Shown here one piece after another: positions 1 to 64,000 of a DNA stretch of 64,000 bases. The position numbers and the translations under genes were made by a program. The stretch is from Rufibacter latericius. Its GTDB lineage: Bacteria; Bacteroidota; Bacteroidia; Cytophagales; Hymenobacteraceae. Each line of letters begins with the position of its first letter. Position 1 is the first letter of the stretch. The DNA is taken from positions 224,258 to 288,257 of the forward strand of contig NZ_RJJD01000015.1 of NCBI RefSeq assembly GCF_003721515.1, given 5' to 3'. The notes beneath the pieces are model-generated. The model saw only the letters and a list, made by a program, of their open reading frames with translations, was not told where the DNA came from and ran no database searches.

Positions 1-64
1 TTTAGAAGGTAGTTTAACAACTTATAATCTAAAGTCCTTAATAATTCCAGTTTTTACCCAGACT

Positions 65-1192
65 CTACACAAACACAATTAATTTGAGCAAAATCATCAG
101 TGGAATCACTTCTGTGGCGCAAAGGTAGGAAAATAAATGTAGATTTTTGAGGGAATATTTTTTACTAACCGTATAGAAAGTCCTGATTACGGTAAAGACT
201 AGGAGGGCCGTAATACTCACATTGGCAATCCAGTAGACCAGTTGGGGAGTAGAAGACCAGAACCCTAAATACAGAAGCAAAACAAAGGGCAGGAACAACC
301 CCATTCCCAGCAGAGTGCGCAGGAATTCCCGGTACTGCGAAAGCACCATTTCTCCCACCCCGAAGATAAACCCCATCAGCCGGAGGAACAGGTACTTAAA
401 CAGCACAAACAGGAAGATCATAAGCGCATAGAGGAGGATTTTGGAGATAAGATCGGCCTGCGTGGCGGTGAATAACTGGTTCAATAAGGCCAGATCTTCC
501 AGGTTGGTGTGGATAGCCACTATGAGTAAGGCAAAGGAGAGCGCAAAAGCCAGCACAAACAGAATACTGGACCAATTACCCACCGGCTTGGCCAGCAACC
601 CTTCTTCTAAGGTAGAAAGCTTGGTAAAACTGCTCCACCTGAAGATACTCACGAAGTCTGTATAGAAGGTCATCCGGAGGGCTCCGTATATCAAACCTAC
701 CACTACCATGAAAAAAATCAGGGCACTGCGGTGGGTATCGGGCTGCTTAGGAAGAGGCCGGTAAACAGCCGAAGGCCGGGAACTCAAAGAAGGAAGTTGC
801 TCCTGCGGAACCTTGAAAGAAGGGTAATCAGGCTGTTGGTCAGGGTGCCATACTGTGAGCAGGTACTTCCTGCCCGGCTTCAGGTAGGGCGATAAATCTA
901 CCGTGTAGCGGGCTGTAGAATCTGCTACAAACACCAGACGGTTATCCAGAAAGAGGCAAAGCTCTTGGCGGGCGGCAAACTCAATGCGGAGATTCGTGAA
1001 CTTGTCTACGCTCACCCATTGGTATAAGGCCTGATGTTCATCGTGGAACTCGGGCAGATAAGGGACCAGTTTGTTCTGCGGCGCCTGGTAAATGAGCCAG
1101 TCAGAAGACAGTAAAGGTTTCAGGTTCTCCGGTTGCCCAAGGGCAATCCCGCACCAAAACCAAAGCCCAATGAAAGCCCCCCAGAAACGCAT
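65..1192 (-). CDS. DUF4271 domain-containing membrane protein
   Basis: The 375-aa product has an N-terminal signal peptide (MRFWGAFIGLWFWCGIALGQ), an exported domain of about 140 residues, and then roughly six hydrophobic segments from about residue 157 to the end. The C-terminal half, ending in NLHLFSYLCATEVIPLMILL, is the signature of DUF4271, a Bacteroidota family of unknown biochemical function. It lies 3 bp downstream of the WecA/MraY-like transferase gene on the same strand, so the two are almost certainly co-transcribed. Function is unknown. An envelope role is inferred only from topology and neighbour. Confidence 0.85.
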   Translation of the reverse strand: MRFWGAFIGLWFWCGIALGQPENLKPLLSSDWLIYQAPQNKLVPYLPEFHDEHQALYQWVSVDKFTNLRIEFAARQELCLFLDNRLVFVADSTARYTVDLSPYLKPGRKYLLTVWHPDQQPDYPSFKVPQEQLPSLSSRPSAVYRPLPKQPDTHRSALIFFMVVVGLIYGALRMTFYTDFVSIFRWSSFTKLSTLEEGLLAKPVGNWSSILFVLAFALSFALLIVAIHTNLEDLALLNQLFTATQADLISKILLYALMIFLFVLFKYLFLRLMGFIFGVGEMVLSQYREFLRTLLGMGLFLPFVLLLYLGFWSSTPQLVYWIANVSITALLVFTVIRTFYTVSKKYSLKNLHLFSYLCATEVIPLMILLKLIVFV

Positions 1193-1195
1193 AGA

Positions 1196-2233
1196 TTAGG
1201 TACTGCTGGATGCAGTTTTTGTAGAGTATTGCCCCAGCACCAAACTTAGAACCAAAGAGAAACCAATCATGCAAAGCAACAGAACAAGGTTCCCCCAATG
1301 CGAGAAGTTGAAGACAAATAGAATCACCAGGATGTTCAAAAGCGCCAGGATCAGCACTGTAGCCACCTGGCTGAAGCCCATGGCTAGCACGCGGTGGTGA
1401 ATGTGGTTTTTATCGGGGGCAAAGGGAGACACCCCTTTCAATACCCGAATCAAGGAAACCCTGATGGTATCAAACAAGGGCACAAAGAGAATACCAAAGG
1501 CCACCATTGGCGAGGAAGGAACCGCCCGCATCTCAATGAACTGGATAGCCATCACTGAAACCACGAAACCGCAGAGCAGGGAACCTGTATCACCCATGAA
1601 AATCCTTGCCTTGTAGAAGTTATACCGCAGAAAGCCCAGCAACCCCCCGATGAGGCAAACCGCTACTCCTGCATAGTTAGAATATGACTCAATATGCGCG
1701 TACCAGAAGAAGAACCCAAAGGTAGAAACCACAATGGTCACAATGGTTCCGGCCAAGCCATCTAAGCCATCAATGAGGTTAATGGCGTTGGTGATGCCCA
1801 CAATGGTAAAGAAGGTAAAACCATAACTCAGGCCATCGGGTAACTCATGGATATTGAAAATGCCCTGAAAGCTCGTTATCCTGATATCAGCGATGAACAT
1901 AACCACCCCGGTGGCCAGTACCTGCATGAAGAACTTCTTGAAGGCTGAGATAGAAACCAGATCGTCTTTCAAGCCCCCGAAGAAGAGGATGATACATCCG
2001 GCAAGCACCTGCTGCACTCCATTAGACAAGTCCCCGAAGATGGTTAGGGCAGACATGAAACCCGCAAATACCCCTAATCCTCCTAAGCGCGGGGTAAGGG
2101 AAACGTGCACCGTGCGCTTGTTGGGTTGATCCAGAATGTTCTTTAAGTGCGCCACATACACAATGGAAGGGATGGCGAACAACGTGATAAAGAAAGACCA
2201 GCTAAAAGAAAGAAGGTAGGTAAAAAATTTCAT
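1196..2233 (-). CDS. WecA/MraY-family glycosyltransferase (undecaprenyl-phosphate sugar-1-phosphate transferase)
   Basis: This polytopic inner-membrane protein of 345 aa carries the family hallmarks. They are the Asp-rich NAINLIDGLDGLAG motif (about residues 145-160), FMGDTGSLLCGF (about 215) and the cytoplasmic His motif DKNHIHHRVLAMGF (about 275). Enzymes of this family move a sugar-1-phosphate (usually GlcNAc-1-P) from a UDP-sugar to undecaprenyl phosphate, the first membrane step of O-antigen, capsule or teichoic-type glycan synthesis. The HIHHR motif fits WecA-type rather than true MraY. It is followed after 3 bp by the DUF4271 gene. The exact sugar donor cannot be read from the sequence. 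Confidence 0.9.
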   Translation of the reverse strand: MKFFTYLLSFSWSFFITLFAIPSIVYVAHLKNILDQPNKRTVHVSLTPRLGGLGVFAGFMSALTIFGDLSNGVQQVLAGCIILFFGGLKDDLVSISAFKKFFMQVLATGVVMFIADIRITSFQGIFNIHELPDGLSYGFTFFTIVGITNAINLIDGLDGLAGTIVTIVVSTFGFFFWYAHIESYSNYAGVAVCLIGGLLGFLRYNFYKARIFMGDTGSLLCGFVVSVMAIQFIEMRAVPSSPMVAFGILFVPLFDTIRVSLIRVLKGVSPFAPDKNHIHHRVLAMGFSQVATVLILALLNILVILFVFNFSHWGNLVLLLCMIGFSLVLSLVLGQYSTKTASSST

Positions 2234-2310
2234 GCCATAAGTAAGGTAAAGACTTCGTTCTGAGGAATCTTCAAGCGCAACGCCCCAGCAGTGATTTCCT
2301 GCGGATTAAG

Positions 2311-2715
2311 TCAGGAATGGAGAACCCCTTCTTTCTCCAGGAGAGGAATAGATGTAAGATTTTCTTCGGTGATGCTGCCCGGCACAAAGACGAACCGTTT
2401 GTCATGCATGTTGCGCCCTACGTAATAACTCACCCAGAACTCATTAGTGATATGGAACAGGGCCGGATCAATAGGCTCTACCTGCAATGCCGTTTTAGGG
2501 CCCATTTGGTCAAACATGTGCCGAAGCACCGAAGTCTTCACTTCCTGCCCCTCGTGCTCCCCGTAACCTTTAGAGGAGATGAGCACATTCTCCAGATAGA
2601 AGTCGTTCTGGTTGATGAAATACACATTCCATTCTTCCTGCCCAAAATCATTCAACTCCCGGGCAATAGCTACCGCCACACCCTCTACCTGATGAAATTC
2701 AATGTCTTTCTTCAT
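2311..2715 (-). CDS. Conserved hypothetical protein of about 134 aa
   Basis: I do not recognise a named function. The product is a small soluble protein with no signal peptide or membrane segment. It is rich in acidic and aromatic residues (for example ITNEFWVSYYVGRNMHDKRF). I chose the start MKKDIEFHQVEGVAVAIARE at 2715 rather than a longer ORF beginning at 2742, because the extra residues lie inside lipB and look non-homologous. With this start the gene overlaps the end of lipB by 17 bp, so translation is probably coupled. It sits between lipB and the WecA-like transferase in one minus-strand run. Confidence 0.7.
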   Translation of the reverse strand: MKKDIEFHQVEGVAVAIARELNDFGQEEWNVYFINQNDFYLENVLISSKGYGEHEGQEVKTSVLRHMFDQMGPKTALQVEPIDPALFHITNEFWVSYYVGRNMHDKRFVFVPGSITEENLTSIPLLEKEGVLHS

Positions 2716-3433
2716 ACTGATGCGCCAGCATTCTGGCTTCAAATAATCTTTCCAGCTGCCGCAACAGCTTTTCTTCCACTTCCTCTACAGGCACTGCCTG
2801 CCCTACTTCTTTCTCCAGCGACGTCACGGCTTTGTCTGAGATGCCGCAGGGCACAATGTTCCCGAAATACGACAGGTCTGTGTTCACATTGAGAGCCAAG
2901 CCGTGCATGGTCACCCAACGGCTGCATTTCACCCCCATGGCACAGATTTTTCTGGGGTTCCGTTGCTCTTCATAATCAAGCCAGACACCGGTCAGTCCAG
3001 CGATTCTTCCGGCTTTGATACCATACTCGGCCAACGTCTGAATAACTGCTTCCTCTAACAGGCGCAGGTACTGGTGAATGTCGGTAAAGAAATTCTCCAG
3101 ATCCAGAATAGGATAGGCCACCAATTGCCCGGGCCCATGGTACGTAATATCGCCGCCCCGGTTTATCTTGTAAAATGAAGCCTGTTTTTCAACCAATCCT
3201 TGCTCGTCTAAAAGCAAGTGCGCCTCATGGCCGCTTTTCCCCAAGGTATACACATGCGGATGCTGGCAAAACAGCAGATAATTGGTGGTAGCCAGTTTCT
3301 CGCCCTCGGGCAAACCCCTGTTCTGCGTCTTTATATCCACAATTCCTTTCAGAAGCTGCTCCTGATAGTCCCAGGCCTGCTGGTAATCTACCAGGCCCAT
3401 TTTCTCAAAAACGATGTCTTTGTTCTGCTCCAT
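2699..3433 (-). CDS. lipB: Octanoyl-[acyl-carrier-protein]:protein N-octanoyltransferase LipB
   Basis: LipB transfers octanoate from octanoyl-ACP to the lipoyl domains of 2-oxoacid dehydrogenases and to GcvH, in the cytoplasm. Visible motifs are NRGGDITYHGPGQLVAYPI, the KICAMGVK segment holding the conserved lysine, HGLALNVNTDLSYF, and IVPCGISDKAVTSL with the catalytic cysteine (about Cys196 from the chosen start). The open frame extends to 3487, but MEQNKDIVFEKMG at 3433 gives the usual family length of about 244 aa. It is divergent from the YraN-type gene, with about 155 bp between the starts. Confidence 0.95.
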   Translation of the reverse strand: MEQNKDIVFEKMGLVDYQQAWDYQEQLLKGIVDIKTQNRGLPEGEKLATTNYLLFCQHPHVYTLGKSGHEAHLLLDEQGLVEKQASFYKINRGGDITYHGPGQLVAYPILDLENFFTDIHQYLRLLEEAVIQTLAEYGIKAGRIAGLTGVWLDYEEQRNPRKICAMGVKCSRWVTMHGLALNVNTDLSYFGNIVPCGISDKAVTSLEKEVGQAVPVEEVEEKLLRQLERLFEARMLAHQYEERH

Positions 3434-3588
3434 TGGTTTTGCGGGCCTTCTGTTCGCTATCAATAATAATACTTTGCCTTGCCGCACAGCCTCCGTCTTG
3501 TCCTATACAGAATCCTACTCTGCACGTATAGAAGGCGTTGCACCTGGAAAACTGTGCAAATTACTCATTAAACCAGCACCTACCAAAA

Positions 3589-3942
3589 ATGGCGCATAAT
3601 ACTACTTTAGGCAAGTTGGGAGAACAAGCCGCCGAAGCGTATTTAATCGCCCATGGCTACCTGGTCAAGGAAAGAAATTACCGCTATAAACGTGCCGAAG
3701 TAGACCTGATTGCGATAAAAGAGAAGACTTTGGTGCTGGTAGAGGTAAAGACCAGGAGCTCCCACCAGTATGGCTATCCAGAGGAAGCGGTCTCCCAAAG
3801 GAAAGAGGAAATGTTGCACTCAGCCGCAGCCTATTATATAGAGAAACAGCAATGGCCCCACGACGTACGGTTCGATGTGATCTCTGTTCTCTGGCGGCAG
3901 GGCCAACCCGAGATCCTGCACATAGAAGACGCCTTTCACTAG
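3589..3942 (+). CDS. YraN/UPF0102 family protein (restriction-endonuclease-like fold)
   Basis: A 117-aa protein starting MAHNTTLGKLGEQAAEAYL. It has the typical UPF0102 pattern: GxxGExxA near the N-terminus, YRYKRAEVDLIAIKEKTLVLVEVKTRSS with the nuclease-like D...ExK signature, and a C-terminal RFDVISV strand. The family has a PD-(D/E)xK-like core related to archaeal Holliday-junction resolvases. Its cellular role is not settled. The frame is open back to 3538, but the downstream ATG matches the family's N-terminus. The gene ends just before a strong bidirectional hairpin. Confidence 0.88.
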   Translation: MAHNTTLGKLGEQAAEAYLIAHGYLVKERNYRYKRAEVDLIAIKEKTLVLVEVKTRSSHQYGYPEEAVSQRKEEMLHSAAAYYIEKQQWPHDVRFDVISVLWRQGQPEILHIEDAFH

Positions 3943-3978
3943 GAGTTCCCAACAAAACCATCTGCCGCTGAAAGCAAA

Positions 3979-4023
3979 AACCCGTTTGGGGCTAGTTTTC
4001 TGAAAACCGGCCCCAAACGGGTT
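3979..4023. terminator. Bidirectional hairpin terminator between convergent genes; copy of the dispersed palindrome
   Basis: The 14-nt arms AACCCGTTTGGGGC and GCCCCAAACGGGTT are perfectly complementary and enclose a 17-nt loop containing GTTTTCTGAAAAC. It lies exactly between the convergent YraN-type gene and the MORN-like gene. It matches the palindromic family described in the findings, so the element may have been co-opted as the terminator. Confidence 0.75.
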
Positions 4024-4056
4024 CTTACATCTTATATATAGAGTTGCTATTCTATG

Positions 4057-4965
4057 CTATTGATCTTTTTTCTCGAACACCAGGGAGCCATGCCGGTCAT
4101 ACTGTTTCACCAGAACCGGCTCAACAGGTTTGTCGAAAGCTGACTCGGCGTACTGGAACTCAAACTGGCGGCGGCCCCTGAAATCGTAGAAGTTGATCCA
4201 GGTGCCCACCTTTCGGCCTTTGTCGTAGGTTCCTTGCCATTCTAGCTGCCCGTTTTCATAGTACTTGTAGTACTCGCCCTGCACCTGCCCGAACTGATAG
4301 GGGATTACCTCCTTGATTTTGGTTTTGGCGGCATCATAGTACGTGATAACGGCATCGCGCAGGAAGCCCTTTTCATAATGCTGCCGCTGGGTTAGCGTAC
4401 TGTCTGTTTTGAACGTCTCCCAGCGCAGGTGCTTGGTTCCCACGAAGAAGTAGCCCTGCTCTATGAGCACATCGCCCCGCTTTTTGGTGTAAGGACCATG
4501 CAGAATCAGCATCTGGGTTTTAGAGGGGTCCAATGTAGGCGACCTGAAGATCTTGCGCTTCTTCACATCAAAGTAGTGCTTGTCGCGCACGTAAGGGTTG
4601 GGCTCTTTGAACTCGCGCAGGTAGTAGAAGGTCTCCACAATCTCGTTTTTGCCTTTCCCCTGCCGGGCGAACCCTCTCTTCACCCGGTACCCGAAGTAGG
4701 TCTTCTTCTTTTTGGAATCCTTCTTCTTGTCTTTCTTGACTTTGGTGTCGTCCAGACTGTCAGCTTTGGCGGTGGCCAGAGAAGGCTTCGCCAGTGAGTC
4801 GTTCAGGATAGCCGAGTCAATCGGATTGGCCACCAGAGAGACCTTGTCTTTCTTCCAAAAGAAGATCTTCTTTTTCTCCTTGGCAATGATCTGGGCCTGC
4901 GTCTGCTGGTGTACTCCCCAGACAATCCCCAGGCTGCATAGCAGCATCTTTGCCCAAATTCTCAT
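4057..4965 (-). CDS. Exported MORN/YwqK-like repeat protein
   Basis: A 302-aa secreted protein (signal peptide MRIWAKMLLCSLGIVWGVHQQ, cleaved after TQAQ) followed by a very Lys/Asp-rich low-complexity stretch (about residues 60-95, KKDKKKDSKKKK). The C-terminal half has imperfect repeats of the type YYKYYENGQLEWQGTYDKGR..GTWINFYD, as seen in MORN-like and YwqK-annotated proteins. Such repeats mediate protein or surface contacts. The database label antitoxin for this family is not supported by context, since there is no toxin partner here. ATG at 4974 is an alternative start three codons upstream. Confidence 0.75.
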   Translation of the reverse strand: MRIWAKMLLCSLGIVWGVHQQTQAQIIAKEKKKIFFWKKDKVSLVANPIDSAILNDSLAKPSLATAKADSLDDTKVKKDKKKDSKKKKTYFGYRVKRGFARQGKGKNEIVETFYYLREFKEPNPYVRDKHYFDVKKRKIFRSPTLDPSKTQMLILHGPYTKKRGDVLIEQGYFFVGTKHLRWETFKTDSTLTQRQHYEKGFLRDAVITYYDAAKTKIKEVIPYQFGQVQGEYYKYYENGQLEWQGTYDKGRKVGTWINFYDFRGRRQFEFQYAESAFDKPVEPVLVKQYDRHGSLVFEKKDQ

Positions 4966-5118
4966 GTCACCCATAGCAGACTTCTACCTTCTGAATTTTG
5001 ATGATAACGTTCTTAGCCCCTTAAATGGTATACAGCACCCCTTACGTGGAATCTCGTTGCGGGTGGCACCTTTGGAGAAGAACAAATCACGGAAAATAAA
5101 ATTCAAAATTAGCACTTC

Positions 5119-5160
5119 CTGTTTTCAACCTGTTTTTCTGAAACCATGGCAAAAACCCGG
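5119..5160. repeat. Degenerate copy of the dispersed palindrome
   Basis: In the gap upstream of the MORN-like gene the sequence reads CCTGTTTTCAACCTGTTTTT followed by CTGAAACC, GGC and AAAAACCCGG. This keeps the order of blocks of the family (GTTTT, CCTGTTTT, GAAA, GGC, AAAA) but with weak pairing. The rest of the gap (4966-5216) holds one possible minus-strand -7 box, TAATTTTG at 5104-5111, without a good -33 partner. Confidence 0.45.
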
Positions 5161-5216
5161 AAACCAGACCCGTTGCCACAGGCCTGGCGGTAAGCGTACG
5201 CGAAACAATGAAGTCG

Positions 5217-6113
5217 TTAGAGGGTAGAAGCAGATGTAGCCGCGGCAGGAGTACTAGCCAAAGTAGTAGGCTCCGGCATGGACTTTACCAATCCCTGGAT
5301 TCCTTTCTTAACCAAATCCCTACGGGCCTGTTCAGCTGTGGCTTTTGACACAAAGCGGCCTGCCAAGATTCGGTGCACCTTTTGCCCGTTCACAGTTTCC
5401 TCTACCAAGGCAATAGGCATCTTCTGGTACATCCGGCGCATCTTCTCTACCTGGGCCTCGGCGTAGTTCAGGTTCCCGTAGGAGCCGGCCTGTATCACAA
5501 ACACCTGTGACTTGCTTAGAGTGGGAACAACAGGGTCTGAGATTGAAACGGCAGAAACCGAAGTTGAAGGGATCACTGGCCCAACGGCTAAGCTTGACTC
5601 CTCAGCAATCACTGGCTTTGTACCGGTAACTGAAGTTTTGGCTGCGTCATCTGGGGTAACCGACGCAGAAGCTAAGACTGCCTCTGGTTCTGGCTTGATG
5701 GACTTGGCTCTGCTGGCCAGGAAAGATTCTGGCAGATCAATCACTTCCACGATAACCTCTGCCAGGCCGTCCTGACGGTAGTTGATCTTGCGGGCGGCGG
5801 CCTCCGAAAGGTCAATGATGCGGGCGCCTCTGAAAGGGCCTCGGTCATTGATTCGTACCACAACGCTTTCGCCAGTGGCCACGTTGGTGACTTTGACTTT
5901 ACTGCCTAAAGGAAGTTCATTGTGAGCGGCCGTAAGTTTGTGGCGGTTGTAAACCTCACCGCTGCTGGTTGGTCGGCCGTGGTATTTGGCTCCATACCAG
6001 GAGGCTAATCCGTTTTGCTTATCGCCTATTTCCTGCCCTGAGGCAGAAGGTGCAAAACTGATGCAAAAGATGAAAAGAACGGTAAGCGCATAGTAAATTT
6101 TCTGTATCCCCAT
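5217..6113 (-). CDS. rlpA: RlpA-family septal ring lytic transglycosylase with SPOR domain
   Basis: 298 aa: signal peptide (1-26, ending SASGQ), an RlpA double-psi beta-barrel domain (about 33-125; GLASWYGAKYHGRPTSSGE, LTAAHNELPLGSKVKVTN, VVVRINDRGPFRGARIIDLS), a Pro/Ser/Val-rich linker, and a C-terminal SPOR domain (about 200-275; FVIQAGSYGNLNYAEAQVEKM). The DPBB domain cleaves glycan strands lacking stem peptides in characterised RlpA proteins, and SPOR binds denuded septal peptidoglycan. The protein therefore acts at the division site in the periplasm. It has a good minus-strand promoter candidate 38-68 bp upstream of its start. Confidence 0.92.
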   Translation of the reverse strand: MGIQKIYYALTVLFIFCISFAPSASGQEIGDKQNGLASWYGAKYHGRPTSSGEVYNRHKLTAAHNELPLGSKVKVTNVATGESVVVRINDRGPFRGARIIDLSEAAARKINYRQDGLAEVIVEVIDLPESFLASRAKSIKPEPEAVLASASVTPDDAAKTSVTGTKPVIAEESSLAVGPVIPSTSVSAVSISDPVVPTLSKSQVFVIQAGSYGNLNYAEAQVEKMRRMYQKMPIALVEETVNGQKVHRILAGRFVSKATAEQARRDLVKKGIQGLVKSMPEPTTLASTPAAATSASTL

Positions 6114-6150
6114 TTTAGGTTTTGTTGGTGGAACATCAATTTCGAGACGA

Positions 6151-6181
6151 CAAAATTAGGGCTAATTTTTTTCCTAACAAG
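6151..6181 (-). promoter_or_regulatory. Bacteroidota-type promoter for the RlpA gene
   Basis: On the minus strand there is an exact -7 box TAATTTTG (6151-6158, pattern TAnnTTTG) with CTTG 19 bp upstream (6178-6181) as the -33 element. The predicted start of transcription near 6144 leaves a leader of about 30 nt before the ATG at 6113. Confidence 0.55.
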
Positions 6182-6535
6182 TCTCCGGAGGTCAATTGCG
6201 TACTTCGCAACCTTCTTAAACTTACTAAGTTTATATGTTTTTAATTAAATATCCAAAATAATATTTTAACTATATAACAAAATTCATAAACTGTGGTATG
6301 CCAGATTTTACTATTTCTGAAAACTCATTTTCTGCGTGTAGAGGCTATACACTCCATTTTTCCTGCTTGAATAGGATTATAATGACACGCCTGCTCACGG
6401 GCAAAATCCTTCGAAAAATAGAAAGTCAGAAGTTTGTTTATTTTTTTTCTTAAATTTTTAGCGGCAACCCCAAAAATCAGGGTAAATACAAACCAAATTA
6501 GCATAAATATAGATAAAACTTGATATTAAGGACTC
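6182..6535. other. AT-rich divergent intergenic region
   Basis: No supportable gene in this stretch between the divergent RlpA and DUF72 genes. It is strongly AT-rich, with long A/T runs around 6236-6290 and 6420-6460. It must hold the promoter of the plus-strand DUF72 gene, but I find no exact TAnnTTTG box in the right orientation. Confidence 0.6.
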
Positions 6536-7444
6536 ATGGATTTCGGCCGCTTACCAGACATACGAAACGTAGATTTTCGCCTCCCTCCAGACCATGCGGC
6601 TACCCCGCAGGTGTTGGCCCGGACAGCCCGACCTACCCGCCCCAATCTGTACCTTGGCTGCCCCACCTGGTCTAACAAACCCTGGGTAGGAACCTATTAC
6701 CCGGCCGGAGCCCAAGATTCCCAATTGCTGTATTGGTATGCCCGCCAGTTCAACACGCTGGAGATGAATACCACCCATTACCGCATCCCAGACGCGAGCG
6801 CCATTCACCGTTGGCGCCAAGCGGTGCCACCAGGGTTTGTCTTCTGCCCTAAATTGCCGCAGATTATCAGCCATAACCAGTTGCTACAGAATGTGGGAGA
6901 GCCCACCCGGCTTTTCTGCGAAGCTATTCTTGGCTTAGGTCCAAGTTTAGGAATGGCTTTTCTGCAGTTGCCTCCGTTTTTCGGGCCGGATGAATGGCCG
7001 GTGCTGGAGCAGTTCTTGGTGCATTTCCCCAAAGAAGTGCCGCTGGCGGTGGAACTCAGGCACGAGAACTGGTTTAAAGAATCGAAAATAACCGAACAGG
7101 CTTTTCAGACCCTGGAGGAGCGGCAGATTACCACCGTCCTTACCGATGTAGCCGGCCGAAGGGATGTGCTGCACATGCGCCTCACCAGCCCAACCGCCAT
7201 GATCCGGTTCAACGGCCACGGGCTGGTTTCTTCAGACTACACCCGCCTGGAAGCCTGGGCCGACCGGCTGCACCAATGGCTGGAACAGGGGCTGCAAACA
7301 GTATATTTCTTCATGCATCAGAAAGAGGTGCTGGATGCCCCTCCGGCGCTGGTGTACCTTATGGAGCAACTGGAGAAACGCACCGGCTTCCAACTGCCCC
7401 GGCCCCAAAAGGTACAGCAGTTTGTCCAGGGGCAACTCTTCTAA
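6536..7444 (+). CDS. DUF72 (YecE-like) family protein
   Basis: 302 aa, cytoplasmic, with no signal peptide. DUF72 features are LYLGCPTWSNKPWVGTYYP near residue 37, the LEMNTTHYRIPD segment, FCPKLPQIISH, GMAFLQLPPFF, VPLAVELRHENWF, and the C-terminal VYFFMHQKEV. The fold is a TIM barrel. The biochemical function of the family is not established. It stands alone, with a long upstream gap and 119 bp before the next gene. Confidence 0.88.
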   Translation: MDFGRLPDIRNVDFRLPPDHAATPQVLARTARPTRPNLYLGCPTWSNKPWVGTYYPAGAQDSQLLYWYARQFNTLEMNTTHYRIPDASAIHRWRQAVPPGFVFCPKLPQIISHNQLLQNVGEPTRLFCEAILGLGPSLGMAFLQLPPFFGPDEWPVLEQFLVHFPKEVPLAVELRHENWFKESKITEQAFQTLEERQITTVLTDVAGRRDVLHMRLTSPTAMIRFNGHGLVSSDYTRLEAWADRLHQWLEQGLQTVYFFMHQKEVLDAPPALVYLMEQLEKRTGFQLPRPQKVQQFVQGQLF

Positions 7445-7563
7445 TAGAGGCTTGCACTTTCAATCTGAATTTCTTAACATAGGATAGGTTTACCAGGCAA
7501 CCATCCCCCTACGCCTTGCATCTCCAGACAAACCTCACTTGTTATACCCAAGACCAACGCAAG

Positions 7564-9105
7564 ATGTCTCTCAAAACCCTTTTCCAGAAAAGCTGCCTGG
7601 CCATTGGCCTTCTGGCGCCCTGCGGCCTACGGGCCCAAAACACCGCTCCTCTGCTATACGCCCCTCAAGACAGTGTTACACTGGTCATGAAAGAGACTAA
7701 ACTCAACTATACCTTCAGGGTGAGCGAGGCTGGGAAGGAAAAGCTGGTCCGCATCAGCCCCAAAAACCGGCCCAATACCATGTGGGTACTCACGGGTAAA
7801 GACAGCCTGGCCGTACGGTACCAGAACAACCCCCGGGAAAAGTTCAGGCTCACAAACGGCAAAGACACGGCGCAACTGGTATTCTCTTACTTCACCCCGC
7901 CGGCCCACGAAGACCTAAACAAGAAAGGCACGGAGGAGTACGGCAAGAAAAACTACCAGGAAGCCATCAACCTGTACCAGAAAGCCATTGCCGCTACGCC
8001 CAAAGGCCCGCACGTACGCTCCGCCTACTACAACATTGCCTGCTGCTACGCCCTTTTGGGCCAGAAAGCTCCGGCTCTCAAAGCCTTGCAGCAAGCCGTT
8101 GATGCGGGCTACAAAAACGTGAAGCACCTGAAAAGCGATACCGATTTAGACCTTCTCCGCAAAGAAAAGTCTTACTTACAGTTGGTGCAGAAACTGGAGA
8201 AACTAAACGCGCAGTTAGCTGATCCCACCAAAGCCCAGCTGGTCACCTCCGATGTCCATAATTTCTGGCGCGCCTATGACCTGGCCGCCAAAGACCCGGC
8301 GCGGCAGCAGGAAATCTTTGAGAAAGAGTACTTCGGGAAGGCCTCTGTGGGGCTCCAGGATTACTATGCGAACAAGATTCTCTCCATGGAGCAGTTCCTG
8401 AACAACCTGAACAACAAACCCGCGTTTTTCAAGGCTATTCGCAAAAACACGCTGCAAATAGACAACATGAAAGCCGATATCTACAAAAGCTTTCAGAAGA
8501 TGAAGGACCTGTACCCAGCGGCCACGTTCCCCAACGTGTACTTTGTGATCGGGCGCTACAATTCGGCGGGCACTGCCTCAGAAAACGGCCTCTTGATTGG
8601 CATCGACCAGTATTCCCGCTCAGAAGACATTCCCATGCATGAGATGAACCTTTGGGAGCGCAACAACTATGACTACGTGAAAAACGTGCCGCCCCTCATC
8701 GCCCATGAGCTCATCCACTTCATCCAAACCGACAGAAGCACTGACACCACGCTCCTTTCCAACGCCCTGGCCGAAGGCATGGCCGATTTCATTGGCGAAC
8801 TTATCTCGGGTGTGAACACCAACAAACGCATCCATGACTTTGCGAACCCACGGGAAAAGCAGATTTGGGCCGAGTTCCAGAAAGAGATGTACCTCAACCG
8901 CGCCTACAACTGGATAGCCAACGGAAGCCAAGAACGTCCAGATCGCCCCGCTGATTTAGGCTACTACATGGGCTATAAGATCTGCGAGGCCTACTACAAC
9001 AAAGCCACCGATAAGAAACAAGCCGTCAAAGACATTCTAGAGATGAAAGACGCCCGCGCCTTCTTCGAGCAAAGCGGATACGTTGAAAAAATCGCGAAAC
9101 TGTAA
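7564..9105 (+). CDS. Exported TPR protein with HExxH-like metallopeptidase domain
   Basis: 513 aa from the chosen start MSLKTLFQKSCLAIG, which begins a good signal peptide ending LRAQ; the ORF runs back to 7516 without a signal-like sequence. After about 100 residues of beta-rich sequence come tetratricopeptide-like repeats (KKGTEEYGKKNYQEAINLYQKAI and YYNIACCYALLGQ). The C-terminal half resembles predicted zinc proteases of the DUF2268 type: PPLIAHELIHFIQ gives an HExxH motif with L in the fourth position, and ALAEGMADFIGELISG supplies the downstream Glu. Likely a periplasmic or surface zinc peptidase; substrate unknown. Confidence 0.7.
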   Translation: MSLKTLFQKSCLAIGLLAPCGLRAQNTAPLLYAPQDSVTLVMKETKLNYTFRVSEAGKEKLVRISPKNRPNTMWVLTGKDSLAVRYQNNPREKFRLTNGKDTAQLVFSYFTPPAHEDLNKKGTEEYGKKNYQEAINLYQKAIAATPKGPHVRSAYYNIACCYALLGQKAPALKALQQAVDAGYKNVKHLKSDTDLDLLRKEKSYLQLVQKLEKLNAQLADPTKAQLVTSDVHNFWRAYDLAAKDPARQQEIFEKEYFGKASVGLQDYYANKILSMEQFLNNLNNKPAFFKAIRKNTLQIDNMKADIYKSFQKMKDLYPAATFPNVYFVIGRYNSAGTASENGLLIGIDQYSRSEDIPMHEMNLWERNNYDYVKNVPPLIAHELIHFIQTDRSTDTTLLSNALAEGMADFIGELISGVNTNKRIHDFANPREKQIWAEFQKEMYLNRAYNWIANGSQERPDRPADLGYYMGYKICEAYYNKATDKKQAVKDILEMKDARAFFEQSGYVEKIAKL

Positions 9106-9140
9106 ATTTGGTTCCTGCTAAGCAGAATGTACAGCCTTCT

Positions 9141-9176
9141 GTTTTAGGTCAGTTTTCAGAAGATACCCCTAAAACG
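9141..9176. repeat. Copy of the dispersed palindrome downstream of the TPR/peptidase gene
   Basis: GTTTTAGGTCAGTTTTCAGA, then CCCCTAAAAC, with complementary outer arms (GTTTTAGG and CCTAAAAC). It sits 36 bp after the stop codon and just ahead of a perfect terminator hairpin. Confidence 0.6.
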
Positions 9177-9187
9177 GAAGCCCATAG

Positions 9188-9220
9188 AGGCCTCACAGGT
9201 TTTGAAAACCTGTGAGGCCT
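9188..9220. terminator. Perfect 16-bp hairpin with T-run
   Basis: AGGCCTCACAGGTTTT and its exact complement AAAACCTGTGAGGCCT are separated by a single G and followed by TTTATTTTTT. This is a classic rho-independent terminator for the plus-strand gene ending at 9105. The arm sequence CCTCACAGGTTTT is not seen elsewhere in this window, so it is a different family from the GTTTTC palindrome. Confidence 0.8.
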
Positions 9221-9426
9221 TTTATTTTTTGGGAGTTGAGCAAGCGATGTATCAGTTGTTCACTCTGCCAGAAGCAGGATTTCCAGATGAATCAGTTTCA
9301 GGATTCAGAAGCAGCGGCAATGGCACAGACACTCGCAAGTCCGCCGGACGCTACGGGGTCTTTTGAACGGACGCTTTCGGGCTGCTTCCCAAAAAACAGG
9401 CTAAAAACAGGCAAGCAGATTTCGTC
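9221..9426. other. Intergenic DNA with a second palindrome copy and a GC-rich island
   Basis: No gene is supported between the terminator and the end of the histidine kinase gene. At 9322-9360 there is a GC-rich island containing AGTCCGCCGGACG, unlike its surroundings. At 9372-9411 lies a copy of the dispersed palindrome (CGCTTTCGGGCTGCTTCC, then AAAAAACAGGCTAAAAACAG), positioned 16 bp past the kinase stop codon, where it could end minus-strand transcripts. Confidence 0.5.
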
Positions 9427-10758
9427 TCAACTCCGGACCGAAGCCACAGGCAACGCTTCCGCAAAGGTGATCTGGAACGTGGTGATTCCGTCTGAGTCAG
9501 ATTGGAGCGAGAACGGGAAATGGTGGTGCAACAGGATCTCGCGCACCATGGTGAGCCCGATGCCCTGGCCGTTGGTTTTGGTGCTGAAGAAAGGAGAGAA
9601 GAGTTTTTCCTGCACCTCGGGAGAAATCGGCTTGCCGTTGTCCTGAATGCAGAGTTGCGGCGGCGAGGCAGTGGTCTGTACTTTGACCCAACCCTCGGGT
9701 TCACAGGCTTCCAGTGCATTTTTCACCACGTTGATCAGGACCTGTTCCATCTGCTGCACATCCATCTCAATGGGAACCATGTCCTGGGCCAAGCACCATT
9801 GCCAGCGCACGTTTTTCCGCTCAAAGGAGGGCAGCATGAGCCGGTGAATGCTTTGCAGCAGTTGATGCAGATCGGTGGAGTGTTTCACAGGCGGCGGGAT
9901 CCGGACCACATTCGCGAAATTAGCCATAAAACCCGCCAGGTTCTGGTTGCGCGTGATGCAAACCTGCAGCGCGTCGTCAAAGTCGGGGCGGGTGTCTTCG
10001 TTCAGTTGCGGCGCGAAATACGAGAAGGAGTGGAGGATGGAGTTGACCGCGCCAATGGAGTTGTTGATCTCGTGCGACATCATCCTGATGAGCTTCTCGT
10101 AGGCATTCCGCTCTTTCTCCAGCAGTTCCTGGGTGAGTTCCTCCACCAGAATAAAATAGCGGTGGTAGCCCCGGTCCAGGAACCTGATTTTGCGGCATCG
10201 GTAGGTCTGGATGCCGTTGGGCCGGATCACGCGCTGCTCGTTTCTTGGTAGTTTGCCCAGCGAGTTGCCCCAGTGGCTGGGAAGTTCATCCAGCGGTTTG
10301 CCTACCACGTCTTTCCCCGAGGTCTGGAGCAGCAGGGCGGCCGCAGGATTAAGTCCGGCCACGCGGTCATGCGTGTCCAGGAGAATGATGCCGGAGGGCG
10401 AGGCTTCAATGAGGCGTTCCAGCAGGAAATGTTTCTCGGTCTGCACCACTCGTTCCTGCCGCAACTCGTCCATCATCTGGTTGTACACACTTATAAGCTG
10501 ATCTACCTCTTTCTGGCCCGTTTCCATGAATTTGATGGAGAAATCGCGGTCGCGGATAGACTCCACGCCGGCGGCGATGAGGTTGAGCGGCCGCACGAAC
10601 GAGGTGTACAGGTTGGCCGTAAAGATCAGGCTCACCAGAATCAAGACCTCAGAGGCCACAAAAAGCCACTTGTTGTAGGTAAGCAGTTGCCAGGCCAATA
10701 CGCCCATGGCGGCGTACAGCAAAACGGTGGTGACAATGAATTTACTCCGCAGCGTCAT
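9427..10758 (-). CDS. PAS-containing sensor histidine kinase (NtrY-like)
   Basis: 443 aa: two transmembrane helices (about 8-26 and 32-50), a HAMP-like linker (about 53-105), a PAS domain (about 112-210; LIEASPSGIILLDTHDRVAGLNPAA), an H-box MMSHEINNSIGAVNSIL with the phosphoacceptor about His229, and a HATPase domain (EQVLINVVKNALEA, IQDNGKPI, TNGQGIGLTMVREIL). With almost no periplasmic loop between the helices, it probably senses a membrane or cytoplasmic signal. Its start overlaps the end of the NtrC-type activator gene by 17 bp. This is the expected partner kinase for that activator, and the last gene of the exporter block. Confidence 0.9.
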   Translation of the reverse strand: MTLRSKFIVTTVLLYAAMGVLAWQLLTYNKWLFVASEVLILVSLIFTANLYTSFVRPLNLIAAGVESIRDRDFSIKFMETGQKEVDQLISVYNQMMDELRQERVVQTEKHFLLERLIEASPSGIILLDTHDRVAGLNPAAALLLQTSGKDVVGKPLDELPSHWGNSLGKLPRNEQRVIRPNGIQTYRCRKIRFLDRGYHRYFILVEELTQELLEKERNAYEKLIRMMSHEINNSIGAVNSILHSFSYFAPQLNEDTRPDFDDALQVCITRNQNLAGFMANFANVVRIPPPVKHSTDLHQLLQSIHRLMLPSFERKNVRWQWCLAQDMVPIEMDVQQMEQVLINVVKNALEACEPEGWVKVQTTASPPQLCIQDNGKPISPEVQEKLFSPFFSTKTNGQGIGLTMVREILLHHHFPFSLQSDSDGITTFQITFAEALPVASVRS

Positions 10759-12124
10759 ACGGAATGTTGAACTTCTCCAGACGGCGGTACAGAGAACCCC
10801 GGCTCACGCCCAGCGCTTTAGCCACTTTGCTCACGTTGTTGCTGTAATAGGCCATGGATTTCTTGATCATATTGGCTTCCAGCTCGTCCAGGGTCATGGC
10901 ACCTACCGAGGGCAGCAGCTTTTCGTCCAGTTTGCGAGAGGCGCCCTGCAGTTGGTTCTGAAAATCCTCCACGTCCAGCAGGCTTTTGCCGGAAACCAGT
11001 ACCGTACGCTCCACCAAATTCTTCAACTCCCGGATGTTGCCCGGCAGCGGCTGTTCGCGCAGCCATTTCAGGGCCTTGTTGCTCACCTGAAGCGCCTGTT
11101 TGTGGTACGTGTTCTTGAGGTTATTCACAAAATGTTGCACCAACAGCGGGATGTCCTGCGGACGCTCGCGCAAGGCTGGTAATTTCACGGTAATCAGGTT
11201 GATGCGGTAATACAGATCCTCGCGGAACTTGCCTTCAGCCACCATTTCCTGCAGGTTGCGGTTAGTGGCGCAGATCACGCGTATGTCCAGGTTCTTGGAG
11301 CGGCTGTCGCCGAGGACTTCATAGGTGCGGTCCTGGAGCACGCGCAGCAGTTTCACTTGGCTGCCCATATCCAATTCGCCAATCTCGTCCAGGAAAATGG
11401 TGCCTTTGTTGGCCATCTCAAAACGGCCCACACGGTCGGCTTTGGCATCGGTGAAGGCGCCGCGCCGGTGCCCGAACATCTCACTCTCAAACAAACTCCC
11501 CGAGATACCGCCCAGGTTCACTTTCACAAACGGCGCTTTCTTGCGGTGACTGTTCTTGTGAATGGCCTCGGCAATAAGTTCTTTGCCTGTGCCGCTGTCG
11601 CCTTCAATTAGCACCGAGGCATCGGTGGCGCTGATCTGCCCAATGTTGCGCAACACCTGCAGCAGGCCCGGGTCTTCGCCCACAATCATGGAGAAGTCGT
11701 ATTGGTCATCCAGTTGCTTGCGGGTCAGTTTTTCAGAGGAAGTCTCTACAGAAGGCTTAGCCAGTTCAAGGGCCGTCTTCACCGATTGCAGCAGGTGCTC
11801 GTTGTTCCAGGGCTTGGTGATGAAATCGGCGGCGCCGCCTTTGAGACCTTCCACAGCCAGGTTAATGGAACCCCAACCAGTGATGAGGATCACCGGAACC
11901 GCCGGGCACCGCTGCTTTATTTGGCCCAGTAACTGCAAGCCGTCTTCGCCGGTGGTTTCCATGGAGAAGTTCATGTCCATGAGCACCAACTGCGGTACCT
12001 GGCGGGCCACCGCGTGCAGCGCCTCCTCCGGACCATCGGCTTGGGCCGTGGCAAAACCAGCTTGTTTCAGCAACAAACTTAAAGAGGCCCGTACGGCTAC
12101 ATCGTCATCAACTATCAGGATCAT
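10742..12124 (-). CDS. NtrC-family sigma-54-dependent response regulator
   Basis: 460 aa from MILIVDDDVAVRASL. Receiver domain (1-115, phosphoacceptor about Asp50 in LVLMDMNF); AAA+ domain with Walker A GDSGTGKE (175-182), the sigma-54 contact loop as GAFTDA (222-227) instead of GAFTGA, and TIFLDEIGEL as Walker B; C-terminal Fis-type HTH (VSKVAKALGVSRGSLYRRLEKF). It should activate RNA polymerase-sigma-54 once phosphorylated. The open frame continues to 12220, but that extension carries a copy of the palindromic element and is unlike receiver domains, so I place the start at 12124. The G-to-D change in GAFTGA occurs in other Bacteroidota activators as far as I recall. Confidence 0.9.
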   Translation of the reverse strand: MILIVDDDVAVRASLSLLLKQAGFATAQADGPEEALHAVARQVPQLVLMDMNFSMETTGEDGLQLLGQIKQRCPAVPVILITGWGSINLAVEGLKGGAADFITKPWNNEHLLQSVKTALELAKPSVETSSEKLTRKQLDDQYDFSMIVGEDPGLLQVLRNIGQISATDASVLIEGDSGTGKELIAEAIHKNSHRKKAPFVKVNLGGISGSLFESEMFGHRRGAFTDAKADRVGRFEMANKGTIFLDEIGELDMGSQVKLLRVLQDRTYEVLGDSRSKNLDIRVICATNRNLQEMVAEGKFREDLYYRINLITVKLPALRERPQDIPLLVQHFVNNLKNTYHKQALQVSNKALKWLREQPLPGNIRELKNLVERTVLVSGKSLLDVEDFQNQLQGASRKLDEKLLPSVGAMTLDELEANMIKKSMAYYSNNVSKVAKALGVSRGSLYRRLEKFNIPYDAAE

Positions 12125-12153
12125 GGGTTCTGGAAACGGGTAAGTGAAGGTAA

Positions 12154-12182
12154 CGTTTTTAGGCTGTTTTGAAAAAGAAGCC
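12154..12182. repeat. Short copy of the dispersed palindrome upstream of the response regulator
   Basis: CGTTTTTAGGCTGTTTTGAA followed by AAAGAAGCC. The left arm fits the family well; the right arm is truncated. It lies just ahead of the chosen start of the sigma-54 activator. Confidence 0.5.
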
Positions 12183-12248
12183 GCACTTGATGGCTGATTT
12201 TTGCGTGCTGATTTCTCCATAAGGTGTGACAGTTTCGGTGTCCTGGAA

Positions 12249-12302
12249 TGCGGTTGCGTTTAGAGCCTGCTTTCTTTAAAACAGGCCCTAAACGCAACCG
12301 CA
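12249..12302. repeat. Long hairpin copy of the dispersed palindrome between permease and regulator genes
   Basis: Two 21-nt arms, beginning TGCGGTTGCGTTTAG and ending CTAAACGCAACCGCA, pair with one mismatch around a 12-nt loop CTTTCTTTAAAA. The inner part is the family core (GCGTTTAGAGCCTG, then CAGGCCCTAAACGC), and the outer 5-6 bp extend the stem. It is the most stable hairpin in the exporter block and separates the transport genes from the regulatory genes, so it may partly terminate or stabilise the transcript. Confidence 0.75.
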
Positions 12303-12321
12303 ATTGCCAACTCAATTCTCT

Positions 12322-13503
12322 CTATTCTTCATGCAGCGCCACGGCCGGGAAAATCTTGGAAGCCTGCCGGCTGGGGTAAATGGCGCAGACAATGGCCAGC
12401 AAAAAGATCAGGAGGGCGGCCACGCCAATGCTTTGCCAGTAGATGAAGGAAGACAACTGGAACACGTTCAGGAGCGGGAACTGCGCCGCCAGCAACAAGC
12501 CCAGCAACAACCCGAAGGTGGCAATCACCAGCACTTCGCCCACAAACTGGTTCCTGATCTGTTTGGAAGAGGCCCCGATGGCCCGGCGCAACCCGATTTC
12601 AGAATAACGGCGGTTGATGTTGTACCATAGCACCCCAAACAAGCCCAGGGCCACGTTGATGATCAGGAAGCCGCACACCAGGCTCATGGCGATCATGGGC
12701 ACCGTAGTCACCTTGGCTTTGCTCTGGCGCATTTTCTCCTGGGTGGTCACCTCAATGGTCCAGTCTTTGGCGATGCGTGACAGCTCACGCACCATCTTCT
12801 CTTCAAAGGCAACGCCTGCGCCGGGTTTCACTTTGATCAGGAGGCCGTTCCAGATGGAATTCTTGTCTTTCTCCAGGTTGATGCGGTGGAAATACGCCGC
12901 TTTCTCCGGGTCAAACTCACTGTAAGACCGGTAATGGTCTACCACGCCAATCACTGCATACCGGGTAGAGTCGTTAATGGGAATAAGTTTACCGATGGGG
13001 TCTTCCTCGCCGAACAATTCTTCCTGCAGCTTTTTGTTGATCACGATGGGGTCGTGCAGACTGCCATTGTCCTGCGGCCCGAACCAGCGGCCCCGGCTCA
13101 CCTCCATGTCCAGTACATCTTTATACTCGTCCTGCACGTCAAATATCTCGGTCTCTACATCCTTTTTGCTTTTGTAAGACAAGACATTGTTCATCTGGCT
13201 GAAGGCAAAAGGCGTATTGGAATTAGCCAGGGAAGCGTGCTCCACCTCGGGGAAGCTGCGCACCCGCTGAATCAACTGCTGCTGAACGGCAATGTTATGC
13301 GCCGCGGAGTCTGTGTTTGGGTTCAGCCATAGTTGCCACACCTTGTCGTATTTGAAGCCCAGCGGCTGGGTATAGTTGTGGTAGTTGTAGATGATGAAAC
13401 TGAGCACCGCAAAGAGCACCAGGAAGGAGAAGAAGATTTCGGTGATCAGAAGGAAATTACTCTTCTTCTGATTCCAGATCAATTTAAACAGATGGCGTAT
13501 CAT
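12322..13503 (-). CDS. ABC exporter permease, MacB/FtsX type (second subunit)
   Basis: 393 aa with the MacB architecture: N-terminal transmembrane helix (about 17-40, FLLITEIFFSFLVLFAVLSF), a large periplasmic domain (about 45-270), and three C-terminal helices forming the FtsX domain (VPMIAMSLVCGFLIINVALGL onward, with NRRYSEIGLRRAIGAS in the cytoplasmic loop). Such permeases work by mechanotransmission, pushing periplasmic substrates through a TolC channel. It overlaps the preceding permease by the 4-bp ATGA, so the pair is translationally coupled and likely a heterodimer. Confidence 0.9.
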   Translation of the reverse strand: MIRHLFKLIWNQKKSNFLLITEIFFSFLVLFAVLSFIIYNYHNYTQPLGFKYDKVWQLWLNPNTDSAAHNIAVQQQLIQRVRSFPEVEHASLANSNTPFAFSQMNNVLSYKSKKDVETEIFDVQDEYKDVLDMEVSRGRWFGPQDNGSLHDPIVINKKLQEELFGEEDPIGKLIPINDSTRYAVIGVVDHYRSYSEFDPEKAAYFHRINLEKDKNSIWNGLLIKVKPGAGVAFEEKMVRELSRIAKDWTIEVTTQEKMRQSKAKVTTVPMIAMSLVCGFLIINVALGLFGVLWYNINRRYSEIGLRRAIGASSKQIRNQFVGEVLVIATFGLLLGLLLAAQFPLLNVFQLSSFIYWQSIGVAALLIFLLAIVCAIYPSRQASKIFPAVALHEE

Positions 13504-14744
13504 TTGGAACCTCCTTTCAGTGCCTCAACGGCGTTTAAGCGTGACATTTTAAAAGCGGGATAAACCCCGGAAACCAACCCGAAAATAAGGCAGAGCAGCA
13601 ATCCCCAGGCAAACACCCGCAGGTTCAAGCCCAAATTCACATAAGCCAGAATGCCGCTGTCATTGATCATCTCCAGCACCCCCGCCGAGATCAGGAACCC
13701 CAGCATACCGCCCAACAGCGTCAAGAAGATGTTCTCCACAATGAACTGCCCGATGATGGTCTTAGATGAAGCCCCAAACGCTTTGCGCACGCCAATCTCC
13801 GAAGACCGTTCCATGATGCGGCTGATGTTGATGTTCACCAAATTGATGGTAGGCAGCAGCATGAACAGGAAAGCCGCGAAAGCAAGAATGGCGTACAGCA
13901 TAGCTGATTTATCGGTTTTTCCGCCTCCCATGAGGCTGCGGGCAAAGGTCCCGAAGATGTCATCGGCGAAAGAAAATACTTCCTGCACTCCCTCCGGCTT
14001 GCTGTCCTTGTTCACCTGCAGCATCATGGAAGCGAACTCTTCCTTGATTTTGGGTACGTCTCCTGCTTTTTTGGCCTTGATGGTAGCGAAGTAGGTTCCT
14101 TTGAGACCGGTGCGTTTGAAATCCTGGCTTTTGAGCGTGATTGGCACCCAGACATCGGCGTAGGAATGCAGGCGCAGCACCGGCACATCTTCCACCACGC
14201 CCACCACTTTGTATTTCACCTGGTCTACCTCAATGATCTGGCCTATTGCCTCTTTATCCCCGAAGTAGTTTTTGCGGGTGTTTTGGTTGATGACCGCCAC
14301 GCGGGTGGCATTGTCCACTTCCTGCGCACTGAACGGCCGGCCTTCCACGAAATTGAAATCCAGGATGTCCCAGAAGGCGGCATCGGTGTGTTTCTGATCC
14401 AGCGTCAGCTTTTTGTTGTTCACGTAGCTGTTCACCGGCATAAAGATGGAGTTGATGGAGACGTTCTCCGGGGTTTTCAGCGGCCGCACGAAGCGGTTCA
14501 GGAAATAATAACTAGGCGGACTGCTGTTGGTATAACCTTCTTTGAACTGCTCGCGCATGTTATTCACAAAAAGCAACCGGTCAGATTCCCGCTCCGGCAT
14601 CTGCGGCCCGAAGGCGTGGTCAAAGAGGGAAGTCACCACCATCAACACCATCAAGGTGAAACTGATCCCGAAGAGGCTGATGAAGGTGAAGAATTTGCGG
14701 CGTTGCAACACCGCCCAGGCAGTTTTTATATAATTCTTTAACAT
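13500..14744 (-). CDS. ABC exporter permease, MacB/FtsX type (first subunit)
   Basis: 414 aa: N-terminal helix (about 20-42, FTFISLFGISFTLMVLMVV), MacB_PCD periplasmic domain to about residue 280, then the FtsX domain with three helices and the cytoplasmic motif MERSSEIGVRKAFGASSKTI. It starts 10 bp after the stop of the ATPase gene and overlaps the second permease by 4 bp. The two permeases are divergent in sequence, which suggests an obligate heterodimer served by the single ATPase upstream. Confidence 0.9.
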   Translation of the reverse strand: MLKNYIKTAWAVLQRRKFFTFISLFGISFTLMVLMVVTSLFDHAFGPQMPERESDRLLFVNNMREQFKEGYTNSSPPSYYFLNRFVRPLKTPENVSINSIFMPVNSYVNNKKLTLDQKHTDAAFWDILDFNFVEGRPFSAQEVDNATRVAVINQNTRKNYFGDKEAIGQIIEVDQVKYKVVGVVEDVPVLRLHSYADVWVPITLKSQDFKRTGLKGTYFATIKAKKAGDVPKIKEEFASMMLQVNKDSKPEGVQEVFSFADDIFGTFARSLMGGGKTDKSAMLYAILAFAAFLFMLLPTINLVNINISRIMERSSEIGVRKAFGASSKTIIGQFIVENIFLTLLGGMLGFLISAGVLEMINDSGILAYVNLGLNLRVFAWGLLLCLIFGLVSGVYPAFKMSRLNAVEALKGGSK

Positions 14745-14754
14745 GGCCGTACGG

Positions 14755-15447
14755 TTAAATCTGGGCTTCTATTACCATGGAATCTGCCACTTGCTGCCCG
14801 TCAAAGAACCTGATGAGGCGGTTAGTTTTGAGAGCCATGTTCTCATCGTGGGTTACCATCACAATGGTGGTGCCTTCTTCCTGGTTCAGCCGTAGCAGAA
14901 TGTCCATGATCTCCTCACCCATCATGCTGTCTAGGTTTCCGGTAGGCTCATCCGCCAAGATAATCTCCGGGTTCCCGGCCAAAGCCCTGGCAATAGCCAC
15001 CCGCTGGCGCTGCCCACCCGATAACTGGTTAGGGAAGTGCTTCGTACGGGCGCTCAGACCTACCTTCTCCAGCGCCTCCAATGCCCGCTTGCGCCGCTCA
15101 CTCGCCGATACATTGCGGTACAGCAACGGCAGCTCCACATTGTCCACCACACTCAGGTCATGGATCAAATGATAGCTCTGGAACACGAACCCGATTTTCT
15201 CGTTGCGCAGCCTGGCCAGCTTGCTGTCTGAATGCGTTTTCACCGGCTGGCCGTCAATGGCCACGTACCCGCCGGTAGGCTCATCCAGCAGGCCCATGAT
15301 GTTGAGAAGCGTGGATTTCCCGCAACCAGATGGCCCCATGATGGAGACGAATTCGCCGCGCTCCACCTGCAGGTTCACGCGATTGAGGGCTACCGTTTCA
15401 ATGGTCTTGGTGCGGTAGACTTTTTCGATGTCGATTAACTGTATCAT
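14755..15447 (-). CDS. ABC transporter ATP-binding protein (MacB/LolD class)
   Basis: 230 aa with a complete nucleotide-binding domain: Walker A GPSGCGKST (about 39-47), Q-loop FVFQSYHLIHDLSVVDNVELPLL, signature LSGGQRQRVAIARAL, Walker B IILADEPTGNLDS, and H-switch VTHD. The insert after the Q-loop is typical of the LolD/FtsE/MacB class. It energises the two permeases directly downstream. A 112-bp gap containing a palindrome copy separates it from the TolC-type gene. Confidence 0.93.
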   Translation of the reverse strand: MIQLIDIEKVYRTKTIETVALNRVNLQVERGEFVSIMGPSGCGKSTLLNIMGLLDEPTGGYVAIDGQPVKTHSDSKLARLRNEKIGFVFQSYHLIHDLSVVDNVELPLLYRNVSASERRKRALEALEKVGLSARTKHFPNQLSGGQRQRVAIARALAGNPEIILADEPTGNLDSMMGEEIMDILLRLNQEEGTTIVMVTHDENMALKTNRLIRFFDGQQVADSMVIEAQI

Positions 15448-15514
15448 AGTTATAATGAGTTAATATTTTAATGTGCTGATGTGTTATTTCTGTAAGCAAT
15501 GGTCTGTCTTTTCT

Positions 15515-15551
15515 GTTTAGCGCCTGTTTTCCGGAAAACAGACTAGAAGCG
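15515..15551. repeat. Dispersed palindrome copy with perfect core
   Basis: The core CTGTTTTCCGGAAAACAG (15524-15541) is a perfect 18-bp palindrome. The outer arms GTTTAGCGC and ACTAGAAGC are imperfect. It lies between the TolC-type and ATPase genes of the exporter block. Confidence 0.7.
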
Positions 15552-15559
15552 GCACCAGG

Positions 15560-17041
15560 CTATTTTTCTGCTTCTAAAGGTACTCCGCGTTCAAAGTCAT
15601 ACAAAGTGAGGGCCCGAAGACGGTAATAGGCTACCCAGAAATCCTGCAGCGCCACAATGTAGGCGCGACGGGCCTGGTCTTTTTCCTGGAGCGCGATGTT
15701 CAGATCCGTGATGCTGATGCGGCCCACCAGGAACGTGGCTTTGGTGATGTCATAGCGTTCCTGGCCAATGGAGTCTGCGGCGGCGGTGATGCGGAGGCGT
15801 TCTTTCAGGAGCTCAATCTGGTTGACTTGCGTGTACACGCTCTGTTCAAAGGCGGTCTTCTCCTGCTCCACGGTATATTGGGTGAGTTGCAGGTTCGCCT
15901 CGGCGGTTTTCACGCGGGCTTTCTGCCGTCCCCAATCCACAATGGGCATATTGAAACCTAAAATCACCTGCTGCTGGTTCTCGGGGCTGGCGTAGCTTTC
16001 AGCGAACTTGTTGGCGCTTTTGGTTAGCCCGAAGGTGGCGTACAGATCGGCGTTAAAACCACCTTTGCCACGGGCTTCGGCTACCTGCTGTTGGGCTTGC
16101 AACACCTTGCGTTCGTATTGATAGCGTTCTTTGCGGTTCAGGCGGGCCTGATCTAGGGCAGCCTGTTCGGGCACGTTCAGAGCTGGAACCTCGGCAGGGG
16201 CTTGCACGGCTATTTTCTCGCCCTGGGGAATCCCCACGTAAGCGGCAAACTGCATGGCCATGGTCTTTAGCTCGGTGGCGGCCTGGGCCTGGGCCAATTG
16301 GGCGTTCATGAGGCTGAGCTGCAGTTGCAACAGTTCGTTTCTGGACAGCTTACCCAAGCGGTGCTTTTCTTCAGCTATCTTAAACAGGGCTTTGTTGTTT
16401 TCCACGTTTTTGGAGGCGATTTCGAAATTCACCTGCTGAAGCAGAACCTCAAAAAAGCGCTGGGTGGCGGTAGTGGCCACCGTCTCGCGGTCTTCCAGGT
16501 ACTGTTGCTCCGATTCCCGGAACCGCAGGGGTTCTACTTTCTTGGCCCAGGCCAGTGCATTGAACCCAAAAATTGGCTGTTTGAACCCAATGACCGCCGG
16601 AAAAGAGTTGTAGCGGCGAATGCTCTGGTTGAAGTCATCAAAGCGCTGGCTCTGGGAAGAAATGAAGATCTCGCCTCCGGTAAATCCTACCGCCTGCCGT
16701 ACCGCCAAACCCACTTCTGAATTACTGATGGAAACGGCCTTGAAATCGGTGGTACCGTCGGGCTGAATCACGGGCACGATGCTCCGGGAGAAATCTGGCA
16801 GCGTTCCGGTGAGCGACAAATGCGGCCGATAATCTGCTTTGAAGGTGCGGTACTGCCAATAGTTGCTGGTCTTGTTGGTGGTCGCCTGCTTGCTCGCGAT
16901 GGAAGAAGAAAGCGCCAGGTCTATGGTCTCCTGCAAGGTGAGCCGCCGACCCATATCTGTGGTTTGGCTGCTTTGCTGCGCCTGCGCCAACGGCAGGGCG
17001 AAGAAACTCACCAGCACTATATATAATAGAGTGTTTTTCAT
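15560..17041 (-). CDS. TolC-family outer membrane channel protein
   Basis: 493 aa with signal peptide (1-21, ending ALAQAQQ) and two OEP-like halves rich in Gln, Ala and Leu heptads (ANLQLTQYTVEQEKTAFEQSV and ITAAADSIGQERYDITKATF), as expected for a trimeric alpha-barrel duct. It would provide the outer-membrane exit for the ABC exporter. It begins 12 bp after the adaptor gene and is therefore in the same transcript. Confidence 0.9.
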   Translation of the reverse strand: MKNTLLYIVLVSFFALPLAQAQQSSQTTDMGRRLTLQETIDLALSSSIASKQATTNKTSNYWQYRTFKADYRPHLSLTGTLPDFSRSIVPVIQPDGTTDFKAVSISNSEVGLAVRQAVGFTGGEIFISSQSQRFDDFNQSIRRYNSFPAVIGFKQPIFGFNALAWAKKVEPLRFRESEQQYLEDRETVATTATQRFFEVLLQQVNFEIASKNVENNKALFKIAEEKHRLGKLSRNELLQLQLSLMNAQLAQAQAATELKTMAMQFAAYVGIPQGEKIAVQAPAEVPALNVPEQAALDQARLNRKERYQYERKVLQAQQQVAEARGKGGFNADLYATFGLTKSANKFAESYASPENQQQVILGFNMPIVDWGRQKARVKTAEANLQLTQYTVEQEKTAFEQSVYTQVNQIELLKERLRITAAADSIGQERYDITKATFLVGRISITDLNIALQEKDQARRAYIVALQDFWVAYYRLRALTLYDFERGVPLEAEK

Positions 17042-17053
17042 GACAGGCGGGCC

Positions 17054-18304
17054 TTAGTAGTCTGAGAGTTGAAGTTCCTTCAGGTTCACGTACTCCTTAG
17101 TGCTGGAGAGGATGATCTGCTCGCCGGCGGCTATATCGCCCTGAAGTTCCACGAAGTCCAGGTTGCTGGCGCCGGTTCTCAAGGTTCGGCGGATGGCTTT
17201 GTCGCCCTGCACCACAAACACTTCCTGCTGGGGAGATCCGGTGTAGAAAGGACCGTTTTTCACCCGCAGCACATTGGGCCGGAAATCAGTTAGGACAAAG
17301 ACCTCTACCCGCAGGTTAGAGCGCAGCGTTTGGTGATTTTTCTCCTGCAGCCGCACATAGAAGGTAATGATGCCGTTCTCTACCTTGGGCTGCACGTTGG
17401 CCACCTCGCCCCGCAGATCGGTTTCGTTGATTCTTACCGTGACCGGACCGCCCACCTTCAGCTGTTCAGCGTAGTTGTCAGAAATGGTGGCTTTGATTTT
17501 GAAGCTGCTTAAGTCGGCTACGCGGGCCAGAGGTTCTCCGGCGCTCACATTGGCGCCCACTTCTTCGTTCACCCAGGTCACTACGCCTTTGCGCACGGCT
17601 TTGACATCGGCTTGTTCCAATTGGCGTTGCAGTTGCCCTATGTCGCGGCGCTGCATTTCCAGTTCGTAGCCCACGCCTTTCATGCCGATGCGGGCCGAGG
17701 CTTGTTCATCCTGGATCTGGCGTTGCAGTTGAGTAAGTTCCAGAGAAGCTACTTTGAGGTCAAGCTCGGCTTTCTTCACGTTTTCCTGGGTGCCGCCGCC
17801 AATGGAGAGCAGGTATTGTTCATCGGCGAGAGCCGCCTGAAGGCTTTTCACGCGAACTTCCTGCACGGCATAGCGGGAGCGGAGCTGGTTTACGTTTTTC
17901 TGCAGGGTGTTCTCTAACTCGGCGGTCTTGTTTTGCTTGAGTTGCTGCTCATCGCGGAGCTTTTCAAAGGCTGTCTGGGAAGTCTGTTTGTCCAGGAGCA
18001 GGAGCGGCTCGCCGGCGGCTACGTGATCGCCGGGGGTATGCAACACCCGCTCAATCTTGGCCTGGATAGGACTGGCGATAACCTCCTCAATCTCAGGCAC
18101 CACCACCCCCGAGGCAGTCAAGGAAGCCTCCACGGCACCAACTTCTACCGTAGCGAAACGAAGTTCAGATTTAGCTACTCTGGTTTGAAGCACTGACCGG
18201 AACGCCAGCACTCCTAACAGCACCGCCACCACCGCGGCACCCACCTGCCACAGGCGGCGGCGCTTGGTTTTTTGTACGAGGGCTTGGGGTATTTCTCTAT
18301 CCAT
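17054..18304 (-). CDS. HlyD/MacA-type periplasmic adaptor protein
   Basis: 416 aa from MDREIPQALVQKTKRRR: a cytoplasmic basic tail, one transmembrane helix (about 20-38, VGAAVVAVLLGVLAF), a lipoyl half-motif (EVIASPIQAKIERVLHTPGDHVAAGEPLLLL), a long coiled-coil hairpin (about 110-215), the second lipoyl half (ADVKAVRKGVVTWVNEEVGANVSAGEPLARV), and beta-barrel/membrane-proximal domains. It bridges the permeases and the TolC-type channel. The frame is open to 18343, but the first 13 codons overlap a sigma-54-type promoter, and the ATG at 18304 gives a sensible leader of about 19 nt. Confidence 0.9.
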   Translation of the reverse strand: MDREIPQALVQKTKRRRLWQVGAAVVAVLLGVLAFRSVLQTRVAKSELRFATVEVGAVEASLTASGVVVPEIEEVIASPIQAKIERVLHTPGDHVAAGEPLLLLDKQTSQTAFEKLRDEQQLKQNKTAELENTLQKNVNQLRSRYAVQEVRVKSLQAALADEQYLLSIGGGTQENVKKAELDLKVASLELTQLQRQIQDEQASARIGMKGVGYELEMQRRDIGQLQRQLEQADVKAVRKGVVTWVNEEVGANVSAGEPLARVADLSSFKIKATISDNYAEQLKVGGPVTVRINETDLRGEVANVQPKVENGIITFYVRLQEKNHQTLRSNLRVEVFVLTDFRPNVLRVKNGPFYTGSPQQEVFVVQGDKAIRRTLRTGASNLDFVELQGDIAAGEQIILSSTKEYVNLKELQLSDY

Positions 18305-18334
18305 GATTGACACAGGTTTGACACCTTCTGGTAT

Positions 18335-18349
18335 CCAATCCACATGCCA
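18335..18349 (-). promoter_or_regulatory. Candidate sigma-54 (-24/-12) promoter of the exporter operon
   Basis: On the minus strand the sequence is TTGGCATGTGGATTGGAT, close to the sigma-54 consensus TGGCAYR-N4-TTGCW, with GG at -24 and TTGG instead of TTGC at -12. Three of the four invariant bases of GG-N10-GC are present. Transcription would start near 18323, about 19 nt ahead of the adaptor ATG at 18304. It has the company expected of a sigma-54 promoter: an upstream palindrome and an NtrC-type activator gene in the same block. Confidence 0.55.
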
Positions 18350-18402
18350 AATGATATATTACTGATTCACAGTGTTTTACACAACAATCCCTCAACTAAA
18401 AC

Positions 18403-18437
18403 TGTCCAGTTCTGGACACCTTTTCCAGATGTGGTCA
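18403..18437. promoter_or_regulatory. Candidate enhancer sites for the NtrC-type activator
   Basis: TGTCCAGTTCTGGACA at 18403-18418 is a perfect 16-bp palindrome, 54 bp upstream of the -24 box. A second site at 18422-18437, read on the minus strand as TGACCACATCTGGAAA, matches it at 12 of 16 positions, with centres 19 bp apart. Paired upstream palindromes are what dimers of Fis-type-HTH activators bind. That the neighbouring activator binds here is inference. Confidence 0.55.
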
Positions 18438-18474
18438 GTTTCTTACTGGCCCGGAAAGGCCTTTGAAAAATATC

Positions 18475-18510
18475 TTTTCGGCCTTGTTTTGGAAAAATGG
18501 CCCCAAAAGA
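18475..18510. repeat. Dispersed palindrome copy in the divergent region
   Basis: TTTTCGGCCTTGTTTTGG, then AAAAATGGCCCCAAAAG; the arms CTTTT(C)GG..CC and GG..CC(C)AAAAG pair. It lies between the exporter enhancer region and the TrmH-family gene. Confidence 0.6.
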
Positions 18511-18574
18511 GAAGGCGATCCTTCTATCTTTGCCCCGGGTCCGGAACCCTATACTTTTACCGGGCCACCCCAGC

Positions 18575-19060
18575 ATGGCACGAAACAAGGCACCCTTTGA
18601 AGGCTACTTCGGGATAGGCATCATGGAACCCAAAACCGAGGCCAATGTGGGTACGCTGTGGCGGTCGGCGTCTATCCTGGGGGCCAGTTTCCTGTTTACA
18701 ATCGGGCGCCGTTATAAGAAACAATCATCAGACACCAACAAGGCCTGGAAAGACATCCCGCTTTTCAACTACGCTGATTTCGATGATTTCTACCAACACC
18801 TGCCTTACAGCTGTCAACTGGTGGGCATTGAATTGGATGACACTGCAGTACCCGTAGAGCAGTTCCAACACCCCGAGCGCTGCATTTACCTGCTGGGTTC
18901 AGAAGACCATGGGTTGCCCAATGTGGTTCGGGCGAGGTGCCATTACCTGGTGCAGTTGCCCGGCGCAAGCTCTATGAACGTAGCCTCGGCGGGATCTATC
19001 ATGCTGTATGACCGGCACCTCAAAACCCAACTACCTTCCATCTTTCCGGCCCAGCCCTGA
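18575..19060 (+). CDS. TrmH/SpoU-family RNA 2'-O-methyltransferase
   Basis: 161 aa from MARNKAPFEGYFGIGI. It is a minimal SPOUT methyltransferase without an N-terminal substrate-binding domain: motif 1 NVGTLWRSASILGASF, motif 2 CIYLLGSEDHGLP, and motif 3 LVQLPGASSMNVASAGSIMLYDRH, which form the trefoil knot that binds S-adenosylmethionine. A tRNA or rRNA substrate is expected but cannot be specified. The frame is open back to 18497 through a palindrome-derived sequence, so the ATG at 18575 is preferred. Confidence 0.88.
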   Translation: MARNKAPFEGYFGIGIMEPKTEANVGTLWRSASILGASFLFTIGRRYKKQSSDTNKAWKDIPLFNYADFDDFYQHLPYSCQLVGIELDDTAVPVEQFQHPERCIYLLGSEDHGLPNVVRARCHYLVQLPGASSMNVASAGSIMLYDRHLKTQLPSIFPAQP

Positions 19061-19187
19061 CTTTTCTTTATCGACTTTCGCCCTTGGGATAAAATAGGAT
19101 ATTCCCTCTTCAGTCTATATCTTGGACGAGGCAGACCAGTTCTGTCCCGCGTTTTATGTCTGACGATCTGAATTTGCCGCCCCTGTT

Positions 19188-20735
19188 TTGTTCCAGTTTC
19201 TGAACCCGACGTGGTTGTGGGCCGCCGCCAGTGTAGCAGTGCCCATTGCCATTCATTTATGGAATAAAAAGCCCGCCAGAACCGTACAGGTGGGCAGCAT
19301 CAGGTGGCTGAAGCCTTCTGAGAGCAAAAAGCTCAGCAGCCTGTACCTTTCAGATTTCTGGCTGTTGTTGCTCAGGTGCGTGCTTTTGGTGCTGTTGGCC
19401 TTGGTTTTGGCAGGGCCGCGCTGGAAACACCAGGTACCCACCGTCGCTGAGAAACACGCCTACCTGCATCCTGAGCTTTTCCAGGCCCATTACCTGCCGC
19501 AGATCTCCGCCACCGTAGATTCCCTGGCCCTCAAAGGCTGGCAGATTCACCGTTTACAACCCGGTTTCCCAAAACTGGCCCTGAACGAGGAAACTACCCT
19601 GAAAACCTTTCAGACCGATAGCCTTCCTCCGGATACCACAAACGCCTGGGCTATGCTGCGGGTGCTCAACCGAAGCCTTCCCCAAAACGCTCAAGCCTGG
19701 ATCTTCACCACCGATCTGCTCCGTCACCACCGAGGCGAATACCCCGCAATGCGCGCCGGCATCACCTGGATTCCGGTAAGTGCCCCCCAAACCAATATCT
19801 GGCTGCAGGAAGCCTATGCCATTCCCTCGGGGCAACTGCTTCTCCGTTTCATGAAAAGCGATGCTCAGCACGTAACCCTTGAAGAACGAAAGATTCCCAA
19901 ACCCGTGCCCGGACAAACTATTTCGCTGCCCGGTTTACCTGCCGTGAAGTTCACATCTCATGCCACCTCAGATTCGCTGGCGTTGCTGGGCGGGGCCCGG
20001 AACACCATTGCGGTGAAAAGTCAGCCGCTGCAAGTACTGGTGCGCCACGCCCCCTCCCGGCAATCCGATTTCCGGTACCTTAGGGCAGCCCTTCAATCGG
20101 CACTTGGCTACCGGGGCGGGGCGTATGACCTAACGGTTTCTTCCGGAAATCAACCTTTGCCCTCGGCCGCGCCTGATTGGGTTTTCTGGCTCACCGATGA
20201 ACCCATAGCTCCCTTTTTGGCCCGTTTCCCCGAAAAGAAGCTGAAAACGCTGCAAGACGCCCCTGGCTCAGCCCGCGTTCAGAAAACAGAAAGCTGGCTA
20301 CAAATCCCAGAGCTATCGGTACCGGTGCCGCTGCATCAAAGAACTCCCGCGCCTAAAAACCTATCTGCCGACATCCTCTGGAAAGACGGCTTCGGGAACC
20401 CGCTGCTCACCAAAGAGCAAAAGGGCCAACACACGCACTTCCGGTTCTACAGCCGCTTTCACCCTACTTGGAATGACTTGCCCAATACTGGACACTTTCC
20501 CGAATTGCTCCTTCGTCTGCTCTTTCCCCAGGAAACTTCCTGGCGCACCCATTTTGATACCCGTACCCTGCAGCAAGACCTGGAACGTCCCTGCACGTTT
20601 TCCGGCACTTTTGCCGAAAACAAGCTTAAAACCGAAAAGCTGGAGGATCTCAAACCGTGGCTAGTGGCTTTCCTGGCTTTGCTGCTGGCGCTGGAACGGT
20701 GGCTGGCGGGGAGAAAGGCAAGGATTAGTGCCTGA
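19188..20735 (+). CDS. BatA-domain membrane protein
   Basis: 515 aa, TTG start. The N-terminus FQFLNPTWLWAAASVAVPIAIHLWN followed by ARTVQVGSIRWLKPSESKK and a second helix is the BatA (aerotolerance N-terminal) domain. The long middle region is periplasmic and a helix closes the C-terminus (WLVAFLALLLALERWLAG). In other Bacteroidota, such genes accompany MoxR ATPases and DUF58 proteins; neither is present here. It heads a three-gene cluster with the DUF4175 and 595-aa genes. Two copies of the dispersed palindrome lie in frame inside it (20214-20250 and 20596-20634). Confidence 0.82.
   Translation: MFQFLNPTWLWAAASVAVPIAIHLWNKKPARTVQVGSIRWLKPSESKKLSSLYLSDFWLLLLRCVLLVLLALVLAGPRWKHQVPTVAEKHAYLHPELFQAHYLPQISATVDSLALKGWQIHRLQPGFPKLALNEETTLKTFQTDSLPPDTTNAWAMLRVLNRSLPQNAQAWIFTTDLLRHHRGEYPAMRAGITWIPVSAPQTNIWLQEAYAIPSGQLLLRFMKSDAQHVTLEERKIPKPVPGQTISLPGLPAVKFTSHATSDSLALLGGARNTIAVKSQPLQVLVRHAPSRQSDFRYLRAALQSALGYRGGAYDLTVSSGNQPLPSAAPDWVFWLTDEPIAPFLARFPEKKLKTLQDAPGSARVQKTESWLQIPELSVPVPLHQRTPAPKNLSADILWKDGFGNPLLTKEQKGQHTHFRFYSRFHPTWNDLPNTGHFPELLLRLLFPQETSWRTHFDTRTLQQDLERPCTFSGTFAENKLKTEKLEDLKPWLVAFLALLLALERWLAGRKARISA
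20214..20250. repeat. In-frame palindrome-like copy inside the BatA-domain gene
   Basis: TTTTTGGCCCGTTTCCCC, then GAAAAGAAGCTGAAAACGC. It keeps the block order of the intergenic family and encodes FLARFPEKKLKT. Confidence 0.45.
20596..20634. repeat. In-frame palindrome copy near the 3' end of the BatA-domain gene
   Basis: CGTTTTCCGGCACTTTTGCC, then GAAAACAAGCTTAAAACCG. It encodes TFSGTFAENKLKT. The match to the intergenic family covers both arms, although arm-to-arm pairing is imperfect. Confidence 0.5.
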
Positions 20736-20767
20736 TATCTTTTAAATTTAAGTATACTCAATATCCT

Positions 20768-22987
20768 TTGGCCCAGCTCACCTCCCATATCACCTCATCC
20801 TCACCAGTCCTAAGGCAGGTGCGGGCGCAATACCTTCAGAAGAAGGCGTGGTTGTTTGCGCTGCAAGCTTTGGGGGTTCTTTTGCCGGTGGCGGTGTGGG
20901 CGTATCGTGACTGGGGTGGAGTGGGTGGGGGAACTGCCGCGGCTATTCTGGCCTTCCTGATCCTTGGGTTACAAGCCATGCGGTGGCGGGAATTTCAGAA
21001 GAGAACAGACCTGCCCAAAGTGGCCCGCCACCTGAACCGCAAGTACCCACCCTTAGAAGAAAGCACAGAGTTGCTCCTGCAACCCGAGGAAGAACTTCCG
21101 CTCTTGGCGAAATTACAGCGCCATAGGATAGCCACTATTTTAGACCAGATTTCACCAAAAGAGGCCTCAAACGTACCCTTCCGGAACGGATGGATACTGC
21201 TGGGCCTGGGTTTGCTTATAGCTGTTGGGCTTTGTTTTTTACCCGATTTCACCAAAACAAGCGGAAAAACCATTCATCCATCCTCAGGTACTTCCACTGA
21301 CGTGAATGAACCCGTAGCCAAACCCAAAGCCATTCTGCCAGCCATTGAGCAGATGAACATCCGCGTTTCGGCACCGGCTTACACGCGCAAGGCTCCTTAC
21401 GCCGTCACTACTCCCTCCTTCAAAGTGGAAATCGGGTCGAAGGTGACCTGGACCGTGCAGACAAACCAAGCCCTATCTTTTTTGCAGCTGGTGCTGAGCA
21501 ATCAGAAGCCTATTCCACTCCGCGCCGTTGCTAGCCAGCGAAACACATATACGGCCGCTTTTACCGTTACCCAATCCACGCTGTACCATTTGCGCCTGAA
21601 CGGTCAGGCCTCAGATTTCTATTCCATCGAAGTCATCCCAGATGAGGCGCCTTCGGTGACTATCCAAAAACCGAAGCAGTACACCGAGATCCTTTTCGGG
21701 GAACCGCAGCGCGTGACGGTACAGGCTACCTTACGGGATGATTACGGGCTACAGTCGGCGGAGCTAATCGCCACGGTGGCAAAAGGTGAGGGCGAGGCGG
21801 TGAAGTTCCGGGAGCAGCGCATTCCTTTGAAGCTTTCGTTCAACGGCCAGCCGCGGCAACTGCAACTGAACCAGACGTTGAACCTGAAAGCCCTGGGCAT
21901 GACCTACGGCGATGAGCTGTACTTTTACCTGCAAGCCCGGGACAATCACCGCGGCTACACCCGCACTGAGGCGTTTCTGGTGGAGATTGAAGATACCACG
22001 GTGGTAGAAACCATGGATGACCTTTCCTTAGGCGTGAACCCTAACCCCGAGTACTTCCGGAGCCAGCGCCAGATCATCATCGATACCGAGAAACTGATTC
22101 AGGAGCAGAGAGGCCTAACTCAAACCGTGTTCCAGGAGCGATCCAACAACATTGGGGTAGACCAGAAACTGCTGCGCCTGCGCTACGGCAAGTTCCTGGG
22201 CGAGGAGTTTGAATCGAACATTGGGGCGGCCGCTTTGCCTGAAGGATTAGGTGAGGGCCACACCGCCGATGACGGCCATGACCACGGCACCCAAAAAGAG
22301 GGTAGCGAACACGAGAACAAAATGGGCGAACTGCTGGATCCGTACCTGCACAAACACGACCAGGAGGAAGCCGCCACGTTTTTTGAGCCTGCCATCAAAT
22401 CCCAGTTGAAAGGTGCTTTGGCCCAGATGTGGGAAGCAGAACTGAGGCTTCGGACCGCCCGTCCCAAAGAAGCGCTGCCTTTTGAGTACAAAGCCCTGCG
22501 CATGCTCAAGGAAGTACAGCAAAAATCACGGGTGTACGTGAAGAAAAGTGGGTTTGAGCCGCCTCCGCTCAAAGAACCCGAAAAACGCCTCACCGGAGAT
22601 TTGAGCAAAGTACAGGCCTACCAAGCACAGCGTAAAGAAAAACCCGCGGAAACTTTGCTGGCTTCTAGGAAGGCGTTGCAGCGTGTGGCCCAACTCAGAC
22701 AAGGCACGAAGCCGGCTTCTACTGATGCTGCTTTGCTGGAGCGGGCCGGTCAGGAACTGGGGCAGGCCGCTGTGCGCGAGCCCGGCCAATACCTCAGGGC
22801 GCTGCAGGATGCGCGGCAACTTACCCAGGACATCAGGGCCGGCAAACCACTTTGCCAGGACTGCCTTAGCCGCGTGGAAGCCGCACTGCATCGTTTTCTG
22901 CCTGTTTCCGCAAAATCGGCGCAAAAACCGATTTCCTCGGGCGTGCCTAGGAAACTTGCCCAGGATTACTTTAACCGGCTGAACTAA
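20768..22987 (+). CDS. DUF4175-family membrane protein
   Basis: 739 aa, TTG start. Two or three N-terminal helices (about 28-70 and 140-158) are followed by a large extracytoplasmic region with an Ig-like DUF4175 core (IRVSAPAYTRKAPY, PDEAPSVTIQKPKQYTEI, LRDDYGLQSAELIATV, LYFYLQARDNHRGYTRTEAF) and a helical C-terminal half. A His/Asp/Glu-rich loop at residues about 497-531 (GHTADDGHDHG onward) could bind divalent metal. The family is found next to BatA genes in Bacteroidota and its function is unknown. Two palindrome-like copies lie in frame (21234-21271 and 22892-22930). Confidence 0.78.
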   Translation: MAQLTSHITSSSPVLRQVRAQYLQKKAWLFALQALGVLLPVAVWAYRDWGGVGGGTAAAILAFLILGLQAMRWREFQKRTDLPKVARHLNRKYPPLEESTELLLQPEEELPLLAKLQRHRIATILDQISPKEASNVPFRNGWILLGLGLLIAVGLCFLPDFTKTSGKTIHPSSGTSTDVNEPVAKPKAILPAIEQMNIRVSAPAYTRKAPYAVTTPSFKVEIGSKVTWTVQTNQALSFLQLVLSNQKPIPLRAVASQRNTYTAAFTVTQSTLYHLRLNGQASDFYSIEVIPDEAPSVTIQKPKQYTEILFGEPQRVTVQATLRDDYGLQSAELIATVAKGEGEAVKFREQRIPLKLSFNGQPRQLQLNQTLNLKALGMTYGDELYFYLQARDNHRGYTRTEAFLVEIEDTTVVETMDDLSLGVNPNPEYFRSQRQIIIDTEKLIQEQRGLTQTVFQERSNNIGVDQKLLRLRYGKFLGEEFESNIGAAALPEGLGEGHTADDGHDHGTQKEGSEHENKMGELLDPYLHKHDQEEAATFFEPAIKSQLKGALAQMWEAELRLRTARPKEALPFEYKALRMLKEVQQKSRVYVKKSGFEPPPLKEPEKRLTGDLSKVQAYQAQRKEKPAETLLASRKALQRVAQLRQGTKPASTDAALLERAGQELGQAAVREPGQYLRALQDARQLTQDIRAGKPLCQDCLSRVEAALHRFLPVSAKSAQKPISSGVPRKLAQDYFNRLN
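21234..21271. repeat. In-frame palindrome-like copy inside the DUF4175 gene
   Basis: GTTTTTTACCCGATTTCACC, then AAAACAAGCGGAAAAACC, encoding FLPDFTKTSGKT. The arms are degenerate; block order and frame match the other in-gene copies. Confidence 0.35.
22892..22930. repeat. In-frame palindrome copy near the 3' end of the DUF4175 gene
   Basis: CGTTTTCTGCCTGTTTCCG, then CAAAATCGGCGCAAAAACCG, encoding RFLPVSAKSAQKP. It lies in the last 30 codons, a region likely to tolerate insertions. Confidence 0.5.
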
Positions 22988-22989
22988 CC

Positions 22990-24777
22990 ATGCATCTTCC
23001 ATTGCCTCTTCTTTTGCTACTAACGGCTCTACTAGGTGCCTGGTTCACCTGGTTGGACGTGCGCCGCCCAGACCGTCGGCACCTTATCTGGCGACTGCTG
23101 GCTAGCTGGGGGGTGGTGGCCTGCCTGGTTTTGTTTCTCACGCCGCCTAAAATAACCCGCACCTACAATGCCTCAGAAGCAATTCTCCTGACAGAAGGCT
23201 ATCATGCAGATACCCTAAACGCCCTCTTGAAACGCCTGCGCCCTAAGCCACAGGTGTATGCTTTTGGCGTGCCAGGTGAGAAAGCCGGGCAAGTAACCGA
23301 TTTGGCTTCTTTCCAGCGGCAGCATCCCTCGATAAAAACCCTGCATATCCTTGGCTATGGCCTTTCTGCCGAAGAGTTGGCTACGCTGGACTCCCTGCGG
23401 CTGAAAAGCCATCTATCTGACTTACCGGCTGGGGTCCTGACTGCCTTCTGGCCCCAGGAAATTACCTTGGGCGATGCAGTGTCCATACAGGGCAGATTTC
23501 ACGGCTTATCAGAGGAAAAACTGACTTTGTATTTGCAGGCGGCAGGCAAGTCACTAGATTCAGCAGAAATCAGAAAAGGGGTTGACCAAACTTTCTTTCT
23601 TCGGTTCACGCCCAAAACTGCCGGGCGGTTTGTGTACGCGCTGCAGTGGAAAGACACTGATGACTCTCTTCACCAAGAAAACCTACCCGTAATTGTGAGG
23701 GCCCCGAGGCAGCTGAACATACTTTTGCTTTCTTCGGCCCCGTCTTTTGAAGGCAAATTCCTGAAGAACGCCCTGGCACAGCGGGGGCACAGCGTAGCCG
23801 TCCGGAATCAGGTGAGCCAAGGCATATACAGCACAGAATGGGTGAACTTGCCGGCGCAAAACCTGAACCTTCTCACGCCCGCCCTACTCCAGAAATTTGA
23901 TGTGGTGCTGCTGGATGACGGGACCCTGCAACAATTAGGCGTCCAAGAGAAACAGGCGCTGCAACAGGCCGTACGCCAGCAAGGCTTGGGAGTACTTACC
24001 TCTGTTTCCCAGAAATCACCCAAACCAACTGCCTTTTTCACCGAAGGCGTTTTCCGGCTTATTTCTGAAAAACCAGCCCGAAGCGGTGTCGTGCGGTGGC
24101 AAAAGCAAACTGGTGCCCAAGCCGTGCTGCCGTTGAGCAACACCGTGCTGCAACCCAAAGAAGGACAACAGCCGCTGGCTTGGGAACAGAATCCTTCGCA
24201 GGCGGTGGTCGTGCGTTCCCGCAAAGGCTTGGGCCAGGTAGGCATCAGCCTGCTGCCCGAGACGTTTCCGCTGGCGCTGGAAGGAAAAGAAACGCTCTAC
24301 CAACAGTACTGGGCCACCGTGCTGACGTCCTTAGCTAAACCAGAGGAGGAAAACACCTTCCATGTTACCTCTGAATGGTTAACGTCTCAGGTACATCACC
24401 CCATTACTTTTTCATTCTCTTCTGCTTCTTTGAAGTTACGAAGCCTCCAAGATTCTCTTTCTTCTTCCAGTGCTTTTTACACACAGACTTCTACGCTTGT
24501 TCCAGATTTACAGCTTGGCCAAAATTGGCCGCAGAAAACAGGCTGGTACCATGTCCAGTCACCAGAAGGCACAAGGTTTCTGTATGTATATCCAAAAAAT
24601 GCTTGGAAGCTTAATCAACTAGCCAAGAACCAGAAAATATTAGCTCTGAGGATGCAAAAGAGATTCTCTGCTCAAATGCAAACCTCTTTGGAAAGACAGG
24701 AGCCCCTGCCTTTATGGCTGCCCGCATTTCTCTTATTATTTCTACTTACCTATCTATGGCTAAAAGAGAAAATCTAG
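22990..24777 (+). CDS. Membrane-anchored protein of the BatA/DUF4175 cluster
   Basis: 595 aa, starting 2 bp after the DUF4175 stop. Helices at 4-20, 36-52 and 573-592 (LWLPAFLLLFLLTYLWL) place a region of about 500 residues outside the cytoplasm. That region includes an Ig-like segment (EITLGDAVSIQGRF..LTLYLQAAGKSLDS) and a Rossmann-like segment (LNILLLSSAPSFEGKFLKNAL..FDVVLLDDG) resembling the glutamine-amidotransferase-like domains of other BatA-cluster proteins. Catalytic residues are not evident. Function unknown; it probably assembles with the two preceding proteins. An in-frame palindrome copy lies at 24047-24084. Confidence 0.75.
   Translation: MHLPLPLLLLLTALLGAWFTWLDVRRPDRRHLIWRLLASWGVVACLVLFLTPPKITRTYNASEAILLTEGYHADTLNALLKRLRPKPQVYAFGVPGEKAGQVTDLASFQRQHPSIKTLHILGYGLSAEELATLDSLRLKSHLSDLPAGVLTAFWPQEITLGDAVSIQGRFHGLSEEKLTLYLQAAGKSLDSAEIRKGVDQTFFLRFTPKTAGRFVYALQWKDTDDSLHQENLPVIVRAPRQLNILLLSSAPSFEGKFLKNALAQRGHSVAVRNQVSQGIYSTEWVNLPAQNLNLLTPALLQKFDVVLLDDGTLQQLGVQEKQALQQAVRQQGLGVLTSVSQKSPKPTAFFTEGVFRLISEKPARSGVVRWQKQTGAQAVLPLSNTVLQPKEGQQPLAWEQNPSQAVVVRSRKGLGQVGISLLPETFPLALEGKETLYQQYWATVLTSLAKPEEENTFHVTSEWLTSQVHHPITFSFSSASLKLRSLQDSLSSSSAFYTQTSTLVPDLQLGQNWPQKTGWYHVQSPEGTRFLYVYPKNAWKLNQLAKNQKILALRMQKRFSAQMQTSLERQEPLPLWLPAFLLLFLLTYLWLKEKI
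24047..24084. repeat. In-frame palindrome copy inside the 595-aa membrane protein gene
   Basis: GCGTTTTCCGGCTTATTTCT, then GAAAAACCAGCCCGAAGC, encoding VFRLISEKPARS. Both arms match the intergenic family (CGTTTTCCGGCTT and AACCAGCCCGAAGC). Confidence 0.5.
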
Positions 24778-24902
24778 AATAGCACTATTTACACCTACTT
24801 ATTTTTAAATCAAATAAACACTAACCCAGAGTTTTGGCCAACTAATCGCCTATTTAGGCGCATTGGTCTAGTTATCTTAGTTAACTTTTATTAGTTTGTA
24901 GT

Positions 24903-24930
24903 TTTGCAGAGGATTCTTTCCATATCTTTG
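24903..24930 (+). promoter_or_regulatory. Bacteroidota-type promoter for the type A secreted protein
   Basis: TTTG (24903-24906) is followed after 16 bp by an exact -7 box TATCTTTG (24923-24930). Transcription would start near 24937, leaving a leader of about 33 nt before the ATG at 24970. A second exact -7 box, TAGTTTTG at 24899-24906, lacks a clear -33 partner. Confidence 0.5.
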
Positions 24931-24969
24931 GGAATATTATGAAAATATAAAGAATTTTATATTCAACTT

Positions 24970-27501
24970 ATGCGTTCAACACTTTTACTCTCTTTTTTTC
25001 TACTCCTTGGCTTTATATCCTTCAATTCCGAGGCTTCCATCACCAAGGCTTCTTTTCTTGCGAATTCAGACACTCTTAGAACCCTGCCTATTTCCGGCTC
25101 TCCCTTCTGCGGAGGAAGTACGCTTCAGGTCCCATTTTCCACTAAGGTGGTATTCCCAGCGGATAACATTTTCACCGTTCAGCTCTCCAGCAACACAGGT
25201 AGCTTCAGCAGCCCAAGAGTTCTTGGCTCCGCGCCTGGTACTGGGTCAGGCACTATTCAGGTAACCATTCCCACAAATCAGGTTGCCGGAACTGCTTATC
25301 GCATTCGGGTTGTTGCCTCAAAACCTACCACAGGCATGATTATAGAGAACAATGGGCAGAATCTGACTATCTATCCTTTACCTCCAACTCCCACTATTAC
25401 ATCCAACACTGGGGTTTGTGCTGGTGGTACTTTAACCATTAGCGCTAGTAGTATTTCCAATGCTACTTACACCTGGACAGGCCCAAATGGCTTTACCGCA
25501 ACTGGCCGGACAATCACCAGAAAAGGGGCGGAAGTAGATGCATCTGGGACTTATACAGTTACAGCAAACGTTAATGGCTGCATCTCCACGGCTAGTGCCG
25601 AGATAGTAGTGCGTCCTGCGTTGGCTAATGCCGGACCTGACAGAATTATCTGCTATGGGCAATCTGTGCGATTAGAAGCGACAGGCGGAGTAAAGTATAG
25701 CTGGTCTCCAAGCGCCACCTTGAATGACGCTTCTATTGCTAACCCTATTGCTACACCTACTGCTACCACCACTTACACAGTAACAGTAACGGGTGAGAAT
25801 GGATGTAGACGCACAGACCAGATCTTGGTAACAGTTAGCCCACTACCAGTACTTACGGTAACTCCTGCAATCCCTGCTATTTGCTTAGGATCTTCTGTAC
25901 AGTTACAGGCTACCGGAGCGGTCACATACTCCTGGAGCCCGGCTACGGGACTTAGTGACCCAACTATTGCTAACCCAATTGCATCACCTACGGCTACTAC
26001 TATCTATACCGTTACTGGTACTTCCGCAGCCGGTTGTGTGACTTCTAAGACTGTGACCGTGAAAGTAAACCCTATTCCGGTAGCAAATGCAGGATTAGAT
26101 AAAGTGGTTTGCTCCCGCCAAGCAACGGTATTAGGAACTCCTGCCGTTTCAGGCAATACCTATTCCTGGTCGCCTGCTATTGGTCTGTCCAGAACAAACA
26201 TAGCTAATCCAACCCTGAATTATCCGGGAGATAACACAGAGCCGATTACGGTAGAATATACCTTAACGGTAACCTCTAATGGCTGTACTTCTACCGATGT
26301 AGTGAAAGTAACTGTGAACCCTGCTGCCTACGCTGGACCTGATATGACCATCTGCGCTGGGGGAGCTGCCCAGTTGCAAGCTTCCGGTGGACTAACCTAT
26401 AGCTGGAGCCCAGCAACTGGCCTAAGTAATCCTTCTATAGCCAATCCAATAGCAAATCCTGCGGTTACTACCAATTACACTGTGACGATCACTAATCCTA
26501 ACGGTACCTGCGCTAAGACAGACCAAGTAAAAGTAACTGTCAATCCTTTGCCGGTAGTTACCGCTACTGCCTCTATTGCTTCTATCTGCGCAGGAGGATC
26601 GTCCAGGCTAACGGCCACGGGAGGTACCAGTTACCAGTGGACACCAGCCTTAGGCCTGGACAATCCTAACAGTGCTACGCCAGTTGCAAGCCCTACCGCT
26701 ACCACTACCTACACTGTTACTGCTACTAACGCCAAGGGCTGCACCCAAACTGCCCAAGTGACTGTTACGGTGAACCCACTTCCCAGCCCTGTCATTCAGG
26801 CTAGCGGATCTACAGACCTTTGTCCGGGGGGCAGTGTCACACTAACTTCCTCACCAGCGTCTACTTACCTCTGGAGCACTGGTGAAACCACGCCTTCTAT
26901 CACCGTTAACACCGCTGGTTCTTATACTGTGACTGTTACTAACGAAAACAATTGTTCCGCTATTTCCAATCCAACTTCAGTAACCGTACTACCTGTTACC
27001 ACCGTTAGTTTAACGCCTTTTGCCAATATCTGTAAAGACAGAAGTATGTTTGCCTTGACAGGCGGCTCTCCGGCTGGCGGAACTTACAGTGGCCCAGGCG
27101 TTAGCAACAACCAATTCAATACCGCAGAAGCCGGACAAGGAACCCACACCATCACTTACACTTATACTAATGCGCAAGGCTGTATGGCTTCGGCTACCCA
27201 AACCATTATGGTTGGGAACTGTTTAAGCGTAACAGATGACTTACAGGCAGCTTCCTTGAAGGCGTATCCTTCACCGGTTCATGATGAGCTGACCGTAACA
27301 GTGACCTTGGTGAAGAAAGAAGAAGTTACCTTGTTTTTAACCGATTTGAAAGGTCAAATAATTTACCGCTCATCCAGTACTGTCCTCCCTGGAGAGTTCA
27401 AGAAAAACATCTCAGTGAAAGACCTTCCTGACGGCATGTACTTGTTGCAATACCGCACTGCTGGTGCCAGCAGCAGCAAAAAGGTGGTGATCGCTCATTA
27501 A
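24970..27501 (+). CDS. T9SS type A secreted multi-repeat protein (PKD/Ig-like)
   Basis: 843 aa: signal peptide (1-23), then about eight Ig/PKD-like repeats of 75-95 residues. At least five contain YSWSPATGLSDPTIANPIAS and end in TTTYTVTVT..GC. Each has a conserved Cys after the opening strand (ICAGG, ICLGS) and one near its end. The C-terminus (about 770-843) is a type A T9SS sorting domain: LKAYPSPVHDELTV, LFLTDLKGQIIY, DLPDGMYLLQYRTAGASSSKKVVIAH. After secretion by the type IX system it should be anchored to the cell surface or released. No catalytic domain is visible, so a structural or adhesive role is likely. Confidence 0.88.
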   Translation: MRSTLLLSFFLLLGFISFNSEASITKASFLANSDTLRTLPISGSPFCGGSTLQVPFSTKVVFPADNIFTVQLSSNTGSFSSPRVLGSAPGTGSGTIQVTIPTNQVAGTAYRIRVVASKPTTGMIIENNGQNLTIYPLPPTPTITSNTGVCAGGTLTISASSISNATYTWTGPNGFTATGRTITRKGAEVDASGTYTVTANVNGCISTASAEIVVRPALANAGPDRIICYGQSVRLEATGGVKYSWSPSATLNDASIANPIATPTATTTYTVTVTGENGCRRTDQILVTVSPLPVLTVTPAIPAICLGSSVQLQATGAVTYSWSPATGLSDPTIANPIASPTATTIYTVTGTSAAGCVTSKTVTVKVNPIPVANAGLDKVVCSRQATVLGTPAVSGNTYSWSPAIGLSRTNIANPTLNYPGDNTEPITVEYTLTVTSNGCTSTDVVKVTVNPAAYAGPDMTICAGGAAQLQASGGLTYSWSPATGLSNPSIANPIANPAVTTNYTVTITNPNGTCAKTDQVKVTVNPLPVVTATASIASICAGGSSRLTATGGTSYQWTPALGLDNPNSATPVASPTATTTYTVTATNAKGCTQTAQVTVTVNPLPSPVIQASGSTDLCPGGSVTLTSSPASTYLWSTGETTPSITVNTAGSYTVTVTNENNCSAISNPTSVTVLPVTTVSLTPFANICKDRSMFALTGGSPAGGTYSGPGVSNNQFNTAEAGQGTHTITYTYTNAQGCMASATQTIMVGNCLSVTDDLQAASLKAYPSPVHDELTVTVTLVKKEEVTLFLTDLKGQIIYRSSSTVLPGEFKKNISVKDLPDGMYLLQYRTAGASSSKKVVIAH

Positions 27502-27509
27502 CAGCATCC

Positions 27510-27567
27510 CTAAAAGGACAAACAAAAAGGCCCGGCAGAAGTCGGGCCTTTTTGTTTGTCCTTTTAG
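27510..27567 (+). terminator. Very strong hairpin terminator
   Basis: Two perfectly complementary 25-nt arms (CTAAAAGGACAAACAAAAAG plus GCCCG, and the reverse) flank an 8-nt loop. It starts 8 bp after the stop codon of the type A protein. The A- and T-rich outer arms supply the T-run, and in principle it works in both directions. Confidence 0.85.
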
Positions 27568-27736
27568 TTAATGAGGGATTCTGTTCTTTTGCCAATTTCA
27601 GAAAATAAGGCCCCAAACATAGTTGCCTTTAGCTTGAGTAAATCTGCGGAAGTCTTCTCAAGCTAGGCACAACCTCCTAAGGGCCAAGCTCTCTTTCACT
27701 AATCCAGCCTGCACATAGAGTCAGGCAAAGCTTTTC

Positions 27737-27775
27737 TATTTTACAGGCGTTTATCTTAAAACAAGCTCAAAAAGG
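27737..27775. repeat. Degenerate palindrome copy downstream of the OmpA-family gene
   Basis: TATTTTACAGGCGTTTATCT, then TAAAACAAGCTCAAAAAGG; the order of blocks follows the family but pairing is weak. The rest of 27568-27833 shows no gene. Confidence 0.4.
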
Positions 27776-27833
27776 CTCAGGCATACTTTCCCTATTCATT
27801 GAGAAACCCCTGCTTGAAAAACCAGACAGTTTC

Positions 27834-29819
27834 TTACTTTAGAATCTTGAATTCGGTGCGGCGGTTAATTTGGTGGTCATCTTCGGAGCACGGCACACCG
27901 TCTTTGCAGCGGTTGAGTAGTTTGGTTTCGCCGTAGCCTTTGTCTACCACCCGTTTGGGGTCAATGCCTTGCGAGATGATGTATTTCACGGCAGAGGCCG
28001 CGCGTAACTGTGAGAGCATGAGGTTGTATTTGTGGCTTTCGCGGCTATCTGTGTGGGAGCTCAGCTCAATCCGGATGGTGGGGTTGTCCCGCAGCATGCC
28101 TACTACTTTGTCCAGCTCCACAATAGACTCGGGCCGAAGGGTGTGTTTGTCCAGGTCATAGTAGATGTTCTCCAACACAATGGCTTGGTTGGGCGTGTCA
28201 CGGTCCAGCACCATCTCAATCTGCACGGTGTCGGTGACCTTGCGGCAGTCTGGCATCACGTGGAACGTACGGGTGAGATAGCCTTTCTTGCTGCCCCGGA
28301 TGGTGTAGGTCTGGTTGGCGTTCACCGCGAACAGGAAACGGCCACTGGCATCGGTCTCAAACTGAAGCGGGCTGCTGGTATTTCCGTTTACAATCACTTC
28401 CAGATTCACGCCGCCCACGGGCACTTGCCGGGCCCTACCGTTCTTGTTTGGCACCCGGGCGTAGGTCACCCCAGCCAGCTTACAGGGAATCTCGGTGGGT
28501 TTGAACCGGTAGATGTTGTCTGAGCCGGCATCGCCTTCGCGGTTAGAGGACAGATAGCCACTTTTGCCGTCTTTTTCATAAATCAGCCCGAAATCATCGC
28601 GCGGCGAATTGAACGGGTAATACAGGTTTTCCAGGTTATTCCAGGCGGCGCGACTCCCCTCGGCCGAGAAGAGGTCCAGGCCCCCCATGCCCATGTGCCC
28701 ATCTGAGGAGAAGTACAGGGTTCCGTCTGGGTGCACCACTGGAAAAACCTCTTTTCCGCTGGTATTGATGGTGGGGCCGGCGTTCACGGGTGTAGACCAG
28801 TTGCCGTCCTTCTGGCGCTCGCTGAAGTAGATATCGGTTTGGCCGTGGCCGCCGGGCATGTCAGAGACAAAGTACAGGATCTGGCCATCGGGGGAAAGAG
28901 CGGGGTGCCCCACCGAGTAGTTTTCGCCTTGGTTGAACGGAAAGGCTTTTACGTCTTGCCATTTTCCTTTGGAGAACGTGGCACTGTAGATCTCCAGGCG
29001 GTTGATGAACTCATCGCTTTTGGAATAGCGTTGCCAGTTGCTTTCGGTGCGAAGTTCCTCGGGCAGTACGCGGTTTTTCACGCGCTTGGTGCGGGTAAAG
29101 AGCACCTCGTTGAAATCTGGAGAGAAGGTGGCAATGGCGTTGTGGAACTGGGTGTTGATGGATTTCTCCATCGGTTTGATCTCTCCCCAGGAGCTAGGCC
29201 CTTTGCGTTCTGCGTAGTACAACTGCAGGTAGGGGGTGCCGGTCCAGCCGTATACTTTCTGGTCTGAGCCGTTTTGGCTACGGCCTCGGTCTGAGGAAAA
29301 CACCAGGCCCTCGCGGTAGAAAACAGGGCTAAAATCAGCGAAGGAAGTGTTGAGGGTACTGTCTGGGATTACGTCAATACCCAACGGACGGTCCATCCAG
29401 CTCATGGCCATGTCACAGGCTTTGGCTAGTTGCAGGGCTTCCTCGCGGCGGCTCTGGTCAAGATCGGCAAACAGCAGGTAGTTCTTCTTGGCAATGGTGT
29501 ACTGCCCATTCTGGCGACAGGCGTTGGCGTAGTAGAACAGGTTGATGGGTGCAGAATTCGGGAACCCCAGGGCTTGCCGGTACCAGAACTCGGCCGCGCC
29601 AGGCTGATTGATGAGCCGATAACAGTGCGCGATTCGTTCAGTGATGTGAAGCGACGGTTGGCCTTTGTCCAGCACTTTCTGGTATTCTTCCAGTGCCAGC
29701 GCATAATCAAAGTTATTGTAGTGCTTGTCTGCCTTGCTTTGGTTTCCCTGGGCCTGGGTTTTGGAAGGGCTTACCCAAAAAGTAACGCAAAGCAGTAATA
29801 CGAGGGAAAAAATCTTCAC
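27834..29819 (-). CDS. OmpA-family protein with TPR, PD40 and regulatory-like domains (T9SS-associated)
   Basis: 661 aa with signal peptide (1-23), TPR-like repeats (about 30-130), a WD40/PD40 beta-propeller (about 155-440; FSPVFYREGLVFSSDRGRS, GHPALSPDGQILYFVSDMPG, VVHPDGTLYFSSDGHMGMGG), a carboxypeptidase-regulatory-like beta-sandwich (about 450-535), and a C-terminal OmpA peptidoglycan-binding domain (545-661; LSSHTDSRESHKYNLMLSQLRA, NRRTEFKIL). The layout is that of PorE-type T9SS accessory proteins. Located downstream of the adhesin and PorP/SprF genes, it probably tethers that module to peptidoglycan. Confidence 0.88.
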   Translation of the reverse strand: MKIFSLVLLLCVTFWVSPSKTQAQGNQSKADKHYNNFDYALALEEYQKVLDKGQPSLHITERIAHCYRLINQPGAAEFWYRQALGFPNSAPINLFYYANACRQNGQYTIAKKNYLLFADLDQSRREEALQLAKACDMAMSWMDRPLGIDVIPDSTLNTSFADFSPVFYREGLVFSSDRGRSQNGSDQKVYGWTGTPYLQLYYAERKGPSSWGEIKPMEKSINTQFHNAIATFSPDFNEVLFTRTKRVKNRVLPEELRTESNWQRYSKSDEFINRLEIYSATFSKGKWQDVKAFPFNQGENYSVGHPALSPDGQILYFVSDMPGGHGQTDIYFSERQKDGNWSTPVNAGPTINTSGKEVFPVVHPDGTLYFSSDGHMGMGGLDLFSAEGSRAAWNNLENLYYPFNSPRDDFGLIYEKDGKSGYLSSNREGDAGSDNIYRFKPTEIPCKLAGVTYARVPNKNGRARQVPVGGVNLEVIVNGNTSSPLQFETDASGRFLFAVNANQTYTIRGSKKGYLTRTFHVMPDCRKVTDTVQIEMVLDRDTPNQAIVLENIYYDLDKHTLRPESIVELDKVVGMLRDNPTIRIELSSHTDSRESHKYNLMLSQLRAASAVKYIISQGIDPKRVVDKGYGETKLLNRCKDGVPCSEDDHQINRRTEFKILK

Positions 29820-29853
29820 AATTCCAGTTCTTGCACCAAGTAGGTGGATAAAG

Positions 29854-29899
29854 ATTCTGCTTTCAGGCAGTTTTAGAGAAAACAGCCTGAAAGCAGAAT
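29854..29899. repeat. Hairpin between PorP/SprF and OmpA-family genes; palindrome-family member
   Basis: The arms ATTCTGCTTTCAGGC and GCCTGAAAGCAGAAT are perfectly complementary over 15 bp, and the loop AGTTTTAGAGAAAACA can pair further. The centre fits the dispersed palindrome while the outer arms are private. It could attenuate read-through from the PorP/SprF gene into the OmpA-family gene. Confidence 0.65.
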
Positions 29900-29922
29900 A
29901 CGGGTTTACAACATAGGAGAAA

Positions 29923-30876
29923 TCAAAAGTACCTCGGAGTTAACATACGACCATACTTCTTTTTCAAAAAATTATATCCCAGTGAGATTTCGTGGCTGGA
30001 GTAGCTGCGAAGTTTGTTCAGCGAGAAGTCATAGGAATACCCAATGCGCATGAGCGGTGATGGGTGCAGTTCCAGTAGAACAGCCAGGGCATTGCCCAAC
30101 CGGGTATTGGTGGCGAAGGAGCGGTTGTTGAAGATGTTGAGCGTGGTCCGGAAAGAGGTTCCCAGCCAGATTTGCTCGTTGAACAACAGGAAGGTGTTCA
30201 GATCCAGCGCCGCCGGTCCGTTGAAATCCTCCTTCAGCAGAATACTAGGCCTGAACTTCATTTTCCGGCTGATATCAAACACCCCGCCCGAGGTCAGGAA
30301 CAAGTGTGGCTTCGGATCAGTAGGCAGACCGTCTTGGAAGAACACCACGTTGCCCAGAGAAAGGCCGGTATAGAACCGGTTGCTGTACAGGTAGGCTCCC
30401 ACCCGCGCACTGGGCTTCACGGCTCTTTCAATATTCATCGGGATGGCCATGTCGTCTCGCTCAGCGGGATCAAGTTTGGTACCGTCCAGGGTCTGTTGGG
30501 TTGCCCCCAGCGAAATACCCACCGCCACGCGGGTGGTAGGGCTCAAAGAAATCCGGACAGCCGAATTGAAGGACACTTCGGTGAACCGTTGGGCACCTAA
30601 CCGGTCATTGGTGATAATAAAGCCTCCGGCCAATTTCCGGTTCAGGTTTCCGTCAACGCTCAAGGTCTGGCTCACGGGCGCTCCTTCCAGACCCGTCCAC
30701 TGGCTCCGGTGTGATCCGCTGAGACTGGTGAATCCTTTACTGCCCGCGTAGGCCGGGTTCAGCAGCAAGCCGTTGAACATGTACTGCGTGAACTGCGGGT
30801 CTTGCTGCGCCTGGCTAAGGCGGGGCACACTCAGGCACACCACCAATACCAGCACCGATGCGATCGCTTTTTTCAT
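29923..30876 (-). CDS. PorP/SprF-family type IX secretion membrane protein (first module)
   Basis: 317 aa with signal peptide (1-23, ending RLSQAQ) followed by the family start QDPQFTQYMFNGLLLNPAYAG, and a transmembrane beta-barrel with alternating strands. The family signature FTSLSGSHRSQWTGLEGAPVSQTLSVDG is present. SprF-type proteins are needed for secretion or surface attachment of the type B adhesin encoded beside them. The gene begins 19 bp after the 1,979-aa adhesin gene, matching the usual adhesin-SprF pairing. Confidence 0.92.
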   Translation of the reverse strand: MKKAIASVLVLVVCLSVPRLSQAQQDPQFTQYMFNGLLLNPAYAGSKGFTSLSGSHRSQWTGLEGAPVSQTLSVDGNLNRKLAGGFIITNDRLGAQRFTEVSFNSAVRISLSPTTRVAVGISLGATQQTLDGTKLDPAERDDMAIPMNIERAVKPSARVGAYLYSNRFYTGLSLGNVVFFQDGLPTDPKPHLFLTSGGVFDISRKMKFRPSILLKEDFNGPAALDLNTFLLFNEQIWLGTSFRTTLNIFNNRSFATNTRLGNALAVLLELHPSPLMRIGYSYDFSLNKLRSYSSHEISLGYNFLKKKYGRMLTPRYF

Positions 30877-30895
30877 TTTCTTCTTTTCTCCCCCT

Positions 30896-33800
30896 TTAGC
30901 GCATGATCGTTACATAGCCTTTGCGCGTCACTTCCTGGCCCTCGCAGAGGCGCACCCGTAGCACAAAGTAATAGGTCCCTTCGGCTAAGCCGCCGCCGGT
31001 CCAGTTGTTGCGGTACTTCTTGATGCGGTACACCTCGCTGCCCCACCGGTTCAAAATCACCAGTTCGTTTTCTGGGTACTCCAACAGGTTCTGCACCACC
31101 CACACATCGTTCTTGCCGTCATTGTTGGGCGAGAAAACGTTAGGCACGTGCAGCTCAGGGGCCAGGTATTTCGGCACGATGTCCAGGCTGGCCGAAGTAG
31201 TAGAGCAGGTTCCGTTGTGGGCTTCCACCACAATCTTCGCGGAGCTTAATGGCGCATTGGCTGGGGCCTGTACCGTTATCTTGTTTGTTCCCTGCCCAGA
31301 GGTGATAGACCAGCCGGGCATCTCCGTCAGGATACTCCATTTGTATGACACCCCTGACATGGCCGGAACCGAGAACTGGTTGCCCACGCACGGGGAACTT
31401 TCATCGATGATCACGGGGGCTACTCCCAAGGCATTGGCCACCGTCACCGATAGAGTCGCTTCGGCACTGCCGCCGCACGGGTTCACTGCTTTCACACTTA
31501 CATTGCCAGCCCCGGCTTTGGTGGTTACCGTAATGCTGCCCGAGCCCTGACCGCTGATGATTTGCCAGCCTGCCGGTACGGTCCACTCATACGAAGCTGC
31601 TCCTGGTACTTGGGTAACGGTATAGACCCGCTGCTCTGCAGAGGCGCAAAACGCGATAGGGCCGTTGATCACACCCGGTTTCAGGGTGCCGGCTACGCTT
31701 GGCGTCACAGTCAGGCTTTTCTCCACAGAGAGCCCGCAGTTGTTCTGGGCTTTTACTTTGATGGTGCCTGCGGTAGTCGTTGGAATAACTGAGATGGTGG
31801 TAGTGTTCTGGCCAGATACCAACGTCCAACCAGCGGGCACCGTCCAGAGATACTGGGTAGCGCCAGAACCGGTAATGCTATAGGTGACCGCCCCAGCGGT
31901 AGCGCAGATATTCGCACCTCCTGAGATCTCTCCGTTAATCACCGGCGATCCGGTGGAAGGCACCACGGCTACGGCCCGGCTTTCGCTCTGTCCGCAGGCA
32001 TTCCTGGCTACCACACTGATCTGTCCTGAAGTACTTCCGGCTGTTACCGTAAGGGTAGTGGTCCCCTGGCCCGCCTCTATTTTCCAATCAGCAGGAATAT
32101 TCCACTCGTAAGAAGTAGCTCCGTTTACGGCGTCTATTTTGAAAACAAGTCCATTTTGACCGGCACAAGGAGCAAGCGCGGAAGCAGCTACCTGAATAGG
32201 GTTTGGCTTAAGCGGAAGATCTTTTTGCACCTGCACCTGCAAGGTACTGGCGGTTGATTTGATGCCACAACCGTTGACCCCTGACACACTCACGGCTCCG
32301 CCGGAAGCTCCGGGAACCACCGTAATGGAGTTGGTGCCCTGACCCGCTTCAATTACCCAACCGATAGGTACTGTCCAGGTATAAGCGTTCACGTTAGCAT
32401 TCGCGGCAACCTGGTAAGTTACCCGGGAGGTAGTACAGGTGATGGTTTGACCGGTAATGGTTCCTAAGGCAAATGGAGCACTGCTGGAAACACTCACCGC
32501 TAGCATGGCAGCGGTACTGGCAGTACACACATTCTTCGCTTTTACGGTGATCTGTCCGCCAGTAGAACCGGTTTGCACAGTAATGGAAGTAGTACCCTGC
32601 CCTGAGGAGATTACCCATCCGGATGGAACCTGCCACTCATATTCTGTTGCTCCGGTTACTGCCTGAATGCTGTAGGTAATTTGCTTTTCATTGGCGCAAA
32701 CGCCTTTGTTACCGGTGATAAGGGCAGGTACAGCAAGGTTATCAGTCCCGGAAGTCACTGCCAGAGCTCTTCTGATAGCTGATCCGCAACCGTATTGGGT
32801 ACTCACCGAAACTTCTCCTGCATTGGTGCCCGCTTTTACCTGAATCTCTCTTGTTCCCTGCCCACTTACGATGGTCCAACCGGTGGGCACTTGCCACTGG
32901 AAGCCCGTGGCGCCTGTAACTGCGGCCACAGAATAGGTTTGGGTAGTATTAAAGCAAAGCCCTTTACTTCCCTGGATGGCATCGGTAGCCGGATTAATTA
33001 CCGAAGGAGCTACTACTAAGAGCTGCGCGGAACTGGTTCCGCAACCGTTCATGGCTTTCACCGAAACCGCCCCGGCTGTATTTCCTACTTTCACTACCAA
33101 ACTGCCGGTACCCTGCCCTGAAACGATCTGCCAACCGGCGGGTACTTCCCAGGTGTAAGTCATTCCGGCCACCGCATTCCGGACACTGTAGGTTTGCTCG
33201 GTGCCGCCGCCGCAAGGCATGGTTTCACCAATGATCCCTGCCGGAAGAATCGGTGCTACTAAGGAAGTCACCTCCAGGCGTACCGTCGCACTAGCCCCGC
33301 ACGCATTTGAAGCCACCAGAGAAACAGTACCTGCTCCGGCAACCACTTTAACCTGGATAGACCTAGTGTTCTGACCGCTCATGATCTGCCATCCGGTAGG
33401 AACTTCCCACGCATATTGGGTAGCACCCGGAACCGCTTCTACCGAGTACGTCAACAACTCATTAGAAATACAGGCGGTTTTAGGTCCAGTAATGGCCGTT
33501 GGCGAAGCGGTTAGTGGCTGCGAAACGGTGATGTTGGTAGAGTCTGAGGTGGTTCCGCAGTTGTTAGCTGCAACCACTTTCAGATAACCACCGGCTGTGC
33601 CCGGTCTTACACTCACAGATCGGGTTCCTTGGCCAGACAGAATGGTCCAACCAGTGGGAACGGTCCAGGTAAAGGTGTTTACGCCTGCGTTTTCTGACAC
33701 GGTGTACGTGCGAGGAGTAGTAGCATAGCAGAAGGCCTTATCTCCGGTGATGGTCCCGATGGCGGCCGGAACCGACAAAGACAGATTCACCGGCAAAACC

Positions 33801-36800
33801 GAGGCGGCACTGTTACCACAGGCATTTCCAGCTACTACCTGCACTTGGCCGGCTGCTGAGCCCACACGCACTACCAGTGAAGGTGTCCCTTGGCCCCGTA
33901 CGATGGTCCAGGTAGCTGGTACTGCCCAGATATAGGTAGTAGCACCAGATACTCCGGTGATAGAATAAGTAACCTCTCCCATGTTGGCACAAAGGTTCAC
34001 CGTTCCGGCAATCTTGCCGGGCGTAACCGGAATAGCCGAAGAGACAGAAACCGCTAAAGAACGCGTGGTGCTCTGCCCGCATCCGTTTCTAGCCGATACC
34101 TGGATATTTCCGCTGCCTGTACCTGCTTTTACTTGAATCTCAGAGGTCCCTTGTCCGCTGATAATGGTCCAACCCGCAGGAACCTGCCACTGGAAAGAAG
34201 AGGCCGCATTGGTGGAGGAGATGCTATAGGTGAGTTGGGTGGCATTGGCACAAACCGCCGCTTCGCCCTGAATGGAAGCCGATAAAGCTGGCACTCCGGT
34301 GGTTGGAGTTACCGCGATAGACGTTGAAGCACTAAGGCCGCAATTGTTGCTTGCTGTTACGGTCACCTGTCCGGCAGTAGTGCCGGTTCTTACCACTACA
34401 GAAGCGGTACCCTGGCCCGAAATGATATTCCAACCAATCGGCAACGACCAGGTATAAGTGAGGCCTGCTACAGGATTAGGAACCGAATACGTTTGTTGCC
34501 CGTCCAAGCAGGGGGCTGTCTCGCCTGTGATGGAGGCCGGAGCCACCGGGATGGTCAGGACAGGCGCTACCTGTAAGGTTCTTACCGGCCCGTTTCCGCA
34601 ACCATTGGTCCCAAACACCGAAATACTACCGGCAATGGCACCTGCTTTTACTTTGATAGTTCCGGTTCCCTGCCCAGTTACGATCGTCCAGCCTTCGGGC
34701 ACAGACCAAGTGTAGCCAGTTACGTCTGCGGTGCTGGCAACCGAATACGTAAGCTCTTCCTGTCCTTTACAAGGAGCAGTGATGCCTGAAATCATGCTCG
34801 GGATTACCGGAGGACCTGTATTTACCGCTACTTTCAAGGTGGCTTCAGCCCCTGTTCCGCAAGCGTTAGAGGCAACCAGCTTAACTTCTCCCGAGGAACC
34901 TACTTTTACATTGATTCTGCGAGAGCCCTGTCCAGATAAAATCCGCCAGTTTGCCGGAACACTCCAGGTGTAGCTAGTGCCGTTGTCAATTTCCTCCACT
35001 GAGTACGTGCGTTCGGCGTTGGAAAGACACACGGCCACTTCTCCGGAGATAGCACCCAACACAGGTACTTCAGAATTAATGGAGACCCCTAAAGAAGTAA
35101 CCGGACTAACGCCGCAGCTATTCTGGGCCTTCACAGTCACTTGCCCGCCCGCTGAACCGGCCCGAACCACCAGTTTGCTGGTCCCCTGGCCGCTTACAAT
35201 ACTCCAGCCGGCAGGAACTGTCCACGTGTAGCCCGTGGCATTAAGCACCGCCGGCACCTGATACGTGATATTGTCTGTGTTGGCGCAAACCTGCGCGGGT
35301 CCCGAAATAGATCCGGGAGCAAGGGGAGCAGTGGGAGAGATCACGACCTGTGCTTCACTGCTGGCGCTTTTACCACAACCATTTTCGGCGGTTACTTTTA
35401 CCTTTCCGCCTAAGGTCCCGGCATTCACGGTGATGGAAGGTGTACCTTGTCCTCGTACTACGGTCCAGCCTAAGGGTAGTTCCCAGGCGTAAGAAACGGC
35501 ACCGGGCACTGAGTTAATAGAATAGGTGATGTCTCTCTGGCCCAAACAGGCCTCCAGGGGTCCCGTAATGGAAGAAGGCATGGGCGGAGGTGAAGAAACG
35601 GTGCTTACTTCTAAAACCGATTCAGGCCCCTCCCCGCAGGCATTCACTGCTTTTACCGAGATAGTGCCGTTGGCCTCAGCGCCTCCGGTAGAGACCGTGA
35701 TGATGTTAGATTCCTGTCCTGAGGTGATCACCCAACCTGCCGGGAGCGTCCAGGTGTACTTCCGGGTTCCAAGCAAAGGCTCAATCCGGTACACGTTTCC
35801 GGGAGTGTTGATACAAAGCGAAGACTTCCCGCTGATGGCCCCTGGCATAGACGGAGTTGCGCAGATGGATAGCTCAGAGCTGTTGTTTTTGATGTTAGGA
35901 TCAGTGCCGTCTCCGGTAACAGTCACAATGGTGGTAGAGAACTCCGTTTTGATAATGCTGGCTTTCACTACCATTTTGGCCTCAGCACCACTTGGAAACT
36001 TGCTGATGACCCATTCCTTTCTGAGCACATTGAACAGGGACCCCATTGACGTGGTGGCGCTTAGAAACGAGAGCCCCGAGGTAGTTTCAAAGTTCAGGAC
36101 GACGTTGGTCTCATCATCAGGGCCCAGGTTTTTAAGGGTTACGTTATAAGTCACGATAAGCCCTGCTCCATATGGACCGTCACTTACCGTATGGGTTACC
36201 TCCAGATCAGAAATGTTCTCTCCTCCAAGCTCAGACACACTGGTACCTGAAAGGGCCACACCGCCGTTCTTGCTTAAAACCTTGCCTTCAATTGTTGCTC
36301 CTTTTTCTGACGAAATGTTTCCGGCGGCTACCAGGTTCCCTTTGAAAGTGCTCTGGGGCCCTAATTTAGTATTTCCCTTTACCTGCCAGAACACGTTCTT
36401 AGACCGGATGCCCTGCCGTAGCGCCACCTCCACCGATGGATCTACCGTGAGGTCTCCCTCTATCTGAAAAACAAAAACCCCATTAGGGAATTTACTTCCT
36501 AACAGCTCCAAAGATTTTTGCAGCCGTACGTTGCCATTTACCCGATACACCCCGGGAAGCAATTTACTACCAGACAAAGCGGCCCCAGACAAAGTAGCGG
36601 TTGGCTTCTGGCGCATTAGTTCTGCATACACCCTGTTTACCTCGGCTAAGTTCTCTGGCGACGAGGAAACCGATGACAAACCCTGCTTCTCTATTTTGCT
36701 ATTGCCCGTGTTCTTATACCCTGCACCTGCCGCAACAGACACGCGCTGCAATGACTTGAAGGCAGGGGCTACCTGGCCGAAGGTTATTGATGTAAAAGAA

Positions 36801-36835
36801 AGGAAGATTAAGAATAGTAGTAATCGTATTTTCAT
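30896..36835 (-). CDS. Giant T9SS type B adhesin with ice-binding-like (DUF3494) domain and 18 PKD-like repeats
   Basis: 1,979 aa from MKIRLLLFLIFLSFTS. In order: a signal peptide; a DUF3494 ice-binding-protein-like domain (about 45-210; LLPGVYRVNGNVRLQKSLEL, PNGVFVFQIEGDLTVD, SKNVFWQVKGNTKLG, STFKGNLVAAGNISS); a DUF11-like domain (about 215-325; VTYNVTLKNLGPDDETNVVL); about 17 clear plus one divergent PKD-like repeats of about 86 aa (YTWTVPAGWTIVSGQGT..NxCG); and a type B (gliding-motility-associated) sorting domain (HVPNVFSPNNDGKNDVW to the end). A surface filament-like adhesin is the likely role. Whether the DUF3494 domain binds ice, a ligand or another protein is unknown. The frame extends to 36862, but the ATG at 36835 starts the signal peptide. 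Confidence 0.9.
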   Translation of the reverse strand: MKIRLLLFLIFLSFTSITFGQVAPAFKSLQRVSVAAGAGYKNTGNSKIEKQGLSSVSSSPENLAEVNRVYAELMRQKPTATLSGAALSGSKLLPGVYRVNGNVRLQKSLELLGSKFPNGVFVFQIEGDLTVDPSVEVALRQGIRSKNVFWQVKGNTKLGPQSTFKGNLVAAGNISSEKGATIEGKVLSKNGGVALSGTSVSELGGENISDLEVTHTVSDGPYGAGLIVTYNVTLKNLGPDDETNVVLNFETTSGLSFLSATTSMGSLFNVLRKEWVISKFPSGAEAKMVVKASIIKTEFSTTIVTVTGDGTDPNIKNNSSELSICATPSMPGAISGKSSLCINTPGNVYRIEPLLGTRKYTWTLPAGWVITSGQESNIITVSTGGAEANGTISVKAVNACGEGPESVLEVSTVSSPPPMPSSITGPLEACLGQRDITYSINSVPGAVSYAWELPLGWTVVRGQGTPSITVNAGTLGGKVKVTAENGCGKSASSEAQVVISPTAPLAPGSISGPAQVCANTDNITYQVPAVLNATGYTWTVPAGWSIVSGQGTSKLVVRAGSAGGQVTVKAQNSCGVSPVTSLGVSINSEVPVLGAISGEVAVCLSNAERTYSVEEIDNGTSYTWSVPANWRILSGQGSRRINVKVGSSGEVKLVASNACGTGAEATLKVAVNTGPPVIPSMISGITAPCKGQEELTYSVASTADVTGYTWSVPEGWTIVTGQGTGTIKVKAGAIAGSISVFGTNGCGNGPVRTLQVAPVLTIPVAPASITGETAPCLDGQQTYSVPNPVAGLTYTWSLPIGWNIISGQGTASVVVRTGTTAGQVTVTASNNCGLSASTSIAVTPTTGVPALSASIQGEAAVCANATQLTYSISSTNAASSFQWQVPAGWTIISGQGTSEIQVKAGTGSGNIQVSARNGCGQSTTRSLAVSVSSAIPVTPGKIAGTVNLCANMGEVTYSITGVSGATTYIWAVPATWTIVRGQGTPSLVVRVGSAAGQVQVVAGNACGNSAASVLPVNLSLSVPAAIGTITGDKAFCYATTPRTYTVSENAGVNTFTWTVPTGWTILSGQGTRSVSVRPGTAGGYLKVVAANNCGTTSDSTNITVSQPLTASPTAITGPKTACISNELLTYSVEAVPGATQYAWEVPTGWQIMSGQNTRSIQVKVVAGAGTVSLVASNACGASATVRLEVTSLVAPILPAGIIGETMPCGGGTEQTYSVRNAVAGMTYTWEVPAGWQIVSGQGTGSLVVKVGNTAGAVSVKAMNGCGTSSAQLLVVAPSVINPATDAIQGSKGLCFNTTQTYSVAAVTGATGFQWQVPTGWTIVSGQGTREIQVKAGTNAGEVSVSTQYGCGSAIRRALAVTSGTDNLAVPALITGNKGVCANEKQITYSIQAVTGATEYEWQVPSGWVISSGQGTTSITVQTGSTGGQITVKAKNVCTASTAAMLAVSVSSSAPFALGTITGQTITCTTSRVTYQVAANANVNAYTWTVPIGWVIEAGQGTNSITVVPGASGGAVSVSGVNGCGIKSTASTLQVQVQKDLPLKPNPIQVAASALAPCAGQNGLVFKIDAVNGATSYEWNIPADWKIEAGQGTTTLTVTAGSTSGQISVVARNACGQSESRAVAVVPSTGSPVINGEISGGANICATAGAVTYSITGSGATQYLWTVPAGWTLVSGQNTTTISVIPTTTAGTIKVKAQNNCGLSVEKSLTVTPSVAGTLKPGVINGPIAFCASAEQRVYTVTQVPGAASYEWTVPAGWQIISGQGSGSITVTTKAGAGNVSVKAVNPCGGSAEATLSVTVANALGVAPVIIDESSPCVGNQFSVPAMSGVSYKWSILTEMPGWSITSGQGTNKITVQAPANAPLSSAKIVVEAHNGTCSTTSASLDIVPKYLAPELHVPNVFSPNNDGKNDVWVVQNLLEYPENELVILNRWGSEVYRIKKYRNNWTGGGLAEGTYYFVLRVRLCEGQEVTRKGYVTIMR

Positions 36836-37281
36836 GCACATTTCTCCAACTCTACAGGCCAACAGAGTGGAGTATTAATCCAACTGTAACCTCTTGATAT
36901 TTAATATTTAAAATAGTATACATATCTTGTTATATGTTCCTTTCTATTCAATTATAAATGCATCTTGGATTAAAAAATTTCAGGCCGGATAAACCAATAA
37001 TCACCCTATTAGGGCACTTGGCTAAATGGCTATAATCCAAAATATTACGATTGGACAAATTTATTAAATAAAATGCAATATCCCAGATTTAATATATATT
37101 CGTGTTTTACAATATAGCACACGCCTGTTTTTTCCAGGTAATTGGAAACAAATAGCTTAGCGGCAAAAAGAGGAAGTTTGACTTTAGGTAAGCAGCATAA
37201 AGTAGGCAACGGCACGCACACCCCAATACCACAGCTTCATTTCAACTGCGTCCTATAGCGGAAAGCACAAGGACCAGGAAA

Positions 37282-37320
37282 GCATTTTCGGTCTGTTTTT
37301 CCCAAAAAGCACTTAAAACA
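37282..37320. repeat. Degenerate palindrome copy
   Basis: GCATTTTCGGTCTGTTTTTC, then CCAAAAAGCACTTAAAACA, in the gap between the two adhesin modules. Confidence 0.5.
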
Positions 37321-37478
37321 TAAAACCGGCCACACTCCTTAGAAATAACTAAGAGCACAGCCGGAACCCAAAAAAATTAATTACGCAAGTAGCCCTGGAG
37401 AAGAGCATTCACCTGTAGAGCTACTTATGTTTTGATGAAACCGTAGAAAAGAAGTTAGTTTTGTTCTCTCCAAGCACC

Positions 37479-37510
37479 TTTTGGCCTGTTTTCAGAAAAA
37501 CAGGCCAAAA
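37479..37510. repeat. Near-perfect palindrome copy
   Basis: TTTTGGCCTGTTTT, three bases CAG, and AAAAACAGGCCAAAA form a nearly perfect palindrome of 32 bp. This is the cleanest intergenic example of the family and lies downstream of the second PorP/SprF gene. Confidence 0.75.
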
Positions 37511-37686
37511 ACGAAGCTTTCACCATTCTCGACTTTGACCGTCAAGCGAAGCTTCAGAAACAGAGCAGAATTTGGTGACTTATTCCTTTTAGCTCATAAT
37601 TTAGTCTCTACCCCAATCAACTAGAGGATAAGAACAGTTGATTTTTTCTCACTTCTTCCTTTTGACGTAGTCGCATTTGCTAAGCC

Positions 37687-38718
37687 TTACCACACCCATT
37701 GAGGGCAGAGCACTTTCAGTTTGTTATTCACTTTTAAACCCACCATTACTTCATGCGAACCTGCACTGGTCTTATGCTGGCCAGAAATGGGAAGATCGTA
37801 AGAATAGCCGAAGTCTAATATTGGGCTCACGTTCAACCCGAAAAGGAAAGCGACCGCATCTTTATTTCGATAGGAAGCCCCAACCCACACCCGTTCATTG
37901 TACATCGCTTTCAAATTCAAATCAAAAGCCCCTGGGCTGGATTTGGCCACCTTGTATAAAACTGATGGGGTAATCATCAGGTCTTCTACCTGAAAACGGT
38001 ACCCTGCGGTGATAAAATAGTGCGGCACCAGCCTGCCCGAAATAGAATAATCCTGCGGGGCCTGGAAGTCGCTGCCACTGTTGATCAGGTGCGCACCCGA
38101 TATTCCCAGAAACGCGTAACGGGTATACAGCCACGTGCCCACACTCAGGTCTGCCTTGGTCATATTCACCTGATCCCCCAACAAGGCAACATCTGATGGA
38201 GAAATGGCGCGGGCCTTGCTGGTATTGAAGCTGTTTCGCACCACACCGGCTGAAATCCCCGAGGAAAGGTTCAAGGTACTGGTCAGGGGCACATGGAAGG
38301 AATACACCAGGTTCACGGAGCTTGTCCTGAGCAAACCGGCCTGGTCTATCTGCACAATGGCTCCCACCCCATGGTGCGGGCTGACGCGCCGGAATCGGTT
38401 ATTGCGATCCACTTTGGGTCCTGAGCCGTTGCTTCTTACCCTGAACTTGCCCCGTCCAGTGGCGTTTCGGTCACTTTTCCCGATGGACGCGTGCATACTG
38501 GTGTATAAGGTGGAAGGAGAACCCTCTACGCCTACCCATTGCTTCCGGAAAGAAGACCGGACATCCATGTAGTTCTCTATGCCCGCCACCGCCGGGTTAA
38601 TCACTAAACTATTGGTCATGTATTGGCTGAACTGAGGCATCTGCTGCCCTACCGCCCTCCAGGAAACCAGGCAAAGAAATGCCAGGCTCGCTGCAACTAA
38701 ACTCTTTCTCCCTATCAT
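37687..38718 (-). CDS. PorP/SprF-family type IX secretion membrane protein (second module)
   Basis: 343 aa: signal peptide (1-24), then QMPQFSQYMTNSLVINPAVAG and DVRSSFRKQWVGVEGSPSTLY, the PorP/SprF signature, and a beta-barrel. It carries an insert of basic residues (about 85-115, SDRNATGRGKFRVRSNGSGP) not seen in the first-module paralogue. It begins 9 bp after the 2,213-aa adhesin gene, so the two are co-transcribed and probably act as a dedicated secretion pair. There is no OmpA-family gene in this module. Confidence 0.92.
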   Translation of the reverse strand: MIGRKSLVAASLAFLCLVSWRAVGQQMPQFSQYMTNSLVINPAVAGIENYMDVRSSFRKQWVGVEGSPSTLYTSMHASIGKSDRNATGRGKFRVRSNGSGPKVDRNNRFRRVSPHHGVGAIVQIDQAGLLRTSSVNLVYSFHVPLTSTLNLSSGISAGVVRNSFNTSKARAISPSDVALLGDQVNMTKADLSVGTWLYTRYAFLGISGAHLINSGSDFQAPQDYSISGRLVPHYFITAGYRFQVEDLMITPSVLYKVAKSSPGAFDLNLKAMYNERVWVGASYRNKDAVAFLFGLNVSPILDFGYSYDLPISGQHKTSAGSHEVMVGLKVNNKLKVLCPQWVW

Positions 38719-38727
38719 GACACAACC

Positions 38728-41700
38728 TTAATTTATGATGGTGATACTTCCCGCAATCGGCTTTTCGTCTTTGTCCAGCTGGATGATGTAATAGTAGGCG
38801 GCTACCGGCAAAGGCTTGCCCTGGTAGGTGCCGTCCCAACGCGTCTGATAACCTTCAGAAGTGAAAAGCCGGGTTCCCCATCGGTTAAACACTTCCACTT
38901 TGCAGTTCGGGTACTTCTCAATGTTCTGAATCTCCCATTCATCGTTGATTCCGTCTTTGTTCAGGGTCAGCACGTTGGGGATAAAGATCTCGGGCAGCAC
39001 CGTGACGGTGACCTCGTCTTTGGCGATGCAGCCTTCGGCAGTAGTGACCGTGACGGTGTAGGTGGTCGTTTCCTTGGGGGTGGCAATGGTGGCAGCAGTA
39101 TTCACGGAAGACAAGCCAGTGGCTGGGGACCATTCATACTTCACTCCCCCTGAAGCTTGCAAGTTCGCGGACCGTCCAATAATGATGGAGACATCTGGGC
39201 CGGCATCAGGTTTGGCAGGCACCACTTCTACCGTTACGGCCGTTCTGCTACTACTTGGGCAGCCTTCTCTGGAGAGAGACTGCACATAGAAGGTAGTAGT
39301 CTCGGTCAGGGCAGGGGTCGGGAAAGTCACATCGGTGTAAAGGAGCGTTCCTCCCTGCGGCTGGTCATACCATTCAACCCCAAAACCGGGGTTGGTTACT
39401 GTCACATTGATTCTATCTCCCGGGCACACCCTTGGGTTACTCGTCACCAGCGCAGGGGCAGCCGGTAATTGGTTTACCTTAATTTGCACCACGTTGCTGG
39501 GTTGGTTCTGGCAAGAAACCGATACCACCACTCGTCTAAACCAGGAAGTCTGAGTAAGTGGACTTGGCTGGTAGTTAAGCTCGGTGTTAGCGCCCGGAGC
39601 AGGGGTATAAGTACCGGTTGCCCCATCCGTGCTGACCTCCCACCTGTAAGTAATGTTGGGTCCGCCTCCGGTAGGCAAAGAACCTTCCAGCAAACCAGGT
39701 GCGGTATTCGCGCAAACCTCCTGCCCGGTCCGGATGATGTTGTTGGCGATAGGGGTAATCACCGTAATTTTCACAGGGGTACTCTTACTTTCGAAGCACG
39801 GAAAAGAGGTGACGGTGCGTCTGTACCAGGTAGTGGTCCGTACCACGCCGGGTGTATAAGTAAGCTTTCTGTTTTCCCCGGCAGCGGGCGTAAACACCAC
39901 GCCATCGGTGCTGCTTTCCCACAGGTAAGTATAGGTTCCGTTTCCGCCGGTAGGAGTAGAGCCTGTCAATGGCTGCACAGCATCGCCGCTACAGATGGTT
40001 TGGTCAGCGGTGATTTCGTTATTGGCAATGAGAGGCACCACCGTCACCTGCACCACCGCCGAGGTGATGGTACAACCTCCTGACAAAACCGTCCGCCGGA
40101 ACCAAGTAGTCTGGGTGAGGCTTTCTGGCTGGTAGTCTCTTTCCTGGTAGTTACCCGCGGCAGGAGCAAAGCCGCCCGTTGTTCCCGTCGTGCTGCTTTC
40201 CCACAGATAGGTATAGGTTCCGTCTCCTCCCTGCGGCTGGGTACCTGTGATTGGGGCTGGCGGAGTACCTGAACAAGTAGACTGCGGAAACGAAATCCGG
40301 TTATTGGTGATCACAGGGCTGATGGAGATTCTCACCGCTTCGCTGACGCTCGGCAGACAGGGCCCCGCCGTGACTCTTCTCCTGAACCAGGTCACCGTAG
40401 TGATATTGGTAGGCAGGTAGGTACTATCAGAGTTGGTTCCAGGCGCCGGGCTAAAACCTGTGTCAGGTCCAAGGGTGCTTTTCTCCCACAAATAGGTATA
40501 CACCCCGTTCCCGCCAGTCGGTGAGGTCCCCGTCAGCAGACTAGGGCTTGAACCCACGCAAAGGGCCTGATTGGAAGAGACGATGTTGTTCCCGATGTTC
40601 TGGTTCACCGTTACCTGTACCATTGCCCGCGGGCTGATACAGCCTTTGGCGTCTGTCACCTGCACATAATAGGTGGCGGAGGTCGTAAGCACCGGCGTTG
40701 TAAAGGAAGCGCCTTGCCCCAGAGCAGTGCCGCCTATCTCCACGTCAAACCATTGGTAGGTACCCGCGCTGGCACCCGTTATTGCCAAAGTAGCCGAATT
40801 GTTCTCACAGATCACCTGGTTCGCTACGGTTGGCGAGGCGGGCAAAGGCTCCACCGTAATTTTTATGGCTTCCGAGGCACTGGTACACCCACCCGTTGTT
40901 ACCACCCTTCTGAACCAGGTGGTTTGGGTAAGCACGCCTGGAGCATAATCCATCCCTTCTGCCCCGGTAATAGCCGTAAAGTCGGGAGCGGTGGCGGAAG
41001 TGGTGCTGCTTTCCCACTGATAAGTGAACGAGGCACCAGGATCGCTGGCGGGCTGAGAACCCGTCAAGGCAAGTGGCGCGGTGTTGCTACAGATGGATTG
41101 GGGAGCACTGATGATGTTGTTTGTCACCGGCGCCGTTACGGTTACCTTAATGCCATTGCTCACATTAGCGGCACAAGCTCCACCCGTCACAATTCTCCTG
41201 AACCAGGTGGTCTGGGCTAGGTTCACAGGGGTATATTCTCCCTGAGCGGCATTAGCGATCGGAGTATAGGTGTTTCCGTCCGTACTGGCTTCCCATTGGT
41301 AACCATAGTTTCCAGAGCCTCCCGTGGGCTGTGACCCGGTCAAGGCTTGGGCAAATGAACCTGCGCAGATGGTCTGCTCCCCCGCAATGCTGTTATCAGC
41401 AATAGGCTGCTGCACCTCAACTTTCACCGCCGGACTGGTAGAAGTACAGGTGCGAGAAATTACCTTTCTCCGGTACCAGGTATCCTGGGTAGGCGCCGCG
41501 GGAGCATAGTTAATGTCTGTAGCTCCAAGAATGTCTGTATAGGCAACCCCATCAGTGCTTTGCTCCCACTGGAAGGTAAAAACATTATCCCCTCCGGTTG
41601 GCTGTGCACCTTGCCACATAGCTGGCGTAGAACCGATACATATGATTTGGGTTTGGCTATTGGTGATCAGGTTGTTCTCCAGGGCGGGGCTTACCGTCAC

Positions 41701-44700
41701 CTGTACTGCATTACTGATGCTAGGGTCACAGGCACCTGCGGTCACTACCCGCCGGAACCAGGTGGTAACGGTCAACGACATGGAAGCTAAATCCTTGGCA
41801 TTTGCATCAGGAATAGGACTGAAGCCAGCGGTAGCAGAGGTAGTGCTCTGTTCCCAAACGTAAGTGTACGCCCCGCTGCCCCCGGTTGGCTCCTGCCCCA
41901 TCAACACCCCAATGGATTCCCCTGAGCAGATAGCTTGGTCTGCGGAAATAGTGTTCGAAGCGATGGGTTGCTGCACCTCCACCAATACGGCCTCACTTTC
42001 GCTTTTTTGGCAGGTACCCGAGTTTACCACCCGCCGGAACCAGGTGTTCTGCGTTACGGCTTCGGTTGGAGTAAAATCTTTTGCTGTTGCCCCATTGATT
42101 GCGGCGAACCCGGCTGTGCCAGAGATGGTACTCACTTCCCATTGATAGGTATAGGTGTTGTTTCCGCCTAAAGGTTGAGAACCAGTGAAGGCGGCCGGAA
42201 CCTTTCCTGCACAGACAGTTTGCCCAGAGGAAACAATATTGTCGGTGATTTCAGGTTTGACGGTAACCTCTACCGCTCCGCTTGTTGTCACGCATCCCGC
42301 AGAACTGGCCACCCGCCGGAACCAGGTAGTGGTCGTAAGCGCCGCTGGCGAATAATCTTTGGTATTAGAATTGGGGATAGGCACAAACCCCGAGGTACCG
42401 GAAGTAACACTGCTTTCCCACGTATAGGTAAAGGAGTTATTCCCCCCCATAGGCTGAGAGCCCGTCAATATTCCCGGCGTCTGCCCGGTACAGATATCCT
42501 GCCCACCCATAACCGTATTATCTGCAATGGTGGCCGCTACTCTTACCCGAACCTCAGAACGGGAAGTACTCACACAGCTATTTTCATTTAATGCCTCAAC
42601 ATAAAACACGGTATCACGAACCAAGACAGGTGTTTGGTAAGATTCGCCGGTAGTCACCAGAGTGCCTCCTGTACTGGCAGTGTACCACTTATAAGTAAAG
42701 CCGAGCTGAGGATTCACTGATAGGCTGGCCTGCTGCCCCTCACAAATGGCCACGTCATTCAAAGTAAGAAGAGGAGCTGCCGGGGTAGGACTAAAGGTGA
42801 ACGCCACCACATTACTTACATCTATCGCACATTTCTGCGAGGCAATGGTTCTTCTGAACCAAGTGTTCCGGGTGATGAGAGCTGGGGAGTAATCTTTTTC
42901 GGTGTTGGTGCCCGGGGCGTCGGTGAAGGTTACCCCATCAGTACTGATCTGCCATTTATATTGGTAAGGCGCTCCGTCTCCCCCTTCTGGGTTAGAGCCT
43001 ATAATAGGGTTGGGCGCCACTCCTTCGCAAATGGTCACGGCTCCTTGCGCGGCAATGTTGTTGTTGGAGACTCCTTTCAGCACCACAACTGTCACAGCAG
43101 TTCTGGTGGCACTCACGCAATTGAACCCACTAACTGCATCTACATAAAAAGTAGTGGTAGTTGTAAGAGCGGGAGAGGGGGTAAAGGTATCACCGGTAAA
43201 CACCGGGCTTCCACCGGTGGCAGCTTCATACCACCGATAGGTAGTGCCCGCTGCCCCACCAGTCGCTGTCAAAACGGCCGGTTCCCCGTCGCAAATGGTA
43301 AGCCCTGCCACCGTCGGGGGCAAAGGCAACTCCCTGATGGTAATCTCCTGCGAAGCTGCCGCCGAAACCCCACACTCATTGGTAGCCGTTACGGTGACTG
43401 TGTAGGTTCCCGCTACGGGGAAATCAATAGATGGATATTGCGAGGCATCTGTAGAACCCGACACAAAGGTTGCGCCACCCGCTCCGGTCACCGTCCACTT
43501 ATAAGCGGAGATCGTTCCGAAATTAGCCATGTACTCCGGCCTATGCGAAGTATTGGCATCTGTGAACGCTATCACCCCCGGCGCACATAGCTCTTGGGCG
43601 CCAGGCAAGGTTACCGTAGGCGGAGCATTGACTTTGACCTGGGTACTGTCCTTACTGGTTCCGCAGGGGTTAATGGTTTCCAAAGTCAGGGTATAGATCC
43701 CGGCAGTGGTAAAGTTAAAGACAGGATCTTTGCTGGTGAGCGACCCAGAAGTAATGGTGTAACCCGCATCTGGGGAAACAGACCAAAGATACGTGAGTTG
43801 CTCCCCCACAGACTGATTATTCGTGGCTACCTCCAGGTTCGCACAACCTGTATTAGGGTTTAAGGTTGTCGTAAAATCTGCAGTGGGCGGTTCCAGTACG
43901 GAAAAGACAAAGGTAGTATCGTGAGAACTACAGTTGTTAGTTACTTTCAGTTTGATGTTGTAATCGCCTTTGGCAGAAAAATTAATCACGGGGCTTTGAG
44001 ACGTAAGCGTACCCGAGGTAAGGCTCCATCCAGTGGCAGGGGCTATTTCCCACTGGTAACCGGCATTGTTATTACAACGGCCAACTCCAAGCATATTTGC
44101 CCCTGGATCAGAAGTATTTTTCAGGGTGTAAGCAGTGTTGATACAAACCGTTGGAGTTTTGGGCTCTAGTTCGAAACTGGCTTTGGGCTTAGCCGCTATA
44201 TAAATAGAACTTACAATGACATTCGTGATACCGCAGGGGTTTTTGGCAGTAGCATTTAACTTGAAGGCATCTGTGCCTCCGTTGTTACATGAACTCTTTA
44301 AGAAAGTGTGGGTAAGACTTGTGGGAACATTGTCCTGCGTGAATGTATATCCTGGAGACCCGTCATCAAACTGGAAAGTATAGATGGTAGAGGGACTATT
44401 ATTAGCGATACCTGTGATTGGGAAAGTATAAGTTACAGGTGCGCAACCCACTGTGTTACCCGGGCTACCTACGGTGAGACTTGGGTTGCTTCCGTTGAAT
44501 ACTTTTATGTTTTTGGTGGAAGTACAGTTAGGGCCCGCAATAACCAGTTTCAGGTTGAACTCCCCTTGGGTAGTATAGGTATGCTCTGCCTCTTCAAAGG
44601 AAGCAGGGAAATTCTGAATTTGACCATCCCCCCAGTCAATGGTATAAGCCCGATTGGTGGCCTTGGTAGTAGAAGTGTTCCGTACTTTCAGCAGGTAATT

Positions 44701-45369
44701 AGACGCTACGGAGGCGCAATTAGTGAAAGGGAGCGAAAAATTCTGAGTGGCCAGCACATCTTCCAGAGAGGGATCTGCCCGTTGGTTTATGACAAGTTCT
44801 TTGGTGACTTCGCTTGTACAGCCGCCTGCATTGGTGACTGTCAGCTTTATCTGGTACCTGACGGTGCCCGTTCCGTTGGAGACAAAGGTATGGTTGACTT
44901 CCTGTAAATTACCGGTATTCCCACTACCAGAATCAGGGTCCCCAAAGTCCCACTTATATTTGAAACCAGGGCCTGAAGTAGTAGCAGTGAACCTTACATT
45001 AGAGCCCGAACAGACATTATCAGTAAAGGTAAAATCGGCAGTGGGGTTGGTGCTTGTGACTACCTTAAAAGGAGTAGAGATTTTCTCCTCACAGGAGGTT
45101 CCTTTTACCAGTACAGTATAATCACCAACTGCGGTTACGGTCAGCTTATTGCCGGTTTGCCCAGCCAGATCAACCCCATCTTTCTGCCACTGGAAAGTAG
45201 CCCCTGCACTCCCTGACGTAGCCACCAAAACTATCTGCCCGGCTCCTGGGCACAAGGCACTGGGCCCTTCGGCCGAGACAGAGACCTCACAATCCTGCGC
45301 TAAAAGCTGCCCATGGCAGATCAATAGGACAAAGAATACTAAATACAGGCGACGGTAAAACTGTGCCAT
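38728..45369 (-). CDS. Giant T9SS type B surface protein with PKD domains and 11 WFRR repeats
   Basis: 2,213 aa from MAQFYRRLYLVFFVLL (signal peptide ending LLAQ). The first part (about 25-700) has Ig-like and PKD domains (KYKWDFGDPDSGSGN, YTIDWGDGQIQNFPASF, FQFDDGSPGYTF). The middle (about 790-1990) has 11 copies of an approximately 92-aa unit with an opening ICSG, a TGSQPTGG..YTYxWE core, and the hallmark TTWFRRVV..GxC, interrupted by Ig-like modules (FYVQVTDAKGC). The C-terminus has two more Ig modules and a type B sorting domain (FIPNVLTLNKDGINDEWEI, VEVFNRWGTRLF, YYYIIQLD). Likely a SprB-like surface adhesin secreted with its adjacent PorP/SprF partner. Confidence 0.9.
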   Translation of the reverse strand: MAQFYRRLYLVFFVLLICHGQLLAQDCEVSVSAEGPSALCPGAGQIVLVATSGSAGATFQWQKDGVDLAGQTGNKLTVTAVGDYTVLVKGTSCEEKISTPFKVVTSTNPTADFTFTDNVCSGSNVRFTATTSGPGFKYKWDFGDPDSGSGNTGNLQEVNHTFVSNGTGTVRYQIKLTVTNAGGCTSEVTKELVINQRADPSLEDVLATQNFSLPFTNCASVASNYLLKVRNTSTTKATNRAYTIDWGDGQIQNFPASFEEAEHTYTTQGEFNLKLVIAGPNCTSTKNIKVFNGSNPSLTVGSPGNTVGCAPVTYTFPITGIANNSPSTIYTFQFDDGSPGYTFTQDNVPTSLTHTFLKSSCNNGGTDAFKLNATAKNPCGITNVIVSSIYIAAKPKASFELEPKTPTVCINTAYTLKNTSDPGANMLGVGRCNNNAGYQWEIAPATGWSLTSGTLTSQSPVINFSAKGDYNIKLKVTNNCSSHDTTFVFSVLEPPTADFTTTLNPNTGCANLEVATNNQSVGEQLTYLWSVSPDAGYTITSGSLTSKDPVFNFTTAGIYTLTLETINPCGTSKDSTQVKVNAPPTVTLPGAQELCAPGVIAFTDANTSHRPEYMANFGTISAYKWTVTGAGGATFVSGSTDASQYPSIDFPVAGTYTVTVTATNECGVSAAASQEITIRELPLPPTVAGLTICDGEPAVLTATGGAAGTTYRWYEAATGGSPVFTGDTFTPSPALTTTTTFYVDAVSGFNCVSATRTAVTVVVLKGVSNNNIAAQGAVTICEGVAPNPIIGSNPEGGDGAPYQYKWQISTDGVTFTDAPGTNTEKDYSPALITRNTWFRRTIASQKCAIDVSNVVAFTFSPTPAAPLLTLNDVAICEGQQASLSVNPQLGFTYKWYTASTGGTLVTTGESYQTPVLVRDTVFYVEALNENSCVSTSRSEVRVRVAATIADNTVMGGQDICTGQTPGILTGSQPMGGNNSFTYTWESSVTSGTSGFVPIPNSNTKDYSPAALTTTTWFRRVASSAGCVTTSGAVEVTVKPEITDNIVSSGQTVCAGKVPAAFTGSQPLGGNNTYTYQWEVSTISGTAGFAAINGATAKDFTPTEAVTQNTWFRRVVNSGTCQKSESEAVLVEVQQPIASNTISADQAICSGESIGVLMGQEPTGGSGAYTYVWEQSTTSATAGFSPIPDANAKDLASMSLTVTTWFRRVVTAGACDPSISNAVQVTVSPALENNLITNSQTQIICIGSTPAMWQGAQPTGGDNVFTFQWEQSTDGVAYTDILGATDINYAPAAPTQDTWYRRKVISRTCTSTSPAVKVEVQQPIADNSIAGEQTICAGSFAQALTGSQPTGGSGNYGYQWEASTDGNTYTPIANAAQGEYTPVNLAQTTWFRRIVTGGACAANVSNGIKVTVTAPVTNNIISAPQSICSNTAPLALTGSQPASDPGASFTYQWESSTTSATAPDFTAITGAEGMDYAPGVLTQTTWFRRVVTTGGCTSASEAIKITVEPLPASPTVANQVICENNSATLAITGASAGTYQWFDVEIGGTALGQGASFTTPVLTTSATYYVQVTDAKGCISPRAMVQVTVNQNIGNNIVSSNQALCVGSSPSLLTGTSPTGGNGVYTYLWEKSTLGPDTGFSPAPGTNSDSTYLPTNITTVTWFRRRVTAGPCLPSVSEAVRISISPVITNNRISFPQSTCSGTPPAPITGTQPQGGDGTYTYLWESSTTGTTGGFAPAAGNYQERDYQPESLTQTTWFRRTVLSGGCTITSAVVQVTVVPLIANNEITADQTICSGDAVQPLTGSTPTGGNGTYTYLWESSTDGVVFTPAAGENRKLTYTPGVVRTTTWYRRTVTSFPCFESKSTPVKITVITPIANNIIRTGQEVCANTAPGLLEGSLPTGGGPNITYRWEVSTDGATGTYTPAPGANTELNYQPSPLTQTSWFRRVVVSVSCQNQPSNVVQIKVNQLPAAPALVTSNPRVCPGDRINVTVTNPGFGVEWYDQPQGGTLLYTDVTFPTPALTETTTFYVQSLSREGCPSSSRTAVTVEVVPAKPDAGPDVSIIIGRSANLQASGGVKYEWSPATGLSSVNTAATIATPKETTTYTVTVTTAEGCIAKDEVTVTVLPEIFIPNVLTLNKDGINDEWEIQNIEKYPNCKVEVFNRWGTRLFTSEGYQTRWDGTYQGKPLPVAAYYYIIQLDKDEKPIAGSITIIN

Positions 45370-45699
45370 AGAATGAAGCAAAGGTGAAAAAGAAATAGAC
45401 TTTATGAGAAAAGGGAAACTCTCAACTTTTATAAAGATAGGAACGCAATACTTAATTTTCCAATTAAAATTATATTTAAAATTAAAATGTAAATAGTTAC
45501 TTCTGAATATTGGCTTTTTTGAGCTGTTTTCCTGTAAGAAAGAATAAGCGGCTCAACATCCTCTTTTCTATGTTTTATTCAATCCTTTATTTTAATCATA
45601 TGAAAAAGTCAAAAAAAATATAATTATTCAACATTAAATTAAAAGACTTATATATTAGACGAGAAGATGGATACTAGAAGAGATAGAAAAAGGGCGAAG

Positions 45700-45740
45700 C
45701 GTTTTAGGGCAGTTTTCTTGAAACGAGCGCAAAAACAAGG
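45700..45740. repeat. Dispersed palindrome copy
   Basis: CGTTTTAGGGCAGTTTTCTT, then GAAACGAGCGCAAAAACAAG. Left arm, centre and right arm all follow the family pattern, with several mismatched pairs. Confidence 0.5.
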
Positions 45741-45966
45741 CTCTCGGCAGAGCTGTTCTCTCTGACAACAGGAAGCAAGTAACGCCAGAATGATTTAACC
45801 TCAGAAGCAGGTCTTTCATCATCAAAAGGAGGAATAGGAATATTACATCCTAAAGGCAAGCCACTGGGCTTCAAAGGGGCATTTAAAGCCTACAGTTCAC
45901 TAAACCATGAAAAGGAAAAGGAATAAATCAACAGGAGCAGATGATAAATAAGAAGTAGAAAAAAGG

Positions 45967-46006
45967 AGCCCTTCACCCACTTCTTGAACAGAGGAGGTGA
46001 AGGGCT
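45967..46006 (-). terminator. Hairpin terminator of the gamma-glutamyltransferase gene
   Basis: AGCCCTTCACC and GGTGAAGGGCT are perfect 11-bp arms around an 18-nt loop. Read on the minus strand, the stem is followed by CCTTTTTTC, a good T-run. It is 91 bp downstream of the stop codon. Confidence 0.8.
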
Positions 46007-46096
46007 TTTGTATACTTAAAGAGGAAGCAGGTACAACAGAGCTGAGAAGCTTCCTGCCAAGGGCACTTACTTATAAAGAGGTTTATTACCGGAGAA

Positions 46097-47983
46097 TCAC
46101 CAACCTATTCCGTAATCTTCGCCGTGGTTGCTAGATCCGCCCCAGAAACTTCCGTGTTTCCAGTCAAAGTAGATGGCGTTGATGGGGCCGCTGGTACGGT
46201 CATCGAAACTGAGGGTGTAGCCCATTTTCTTCAACTGCTCCCGAACGGCTTCGGGGGTGCTGTCATGCAGGAGAATCTGCCCGGGTTTGGGTTGCCGGTC
46301 TTCGGTCTTGGTGCCTCCCAGAGACAACCAGAGTTGGTTGGTGTTGAAGTTCGCGGCCTCCGCGGCCTGTTGCACGTTCATGCCAAAATCAGCGACATTC
46401 AGAAAAAACTGCAAGAGGTTTTGTTCCTGGGTGTCGCCGCCCTGTACCGCGAAGGACAGAAAGGGCTTGCCGTCCTTCAGAGCCATGGAAGGCGTTAACG
46501 TTACCCGTGGTCTTTTGCCCGGCTCCACTACGTTGAAAGGGTTCAATTGCGCATCCAGCACGAAGCTCTGCATGCGCTGGCTCATGCCCACGCCGGTGCT
46601 CCCTGCAATACAGGCCGGATTCCAGCCGCCGCTAGGTGTGATGGAAACTACCCAACCCTCTTTGTCTGCAGCTTCAACGGTAGTGGTGCCTAACCAAAGC
46701 CTCTGCTCATACTCCACCTTAGAAGAGCCGTTCCGGATGTCATGCGTCGGGGCGAAGTTCCGTTTGGTGGTGTCCATTTCGTAGCCTCTTTGCTTGAGCA
46801 GTTTCAGGTAGGGGTTTTTGGCCTTTTTTGCCTCAAACGGGTAAGGATCACCCGGCCCGATGTTGGGGTTGTTTTTATCGAACTGAATGAGGGAGGCCCG
46901 CTGCTTCGCGTATTCTTTACTGAGCAGCCCTTTAATGGGTTCCTGCGGGGCGAAGTACGAATCACCGTAATAGAAATCACGGTCAGCGAAGGTGAGGTTC
47001 ATGGTCTGATAGACCGTATGGATGTACTTGGCACTGTTGTGCCCCATGCTTTTCAGGTCGAAATTCTCCAGCACGTTCAGGGCCTGCAGCAGAACGGGGC
47101 CCTGGGTCCACTGCTTCAGTTTATAGACATCAATGCCTTTGTAATTCACCGTTAGGGGTTCTTCCTCAATGGGCTTCCATTTGGCCAAATCCTGCATCGT
47201 GATCAGACCGCCCTGCTCCTGGCAGCCGCGCACAAATTCCTGAGCAATGTCTCCGGTGTAGAACCGGTCGTACGCTGCCATGATGGCCTCTTTCCGGCTC
47301 TTTCCGCTTTTAAGGGCGGCTTTCTCGGTTTCTACCATTTTGGTGAGGGTAGCCAGCAAGTCTTTCTGCACGAAGATCTCACCGGCCTCGGGAGCCTCTC
47401 TCTTCTCACCAGGGTGCGTCAGGAAAACTTTTTTGCTGTAGGGCCACTGCTTGAGCCGTTCTTTTTCGCGCTCAAAGCTATTGGCGGTCTGGGCTTCGAT
47501 GGGGTAACCGGCCGCCATTTCCATGGCCGGGGCCAGCACCTGCTCTAAACTAAGCGTCCCGTAATTGGCCAGCATATACAAAAGTCCTCCGGGCGTGCCG
47601 GGTGTAGTGGCCGCCAACGGACCATATTCCGGAGGGAAATTATAGCCTTTACTCTTGAAAAAGGCCGCCGTGGCTCCGGTTGGGGCAACGCCCATGGCAT
47701 TGATGGCAATGACTTTCTTGGTCTTCGGGTTGTAGATGAGCGCCTGGGTCTCGCCGCCCCAACTCAAGACATCCCACATGGTGCAGGTAGCCGCCAACAT
47801 AGCGCAGGCCGCATCCACCGCATTTCCGCCTTTCTGGAACGTCATGGACCCGGCAGTGGCGGCCAGCGGTTTTCCGGTAATCGCCATCCAGTTTTTGCCA
47901 TGCAGCACGGGTTTCTGCGTTTGCTGCGCCCAGACAGTCACGACAAAGGAAAGGCAAAGGAGCAGGGTAAAGAAATGTTTCAT
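46097..47983 (-). CDS. Exported gamma-glutamyltransferase-family protein
   Basis: 628 aa with signal peptide (1-19, ending VWAQ). An Ntn-hydrolase of the GGT family: GKPLAATAGSMTFQKGGNAVDAACAM (start of the large subunit), TTPGTPGGLLYML, DLAKWKPIEEEPLTVNYKG, and the self-cleavage/catalytic region LGTTTVEAADKEGWVVSIT with the probable nucleophile Thr433. The classical TTH is TTT here. Family members hydrolyse or transfer the gamma-glutamyl group of glutathione and related compounds, or act as cephalosporin acylases. The unusual catalytic neighbourhood and late GGWNPACIAGSTGVGMSQRM region mean the substrate should not be assumed to be glutathione. Confidence 0.87.
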   Translation of the reverse strand: MKHFFTLLLCLSFVVTVWAQQTQKPVLHGKNWMAITGKPLAATAGSMTFQKGGNAVDAACAMLAATCTMWDVLSWGGETQALIYNPKTKKVIAINAMGVAPTGATAAFFKSKGYNFPPEYGPLAATTPGTPGGLLYMLANYGTLSLEQVLAPAMEMAAGYPIEAQTANSFEREKERLKQWPYSKKVFLTHPGEKREAPEAGEIFVQKDLLATLTKMVETEKAALKSGKSRKEAIMAAYDRFYTGDIAQEFVRGCQEQGGLITMQDLAKWKPIEEEPLTVNYKGIDVYKLKQWTQGPVLLQALNVLENFDLKSMGHNSAKYIHTVYQTMNLTFADRDFYYGDSYFAPQEPIKGLLSKEYAKQRASLIQFDKNNPNIGPGDPYPFEAKKAKNPYLKLLKQRGYEMDTTKRNFAPTHDIRNGSSKVEYEQRLWLGTTTVEAADKEGWVVSITPSGGWNPACIAGSTGVGMSQRMQSFVLDAQLNPFNVVEPGKRPRVTLTPSMALKDGKPFLSFAVQGGDTQEQNLLQFFLNVADFGMNVQQAAEAANFNTNQLWLSLGGTKTEDRQPKPGQILLHDSTPEAVREQLKKMGYTLSFDDRTSGPINAIYFDWKHGSFWGGSSNHGEDYGIGW

Positions 47984-48113
47984 ACCGATACTATGCTTTA
48001 GAAAAGCTTAAGTTAGTCAAAAACGGCCCAAAAACGGAAGCCCAACCAGATTATCTCCCCGCACGCAGCAGGTCCTCTCAACCCGATTACCCTTCAAATA
48101 GAGACAAGTCTAT

Positions 48114-49298
48114 CTAAGCGGCAGACACCCCAATCGCCTTCTTCAAAGCATTCAGAATAGAGTCGTTACTTCGTTTCAGGATGGTTTCATTCACATAGAA
48201 CTTGATCACGCCTTGGCTGTCGGGCATTCTCAGCTGGATGCGATCTTTCTCCTTTAAATGGGTGGTGAGTTTGTCGTAGTTGACGGGTGCCGTTATCTGG
48301 AGGTTGAAGATGTTACTTCCGTTAGGGATTTTAGCGACTTTCATGTGGCCCGATTGGTTCATCAGGGTCATCAGTTGGTCTCCTTTGGCGCGGGCTTTCT
48401 GCAGTTGGCTCTCGATGGAAGATAGTTTATCAAGGGCCATGGCTGCATAGGGCCAGTTCTGGTAGATGTTGCCGCCATAAATCTTGATCAGGTGCGGCAT
48501 TTGGTCAATCACTGCGGCATCACCGGCGAGAATGGCACCGCCTTTGCTGCCCAGGTATTTGTATAGGGACACATAGACGGTGTCAAAGTAAGATGAATAT
48601 TCCCTGATGGATACCCCGGAATACGCCGAGGCCAAGTGCAACCGAGCCCCATCCAGGTGCAGCTTGATGTGGTGCTCCCGGCAATAGGCCGCTATTTTCT
48701 TTATCTCTTCCAGGGAGAAAACCTGCCCATCGGCTCTTCTGACTGGGTTCTCGATGGACACGGCCCCAATGCCGCTCTGGAAAACCTCTCCTTTCTGGTG
48801 GTACGCAATGGCCTCTTTCAACTCCTCCAAGCTGAACTCGGCTTTGCCGGGCACCAGCGGCATCAACCGTTTGCTGTGTACGGTCTGGGCAGCATCGGCT
48901 TCGTCGCGGTACAGGTGGCTTAGTTCCTGCACAAAGACTTTGCTTTTACCCTCGCTCAGCACCCGTAGCGCAAGGTTGTTGGCCATGGTCCCCGAAGGCA
49001 TGAAAATGGCTTTCTGTTTTCCGGTCAGTTTGGCAAAATCGGCCTCTAAACGGGACACGGCTCCTCCTTTGGCGTAACTGTCCTGGGTGTCTGGGTACTT
49101 TTCTGCGATAACCTGAAGTTCCCGGGCATATTCCAAGGGAGAGGTTAAGGCGCCATCGGTCACAAAGTTGATGTTTTCCTCTTTCGCCGCGTAATCGGTC
49201 AGGCCAGAGGCGGACAAGCCCGTAGGCAGCAGCAGGGGGAGCGTCGCCAACCCTGAGTTCTTTATGAATTCCCTTCTTCCGGGTATCTTCCAGGCCAT
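48114..49298 (-). CDS. Threonine-aldolase-like PLP enzyme with export signal
   Basis: 394 aa. The first 32 residues (RREFIKNSGLATLPLLLPTGLSA) look like a Tat-type signal. The rest is a beta-eliminating lyase/low-specificity threonine aldolase: GGAVSRLEADFAKLTGKQKAIFMPSGTMANNLAL, IENPVRRADGQVFS, LHLDGARLHLASAYSG, and SLYKYLGSKGGAILAG, in which one Lys forms the PLP aldimine. Cytoplasmic homologues cleave threonine to glycine and acetaldehyde. An exported version would have to receive PLP before Tat export, which suits a folded-protein route. It follows about 130 bp upstream of the GGT gene on the same strand, so joint transcription is possible. Confidence 0.85.
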   Translation of the reverse strand: MAWKIPGRREFIKNSGLATLPLLLPTGLSASGLTDYAAKEENINFVTDGALTSPLEYARELQVIAEKYPDTQDSYAKGGAVSRLEADFAKLTGKQKAIFMPSGTMANNLALRVLSEGKSKVFVQELSHLYRDEADAAQTVHSKRLMPLVPGKAEFSLEELKEAIAYHQKGEVFQSGIGAVSIENPVRRADGQVFSLEEIKKIAAYCREHHIKLHLDGARLHLASAYSGVSIREYSSYFDTVYVSLYKYLGSKGGAILAGDAAVIDQMPHLIKIYGGNIYQNWPYAAMALDKLSSIESQLQKARAKGDQLMTLMNQSGHMKVAKIPNGSNIFNLQITAPVNYDKLTTHLKEKDRIQLRMPDSQGVIKFYVNETILKRSNDSILNALKKAIGVSAA

Positions 49299-49394
49299 TC
49301 GCTAATCATTAAAGAAATTTTACCATCTCCAATATAATAAGAGACTGCTCAATTTCTAATTCAAGGAGCGGTAAAAGGGAAGATTAACCTGCGC

Positions 49395-49533
49395 CGGCTG
49401 GTTTTAGGAGAAGGTACAATTCCTACAGAAAGTACTTCTGTGATCTTCGGAGAGAAACTCTTTCCTCCGTCTCCTTTGCGGATGCGAAGGACCTTTGGTA
49501 ACCAGCCGCTTTGCATCCATTGACCTTCTCCTC
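49395..49533. repeat. Structured intergenic segment with nested inverted repeats
   Basis: CGGCTGGTT (49395-49403) pairs with AACCAGCCG (49500-49508), and GGAGAAGGT (49407-49415) with ACCTTCTCC (49525-49533); the two pairings interlock. Inside are smaller hairpins such as ACAGAA-AGTA-CTTCTGT. It lies between the ion-channel gene and the threonine-aldolase-like gene. It could be a terminator, an RNA element or a remnant of a palindromic repeat. The rest of 49299-49548 shows nothing. Confidence 0.35.
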
Positions 49534-49548
49534 ATCTATTTATCCAGT

Positions 49549-51261
49549 CTATTTTGATTTCTTTATGAAATCGCTTAAGCCATAGCGGGTAAAGAATTTG
49601 TTTTCGGCCTCTACCGTGCCAATTAAGATGATTTCTGCCTCTGAGGGAAGCACCATAAACGGATCTGGGTTAATCATGAGGTCCTCGCCCTGCCTTACGG
49701 CAATGATGGTGCAGCCGGTCTCCTGCCTAATGGAGGATTGGGCAATGGAGCGGCCTGCCAACTGCCGGGGAACCTGTACTTTGAGCAAATCCAAGCCTTC
49801 GGCCACCATTAAGATGTCGCTTCGCTTGAGCAGGTTGAAGATGATGTTACCGCCCATAGATGCGTAAGACATCACGAAATCGGCCCCGGCCCGGTGCATG
49901 GTGGGCAGGTTGCGCTGTAAGGTAGACCGGGTGATGATCTGGATGTCGGGGCGTAGCCGGCGGCAGTAGATAGTGAGATACACGTTCATGTCGTCGTCAT
50001 GCGTAGTGATGATGACGCACGGCGATTCGTCAATTCCCGCGACTTTCAGGACTTCCAGTTCGGCGGCGTCGCCCAACACGTAGTTAGGATTAGCCTTCAC
50101 CCGGGTAGGGTCTTTTTCCACGATCCTGTAGTCAAGGTTGCGGGCGGCTAATGACTGTCCCGTGGCGCGGCCCACCCGGCCTCCGCCCAGGATCAGGACA
50201 GGCCCTTTCAGGTGTTTTTCGGTCTGGAAGACCTTGTTGTACTCTTCTATTTGGCTTTTAGAGCCGGCCAGCACTAATACCGTGGTTTGGGTAATCATGG
50301 TTTCGGGTTGGGCTGCTCCAAACCTACCGCGCTCCCAAACGCCCACCACACTTACGCCCACCCGTTCGCGCAGTTTGGTTTCTTTGATGGTTAAGCCTAC
50401 CAGGGGCGACCCCGCCACCGAGGCCTCCGCAATCTGCAGTTCCTTGAATCCGCCAATTACCTGGGCGCAGGCATCTCCGCCGCTGGCCCGCCTGGCCAGG
50501 AAAATACCCATCATCTCGCCCAACTGTAGCACATGGTTACTGCCCGCCAGTTCCAGAATGTCTACTGACGCCGCAAAATTACAGGTGGAGATGATGGGTA
50601 CGTCACTGCTGATTTCGCGCACGGTGAAGGCAATGTTGGTATTGATGACATCGGTGGCCGTGGCCGCCACCAGCGCCGCCTGCCGCACATTCACCCTGAT
50701 GTACGTCTCGGGGTCATCCAGATCGCCCAGCATTACCTTAATGCCTAGGCTGTGCAGACGCAGTCCTTCGGCCAAATCGGGCACCAGCACCACATAGGGA
50801 TACCCGAACTGGTTTAACTTGTAAATCAGGGATTCGGTCACGGGGCCGAACTGGGTGAGCACCACGTGCCCGTGGGTACCCGGCGGGAGGGCGCGGGGCA
50901 CCTGGGCATCTTCCTGGGCTTTCATCCACGGGGCGTAAAAGAAGTTGATAAACGTAAACGGAAACAGGATGAGCAGAAACACCATGCCCGACAACAGCAC
51001 CACAATAGAGAAAAACCGCCCTGAATCGCTGTGAAACGTAATATCCCCGAAACCCAGGGTTGACATGACCGTGAGCGTCCAGTACAGACCCGTGATCCAG
51101 GAAAAGGTGCGGCCCTCCCGCAGCATGAGCAAGTGGAAGATAATGGTAAAGACCACGATCAAGGCCAGCAAAACCAGCAAGAATTTCCCCAGCAGAACAA
51201 GGTTACGCCGGTCTGGCTTGTTCTTCAGGAAAAGCAGAAGTTGAGTAGGTAAGAATTTCAT
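49549..51261 (-). CDS. Ion channel with two TrkA/RCK modules (potassium channel-like)
   Basis: 570 aa. Two transmembrane helices (about 23-49 and 82-106) flank a pore loop with the filter TLGFGD (about 70-75) in place of the canonical TVGYGD. The cytoplasmic part has two TrkA-N (RCK) domains (HVVLTQFGPVTESLIYKLNQ and VLILGGGRVGRATGQSLAA) and TrkA-C domains (ASVAGSPLVGLTIKETKLRE, VQVPRQLAGRSIAQSSIRQE). The first RCK lacks the usual GxGxxG, whereas the second retains it. This is the double-RCK layout of ligand-gated potassium channels. Potassium selectivity is inferred and the Phe in the filter warrants caution. Confidence 0.88.
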   Translation of the reverse strand: MKFLPTQLLLFLKNKPDRRNLVLLGKFLLVLLALIVVFTIIFHLLMLREGRTFSWITGLYWTLTVMSTLGFGDITFHSDSGRFFSIVVLLSGMVFLLILFPFTFINFFYAPWMKAQEDAQVPRALPPGTHGHVVLTQFGPVTESLIYKLNQFGYPYVVLVPDLAEGLRLHSLGIKVMLGDLDDPETYIRVNVRQAALVAATATDVINTNIAFTVREISSDVPIISTCNFAASVDILELAGSNHVLQLGEMMGIFLARRASGGDACAQVIGGFKELQIAEASVAGSPLVGLTIKETKLRERVGVSVVGVWERGRFGAAQPETMITQTTVLVLAGSKSQIEEYNKVFQTEKHLKGPVLILGGGRVGRATGQSLAARNLDYRIVEKDPTRVKANPNYVLGDAAELEVLKVAGIDESPCVIITTHDDDMNVYLTIYCRRLRPDIQIITRSTLQRNLPTMHRAGADFVMSYASMGGNIIFNLLKRSDILMVAEGLDLLKVQVPRQLAGRSIAQSSIRQETGCTIIAVRQGEDLMINPDPFMVLPSEAEIILIGTVEAENKFFTRYGLSDFIKKSK

Positions 51262-51344
51262 AGCCTATGCATACTACGCAAAAACAGGAAAGAGAAAGGG
51301 CATCAAGCCACAAAAGCCCTGAAGGTCTCGCTAAAGCCGAACCA

Positions 51345-51382
51345 CGGTTTAAAGGTTGTTTTTACAAAACGTCCTGAAAACA
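51345..51382. repeat. Degenerate palindrome copy upstream of the acylase gene
   Basis: CGGTTTAAAGGTTGTTTTTA, then CAAAACGTCCTGAAAACA, between the divergent ion-channel and acylase genes. The order of blocks fits the family, with weak pairing in the arms. Confidence 0.4.
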
Positions 51383-51554
51383 AAGACTAAAGCACGCTGT
51401 CTTGCAACAGGCTCCTTTGCCCGTTTCTTGTAGAAATTTAATCGTACAGCACCGCTGGATTCTCTTCCTTAATTTGCGCCCGGCTCTTCCGTTTTACCTG
51501 CATTTTCTAGAAAATACCCTTAAATTGGGAAACCGTCTATTTGTCTTTTCCTTC

Positions 51555-53765
51555 ATGAAATACCTTTTCAGAAACACCGCCTTTTTCTACCTGTTTATCC
51601 TCGTTCTTTTCTCCTGCTCCGGTAGCGAGAAGATTACCTCCTCCAAAGAGGTAGGCAACTGGAAAGAACAGGCCGCCCGCGTCACCATTATTCGGGATGA
51701 TTTCGGCGTGCCGCACGTCTATGGCAAAACCGATGCCGATGCCGTCTTTGGGCTACTGTACGCGCAGTGCGAAGATGATTTCAACCGGGTAGAGCGCAAT
51801 TACCTGTGGGCAACCGGTCGGCTGGCCGAGGTGGAGGGCAAGGAAATGCTCTACAGCGACCTCCGGGCGAAACTTTACATGACCCAGGAAGAAGCCATCC
51901 AGAACTACGAGAAAAGCCCCGAGTGGCTGAAAAAACTCTGCCAAGCTTTCGCCGATGGCATCAACTATTACCTGCACACCCACCCCGAGGTAAAACCAAA
52001 GCTACTCACCCGCTTTGAACCCTGGATGCCCATGTACTTCACCGAAGGCTCCATTGGCGGCGACATAGAAAGCATTCCGCTCAACAAAATTCAGGCGTTC
52101 TACGAGGACAACAAAGCGCAGGGATTGACCGGCTACCATCACCAACCATCGGCACAGCCCAACATTCTGGCGGAACCTAAAGGCTCCAACGGCTTCACCA
52201 TCTCGGGCAAACACACTGCGTCTGGCAATGCCATGCTGCTGATTAATCCGCACACGTCTTTCTTCTTCAGGGGCGAGGTGCATGCGGTGAGCGAAGAAGG
52301 CTTGAATGCGTACGGCGCAGTGACCTGGGGCCAGTTCTTCATTTACCAGGGCTTCAACGAGAAAACCGGCTGGATGCACACCTCAGCGTACGTAGACGTG
52401 ATTGACGAATTTGAGGAGACCATCAGCAAGAAGAACGGCAAACTGGTCTACCAATATGGCAACGAGCAGCGGCCGGTCACCACTTCTGAAGTCACACTTT
52501 CCTACAAAGAAGAAAACGAAGTCAAGCAAAAGACCTTCACCACCTACAGAACCCACCACGGCCCTATCACGCACCAGAACGGCGACAAATGGGTAGCCAC
52601 CGCCCTCATGTGGAAACCGGTAGAGGCGCTCACGCAATCCTACACCCGCACCAAGAAGAGCAACTTGAAAGAGTTCAACGAAATGATGCAAATGCGGACC
52701 AACTCCTCTAACGGCACCGTCTACGCCGATGCAGAAGGCAACATCGCATACTACCACGGCAACTTTTTCCCTAAACGCGACACCTCCTTTGACTACTCCA
52801 AACCCGTAGACGGCAGCAACCCCAAAACCGATTGGCAAGGCCTGCACACCCTGGAAGAAACCATCCGGGTCATCAACCCGCCCAACGGCTGGATTCAGAA
52901 CTGCAACTCTACGCCGTTTACCAGCGCAGGCGAATACAGCCCCAAAAAAGAAGATTATCCTGTGTACATGGCGCCGTCGCCCGAGAACTTCCGGGGCATC
53001 CATGCGGTGCGCCTGCTCAAGAACGCGAACAGCCTGACCTTGGACAAGCTCATCGGTTTGGCTTATGACCCGTACCTGCCCGGCTTTGAAGTGCTCATTC
53101 CGGGCTTGGTGAAGGCCTACGACAACCAGAAACCAAATGACCCCAAACTGAAGGAAGCTATTGACGTGCTGCGCCGCTGGGATTTTGCGGTGTCCAAAGA
53201 ATCAGTGGCCATGTCGTTGGCGCATTTTTACGCGACTATTTCCACGAGGAACGGCAGCGCGCCCAAAAACCTGAACCTCATTGAGCGCTTCGAGTATTAC
53301 GCGAACCAATCACCGGAGAAAGAGCGTCTGGACCTTTTCCGCCAGACCATCGCGCAGCTGGAAAAAGACTTCGGCACGTGGAACACGCCTTGGGGAGAAA
53401 TCAACCGCTTCCAGCGCCTCACCGGCGATATTCAGCAGCCGTTCAATGATGCCAAACCTAGTCTTCCTATCGGCATGGCCTCGGGGAACTGGGGTGCGCT
53501 GGCCTCGTTTGGCGCGAACTCCTACAACACCAAGCGCCTGTACGGCACCTCGGGCAACAGCTTTGTGGCCGTGGTAGAATTCGGGCCGAAAGTGAAGGCG
53601 AAAACCATGCTGGCTGGCGGACAAAGCGGCGACCCTAATTCCCCACATTTCAGTGACCAGGCCCAGCGTTACGCCGATGTGCAATTCAAAGACGCCGCCT
53701 ACTACCGCGAAGACGTGGAGAAACGCGCCAAAGCCACCTACCATCCGGGAGAGAAACGACCATAA
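51555..53765 (+). CDS. Penicillin-acylase-family lipoprotein (Ntn hydrolase)
   Basis: 736 aa from MKYLFRNTAFFYLFILVLFSC, a lipoprotein signal peptide with lipobox LFSC. The longer frame beginning with a TTG at 51402 has no signal-like start. The N-terminal domain (RVTIIRDDFGVPHVYGKTDADAVFGLLYAQCEDD) and the internal processing site PKGSNGFTISG, where the Ser becomes the nucleophile of the beta subunit, mark it as a penicillin acylase family member. NPHTSFFFRG..EVHAVSEEGLNAYG and the C-terminal ANSYNTKRLYGTSGNSFVAVVE are typical. Such enzymes cleave amides such as acyl-homoserine lactones, penicillins or acylated amino acids. The natural substrate here is unknown. The M20 gene follows after 44 bp. 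Confidence 0.88.
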   Translation: MKYLFRNTAFFYLFILVLFSCSGSEKITSSKEVGNWKEQAARVTIIRDDFGVPHVYGKTDADAVFGLLYAQCEDDFNRVERNYLWATGRLAEVEGKEMLYSDLRAKLYMTQEEAIQNYEKSPEWLKKLCQAFADGINYYLHTHPEVKPKLLTRFEPWMPMYFTEGSIGGDIESIPLNKIQAFYEDNKAQGLTGYHHQPSAQPNILAEPKGSNGFTISGKHTASGNAMLLINPHTSFFFRGEVHAVSEEGLNAYGAVTWGQFFIYQGFNEKTGWMHTSAYVDVIDEFEETISKKNGKLVYQYGNEQRPVTTSEVTLSYKEENEVKQKTFTTYRTHHGPITHQNGDKWVATALMWKPVEALTQSYTRTKKSNLKEFNEMMQMRTNSSNGTVYADAEGNIAYYHGNFFPKRDTSFDYSKPVDGSNPKTDWQGLHTLEETIRVINPPNGWIQNCNSTPFTSAGEYSPKKEDYPVYMAPSPENFRGIHAVRLLKNANSLTLDKLIGLAYDPYLPGFEVLIPGLVKAYDNQKPNDPKLKEAIDVLRRWDFAVSKESVAMSLAHFYATISTRNGSAPKNLNLIERFEYYANQSPEKERLDLFRQTIAQLEKDFGTWNTPWGEINRFQRLTGDIQQPFNDAKPSLPIGMASGNWGALASFGANSYNTKRLYGTSGNSFVAVVEFGPKVKAKTMLAGGQSGDPNSPHFSDQAQRYADVQFKDAAYYREDVEKRAKATYHPGEKRP

Positions 53766-53809
53766 CAGTTCTCCTCTTTACACGACCTAACCGCACCAAC
53801 AACCAACTA

Positions 53810-55153
53810 ATGAACAAACTATCCCAGCTCCTGCTTCAAGGTCTTTTGCCAGCTACTTTTGCCCTCGGCACCTTATCCGCCTTGGCGCAATCCGCAGAAA
53901 GACCAAAGCCCATCTCCGTTGACAAACGCTACGAAAACGAGATAAAAGCCTTGGCCAAAAACGCGTCGGTCAAAGCTGCATTTAAAACCATCCTGGATTT
54001 GGAGCCACAAACGAAGCAAGACCTGATTACGCTGACTGAAATCCCGGCCCCGCCTTTCAAAGAAGAGGTACGCGGGAGAAAGTACGCCGAAATGCTGCGG
54101 GCTGCCGGGGCTGACTCCGTTTGGACCGATGAAGTAGGCAACGTGCTTGCACGGCGCAAAGGCAGAACCGGCACTAAAACGGTGGTCATGGAAGCGCATC
54201 TGGACACGGTTTTCCCCGAGGGCACCGATGTAAAGGTGAAGCAACGCGGTGACACCCTTCTGGCGCCCGGCATCGCTGATGATACCCGAGGACTGGCCAT
54301 GGTGCTGTCGGTTTTGAAGACGTTAGAGAAAACCGGCCTGGAAACAGAGGCTGATGTGCTGTTCATTGGCACCGTGGGCGAGGAAGGCTTAGGTGACCTG
54401 CGGGGTGTTAAGCACTTGTTTTCAGAAAAAGGCCCTAAAATAGACTCGTACATTGCCGTGGACGGAATAGGACTGGGTGCCGTGACCAACCGGGGCCTGG
54501 GCTCGCACCGCTATCGTATCACCTTCAAAGGTCCTGGCGGGCACTCCTCGGGCGCGTTTGGACTGGCCAACCCGCACAATGCTTTGGGCCGAGCCATCCA
54601 CTACTTCGCCGTAGAGGCAGATAAATTCACCAAAGAAGGCATAAGAACCACCTACAACGTGGGCGTGATTGGCGGCGGCACCTCGGTGAACTCTATTCCT
54701 TTTGAGTCCTGGATGGAGGTAGACATGCGCTCGGAGAGCCCCGAGCGAGTAGAAGGTATTGACAAACTGCTTCAGGCTGCCGTGCAGCGCGCGTTGCAGG
54801 AGGAAAACCAAATGAAGCGAATAGGTGCCAACCTTACCGTAGACGTGAAACTGATTGGCGAGCGTCCGGCCGGCGGGGTTGACCCCAGCGTGGCCTTGGT
54901 GCAGCGTAGTGTGGCCGCTACCCGGTTCCTGGGCACCGAACCGGCGTTACGGGTGGGCTCCACCAATTCTAATATTCCGTTCTCTAAAAACGTACCTGCG
55001 GTGACCATCGGTAGCGGTGGCAAAGGCGGCGGAGCCCATGCCCTGGACGAGTATTGGATTAACGACAAAGCTTACTTGGCCACCCAACGCGCCCTGCTCC
55101 TGTTCTTGTCAGAAACAGGTATTGCCAAAAGGAAAAAGGGTGCCGTGCAGTAA
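53810..55153 (+). CDS. Exported M20-family metallopeptidase
   Basis: 447 aa with signal peptide (1-27, ending LSALAQ). Zinc ligands of the M20 clan are visible: EAHLDTVFPEG (His), GIADDTRGLAM (bridging Asp), GTVGEEGLGDLRG (catalytic and ligand Glu), and a C-terminal GGGAHALDEYW (His). A dimerisation domain is inserted at about residues 220-340 (GPGGHSSGAFGLANPHNALG). It should remove amino acids or split di- and tripeptides in the periplasm. It lies 44 bp behind the acylase gene, and an acylase-peptidase transcript would fit joint scavenging of amides. Confidence 0.9.
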   Translation: MNKLSQLLLQGLLPATFALGTLSALAQSAERPKPISVDKRYENEIKALAKNASVKAAFKTILDLEPQTKQDLITLTEIPAPPFKEEVRGRKYAEMLRAAGADSVWTDEVGNVLARRKGRTGTKTVVMEAHLDTVFPEGTDVKVKQRGDTLLAPGIADDTRGLAMVLSVLKTLEKTGLETEADVLFIGTVGEEGLGDLRGVKHLFSEKGPKIDSYIAVDGIGLGAVTNRGLGSHRYRITFKGPGGHSSGAFGLANPHNALGRAIHYFAVEADKFTKEGIRTTYNVGVIGGGTSVNSIPFESWMEVDMRSESPERVEGIDKLLQAAVQRALQEENQMKRIGANLTVDVKLIGERPAGGVDPSVALVQRSVAATRFLGTEPALRVGSTNSNIPFSKNVPAVTIGSGGKGGGAHALDEYWINDKAYLATQRALLLFLSETGIAKRKKGAVQ

Positions 55154-55210
55154 ATGATTAGATAGCCTTCCGAAACAAGGCAACCCATAAGCTGTCCTGT
55201 GGCAGACACT

Positions 55211-55250
55211 GCGTTTTGAGCCCGTTTTCAAGAAATCGGCTTATAAACGC
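55211..55250. repeat. Dispersed palindrome copy between M20 and M14 genes
   Basis: GCGTTTTGAGCCCGTTTTCA, then AGAAATCGGCTTATAAACGC; the outer arms GCGTTTTGAGCC and GGCTTATAAACGC pair with few mismatches. Confidence 0.65.
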
Positions 55251-55258
55251 CTCCCTTC

Positions 55259-55354
55259 TTTTGTCATCCTGAAAGGAACTTGTGGGCGAACGATAGTAGC
55301 GTTTACTACATCGCTTTTCTAGTTCGCTCAAAAGGTCCTTTCAGGATGACAAAA
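55259..55354. repeat. 96-bp palindromic element with perfect 19-bp terminal inverted repeats
   Basis: TTTTGTCATCCTGAAAGGA (55259-55277) is repeated in perfect inversion as TCCTTTCAGGATGACAAAA (55336-55354). The inner parts continue to pair (GGGCGAAC with GTTCGCTC), and an inner hairpin CGATAGTAG-CGTTTA-CTACATCG closes the tip. No ORF lies inside. This looks like a REP- or MITE-type dispersed palindrome; only one copy is present in this window. Confidence 0.75.
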
Positions 55355-55409
55355 AATATAAAATAACTTACCCTCTCTATTACCTTTCTCCACCTCCTAA
55401 ACTCCACCC

Positions 55410-58202
55410 ATGATTAGCAGATTTTACCGTTCCCTCACCCTTCTGCTGCTGTTAACGGTGGCAGTTTGCCAGGCCCAAACAATCCCGTCGCCTAAAGAGC
55501 ACTTCGGCTTCAACATAGGGGAGGATTACCAACTAGCGAACTTCACGCAGACCGAGGCTTATTTCAAGAAACTGGCCGCCTCTGACCGCACCAAGTTGGT
55601 GAACATCGGGCTCACCGAGGAAGGCCGCCATCAATTCATGCTGATTGTCTCTTCGCCGGAGAACATCAAGAATCTGGGGCGTTTTAAGGAAATCTCCCAA
55701 AAACTGGCGCGCGCTGAAAACCTGACGGAGGAACAAGCCCGCAACTTAGCCGCCGAGGGCAAAGCCGTGGTCTGGATTGACGGCGGCTTGCACGCCACCG
55801 AAACCGTGGGCATTCACCAGTTAATTGAAACTGCCTGGAACCTGGTCAGCCGTCAGGATGCCGAGACCAAGCGCCTGCTGGACCAGACCATTGTGCTCAT
55901 GACGCACGCCAACCCCGACGGACAGGAACTGGTAAGCAACTGGTACATGCGCGAGCGCAAAGAAAAGAACCGCTCCCTAAATCATCTGCCCCGCCTGTAC
56001 CAGAAATACGTGGGCCACGACAATAACCGTGATTTCTTTATGAACAACATGAAGGAATCGCAGAACATCAGCCGTCAGCTGTTTGTAGAGTGGATTCCGC
56101 AAATCATGTACAATCATCACCAGCGGGGCCCGGCAGGTTCAGTGCTGGCGGGTCCGCCATACCGTGACCCGTTCAACTACGTGTATGACCCGCTGCTGGT
56201 GACCAGTATTGACGCCGTAGGCGCCGCCATGAACAACCGGCTGAACGCCGAGGACAAGCCCGGCTACACCCAGCGTGCGGGTTCCCAGTTCTCTACCTGG
56301 TGGAACGGAGGCTTGCGCACCACGCCTTACTTCCATAACATGGTGGGCCTGCTCACTGAAATCATCGGGAATCCTACCCCGGAAGAGGTGCCGTTGGTAC
56401 CGCAGCGCCTACTCCCTAACGGGGCCACGCCTAACCCGGTCACGCCGCAGAAGTGGCATTTCAAGCAATCTATTGATTATTCTGTATCGCTCAACTACGC
56501 CGTGCTTGATTATGCGGCCCGCCACCGTGATGAGTTGCTCTACAACATCTACCGCATGGGCAAGAACTCTATTGAACGCGGCAGCAAAGACTATTGGGCC
56601 CTTTCTCCTAAAAGCGTAGAGGCGGTCACGGCTGCGCACGCGAAAGAGCAGAAATCTGCCGATGCCTCCACTACCGCCAGTGAATCCACTTCCGGTAGTG
56701 GAGGCGGCGTTCCGGTTAAACATTATGAGACTGTTTTCAAAGATCCTGCCCTGCGCGATCCTAGAGGGTACATCATCTCGGCAGATCAGCCTGATTTTTC
56801 AACAGCGGTCACCTTTGTGAACGCGCTGATCAAATCAGGCATTTTGGTGCACAAGGCTACAGAGGATTTCAAGGTAGCAGGCAAAAGCTACCCAGCGGGT
56901 TCTTACGTGGTGAAGACCGACCAAGCGTTCCGGCCCCACGTGATGGACATGTTTGAGCCGCAGGAACACCCCAACGATTTCCAGTACCCCGGCGGACCTC
57001 CCATCCGGCCCTATGACGCTGCCGGTTGGACCCTGGCGTTCCAGATGGGCGTGCAGTTTGACCGTATCTTAGACAGCTTCAAAGGCCCATTTCAGCCCAT
57101 TCCCTACGGAGAGTTACAAGCTCCCAAAGGCAATCTGCAAGCAGTAACCTCAGATGCCGGATACGTGCTGGATGCCCGCGCCAACCATTCGTTCATTGTG
57201 GTCAATGACTTGCTCCAAGCTGGCGCCGAGGTGTACCGGATGCCTGCCGCCGGGGCTGACCAAGGCAATTTCTTCGTTCCGGCTTCTGATAAATCCAGAG
57301 CACTCGTACAGAAAGCCGCTGCTGATTATGGCCTTAGTATCAAAGGCGTCGCGCAACGTCCAGCTGGGGCCACCACCAAAGTCTCTCCCATGCGTATCGC
57401 CCTTTGGGACACTTATGGCGGTTCCATGCCCTCGGGCTGGACGCGTTGGATCATGGAGCAGTACCATTTCCCCATTCAGTTGGTGTATGCCAAAGACATT
57501 GACGCCGGTGACCTGAACAAGAAATATGACGTGATTCTGTTCGTGACCCGGGCCATTCCACCGCTTAGTTCACAGGGAAATAGTGAAAGAGGCGGCGAAG
57601 GAAGAGGTCCTAAACCGGAAGACATACCCGCGGAATACCGTTCCCAGCTAGGCTCCATCACGGCAGAAAAGTCTATCCCTGCCCTCCGGAAGTTCATGGA
57701 AGCGGGTGGCTCCGTAATTACCATTGGCACCAGCACTAACCTGGCTTACCACCTGAAACTACCTGTGAGTAACGCCTTGGTAGAGCTGAACGCCTCCGGG
57801 CAGGCCAGACCACTTGCATCCACCAAATACTACATCCCCGGCAGCATTCTGCGTGTGAAGTACGCCACTTCCCAGCCCGCCACCTGGGGCATGCCCACCG
57901 AGGGCGATGTGTATTTTGACAACAGCCCCGTATTCAAGCTCACCCCTGATGCTGTGGCTAACGGCGTAGTGAAGCCACTCGCCTGGTTCGCTACTGATAA
58001 GCCACTCCGCAGCGGATGGGCGTGGGGACAGGCTTACCTGAAAGATGGGGTAGCGGCTTTTTCTGCCCCGGTTGGAGCAGGCACCTTTTACGCCTTCGGG
58101 CCGGAGATTACCTTCAGAGGACAAGCACACGGCACTTTCAAGCTGCTGTTTAACCAGTTGTATTCCACAGGTAACGGTGCGGCACAAAGCATGCGGCAGT
58201 AA
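55410..58202 (+). CDS. Exported M14-family zinc carboxypeptidase-like protein
   Basis: 930 aa with signal peptide (1-23, ending VCQAQ). The N-terminal M14 domain (about 30-360) has the HxxE zinc pair in WIDGGLHATETVGIHQL, LMTHANPDGQELVSNWY, and GHDNNRDFFMNN, with a further His candidate in MYNHHQRGPAGS. The second half (about 440-930) is a long Bacteroidota-specific region with a Rossmann-like segment (MRIALWDTYGGSMPSGWTRWI) and a sandwich-like end. Such large M14 proteins trim C-terminal residues from peptides in the periplasm or outside. It forms part of a run of three plus-strand hydrolases, but two repeats separate it from the M20 gene. Confidence 0.88.
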   Translation: MISRFYRSLTLLLLLTVAVCQAQTIPSPKEHFGFNIGEDYQLANFTQTEAYFKKLAASDRTKLVNIGLTEEGRHQFMLIVSSPENIKNLGRFKEISQKLARAENLTEEQARNLAAEGKAVVWIDGGLHATETVGIHQLIETAWNLVSRQDAETKRLLDQTIVLMTHANPDGQELVSNWYMRERKEKNRSLNHLPRLYQKYVGHDNNRDFFMNNMKESQNISRQLFVEWIPQIMYNHHQRGPAGSVLAGPPYRDPFNYVYDPLLVTSIDAVGAAMNNRLNAEDKPGYTQRAGSQFSTWWNGGLRTTPYFHNMVGLLTEIIGNPTPEEVPLVPQRLLPNGATPNPVTPQKWHFKQSIDYSVSLNYAVLDYAARHRDELLYNIYRMGKNSIERGSKDYWALSPKSVEAVTAAHAKEQKSADASTTASESTSGSGGGVPVKHYETVFKDPALRDPRGYIISADQPDFSTAVTFVNALIKSGILVHKATEDFKVAGKSYPAGSYVVKTDQAFRPHVMDMFEPQEHPNDFQYPGGPPIRPYDAAGWTLAFQMGVQFDRILDSFKGPFQPIPYGELQAPKGNLQAVTSDAGYVLDARANHSFIVVNDLLQAGAEVYRMPAAGADQGNFFVPASDKSRALVQKAAADYGLSIKGVAQRPAGATTKVSPMRIALWDTYGGSMPSGWTRWIMEQYHFPIQLVYAKDIDAGDLNKKYDVILFVTRAIPPLSSQGNSERGGEGRGPKPEDIPAEYRSQLGSITAEKSIPALRKFMEAGGSVITIGTSTNLAYHLKLPVSNALVELNASGQARPLASTKYYIPGSILRVKYATSQPATWGMPTEGDVYFDNSPVFKLTPDAVANGVVKPLAWFATDKPLRSGWAWGQAYLKDGVAAFSAPVGAGTFYAFGPEITFRGQAHGTFKLLFNQLYSTGNGAAQSMRQ

Positions 58203-58215
58203 AGCTTGAATAGGC

Positions 58216-58266
58216 TCTGCAAATGAACGAGGCTCCACCCCATGGCGCCGCGTTCATTTGCAGAGG
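58216..58266. terminator. 15-bp perfect hairpin after the M14 gene
   Basis: CTCTGCAAATGAACG and CGTTCATTTGCAGAG pair perfectly around a 21-nt loop that itself contains GGCTCC and GGCGCC. It is 14 bp past the stop codon but is not followed by a T-run, so it may be an RNA-stabilising hairpin or a dispersed palindrome rather than a terminator. Confidence 0.5.
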
Positions 58267-58545
58267 GCTTCGTTCCTTTCCAATGCTTCGGTCTGAAAGG
58301 TGAACGATTGATATTGCTTTAACATCAGCTTTACAAATGCTCGAAACTCAACCTGCACTATCCAGCTGGATCTCTTTAGCCACTATCTCATAATATCCAA
58401 CTCAGCCTATTCCTTGAAGCAAAAAGGCAAATTGATCGTTTCTACAAGATGGATCCAAAGCATTCCCGCTTGCTGGTACTGATCACCTCATGATTGATAA
58501 AGTAAATTTTTAACCTATCCTTGGAAAATCAGGCTTTTTGTGTTT
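58267..58545. other. Intergenic region with no gene
   Basis: Nothing coding is supported. The final 30 bp hold TTGG at 58521 and TACTTTG at 58545-58551, a plausible but imperfect promoter for the next gene whose -7 box overlaps the left half of the operator-like palindrome. Confidence 0.5.
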
Positions 58546-58568
58546 ACTTTGTTATCCAAAGTACTTTA
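58546..58568. promoter_or_regulatory. Operator-like palindrome, site 1 (winged-helix regulator operon)
   Basis: ACTTTG-TTATC-CAAAGT (58546-58562) is a perfect 6-bp inverted repeat with a 5-bp centre. It is followed directly by ACTTTA, so that AAAGTACTTT forms an overlapping palindrome. It ends 2 bp before the ATG at 58571, where a bound protein would block transcription or initiation. Two further copies occur at 59555 and 62080. Confidence 0.65.
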
Positions 58569-58570
58569 CA

Positions 58571-59197
58571 ATGAAAGAAGAACAGGATTACCTCCGGGAC
58601 ATAGCCGAGATTCGCTCCATGATGGAGCGTTCTTCCAAATTTCTGTCGCTCTCTGGTTGGGCAGGTATTATGGCAGGTATCTACGCGTTGTCAGGAGCCT
58701 ATATCGCGAGTCAGGTACTAGATTTTAATCCAGCTGAAATAGCAGCAGGCACCCTAACCACTGGGGGACTGTCTTCGGGTTTACTCCAGGTCATTACCCT
58801 GGCTCTTTTGATCCTGGTGCTGGCGGTTGGTACTGCTATTTTTCTCTCCCACAAAAAGGCTTCTAAAAAAGGGGAAAAACTCTGGAACGCGACTACAAAA
58901 CGGGTGCTCATTAATATGGCAGTTCCACTCACGGTGGGTGGACTCCTGATCCTTATTTTGATCTCCAAAGGATTGATCGGCTTCATTGCTCCCTTTACCC
59001 TTATTTTCTATGGGTTGGCGCTGTATACTTCCAGCAAATTCACTTATGGGGAGATGAGAAGTTTAGGGCTTATAGAGATAGGATTAGGCCTGATTAGTTC
59101 CTACTTCGTGGGATATGGATTGTTATTCTGGGCCATAGGGTTTGGGGTAGTCCATATTATCTATGGTATTTACATGCATTACAAGTACGAGCGGTGA
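58571..59197 (+). CDS. Six-helix membrane protein paired with a winged-helix regulator
   Basis: 208 aa from MKEEQDYLRDIAEIRSMMERS. A short cytoplasmic N-terminal helix is followed by about six transmembrane segments (for example GWAGIMAGIYALSGAYIA, ITLALLILVLAVGTAIFL, IEIGLGLISSYFVGYGLLFW). I recognise no transport or catalytic motif. Its TGA stop overlaps the GTG start of the regulator gene in a GTGA arrangement, so the two are translated together. This pairing suggests the membrane protein modulates the regulator or is its main target. The frame extends to 58538, but that start lies inside the operator. Confidence 0.82.
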   Translation: MKEEQDYLRDIAEIRSMMERSSKFLSLSGWAGIMAGIYALSGAYIASQVLDFNPAEIAAGTLTTGGLSSGLLQVITLALLILVLAVGTAIFLSHKKASKKGEKLWNATTKRVLINMAVPLTVGGLLILILISKGLIGFIAPFTLIFYGLALYTSSKFTYGEMRSLGLIEIGLGLISSYFVGYGLLFWAIGFGVVHIIYGIYMHYKYER

Positions 59198-59496
59198 AAA
59201 TATCTATCAATGGTTTACACAAAGCATTTGAGAGCAGAATCAGGCTGGGCATTATGTCAGCGCTGGCTGTAAATGATATGCTTGACTTCAATGCACTGAA
59301 GGAATACCTGGATGTGACCGATGGCAACTTGGCGAGTCACTTAAAAGCCTTGGAGAAGGAAGAGTTTGTGAAGGTAGAGAAGTCTTTTGTGGGTAGAAAA
59401 CCGAACACCACCTATGCTGTCACCCAACTTGGCCGAAAGGCTTTCAATGATCATTTAAATGCGCTGGAAAAACTGATCAAGGGAGTTTCTGAATAA
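59194..59496 (+). CDS. Winged-helix transcriptional regulator (MarR/ArsR-like fold)
   Basis: 100 aa, GTG start. The wHTH core is FESRIRLGIMSALAVNDMLDFNALKEYLDVTDGNLASHLKALEKEEFVKVEKSFVGRKPNTTYAVTQLGRKAF: recognition helix TDGNLASHLKAL, beta-wing VEKSFVGRKPNTTYAV, and a C-terminal helix for dimerisation. The type is common in Bacteroidota next to small membrane proteins. There is no ligand-binding domain or metal-binding cysteine, so the signal probably comes from its membrane partner. The palindromes ACTTTG-N5-CAAAGT in front of its own operon and two nearby genes are its likely operators (inference). Confidence 0.9.
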   Translation: MKISINGLHKAFESRIRLGIMSALAVNDMLDFNALKEYLDVTDGNLASHLKALEKEEFVKVEKSFVGRKPNTTYAVTQLGRKAFNDHLNALEKLIKGVSE

Positions 59497-59554
59497 TTCA
59501 TCTTAACCTAAAATCTAGTAACAGGAAAGACAACTGTTATTTTTTTGAACCTTT

Positions 59555-59577
59555 ACTTTGAATATCAAAGTACTTTA
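59555..59577. promoter_or_regulatory. Operator-like palindrome, site 2 (111-aa membrane protein)
   Basis: ACTTTG-AATAT-CAAAGT followed by ACTTTA, the same 23-bp pattern as site 1 with a changed centre. It lies 47 bp before the ATG at 59624. Confidence 0.65.
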
Positions 59578-59623
59578 ACAAGCTTAATAAAAAAGGATTT
59601 ATAACTCTAAAAACAAACGTACC

Positions 59624-59959
59624 ATGTCAACTAAAAACATTGTAACAATCCAGAAAAGTGACCTCTCATCCTTTGTTAAACCGATGGTCGTGGGGGCAGT
59701 TATTGCTTTCGCCGTGATCTCCCTTTTTGTGTTTGGAGTAGATCATCCTAACCCAGCCTGGGGAAAGTTCTGGATGATCAGACCCTTAATCATTACGCCT
59801 TTAGCCGGTGCCATGGGTGGTGCGTTTTACTCCCACCTAAACCAACTGAGTTCCCGCGGGTTCAACAAAACAGTGGCTATTCTCTTGGGTATGGTAGTCT
59901 ACATCATTGGCCTGTGGTTAGGCATTGTCCTGGGATTAGCGGGCACCATGTGGAATTAG
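59624..59959 (+). CDS. Small three-helix membrane protein
   Basis: 111 aa with three hydrophobic segments (about 20-43, 50-75, 83-108; the last VAILLGMVVYIIGLWLGIVLGLAG). Homologues in Bacteroidota are sometimes labelled potassium transporter KefB. Nothing here supports that: the protein is far too short and has no KefB motif. It carries its own copy of the ACTTTG-N5-CAAAGT site, so it is probably controlled together with the upstream regulator operon. Function unknown. Confidence 0.8.
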   Translation: MSTKNIVTIQKSDLSSFVKPMVVGAVIAFAVISLFVFGVDHPNPAWGKFWMIRPLIITPLAGAMGGAFYSHLNQLSSRGFNKTVAILLGMVVYIIGLWLGIVLGLAGTMWN

Positions 59960-60014
59960 CATTTCCGACTTACCTGTTGATTTCTCCAAAATATCCCTCA
60001 GAACTGCCACCCTT

Positions 60015-60050
60015 GCTTTGGGCCCGATTTACCGAAAACGGCCTCAGAAC
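60015..60050. repeat. Dispersed palindrome copy
   Basis: GCTTTGGGCCCGATTTACC, then GAAAACGGCCTCAGAAC. The inner arms GGGCCCG and CGGCC pair, and the outer arms are degenerate. It lies between the 111-aa gene and the DUF4153 gene. Confidence 0.5.
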
Positions 60051-60126
60051 AAGAACTCATAAAAAGGTTAAATAACCCCGCATTTTTATTCGAAAACGCT
60101 TCACAGCAGGCATAAAGCTTACGCAA

Positions 60127-61371
60127 ATGAAAGAAGAGATTCGCACCCACATGAATGACCCCAAGCATCTGGAAAAGCTGTACCGGGCCAATAAGGCACC
60201 TTTTAAACGGGAGTTCAGCTTATTGTATCCGGAGCTGAAAGGCAACACCCTCGCTGATTTCTGGAATGAGCGCCTGAATTACGAGAACGATGAGATCAAT
60301 TGGGGCACCCGCCGGGAATTACTATTTGTGCTGATTGCCTCGGTAGTGGCCGGGTTAATCGCAAAATTGCCAACTTTCTTTGCCATCGATGAAGAGTTCT
60401 TTTACCCCAGGAATATCGGTTTTATCGTCTTCCCGGCATTGTCAGCGTACTTTGCCTGGAAGAACAGATTATCGGCAGGCAAAATAGCTTTTATCGTTGG
60501 CCTTAGCCTGGCGGGGCTTATTTTCATCAACTCCCTTCCCGATGTCCAGACCAGTGACACCCTCATTTTGTCGTGCATCCATTTACTCCTGTTTCTTTGG
60601 TGTGGGTTGGGCTTTGCGTTTGTGGGCGAAGCACGGAACAACCCAGAGAAGCGCCTTGCCTATCTGAAGTATAACGGCGATCTGGTCGTCATGACCACGC
60701 TCATCCTGATAGCGGGCGGAATCATGACAGGCATCACCATCGGGCTTTTCAGTATCATCGGCTTGAACATTGAAGAGTTTTACTTCAGGAATGTTGTGGT
60801 TTTCGGGCTACCGGCTGCCCCCATTATCGGCACGTACCTTACCCAGACCAATCCGCAGCTGGTGGGCAAAGTCTCGCCGGTTATCGCCAGAATTTTCAGC
60901 CCGCTGGTATTGGTGATGCTGGTCATTTACCTTATTGCCATGGTCTATTCGGCCAAGAACCCATACACCGACCGGGAGTTCCTGATCCTCTTCAACGCCT
61001 TGTTGATTGGCGTCATGGCAATCATCTTCTTTTCTGTTGCCGAGACCTCCAAAACCATTAAAAGCACCGCCGAAATCTGGGTTCTTCTGCTCCTTTCTGC
61101 CGTCACCGTCATTGTGAATGGCATTGCGCTATCTGCCATCCTGTTCAGGATCTCAGAATGGGGAATGACTCCCAACAGGGCCGCCGTTCTGGGGGGCAAT
61201 GTGCTTATCCTGATCAACCTTCTCTTCGTGACCGTGCAGCTTTTCAGGCTACTTTTCAAAAAAGGCACCTTAAACGGAGTCGGGAATTCCATTGCCTCTT
61301 ACCTGCCCGTTTACTTCATCTGGACCATCGTTGTGACGTTCCTTTTCCCGCTCATATTCGAGTTTAAATAA
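60127..61371 (+). CDS. DUF4153 domain-containing membrane protein
   Basis: 414 aa. A soluble N-terminal stretch of about 55 residues (MNDPKHLEKLYRANKAPFKREFSLLYPEL) is followed by about ten transmembrane helices, with the DUF4153 arrangement of helices and loops (RRELLFVLIASVVAGLIAK, YLTQTNPQLVGKVSPVIARIFSPLVLVMLV). DUF4153 proteins are found across bacteria and have no assigned function. The gene has no copy of the ACTTTG operator and stands alone. Confidence 0.8.
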   Translation: MKEEIRTHMNDPKHLEKLYRANKAPFKREFSLLYPELKGNTLADFWNERLNYENDEINWGTRRELLFVLIASVVAGLIAKLPTFFAIDEEFFYPRNIGFIVFPALSAYFAWKNRLSAGKIAFIVGLSLAGLIFINSLPDVQTSDTLILSCIHLLLFLWCGLGFAFVGEARNNPEKRLAYLKYNGDLVVMTTLILIAGGIMTGITIGLFSIIGLNIEEFYFRNVVVFGLPAAPIIGTYLTQTNPQLVGKVSPVIARIFSPLVLVMLVIYLIAMVYSAKNPYTDREFLILFNALLIGVMAIIFFSVAETSKTIKSTAEIWVLLLLSAVTVIVNGIALSAILFRISEWGMTPNRAAVLGGNVLILINLLFVTVQLFRLLFKKGTLNGVGNSIASYLPVYFIWTIVVTFLFPLIFEFK

Positions 61372-61643
61372 AGAACCGAGCCTATTTCGTACACCCTTTT
61401 CAGGCTTTATTCTCAGACAAACCGGAACGATGCGCTGCGGATATTTGCAAATTCTAACCAAGTAACATCAGTCATTCACGAAGTTAATCTTGTGTAAATA
61501 TGTTGACAAAATCGACTTAATAGCACCTTTATCACACGCTATTGATACTCTTAATTATCAGGGTATATTCTCGATAAGAGAGTTAACCACAGTCGCTTTT
61601 TGGATGTTTATATAAAAACACGCTTTAACTATACTTCACTAAA
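61372..61643. other. Intergenic region with no gene
   Basis: No coding capacity is supported. An AT-rich part from 61490 contains a loose inverted repeat (ACTCTTA at about 61548 and TAAGAGAGT at about 61576) that may belong to the promoter of the 90-aa gene. Confidence 0.5.
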
Positions 61644-61916
61644 ATGGAAGCTAAATTTATTGAGTCAAGCATACCCGGTTGGGTGTTCGGCACCCTTGTT
61701 TTTACCATTGGTGTATTAAATCTGCTCTTAGTACACCCCGTTCCGGGAGTAGCATACTTCTTCCTTTCCTGCTTTTACCTTCCTCCGGCAAATAACCTCT
61801 TCCAGAAATGGTTTGCTTTCTCTATGCCGCTTGCAGTAAAAATCGTTCTGGGCATCATCATTATCCTGTTCACATTAGGGGTAAGCGACCTTGGTGACAT
61901 AATTGACAAGCTGTAA
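61644..61916 (+). CDS. Small hypothetical membrane protein, 90 aa
   Basis: Three hydrophobic stretches (about 10-30 GWVFGTLVFTIGVLNLLLV, 33-50, 60-82 AVKIVLGIIIILFTLGV) and a short acidic C-terminus SDLGDIIDKL. I do not recognise a family. The start MEAKFIESSIPGWVFG is the first ATG and is preceded by an AT-rich leader. Codon use looks like that of its neighbours. It lies between the DUF4153 gene and the serine hydrolase gene on the same strand. Confidence 0.65.
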   Translation: MEAKFIESSIPGWVFGTLVFTIGVLNLLLVHPVPGVAYFFLSCFYLPPANNLFQKWFAFSMPLAVKIVLGIIIILFTLGVSDLGDIIDKL

Positions 61917-62079
61917 AATACCAGCAATAAACTTACCCTTAAAATCAACCACAAACCACTTGGAAAACACCAACAATCTAACACAGGTCAGCTCAAAGCA
62001 ACCGCTAATCCTGCTTCCTCTTACATATTCTTTAACGATGATAGAATCAGGGAATTAGGATCTTTTTTTTTGCTTTATC

Positions 62080-62102
62080 ACTTTGAATAGCAAAGCACTT
62101 TT
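62080..62102. promoter_or_regulatory. Operator-like palindrome, site 3 (serine hydrolase)
   Basis: ACTTTG-AATAG-CAAAGC followed by ACTTTT, the third copy of the pattern with one changed arm base. It lies 52 bp before the ATG at 62154. The similar spacing of sites 2 and 3 to their genes supports a shared regulatory role. Confidence 0.6.
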
Positions 62103-62153
62103 TCCTTAAATATTAGAGTAATAAAACCCTTGAAATATTAAAATATCAAGCAT

Positions 62154-63875
62154 ATGAAACAAGAACTCAGCCCCTCCAAAACACCTCTTAATGGGTTAAA
62201 TCAACTCAGAATTACGCCACTCACCAAGACCTTTTTCTTCCTGGCAGTAGTATGGGTTGTTATCTTTTTCGGTAACACATCAACTCAAGCACAGGACAAA
62301 ACCACCGAGGTAGACAAGATTCTAAACTGGGCCACGAAGGAAACCCCTGGCTGTACGTGCGCTGTCTCGCAGAACGGAAAGGTGGTCGTGAACCGGGCGT
62401 ATGGCTCTGCCGACCTGGAGCGTGAAGTCCCGCTAAACCCGAAGTCAGTTTTTGATATCGGGTCGGTGCGGAAGCAGTTTATTGCTGCGGCTACCCTCCT
62501 GCTTGTGGAAGAGAAACGCCTTTCTCTTTCCGAGGACATTCACAAGTACCTCCCTGAACTACCTGCTTACGGTCACAAGATTACGTTAGACCACTTACTC
62601 AACCACACCAGCGGCATACGGGATTGGACCGGCTTGATGCCATTGGCAAACGGCAACCCTGATGCCTTGACCCTTATTTTGCGTCAACGCGGCCTCAATT
62701 TTAAACCCGGTGAGGAATTCTCGTATTCCAACAGCGGCTATGTACTGTTGGTTGAGATTGTAACCCGCACCACCGGAATGCCCTTTGCTGAGTTTGCGCG
62801 CCAGCGCCTGTTTGAGCCCCTCGGCATGAAGTCCACCGCCTACGTTTCCGACATGACAGCCACGATCAAGAACCGGGCTCTTGGTTATGAGAAGACGAAG
62901 GACGGCTGGAAACTGGACATGTATTTAGGCAATGACCGGGGCGCCGGAGCCATTCTCAGCACGGCAAGTGACCTTGTACTCTGGAACGATGCCCTTACGA
63001 GCAATCGCCTGGGTACGTTTGTGAGTTCTATGCTTCAGGAACCGGCTAAGCTGAACAACGGCAGAAAACTGGGCTATGCCCGTGGTCTGTTTCTAGAGAC
63101 TTACCGGGGTGTCAAAGAAGTGTGGCATTCTGGTGGTGCGGCCGGCTATCATACCTGGCTGGGCCGCTTTCCGGAGCAGGGCATCTCCATTGCTGTTCTG
63201 TGCAATTCAGACGCAATGTCCGCCACGGCGGTCGCAGAACGCATAGCTGACCAGTTTGTGACGTACTCAGATTCTCAAAAGGCCGTAGCTAAAACGCCAC
63301 CCGCCCTCACTGGCGCAGCCCTGGAAGAAGCGAAGAGCAACACCGGTCTGTTTGTAAACGAAAAGACCGGTGAGATGCTACGCTTGGCCGTGGACCGTGA
63401 CAGGTTCCGCATCGCCGGAGGTCCCGGTCTTGCGCAGGTGACCCCAGGTACTTTCCGCCGTTTTGGGGCCTCTGTTCAGTACATGTCACAAGACGAATTT
63501 GAACTGCATTTCCAGTCACCAGACCAGTTTGAACTGATTACGATGGAAGGTCAAAAATCCCGCTATCGGCGGGTCCAGCCTTATACCCCCAACGCCGCCG
63601 ACTTGCAGGCTTTTACCGGTCGTTACACCAGCAACGAGCTTGGGGCGTTTTTCGACCTGTTTTCCGAAAAAGACAACTTAAAGGGCCGCGCCAATGATGC
63701 ACCGGGCGTAGGGTTTGACCTCAAGCCGGTAACGAAAGACACCTTCCAGTTAGGCGGAGTAACCGTGCGTTTTGTGCGGGATAAAGCCGGAAGGGTAACA
63801 GCCCTGGACTACAGCAATCCCCTAATCCGCAACATCAGATTCACACGGCAGAATGACCTTACCAGCCGCCGCTAA
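62154..63875 (+). CDS. Exported serine hydrolase, class C beta-lactamase/PBP-like
   Basis: 573 aa. A long N-terminal tail leads to a signal/anchor helix (about 24-43, TFFFLAVVWVVIFFGNTSTQ). The beta-lactamase-related domain (about 50-380) has FDIGSVRKQF with the SxxK nucleophile motif, FSYSNSGY with YxN, and WHSGGAAGYHTWLGRFP with HxG in place of KTG. A C-terminal lipocalin-like beta domain (about 470-570) follows. The family includes esterases, D-aminopeptidases and PBP4*-type enzymes; true beta-lactamase activity is unlikely to be the main role. An operator-like palindrome lies upstream, and the last third carries an in-frame palindrome copy (63645-63683). Confidence 0.88.
   Translation: MKQELSPSKTPLNGLNQLRITPLTKTFFFLAVVWVVIFFGNTSTQAQDKTTEVDKILNWATKETPGCTCAVSQNGKVVVNRAYGSADLEREVPLNPKSVFDIGSVRKQFIAAATLLLVEEKRLSLSEDIHKYLPELPAYGHKITLDHLLNHTSGIRDWTGLMPLANGNPDALTLILRQRGLNFKPGEEFSYSNSGYVLLVEIVTRTTGMPFAEFARQRLFEPLGMKSTAYVSDMTATIKNRALGYEKTKDGWKLDMYLGNDRGAGAILSTASDLVLWNDALTSNRLGTFVSSMLQEPAKLNNGRKLGYARGLFLETYRGVKEVWHSGGAAGYHTWLGRFPEQGISIAVLCNSDAMSATAVAERIADQFVTYSDSQKAVAKTPPALTGAALEEAKSNTGLFVNEKTGEMLRLAVDRDRFRIAGGPGLAQVTPGTFRRFGASVQYMSQDEFELHFQSPDQFELITMEGQKSRYRRVQPYTPNAADLQAFTGRYTSNELGAFFDLFSEKDNLKGRANDAPGVGFDLKPVTKDTFQLGGVTVRFVRDKAGRVTALDYSNPLIRNIRFTRQNDLTSRR
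63645..63683. repeat. In-frame palindrome-like copy inside the serine hydrolase gene
   Basis: GCGTTTTTCGACCTGTTTTC, then CGAAAAAGACAACTTAAAG, encoding AFFDLFSEKDNLK. The left arm and centre match the intergenic family closely. Confidence 0.45.
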
Positions 63876-63909
63876 CCAACGGAAAATTGATGAGACTAGG
63901 GCAGTTCTG

Positions 63910-63944
63910 ATTTAGGTCTGTTTTCTGAAAAACAGACCCAAAAG
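63910..63944. repeat. Near-perfect palindrome copy after the serine hydrolase gene
   Basis: TTTAGGTCTGTTTT, three bases CTG, and AAAAACAGACCCAAA form an almost perfect palindrome 34 bp after the stop codon, well placed to end or protect the transcript. Confidence 0.75.
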
Positions 63945-64000
63945 GGTACATTGAACTTGAAGAAATGAACTCTTAATTGCAGTTCATAGAAGCCATCTTC

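Follow-up and report, generated by a model that had tools for sequence, protein, structure and literature searches.

Dyads of 38 bp at conserved places and with species-specific spelling in Rufibacter genomes, possibly the sites of a genus-specific DNA-binding protein

Dispersed palindromes are usually classed as mobile REPs or terminators, and the question raised by a 64,000-nucleotide stretch of Rufibacter latericius DNA (the window) is whether either class accommodates the palindrome that recurs across it. A sequence-only reading had listed 19 copies and offered three explanations, namely a REP-like mobile element, a terminator or attenuator, and a protein-binding site. The repeat exists and is more numerous than had been described. 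The dyad CGTTTTNGGCCTGTTTTC-(0..5)-GAAAACAGGCCNAAAACG matches at least 24 of its 34 fixed letters at 23 places of the window and at none in eight dinucleotide shuffles. When a profile was built from 223 sites elsewhere in this genome, leaving out the window, it gave 34 window sites above a cut-off of 14 bits, against four positions in 20 pooled shuffles; training with the window included gave 35, the added one being 46813. In total, 16 of the 19 earlier coordinates were recovered within 12 bases by the leave-window-out profile (12154, 45512 and 48016 were not). The 35 sites are as follows.

2491..2528, dyad site in predicted gene; weak, 19.8 bits
3982..4019, dyad site, convergent intergenic; 29.6 bits; within longer hairpin (3970-4030, -31.6 kcal/mol)
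5120..5157, dyad site, tandem intergenic; 34.1 bits
8423..8460, dyad site in predicted gene; weak, 15.6 bits
9139..9176, dyad site, convergent intergenic; 25.4 bits; fold -16.8 kcal/mol
9372..9409, dyad site, convergent intergenic; 39.3 bits
12257..12294, dyad site, tandem intergenic; 37.3 bits; within longer hairpin, -35.5 kcal/mol
15514..15551, dyad site, tandem intergenic; 37.3 bits; fold no better than shuffles
18473..18510, dyad site, divergent intergenic; 32.3 bits; fold no better than shuffles
19551..19588, dyad site in BatA-like gene 19188-20735; 25.8 bits; not retained in more distant relatives
20212..20249, dyad site in BatA-like gene; 36.1 bits; same-codon motif in 16/16 genus genomes
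20596..20633, dyad site in BatA-like gene; 34.1 bits; same-codon motif in 16/16 genus genomes, weakest in L017 (21/34 letters)
21136..21173, dyad site in DUF4175 gene; 29.3 bits
21233..21270, dyad site in DUF4175 gene; 27.8 bits
22892..22929, dyad site in DUF4175 gene; 32.5 bits
24048..24085, dyad site in gene next to DUF4175 gene, without Pfam family; 30.6 bits
27582..27619, dyad site, convergent intergenic; 22.2 bits
27737..27774, dyad site, convergent intergenic; 25.3 bits
28559..28596, dyad site in predicted gene; 26.9 bits
29858..29895, dyad site, tandem intergenic; 34.9 bits; within longer hairpin, -28.7 kcal/mol
37283..37320, dyad site, tandem intergenic; 31.6 bits
37476..37513, dyad site, tandem intergenic; 39.1 bits; fold -20.8 kcal/mol
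45700..45737, dyad site, tandem intergenic; 38.3 bits
46813..46850, doubtful dyad site in predicted gene; 15.1 bits; missed by leave-window-out profile
49015..49052, dyad site in predicted gene; 29.3 bits
51345..51382, dyad site, divergent intergenic; 27.1 bits
51490..51527, dyad site, divergent intergenic per gene caller, yet within longer ORF 51402-53765; 24.6 bits
54309..54346, dyad site in predicted gene; weak, 16.8 bits
54406..54443, dyad site in predicted gene; 21.3 bits
55212..55249, dyad site, tandem intergenic; 38.6 bits
60014..60051, dyad site, tandem intergenic; 33.3 bits
61239..61276, dyad site in predicted gene; 26.9 bits
61594..61631, dyad site, tandem intergenic per gene caller; 23.2 bits
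63647..63684, dyad site in predicted gene; 24.2 bits
63908..63945, dyad site, gene end 51 bp before; 36.2 bits

Placement between genes near their ends, as first described, applies to many copies but not to the 16 of 35 inside predicted genes, seven of which fall in the stretch of BatA, DUF4175 and the next gene (19551-24085). No Rfam RNA family matched the window at gathering score. The unit is the 38-bp dyad, as lone half-sites are about at shuffle level apart from a few in genome G008: above 16 bits and outside full sites, G012, G008, G014, G003 and G005 contain 0, 4, 0, 2 and 3, and their shuffles 1.3, 1.0, 2.0, 0.7 and 1.7, respectively. When five tight genomes were pooled, 13 peaks at 5-20 bits were found against 385 above 20 bits.

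The strict pattern is present in all 16 Rufibacter genomes examined (43-1445 copies each) and occurs 0-2 times in each of 188 other genomes of the family, and one complete relative has 1012 matches against 0 for the reversed control, so the genome-wide excess that the earlier reading had predicted is borne out. Density is about 295-565 sites per Mb in nine profiled genomes, mostly in intergenic spacers. Counted by position in three genomes, it is 0.04-0.06 per kb in coding sequence versus 0.7-2.6 in the intergenic classes. Convergent regions are the densest in G012 and G008 (2.5 and 2.6 per kb, with tandem 1.5 and divergent 1.0), and in G000 tandem regions (1.6) are slightly above convergent (1.5), with divergent at 0.7. 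Sampling of G012 in 30 stretches of 20 kb gave at least two sites in 29, on both replichores, and neither confinement to nor exclusion from the origin or terminus was found in this one genome.

Orthologous intergenic regions agreed in 431 of 465 comparisons (241 with a site in both, 190 in neither, 34 in one only), covering 10 species pairs with p of 7e-5 or less in each, the same species recurring in several pairs. These common positions count against a mobile palindrome, REP-like or otherwise, that a RAYT transposase would have spread, which is the least credible of the explanations considered. REP/BIME elements are likewise short palindromes present in hundreds or more per genome, mainly extragenic and often near gene 3' ends, so that size, copy number and location suit the idea. 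In addition, Y1_Tnp matches were found in 15 of the 16 genomes, and in the window's genome (L002) two dyad sites lie within 1 kb past a Y1_Tnp gene, at about the usual density. The dyad differs in its conserved positions, its dialect change in place and its want of general arm covariation, and sampling along G012 gave 211 copies, of which 210 are distinct. RAYT-driven spread was rejected for G012, a genome whose sites are tight, where a Y1_Tnp search at E 0.001 gave no match despite the 1012 pattern matches. The GTAG or CGTC tag that REP elements have at one end (PMC3733652) was absent by eye from nine genome consensus sequences.

Among 28 regions where the caller reported a site in one species only, none showed a clean site-sized insertion between matching flanks. 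Over half of the site faces a gap in 10 of them, with length differences of 118-492 nt in eight and 5 nt in one, and the last (173 nt in G014, 119 nt in G003) may be a gain or loss of a whole hairpin. Two BatA sites compared with 13 outgroup proteins revealed no insertion either. With the one possible G014/G003 indel excepted, these alignments indicate that sites probably originate via substitution, not insertion. Rickettsia palindromic elements, described as in-frame insertions, also occur within protein genes, and the dyad resembles them in having some copies in protein genes, but the two coding dyads tested are without insertion.

While the places are fixed, the spelling changes. Pairwise comparison of profiles, trained with the tested sites included, assigned sites to their own species in 40/40 cases for G012/G014, 38/38 for G012/G003 and 38/38 for G014/G003 (116/116 together), and in 16/16 for G014/G005. 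The preference was less sharp where dialects are similar or loose (42/56 for G012/G008, 62/88 for G000/G015, 69/94 for G004/G009, and 18/20, 40/42 and 46/50 for the other pairs). Leave-one-out testing in G012, G014 and G003 still chose the own profile for 229 of 238 sites, including 20/24 coding and 27/29 divergent ones. Shared places with species-specific spelling argue for a DNA-reading protein rather than a jumping repeat.

Concerted change at many places is also the signature expected of in-place rewriting, in which a template or other copies would overwrite sites in a gene-conversion-like manner, yielding dialects without per-site selection. This is very unlikely, considering that copies within a genome are distinct, that orthologous sites can have private deviations in common (e.g., G012 position 6241 and its G008 partner), and that informative positions are better conserved than flanks. 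Comparison of 25 G012-G008 site pairs aligned without gaps showed differences at positions above 1.2 bits in 8.2%, at middle ones in 16.9%, at the two uninformative positions in 32% and in the flanks in 21-26%. Synonymous resampling of the two BatA sites gave mean z values of 3.4 and 3.1 over the 15 other genus genomes (lowest 1.99), compared with averages of 0.15 and -0.18 in 13 outgroup genes; synonymous codon choice tracks the motif at these two sites, which is constraint at the DNA level.

Arm covariation, which had been taken as a sign of selection for a hairpin, is not general, the total z over all contexts being -2.7 to +2.6 in seven genomes. In the window's genome the claim holds downstream of genes (convergent plus tandem, z 4.6) and not at divergent (0.9) or coding sites (-2.5, negative partly because sites were picked by score). 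Convergent plus tandem values are 4.6 in G000, 3.8 in G009, 2.4 in G008, 2.3 in G004, 2.2 in G005, 1.9 in G003, 0.5 in G014 and 0.4 in G012. The arms of tight genomes vary independently, and for 210 distinct G012 sites the total z is -1.4, and just two pairs exceed chance, pair 6 (+5.2) and pair 2 (+2.8). Pooled z is 3.6 for convergent and 5.9 for tandem sites, and neither divergent nor coding sites have positive pooled covariation. Flanks lengthen the stem by at least five pairs at 32 of the 174 convergent sites and 38 of the 438 tandem ones (about three each after permutation), against 2/106 divergent and 2/144 coding ones, where extension by at least three pairs is slightly in excess (10 against 4.2 and 10 against 4.1, respectively). 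As covariation and stem extension are found mainly downstream of genes, a hairpin role applies to a subset. The earlier preference for selection over recent copying looks right, with covariation as its sign only in those positions.

A conserved-sequence RNA hairpin at 3' ends, acting as terminator or stabiliser, is improbable as the general role and holds at most for that subset. The dense convergent regions, the extended and covarying stems, and the median position 61 nt past the stop codon of the site in single-site tandem regions all suit it, as do the unmasked U-tract terminators of tandem regions (52/236 with a site versus 19/224 without). Once the site is masked, however, the frequencies are nearly equal (28/205 with and 13/136 without in tandem regions, 19/57 and 4/15 in convergent ones). 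An intrinsic terminator is a hairpin followed by a U-tract, and at least five T within the next 8 nt follow only 39 of 438 tandem sites. Divergent and coding sites follow the dialect despite their lack of positive pooled covariation, and a species-specific sequence is unneeded for a hairpin.

The number of sites, their dyad unit, dialects, shared positions, the DNA-level constraint on two coding sites and the split of hairpin features by context are direct observations; the reader protein, the oligomeric form in which it would bind, selection acting on most sites and a boundary function are inferred. Binding of a putative genus-specific protein, the best supported of the three readings first offered, is given close to an even chance as the explanation, with selection maintaining the sites and a general chromosomal role as the likeliest. 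Such a protein would bind each copy as double-stranded DNA, in dimeric or tetrameric form. Selection acting directly on the DNA sequence would hold the sites in place while they arise and change by substitution, and the protein's preference would have drifted between species, leading to joint re-spelling of a species' sites. Its likeliest job would be to mark or insulate transcription-unit boundaries, and the minority built into longer RNA hairpins downstream of genes probably also end or protect transcripts. Sites occur also in 35 of 64 long divergent regions and are unevenly spaced, so that the boundary role is put forward as a suggestion. BIMEs bind gyrase and are comparable to the proposed role, except that the dyad would not be mobile.

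No candidate reader protein was found. Coordinated re-spelling of more than 1000 selected sites would be hard for selection alone. Each site carries 25-53 bits, far over the approximately 11 bits that suffice to find that many sites, and such an excess is unusual for ordinary binding sites and speaks against the protein reading, as do the covarying copies downstream of genes in loose genomes. Self-complementary steps are avoided at the central dinucleotide, a bias not expected of a simple symmetric dimer.

The main rival to the protein-binding reading is a self-recognition word for DNA uptake, by analogy with the DUS of Neisseria and the USS of Pasteurellaceae. A surface receptor would prefer site-bearing DNA, and biased uptake with recombination would maintain the word and drift it into dialects. 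DUS/USS are reported to have species dialects (PMC3630211), to arise through point mutation and show a graded excess of near-matches (PMC1939737), and to be copy-poor in acquired DNA, with inverted pairs doubling as terminators (PMC2397512). High copy number, dialects, substitution origin, scarcity in acquired DNA and some hairpin copies are shared with the dyad. A 20-kb stretch with resolvase and metal-resistance genes has no site. Spacers between lineage-specific genes contain 18 sites over 17.1 kb, compared with 270 over 115.2 kb for spacers between shared genes and 282 over 119.8 kb for mixed regions. The information excess per site would suit a drive, and short high-copy words are present in sister genera.

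DUS and USS are, however, single short non-palindromic words, whereas the unit here is a dyad with a strong spacer preference, strongly intergenic, of low turnover between species and from Bacteroidota. Half-formed sites are few in tight genomes, where the dyad is near all-or-none, in contrast to the graded near-matches reported for DUS/USS. ComEC is encoded in 16/16 genus genomes and is uninformative because 10/14 control genomes have it too. Uptake is considered possible but unlikely. HIP1 of cyanobacteria (GCGATCGC) is another palindrome over-represented genome-wide with an unsettled function, but it is 8 bp long and linked to methyltransferases (PMC4390886), in contrast to the 38-bp, mostly intergenic dyad with its dialects.

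An uptake word would be the first known to us in Bacteroidota, none having been found in a literature search, and an architectural role would mean a new sequence-specific nucleoid system. Somewhat short of an even chance is given to a novel type of chromosome system restricted to the genus. In it, a putative protein would read the dyad at well over 1000 fixed places. Its specificity and all its sites would have been re-spelled several times within the genus, co-evolving rapidly across the genome, and would serve a role, either insulating the chromosome or recognising self, that has no description in Bacteroidota. The species comparison makes joint change of more than 1000 recognition sites testable. 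Since Rufibacter combines tight and loose genomes and several dialects within one genus, the reader protein may be traceable through DNA-contacting residues matched to dialects. Each 18-bp half of the dyad contains two T-tracts about one helical turn apart.

The recurrent dyad claimed by the sequence-only reading is borne out in the window, where 23 places carry at least 24 of the 34 letters of its earlier consensus, as against none in eight shuffles. In one scan the nearest named relatives of the 5.67-Mb R. latericius genome (G000) were Rufibacter and Sabulibacter at 6 of 8 loci, and the distant Lutibacter and Nonlabens at the other two. With 223 sites of G000 outside the window as training set, a profile detected 34 sites in the window compared with 4 positions over 20 shuffles combined, and recovered 16 of the 19 copies originally listed, missing the other three. 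When the window was included the profile gave 35 sites, 16 of which lie within predicted genes. An exact palindrome pattern proved too strict, with no match in the window and one site in the whole genome. The claim had also been made to hang on a genome-wide search against a control, and a single pattern allowing up to 3 mismatches found 1012 sites in the 4.1 Mb of another Rufibacter genome, G012, and none when reversed.

The strict pattern occurs 43-1445 times per genome in all 16 genus members compared, G000 included, and 0-2 times in each of the 188 other genomes of the 204-genome family scan (reversed control 0-1). Since it fits certain species-specific spellings (dialects) better, these counts give no ranking of genomes, and other genera might have dialects that escape it. 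In 100 kb from each of four other genera no similar long dyad was found, and the symmetric-centre count was above shuffles in every genome. Per-genome profiles gave about 295-565 sites/Mb in nine genomes. The 211 sites in 30 sampled stretches of G012 lie on both replichores, and 210 are distinct. A lone near-consensus dyad with 3 mismatches was seen in a genome of a different genus (G016:C1:218562-218597), perhaps transferred from a Rufibacter. Among the titles listed in a literature search, none described the repeat.

The unit spans 38 bp, comprising two 18-bp arms and a 2-bp centre. Lone half-sites above 16 bits numbered 0, 4, 0, 2 and 3 in 200 kb of each of five genomes (shuffles 0.7-2.0), which is near shuffle level overall, genome G008 having a few; above 8 bits, G012, G008 and G003 had 28-29 versus 18-22 shuffled, and G014 and G005 stood at shuffle level. 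Self-complementary central dinucleotides are rarer than expected in nine of nine genomes (186/975 versus about 284), and most sites therefore have a direction, with no clear tie between the orientation of asymmetric centres and gene direction, nor with replichore in G012 (CA/TG 39/31 left, 22/22 right). Each site carries 25-53 bits, compared with the roughly 11 needed to find them. Of the score peaks in five genomes of uniform spelling ("tight" genomes), 385 exceed 20 bits and 13 lie between 5 and 20.

The left arm reads CGTTTTTGGCCTGTTTTC in G012 and G008, CGTTTTcGGgCTCATTTC in G014 and CGTTTAGgGgCTgTTTTT in G003, and spelling is variable in the "loose" genomes G000, G015, G004 and G009. In all 116 tests between G012, G014 and G003, in which sites recur and are included in the profiles, a site in an orthologous spacer matched the profile of its own species better than the other; with each site left out in turn, the own dialect was best for 229 of 238. 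The advantage was smaller between similar or loose genomes (42/56, 62/88 and 69/94), and the idea of a recent dialect switch between G003 and its close relative G010 was dropped after a mixed outcome on only 8 alignable sites. Between G012 and G008, informative positions changed about threefold less than the flanks, as judged from the 25 of 63 G012 sites kept after gapped or unaligned pairs were dropped.

Placement was assessed with a purpose-made simple codon-usage gene caller, whose starts are approximate and which misses some short genes, and context counts exclude sites at stretch edges. In three genomes, sites with at least 24 matching letters occur at 0.04-0.06/kb in genes and at 0.7-2.6/kb in the various intergenic classes. 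Among regions of 60-600 bp in six genomes, those with a site number 85 of 115 where the flanking genes converge, 236 of 460 where they run in tandem and 55 of 126 where they diverge. In single-site tandem regions the median distance to the stop codon is 61 nt, and that to the following start 115 nt. Density is 1.05/kb between lineage-specific genes, 2.34/kb between shared genes and 2.35/kb in mixed regions. Permutation detected no even spacing in five genomes, and coding sites lie farther than random coding positions from the nearest intergenic site in six of seven genomes, though on too few independent loci to be relied on. One 20-kb stretch of G012 (C1:1280001-1300000), with resolvase, MerT-like, P-type (metal) ATPase and DUF305 genes, is free of dyads and is likely acquired DNA.

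The suggestion that the element is a REP-like mobile palindrome is not supported by comparison of these places across species. Of 465 comparisons of orthologous spacers, made in 10 species pairs after regions below 50 bp were dropped, 431 agreed on the presence or absence of a site. As BLAST-based gain and loss is biased against long gaps, the comparison was repeated with a gap-tolerant aligner, dropping regions outside 50-800; the 28 one-sided regions then showed substitutions, diverged sequence or big length differences, except for one possible indel of a whole hairpin. Two "G012-only" regions relative to G008 look like shared sites missed by the threshold or region bounds. The BatA-like gene of the window offers a further comparison:
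19188-20735, BatA-like gene
20212-20249, dyad site within it
20596-20633, second dyad site within it
Both motifs are retained in 16 of 16 genus genomes, and 13 outgroup proteins align across them with no gap of site size, arguing against insertion; a third candidate at 19551 is not kept in the more distant relatives. As a sign of selection on the DNA, the synonymous codons used at both sites in the 15 other genomes, which are related and hence not independent, fit the motif more closely than resampled codons do (z 1.99-4.7 and 2.1-4.8; the BatA-discovery genome was left out), and outgroup genes show no such preference at the two places. The RAYT transposase family has no match in G012, and the sole RAYT-like Y1_Tnp match of G000 (C17:379303-382554) has two dyad sites further downstream. 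Copies of another inverted repeat, whose arms carry CAAGTTTGAGCG and CGGTAACTTG, were seen by eye beside this Y1_Tnp and perhaps form its own REP family.

As a whole, the dyad is best explained as the binding site of a putative DNA-binding protein, a reading held with slightly less than even confidence. A dimeric or tetrameric protein would read the site as double-stranded DNA, and we lean towards a role inside the cell, along the whole chromosome, at the boundaries of transcription units. This is favoured by the near all-or-none character of sites in tight genomes, by how seldom sites are gained or lost, and by their presence in spacers of each type. The main rival, an uptake word, accounts well for the dialects and for the information excess. 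LexA of Bacteroidetes was dropped as a candidate, since neither CTAA-N5-TTAG, its motif in Hymenobacteraceae, nor its roughly nine operons (PMC8565304) fit.

Covariation of the arms had been taken as a sign of a hairpin, a reading that we consider unlikely for the dyad as a whole. Over all contexts no total signal was found in G012, G008, G005, G015 and G003, with a negative one in G014 and a weakly positive one in G000, and on this ground selection for a hairpin in general was rejected; the idea was afterwards confined to copies lying downstream of genes. Pooled over eight genomes, the arms covary at convergent (z 3.6) and tandem (z 5.9) sites, where stems are extended by at least 5 pairs at 70 of 612 sites versus about 6 after permutation, but not at divergent and coding sites, with only 4 of 250 so extended. 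The downstream signal is clearest in loose genomes (G000 z 4.6, G009 z 3.8) and weak in tight ones (z 0.4-2.4); its clarity in the former slightly raises the hairpin alternative and slightly lowers the binding-site explanation. Among regions of 120-600 bp, U-tract terminators differed little in frequency with or without a site once the site itself was masked. When ten window sites were folded against 200 shuffles, those at 3982, 9139, 12257, 29858 and 37476 beat every shuffle, 15514 and 18473 did no better than shuffles, and 63908 and the two BatA sites had no clear advantage. Some copies downstream of genes thus double as hairpins.

Short repeated words of another kind occur in sister genera. 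In genus g5, the 9-mer AAGTATAAA exceeds 1000 copies in 9 of 12 genomes searched (both strands summed), up to 4204 in G161, with a reversed control of 24-115; 67% of copies of its core AAGTATAA lie within genes in a 100-kb sample of G146, and the 9-mer looks like an uptake-sequence-like word. In genus g6, CACCTAGGGC reaches 821-1064 copies in three of eight genomes (G199, G200 and G203; control 0-1) and 1-3 copies in each of the other five, and is regarded as an uptake-sequence-like or HIP1-like word.

Within the window, seven dyads cluster in 4.5 kb across the BatA-like gene, a DUF4175 gene and the gene that follows (19188-24777), and relatives likewise have several in or near the BatA gene. 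A classical U-tract terminator, made up of a hairpin of 17 pairs and a T-run after it, occupies 9186-9222 and is separate from the dyad site that it adjoins. Open frames of 1988 aa (30896-36862) and 2217 aa (38728-45381), each adjoining a PorP/SprF gene, possibly encode large secreted adhesins.
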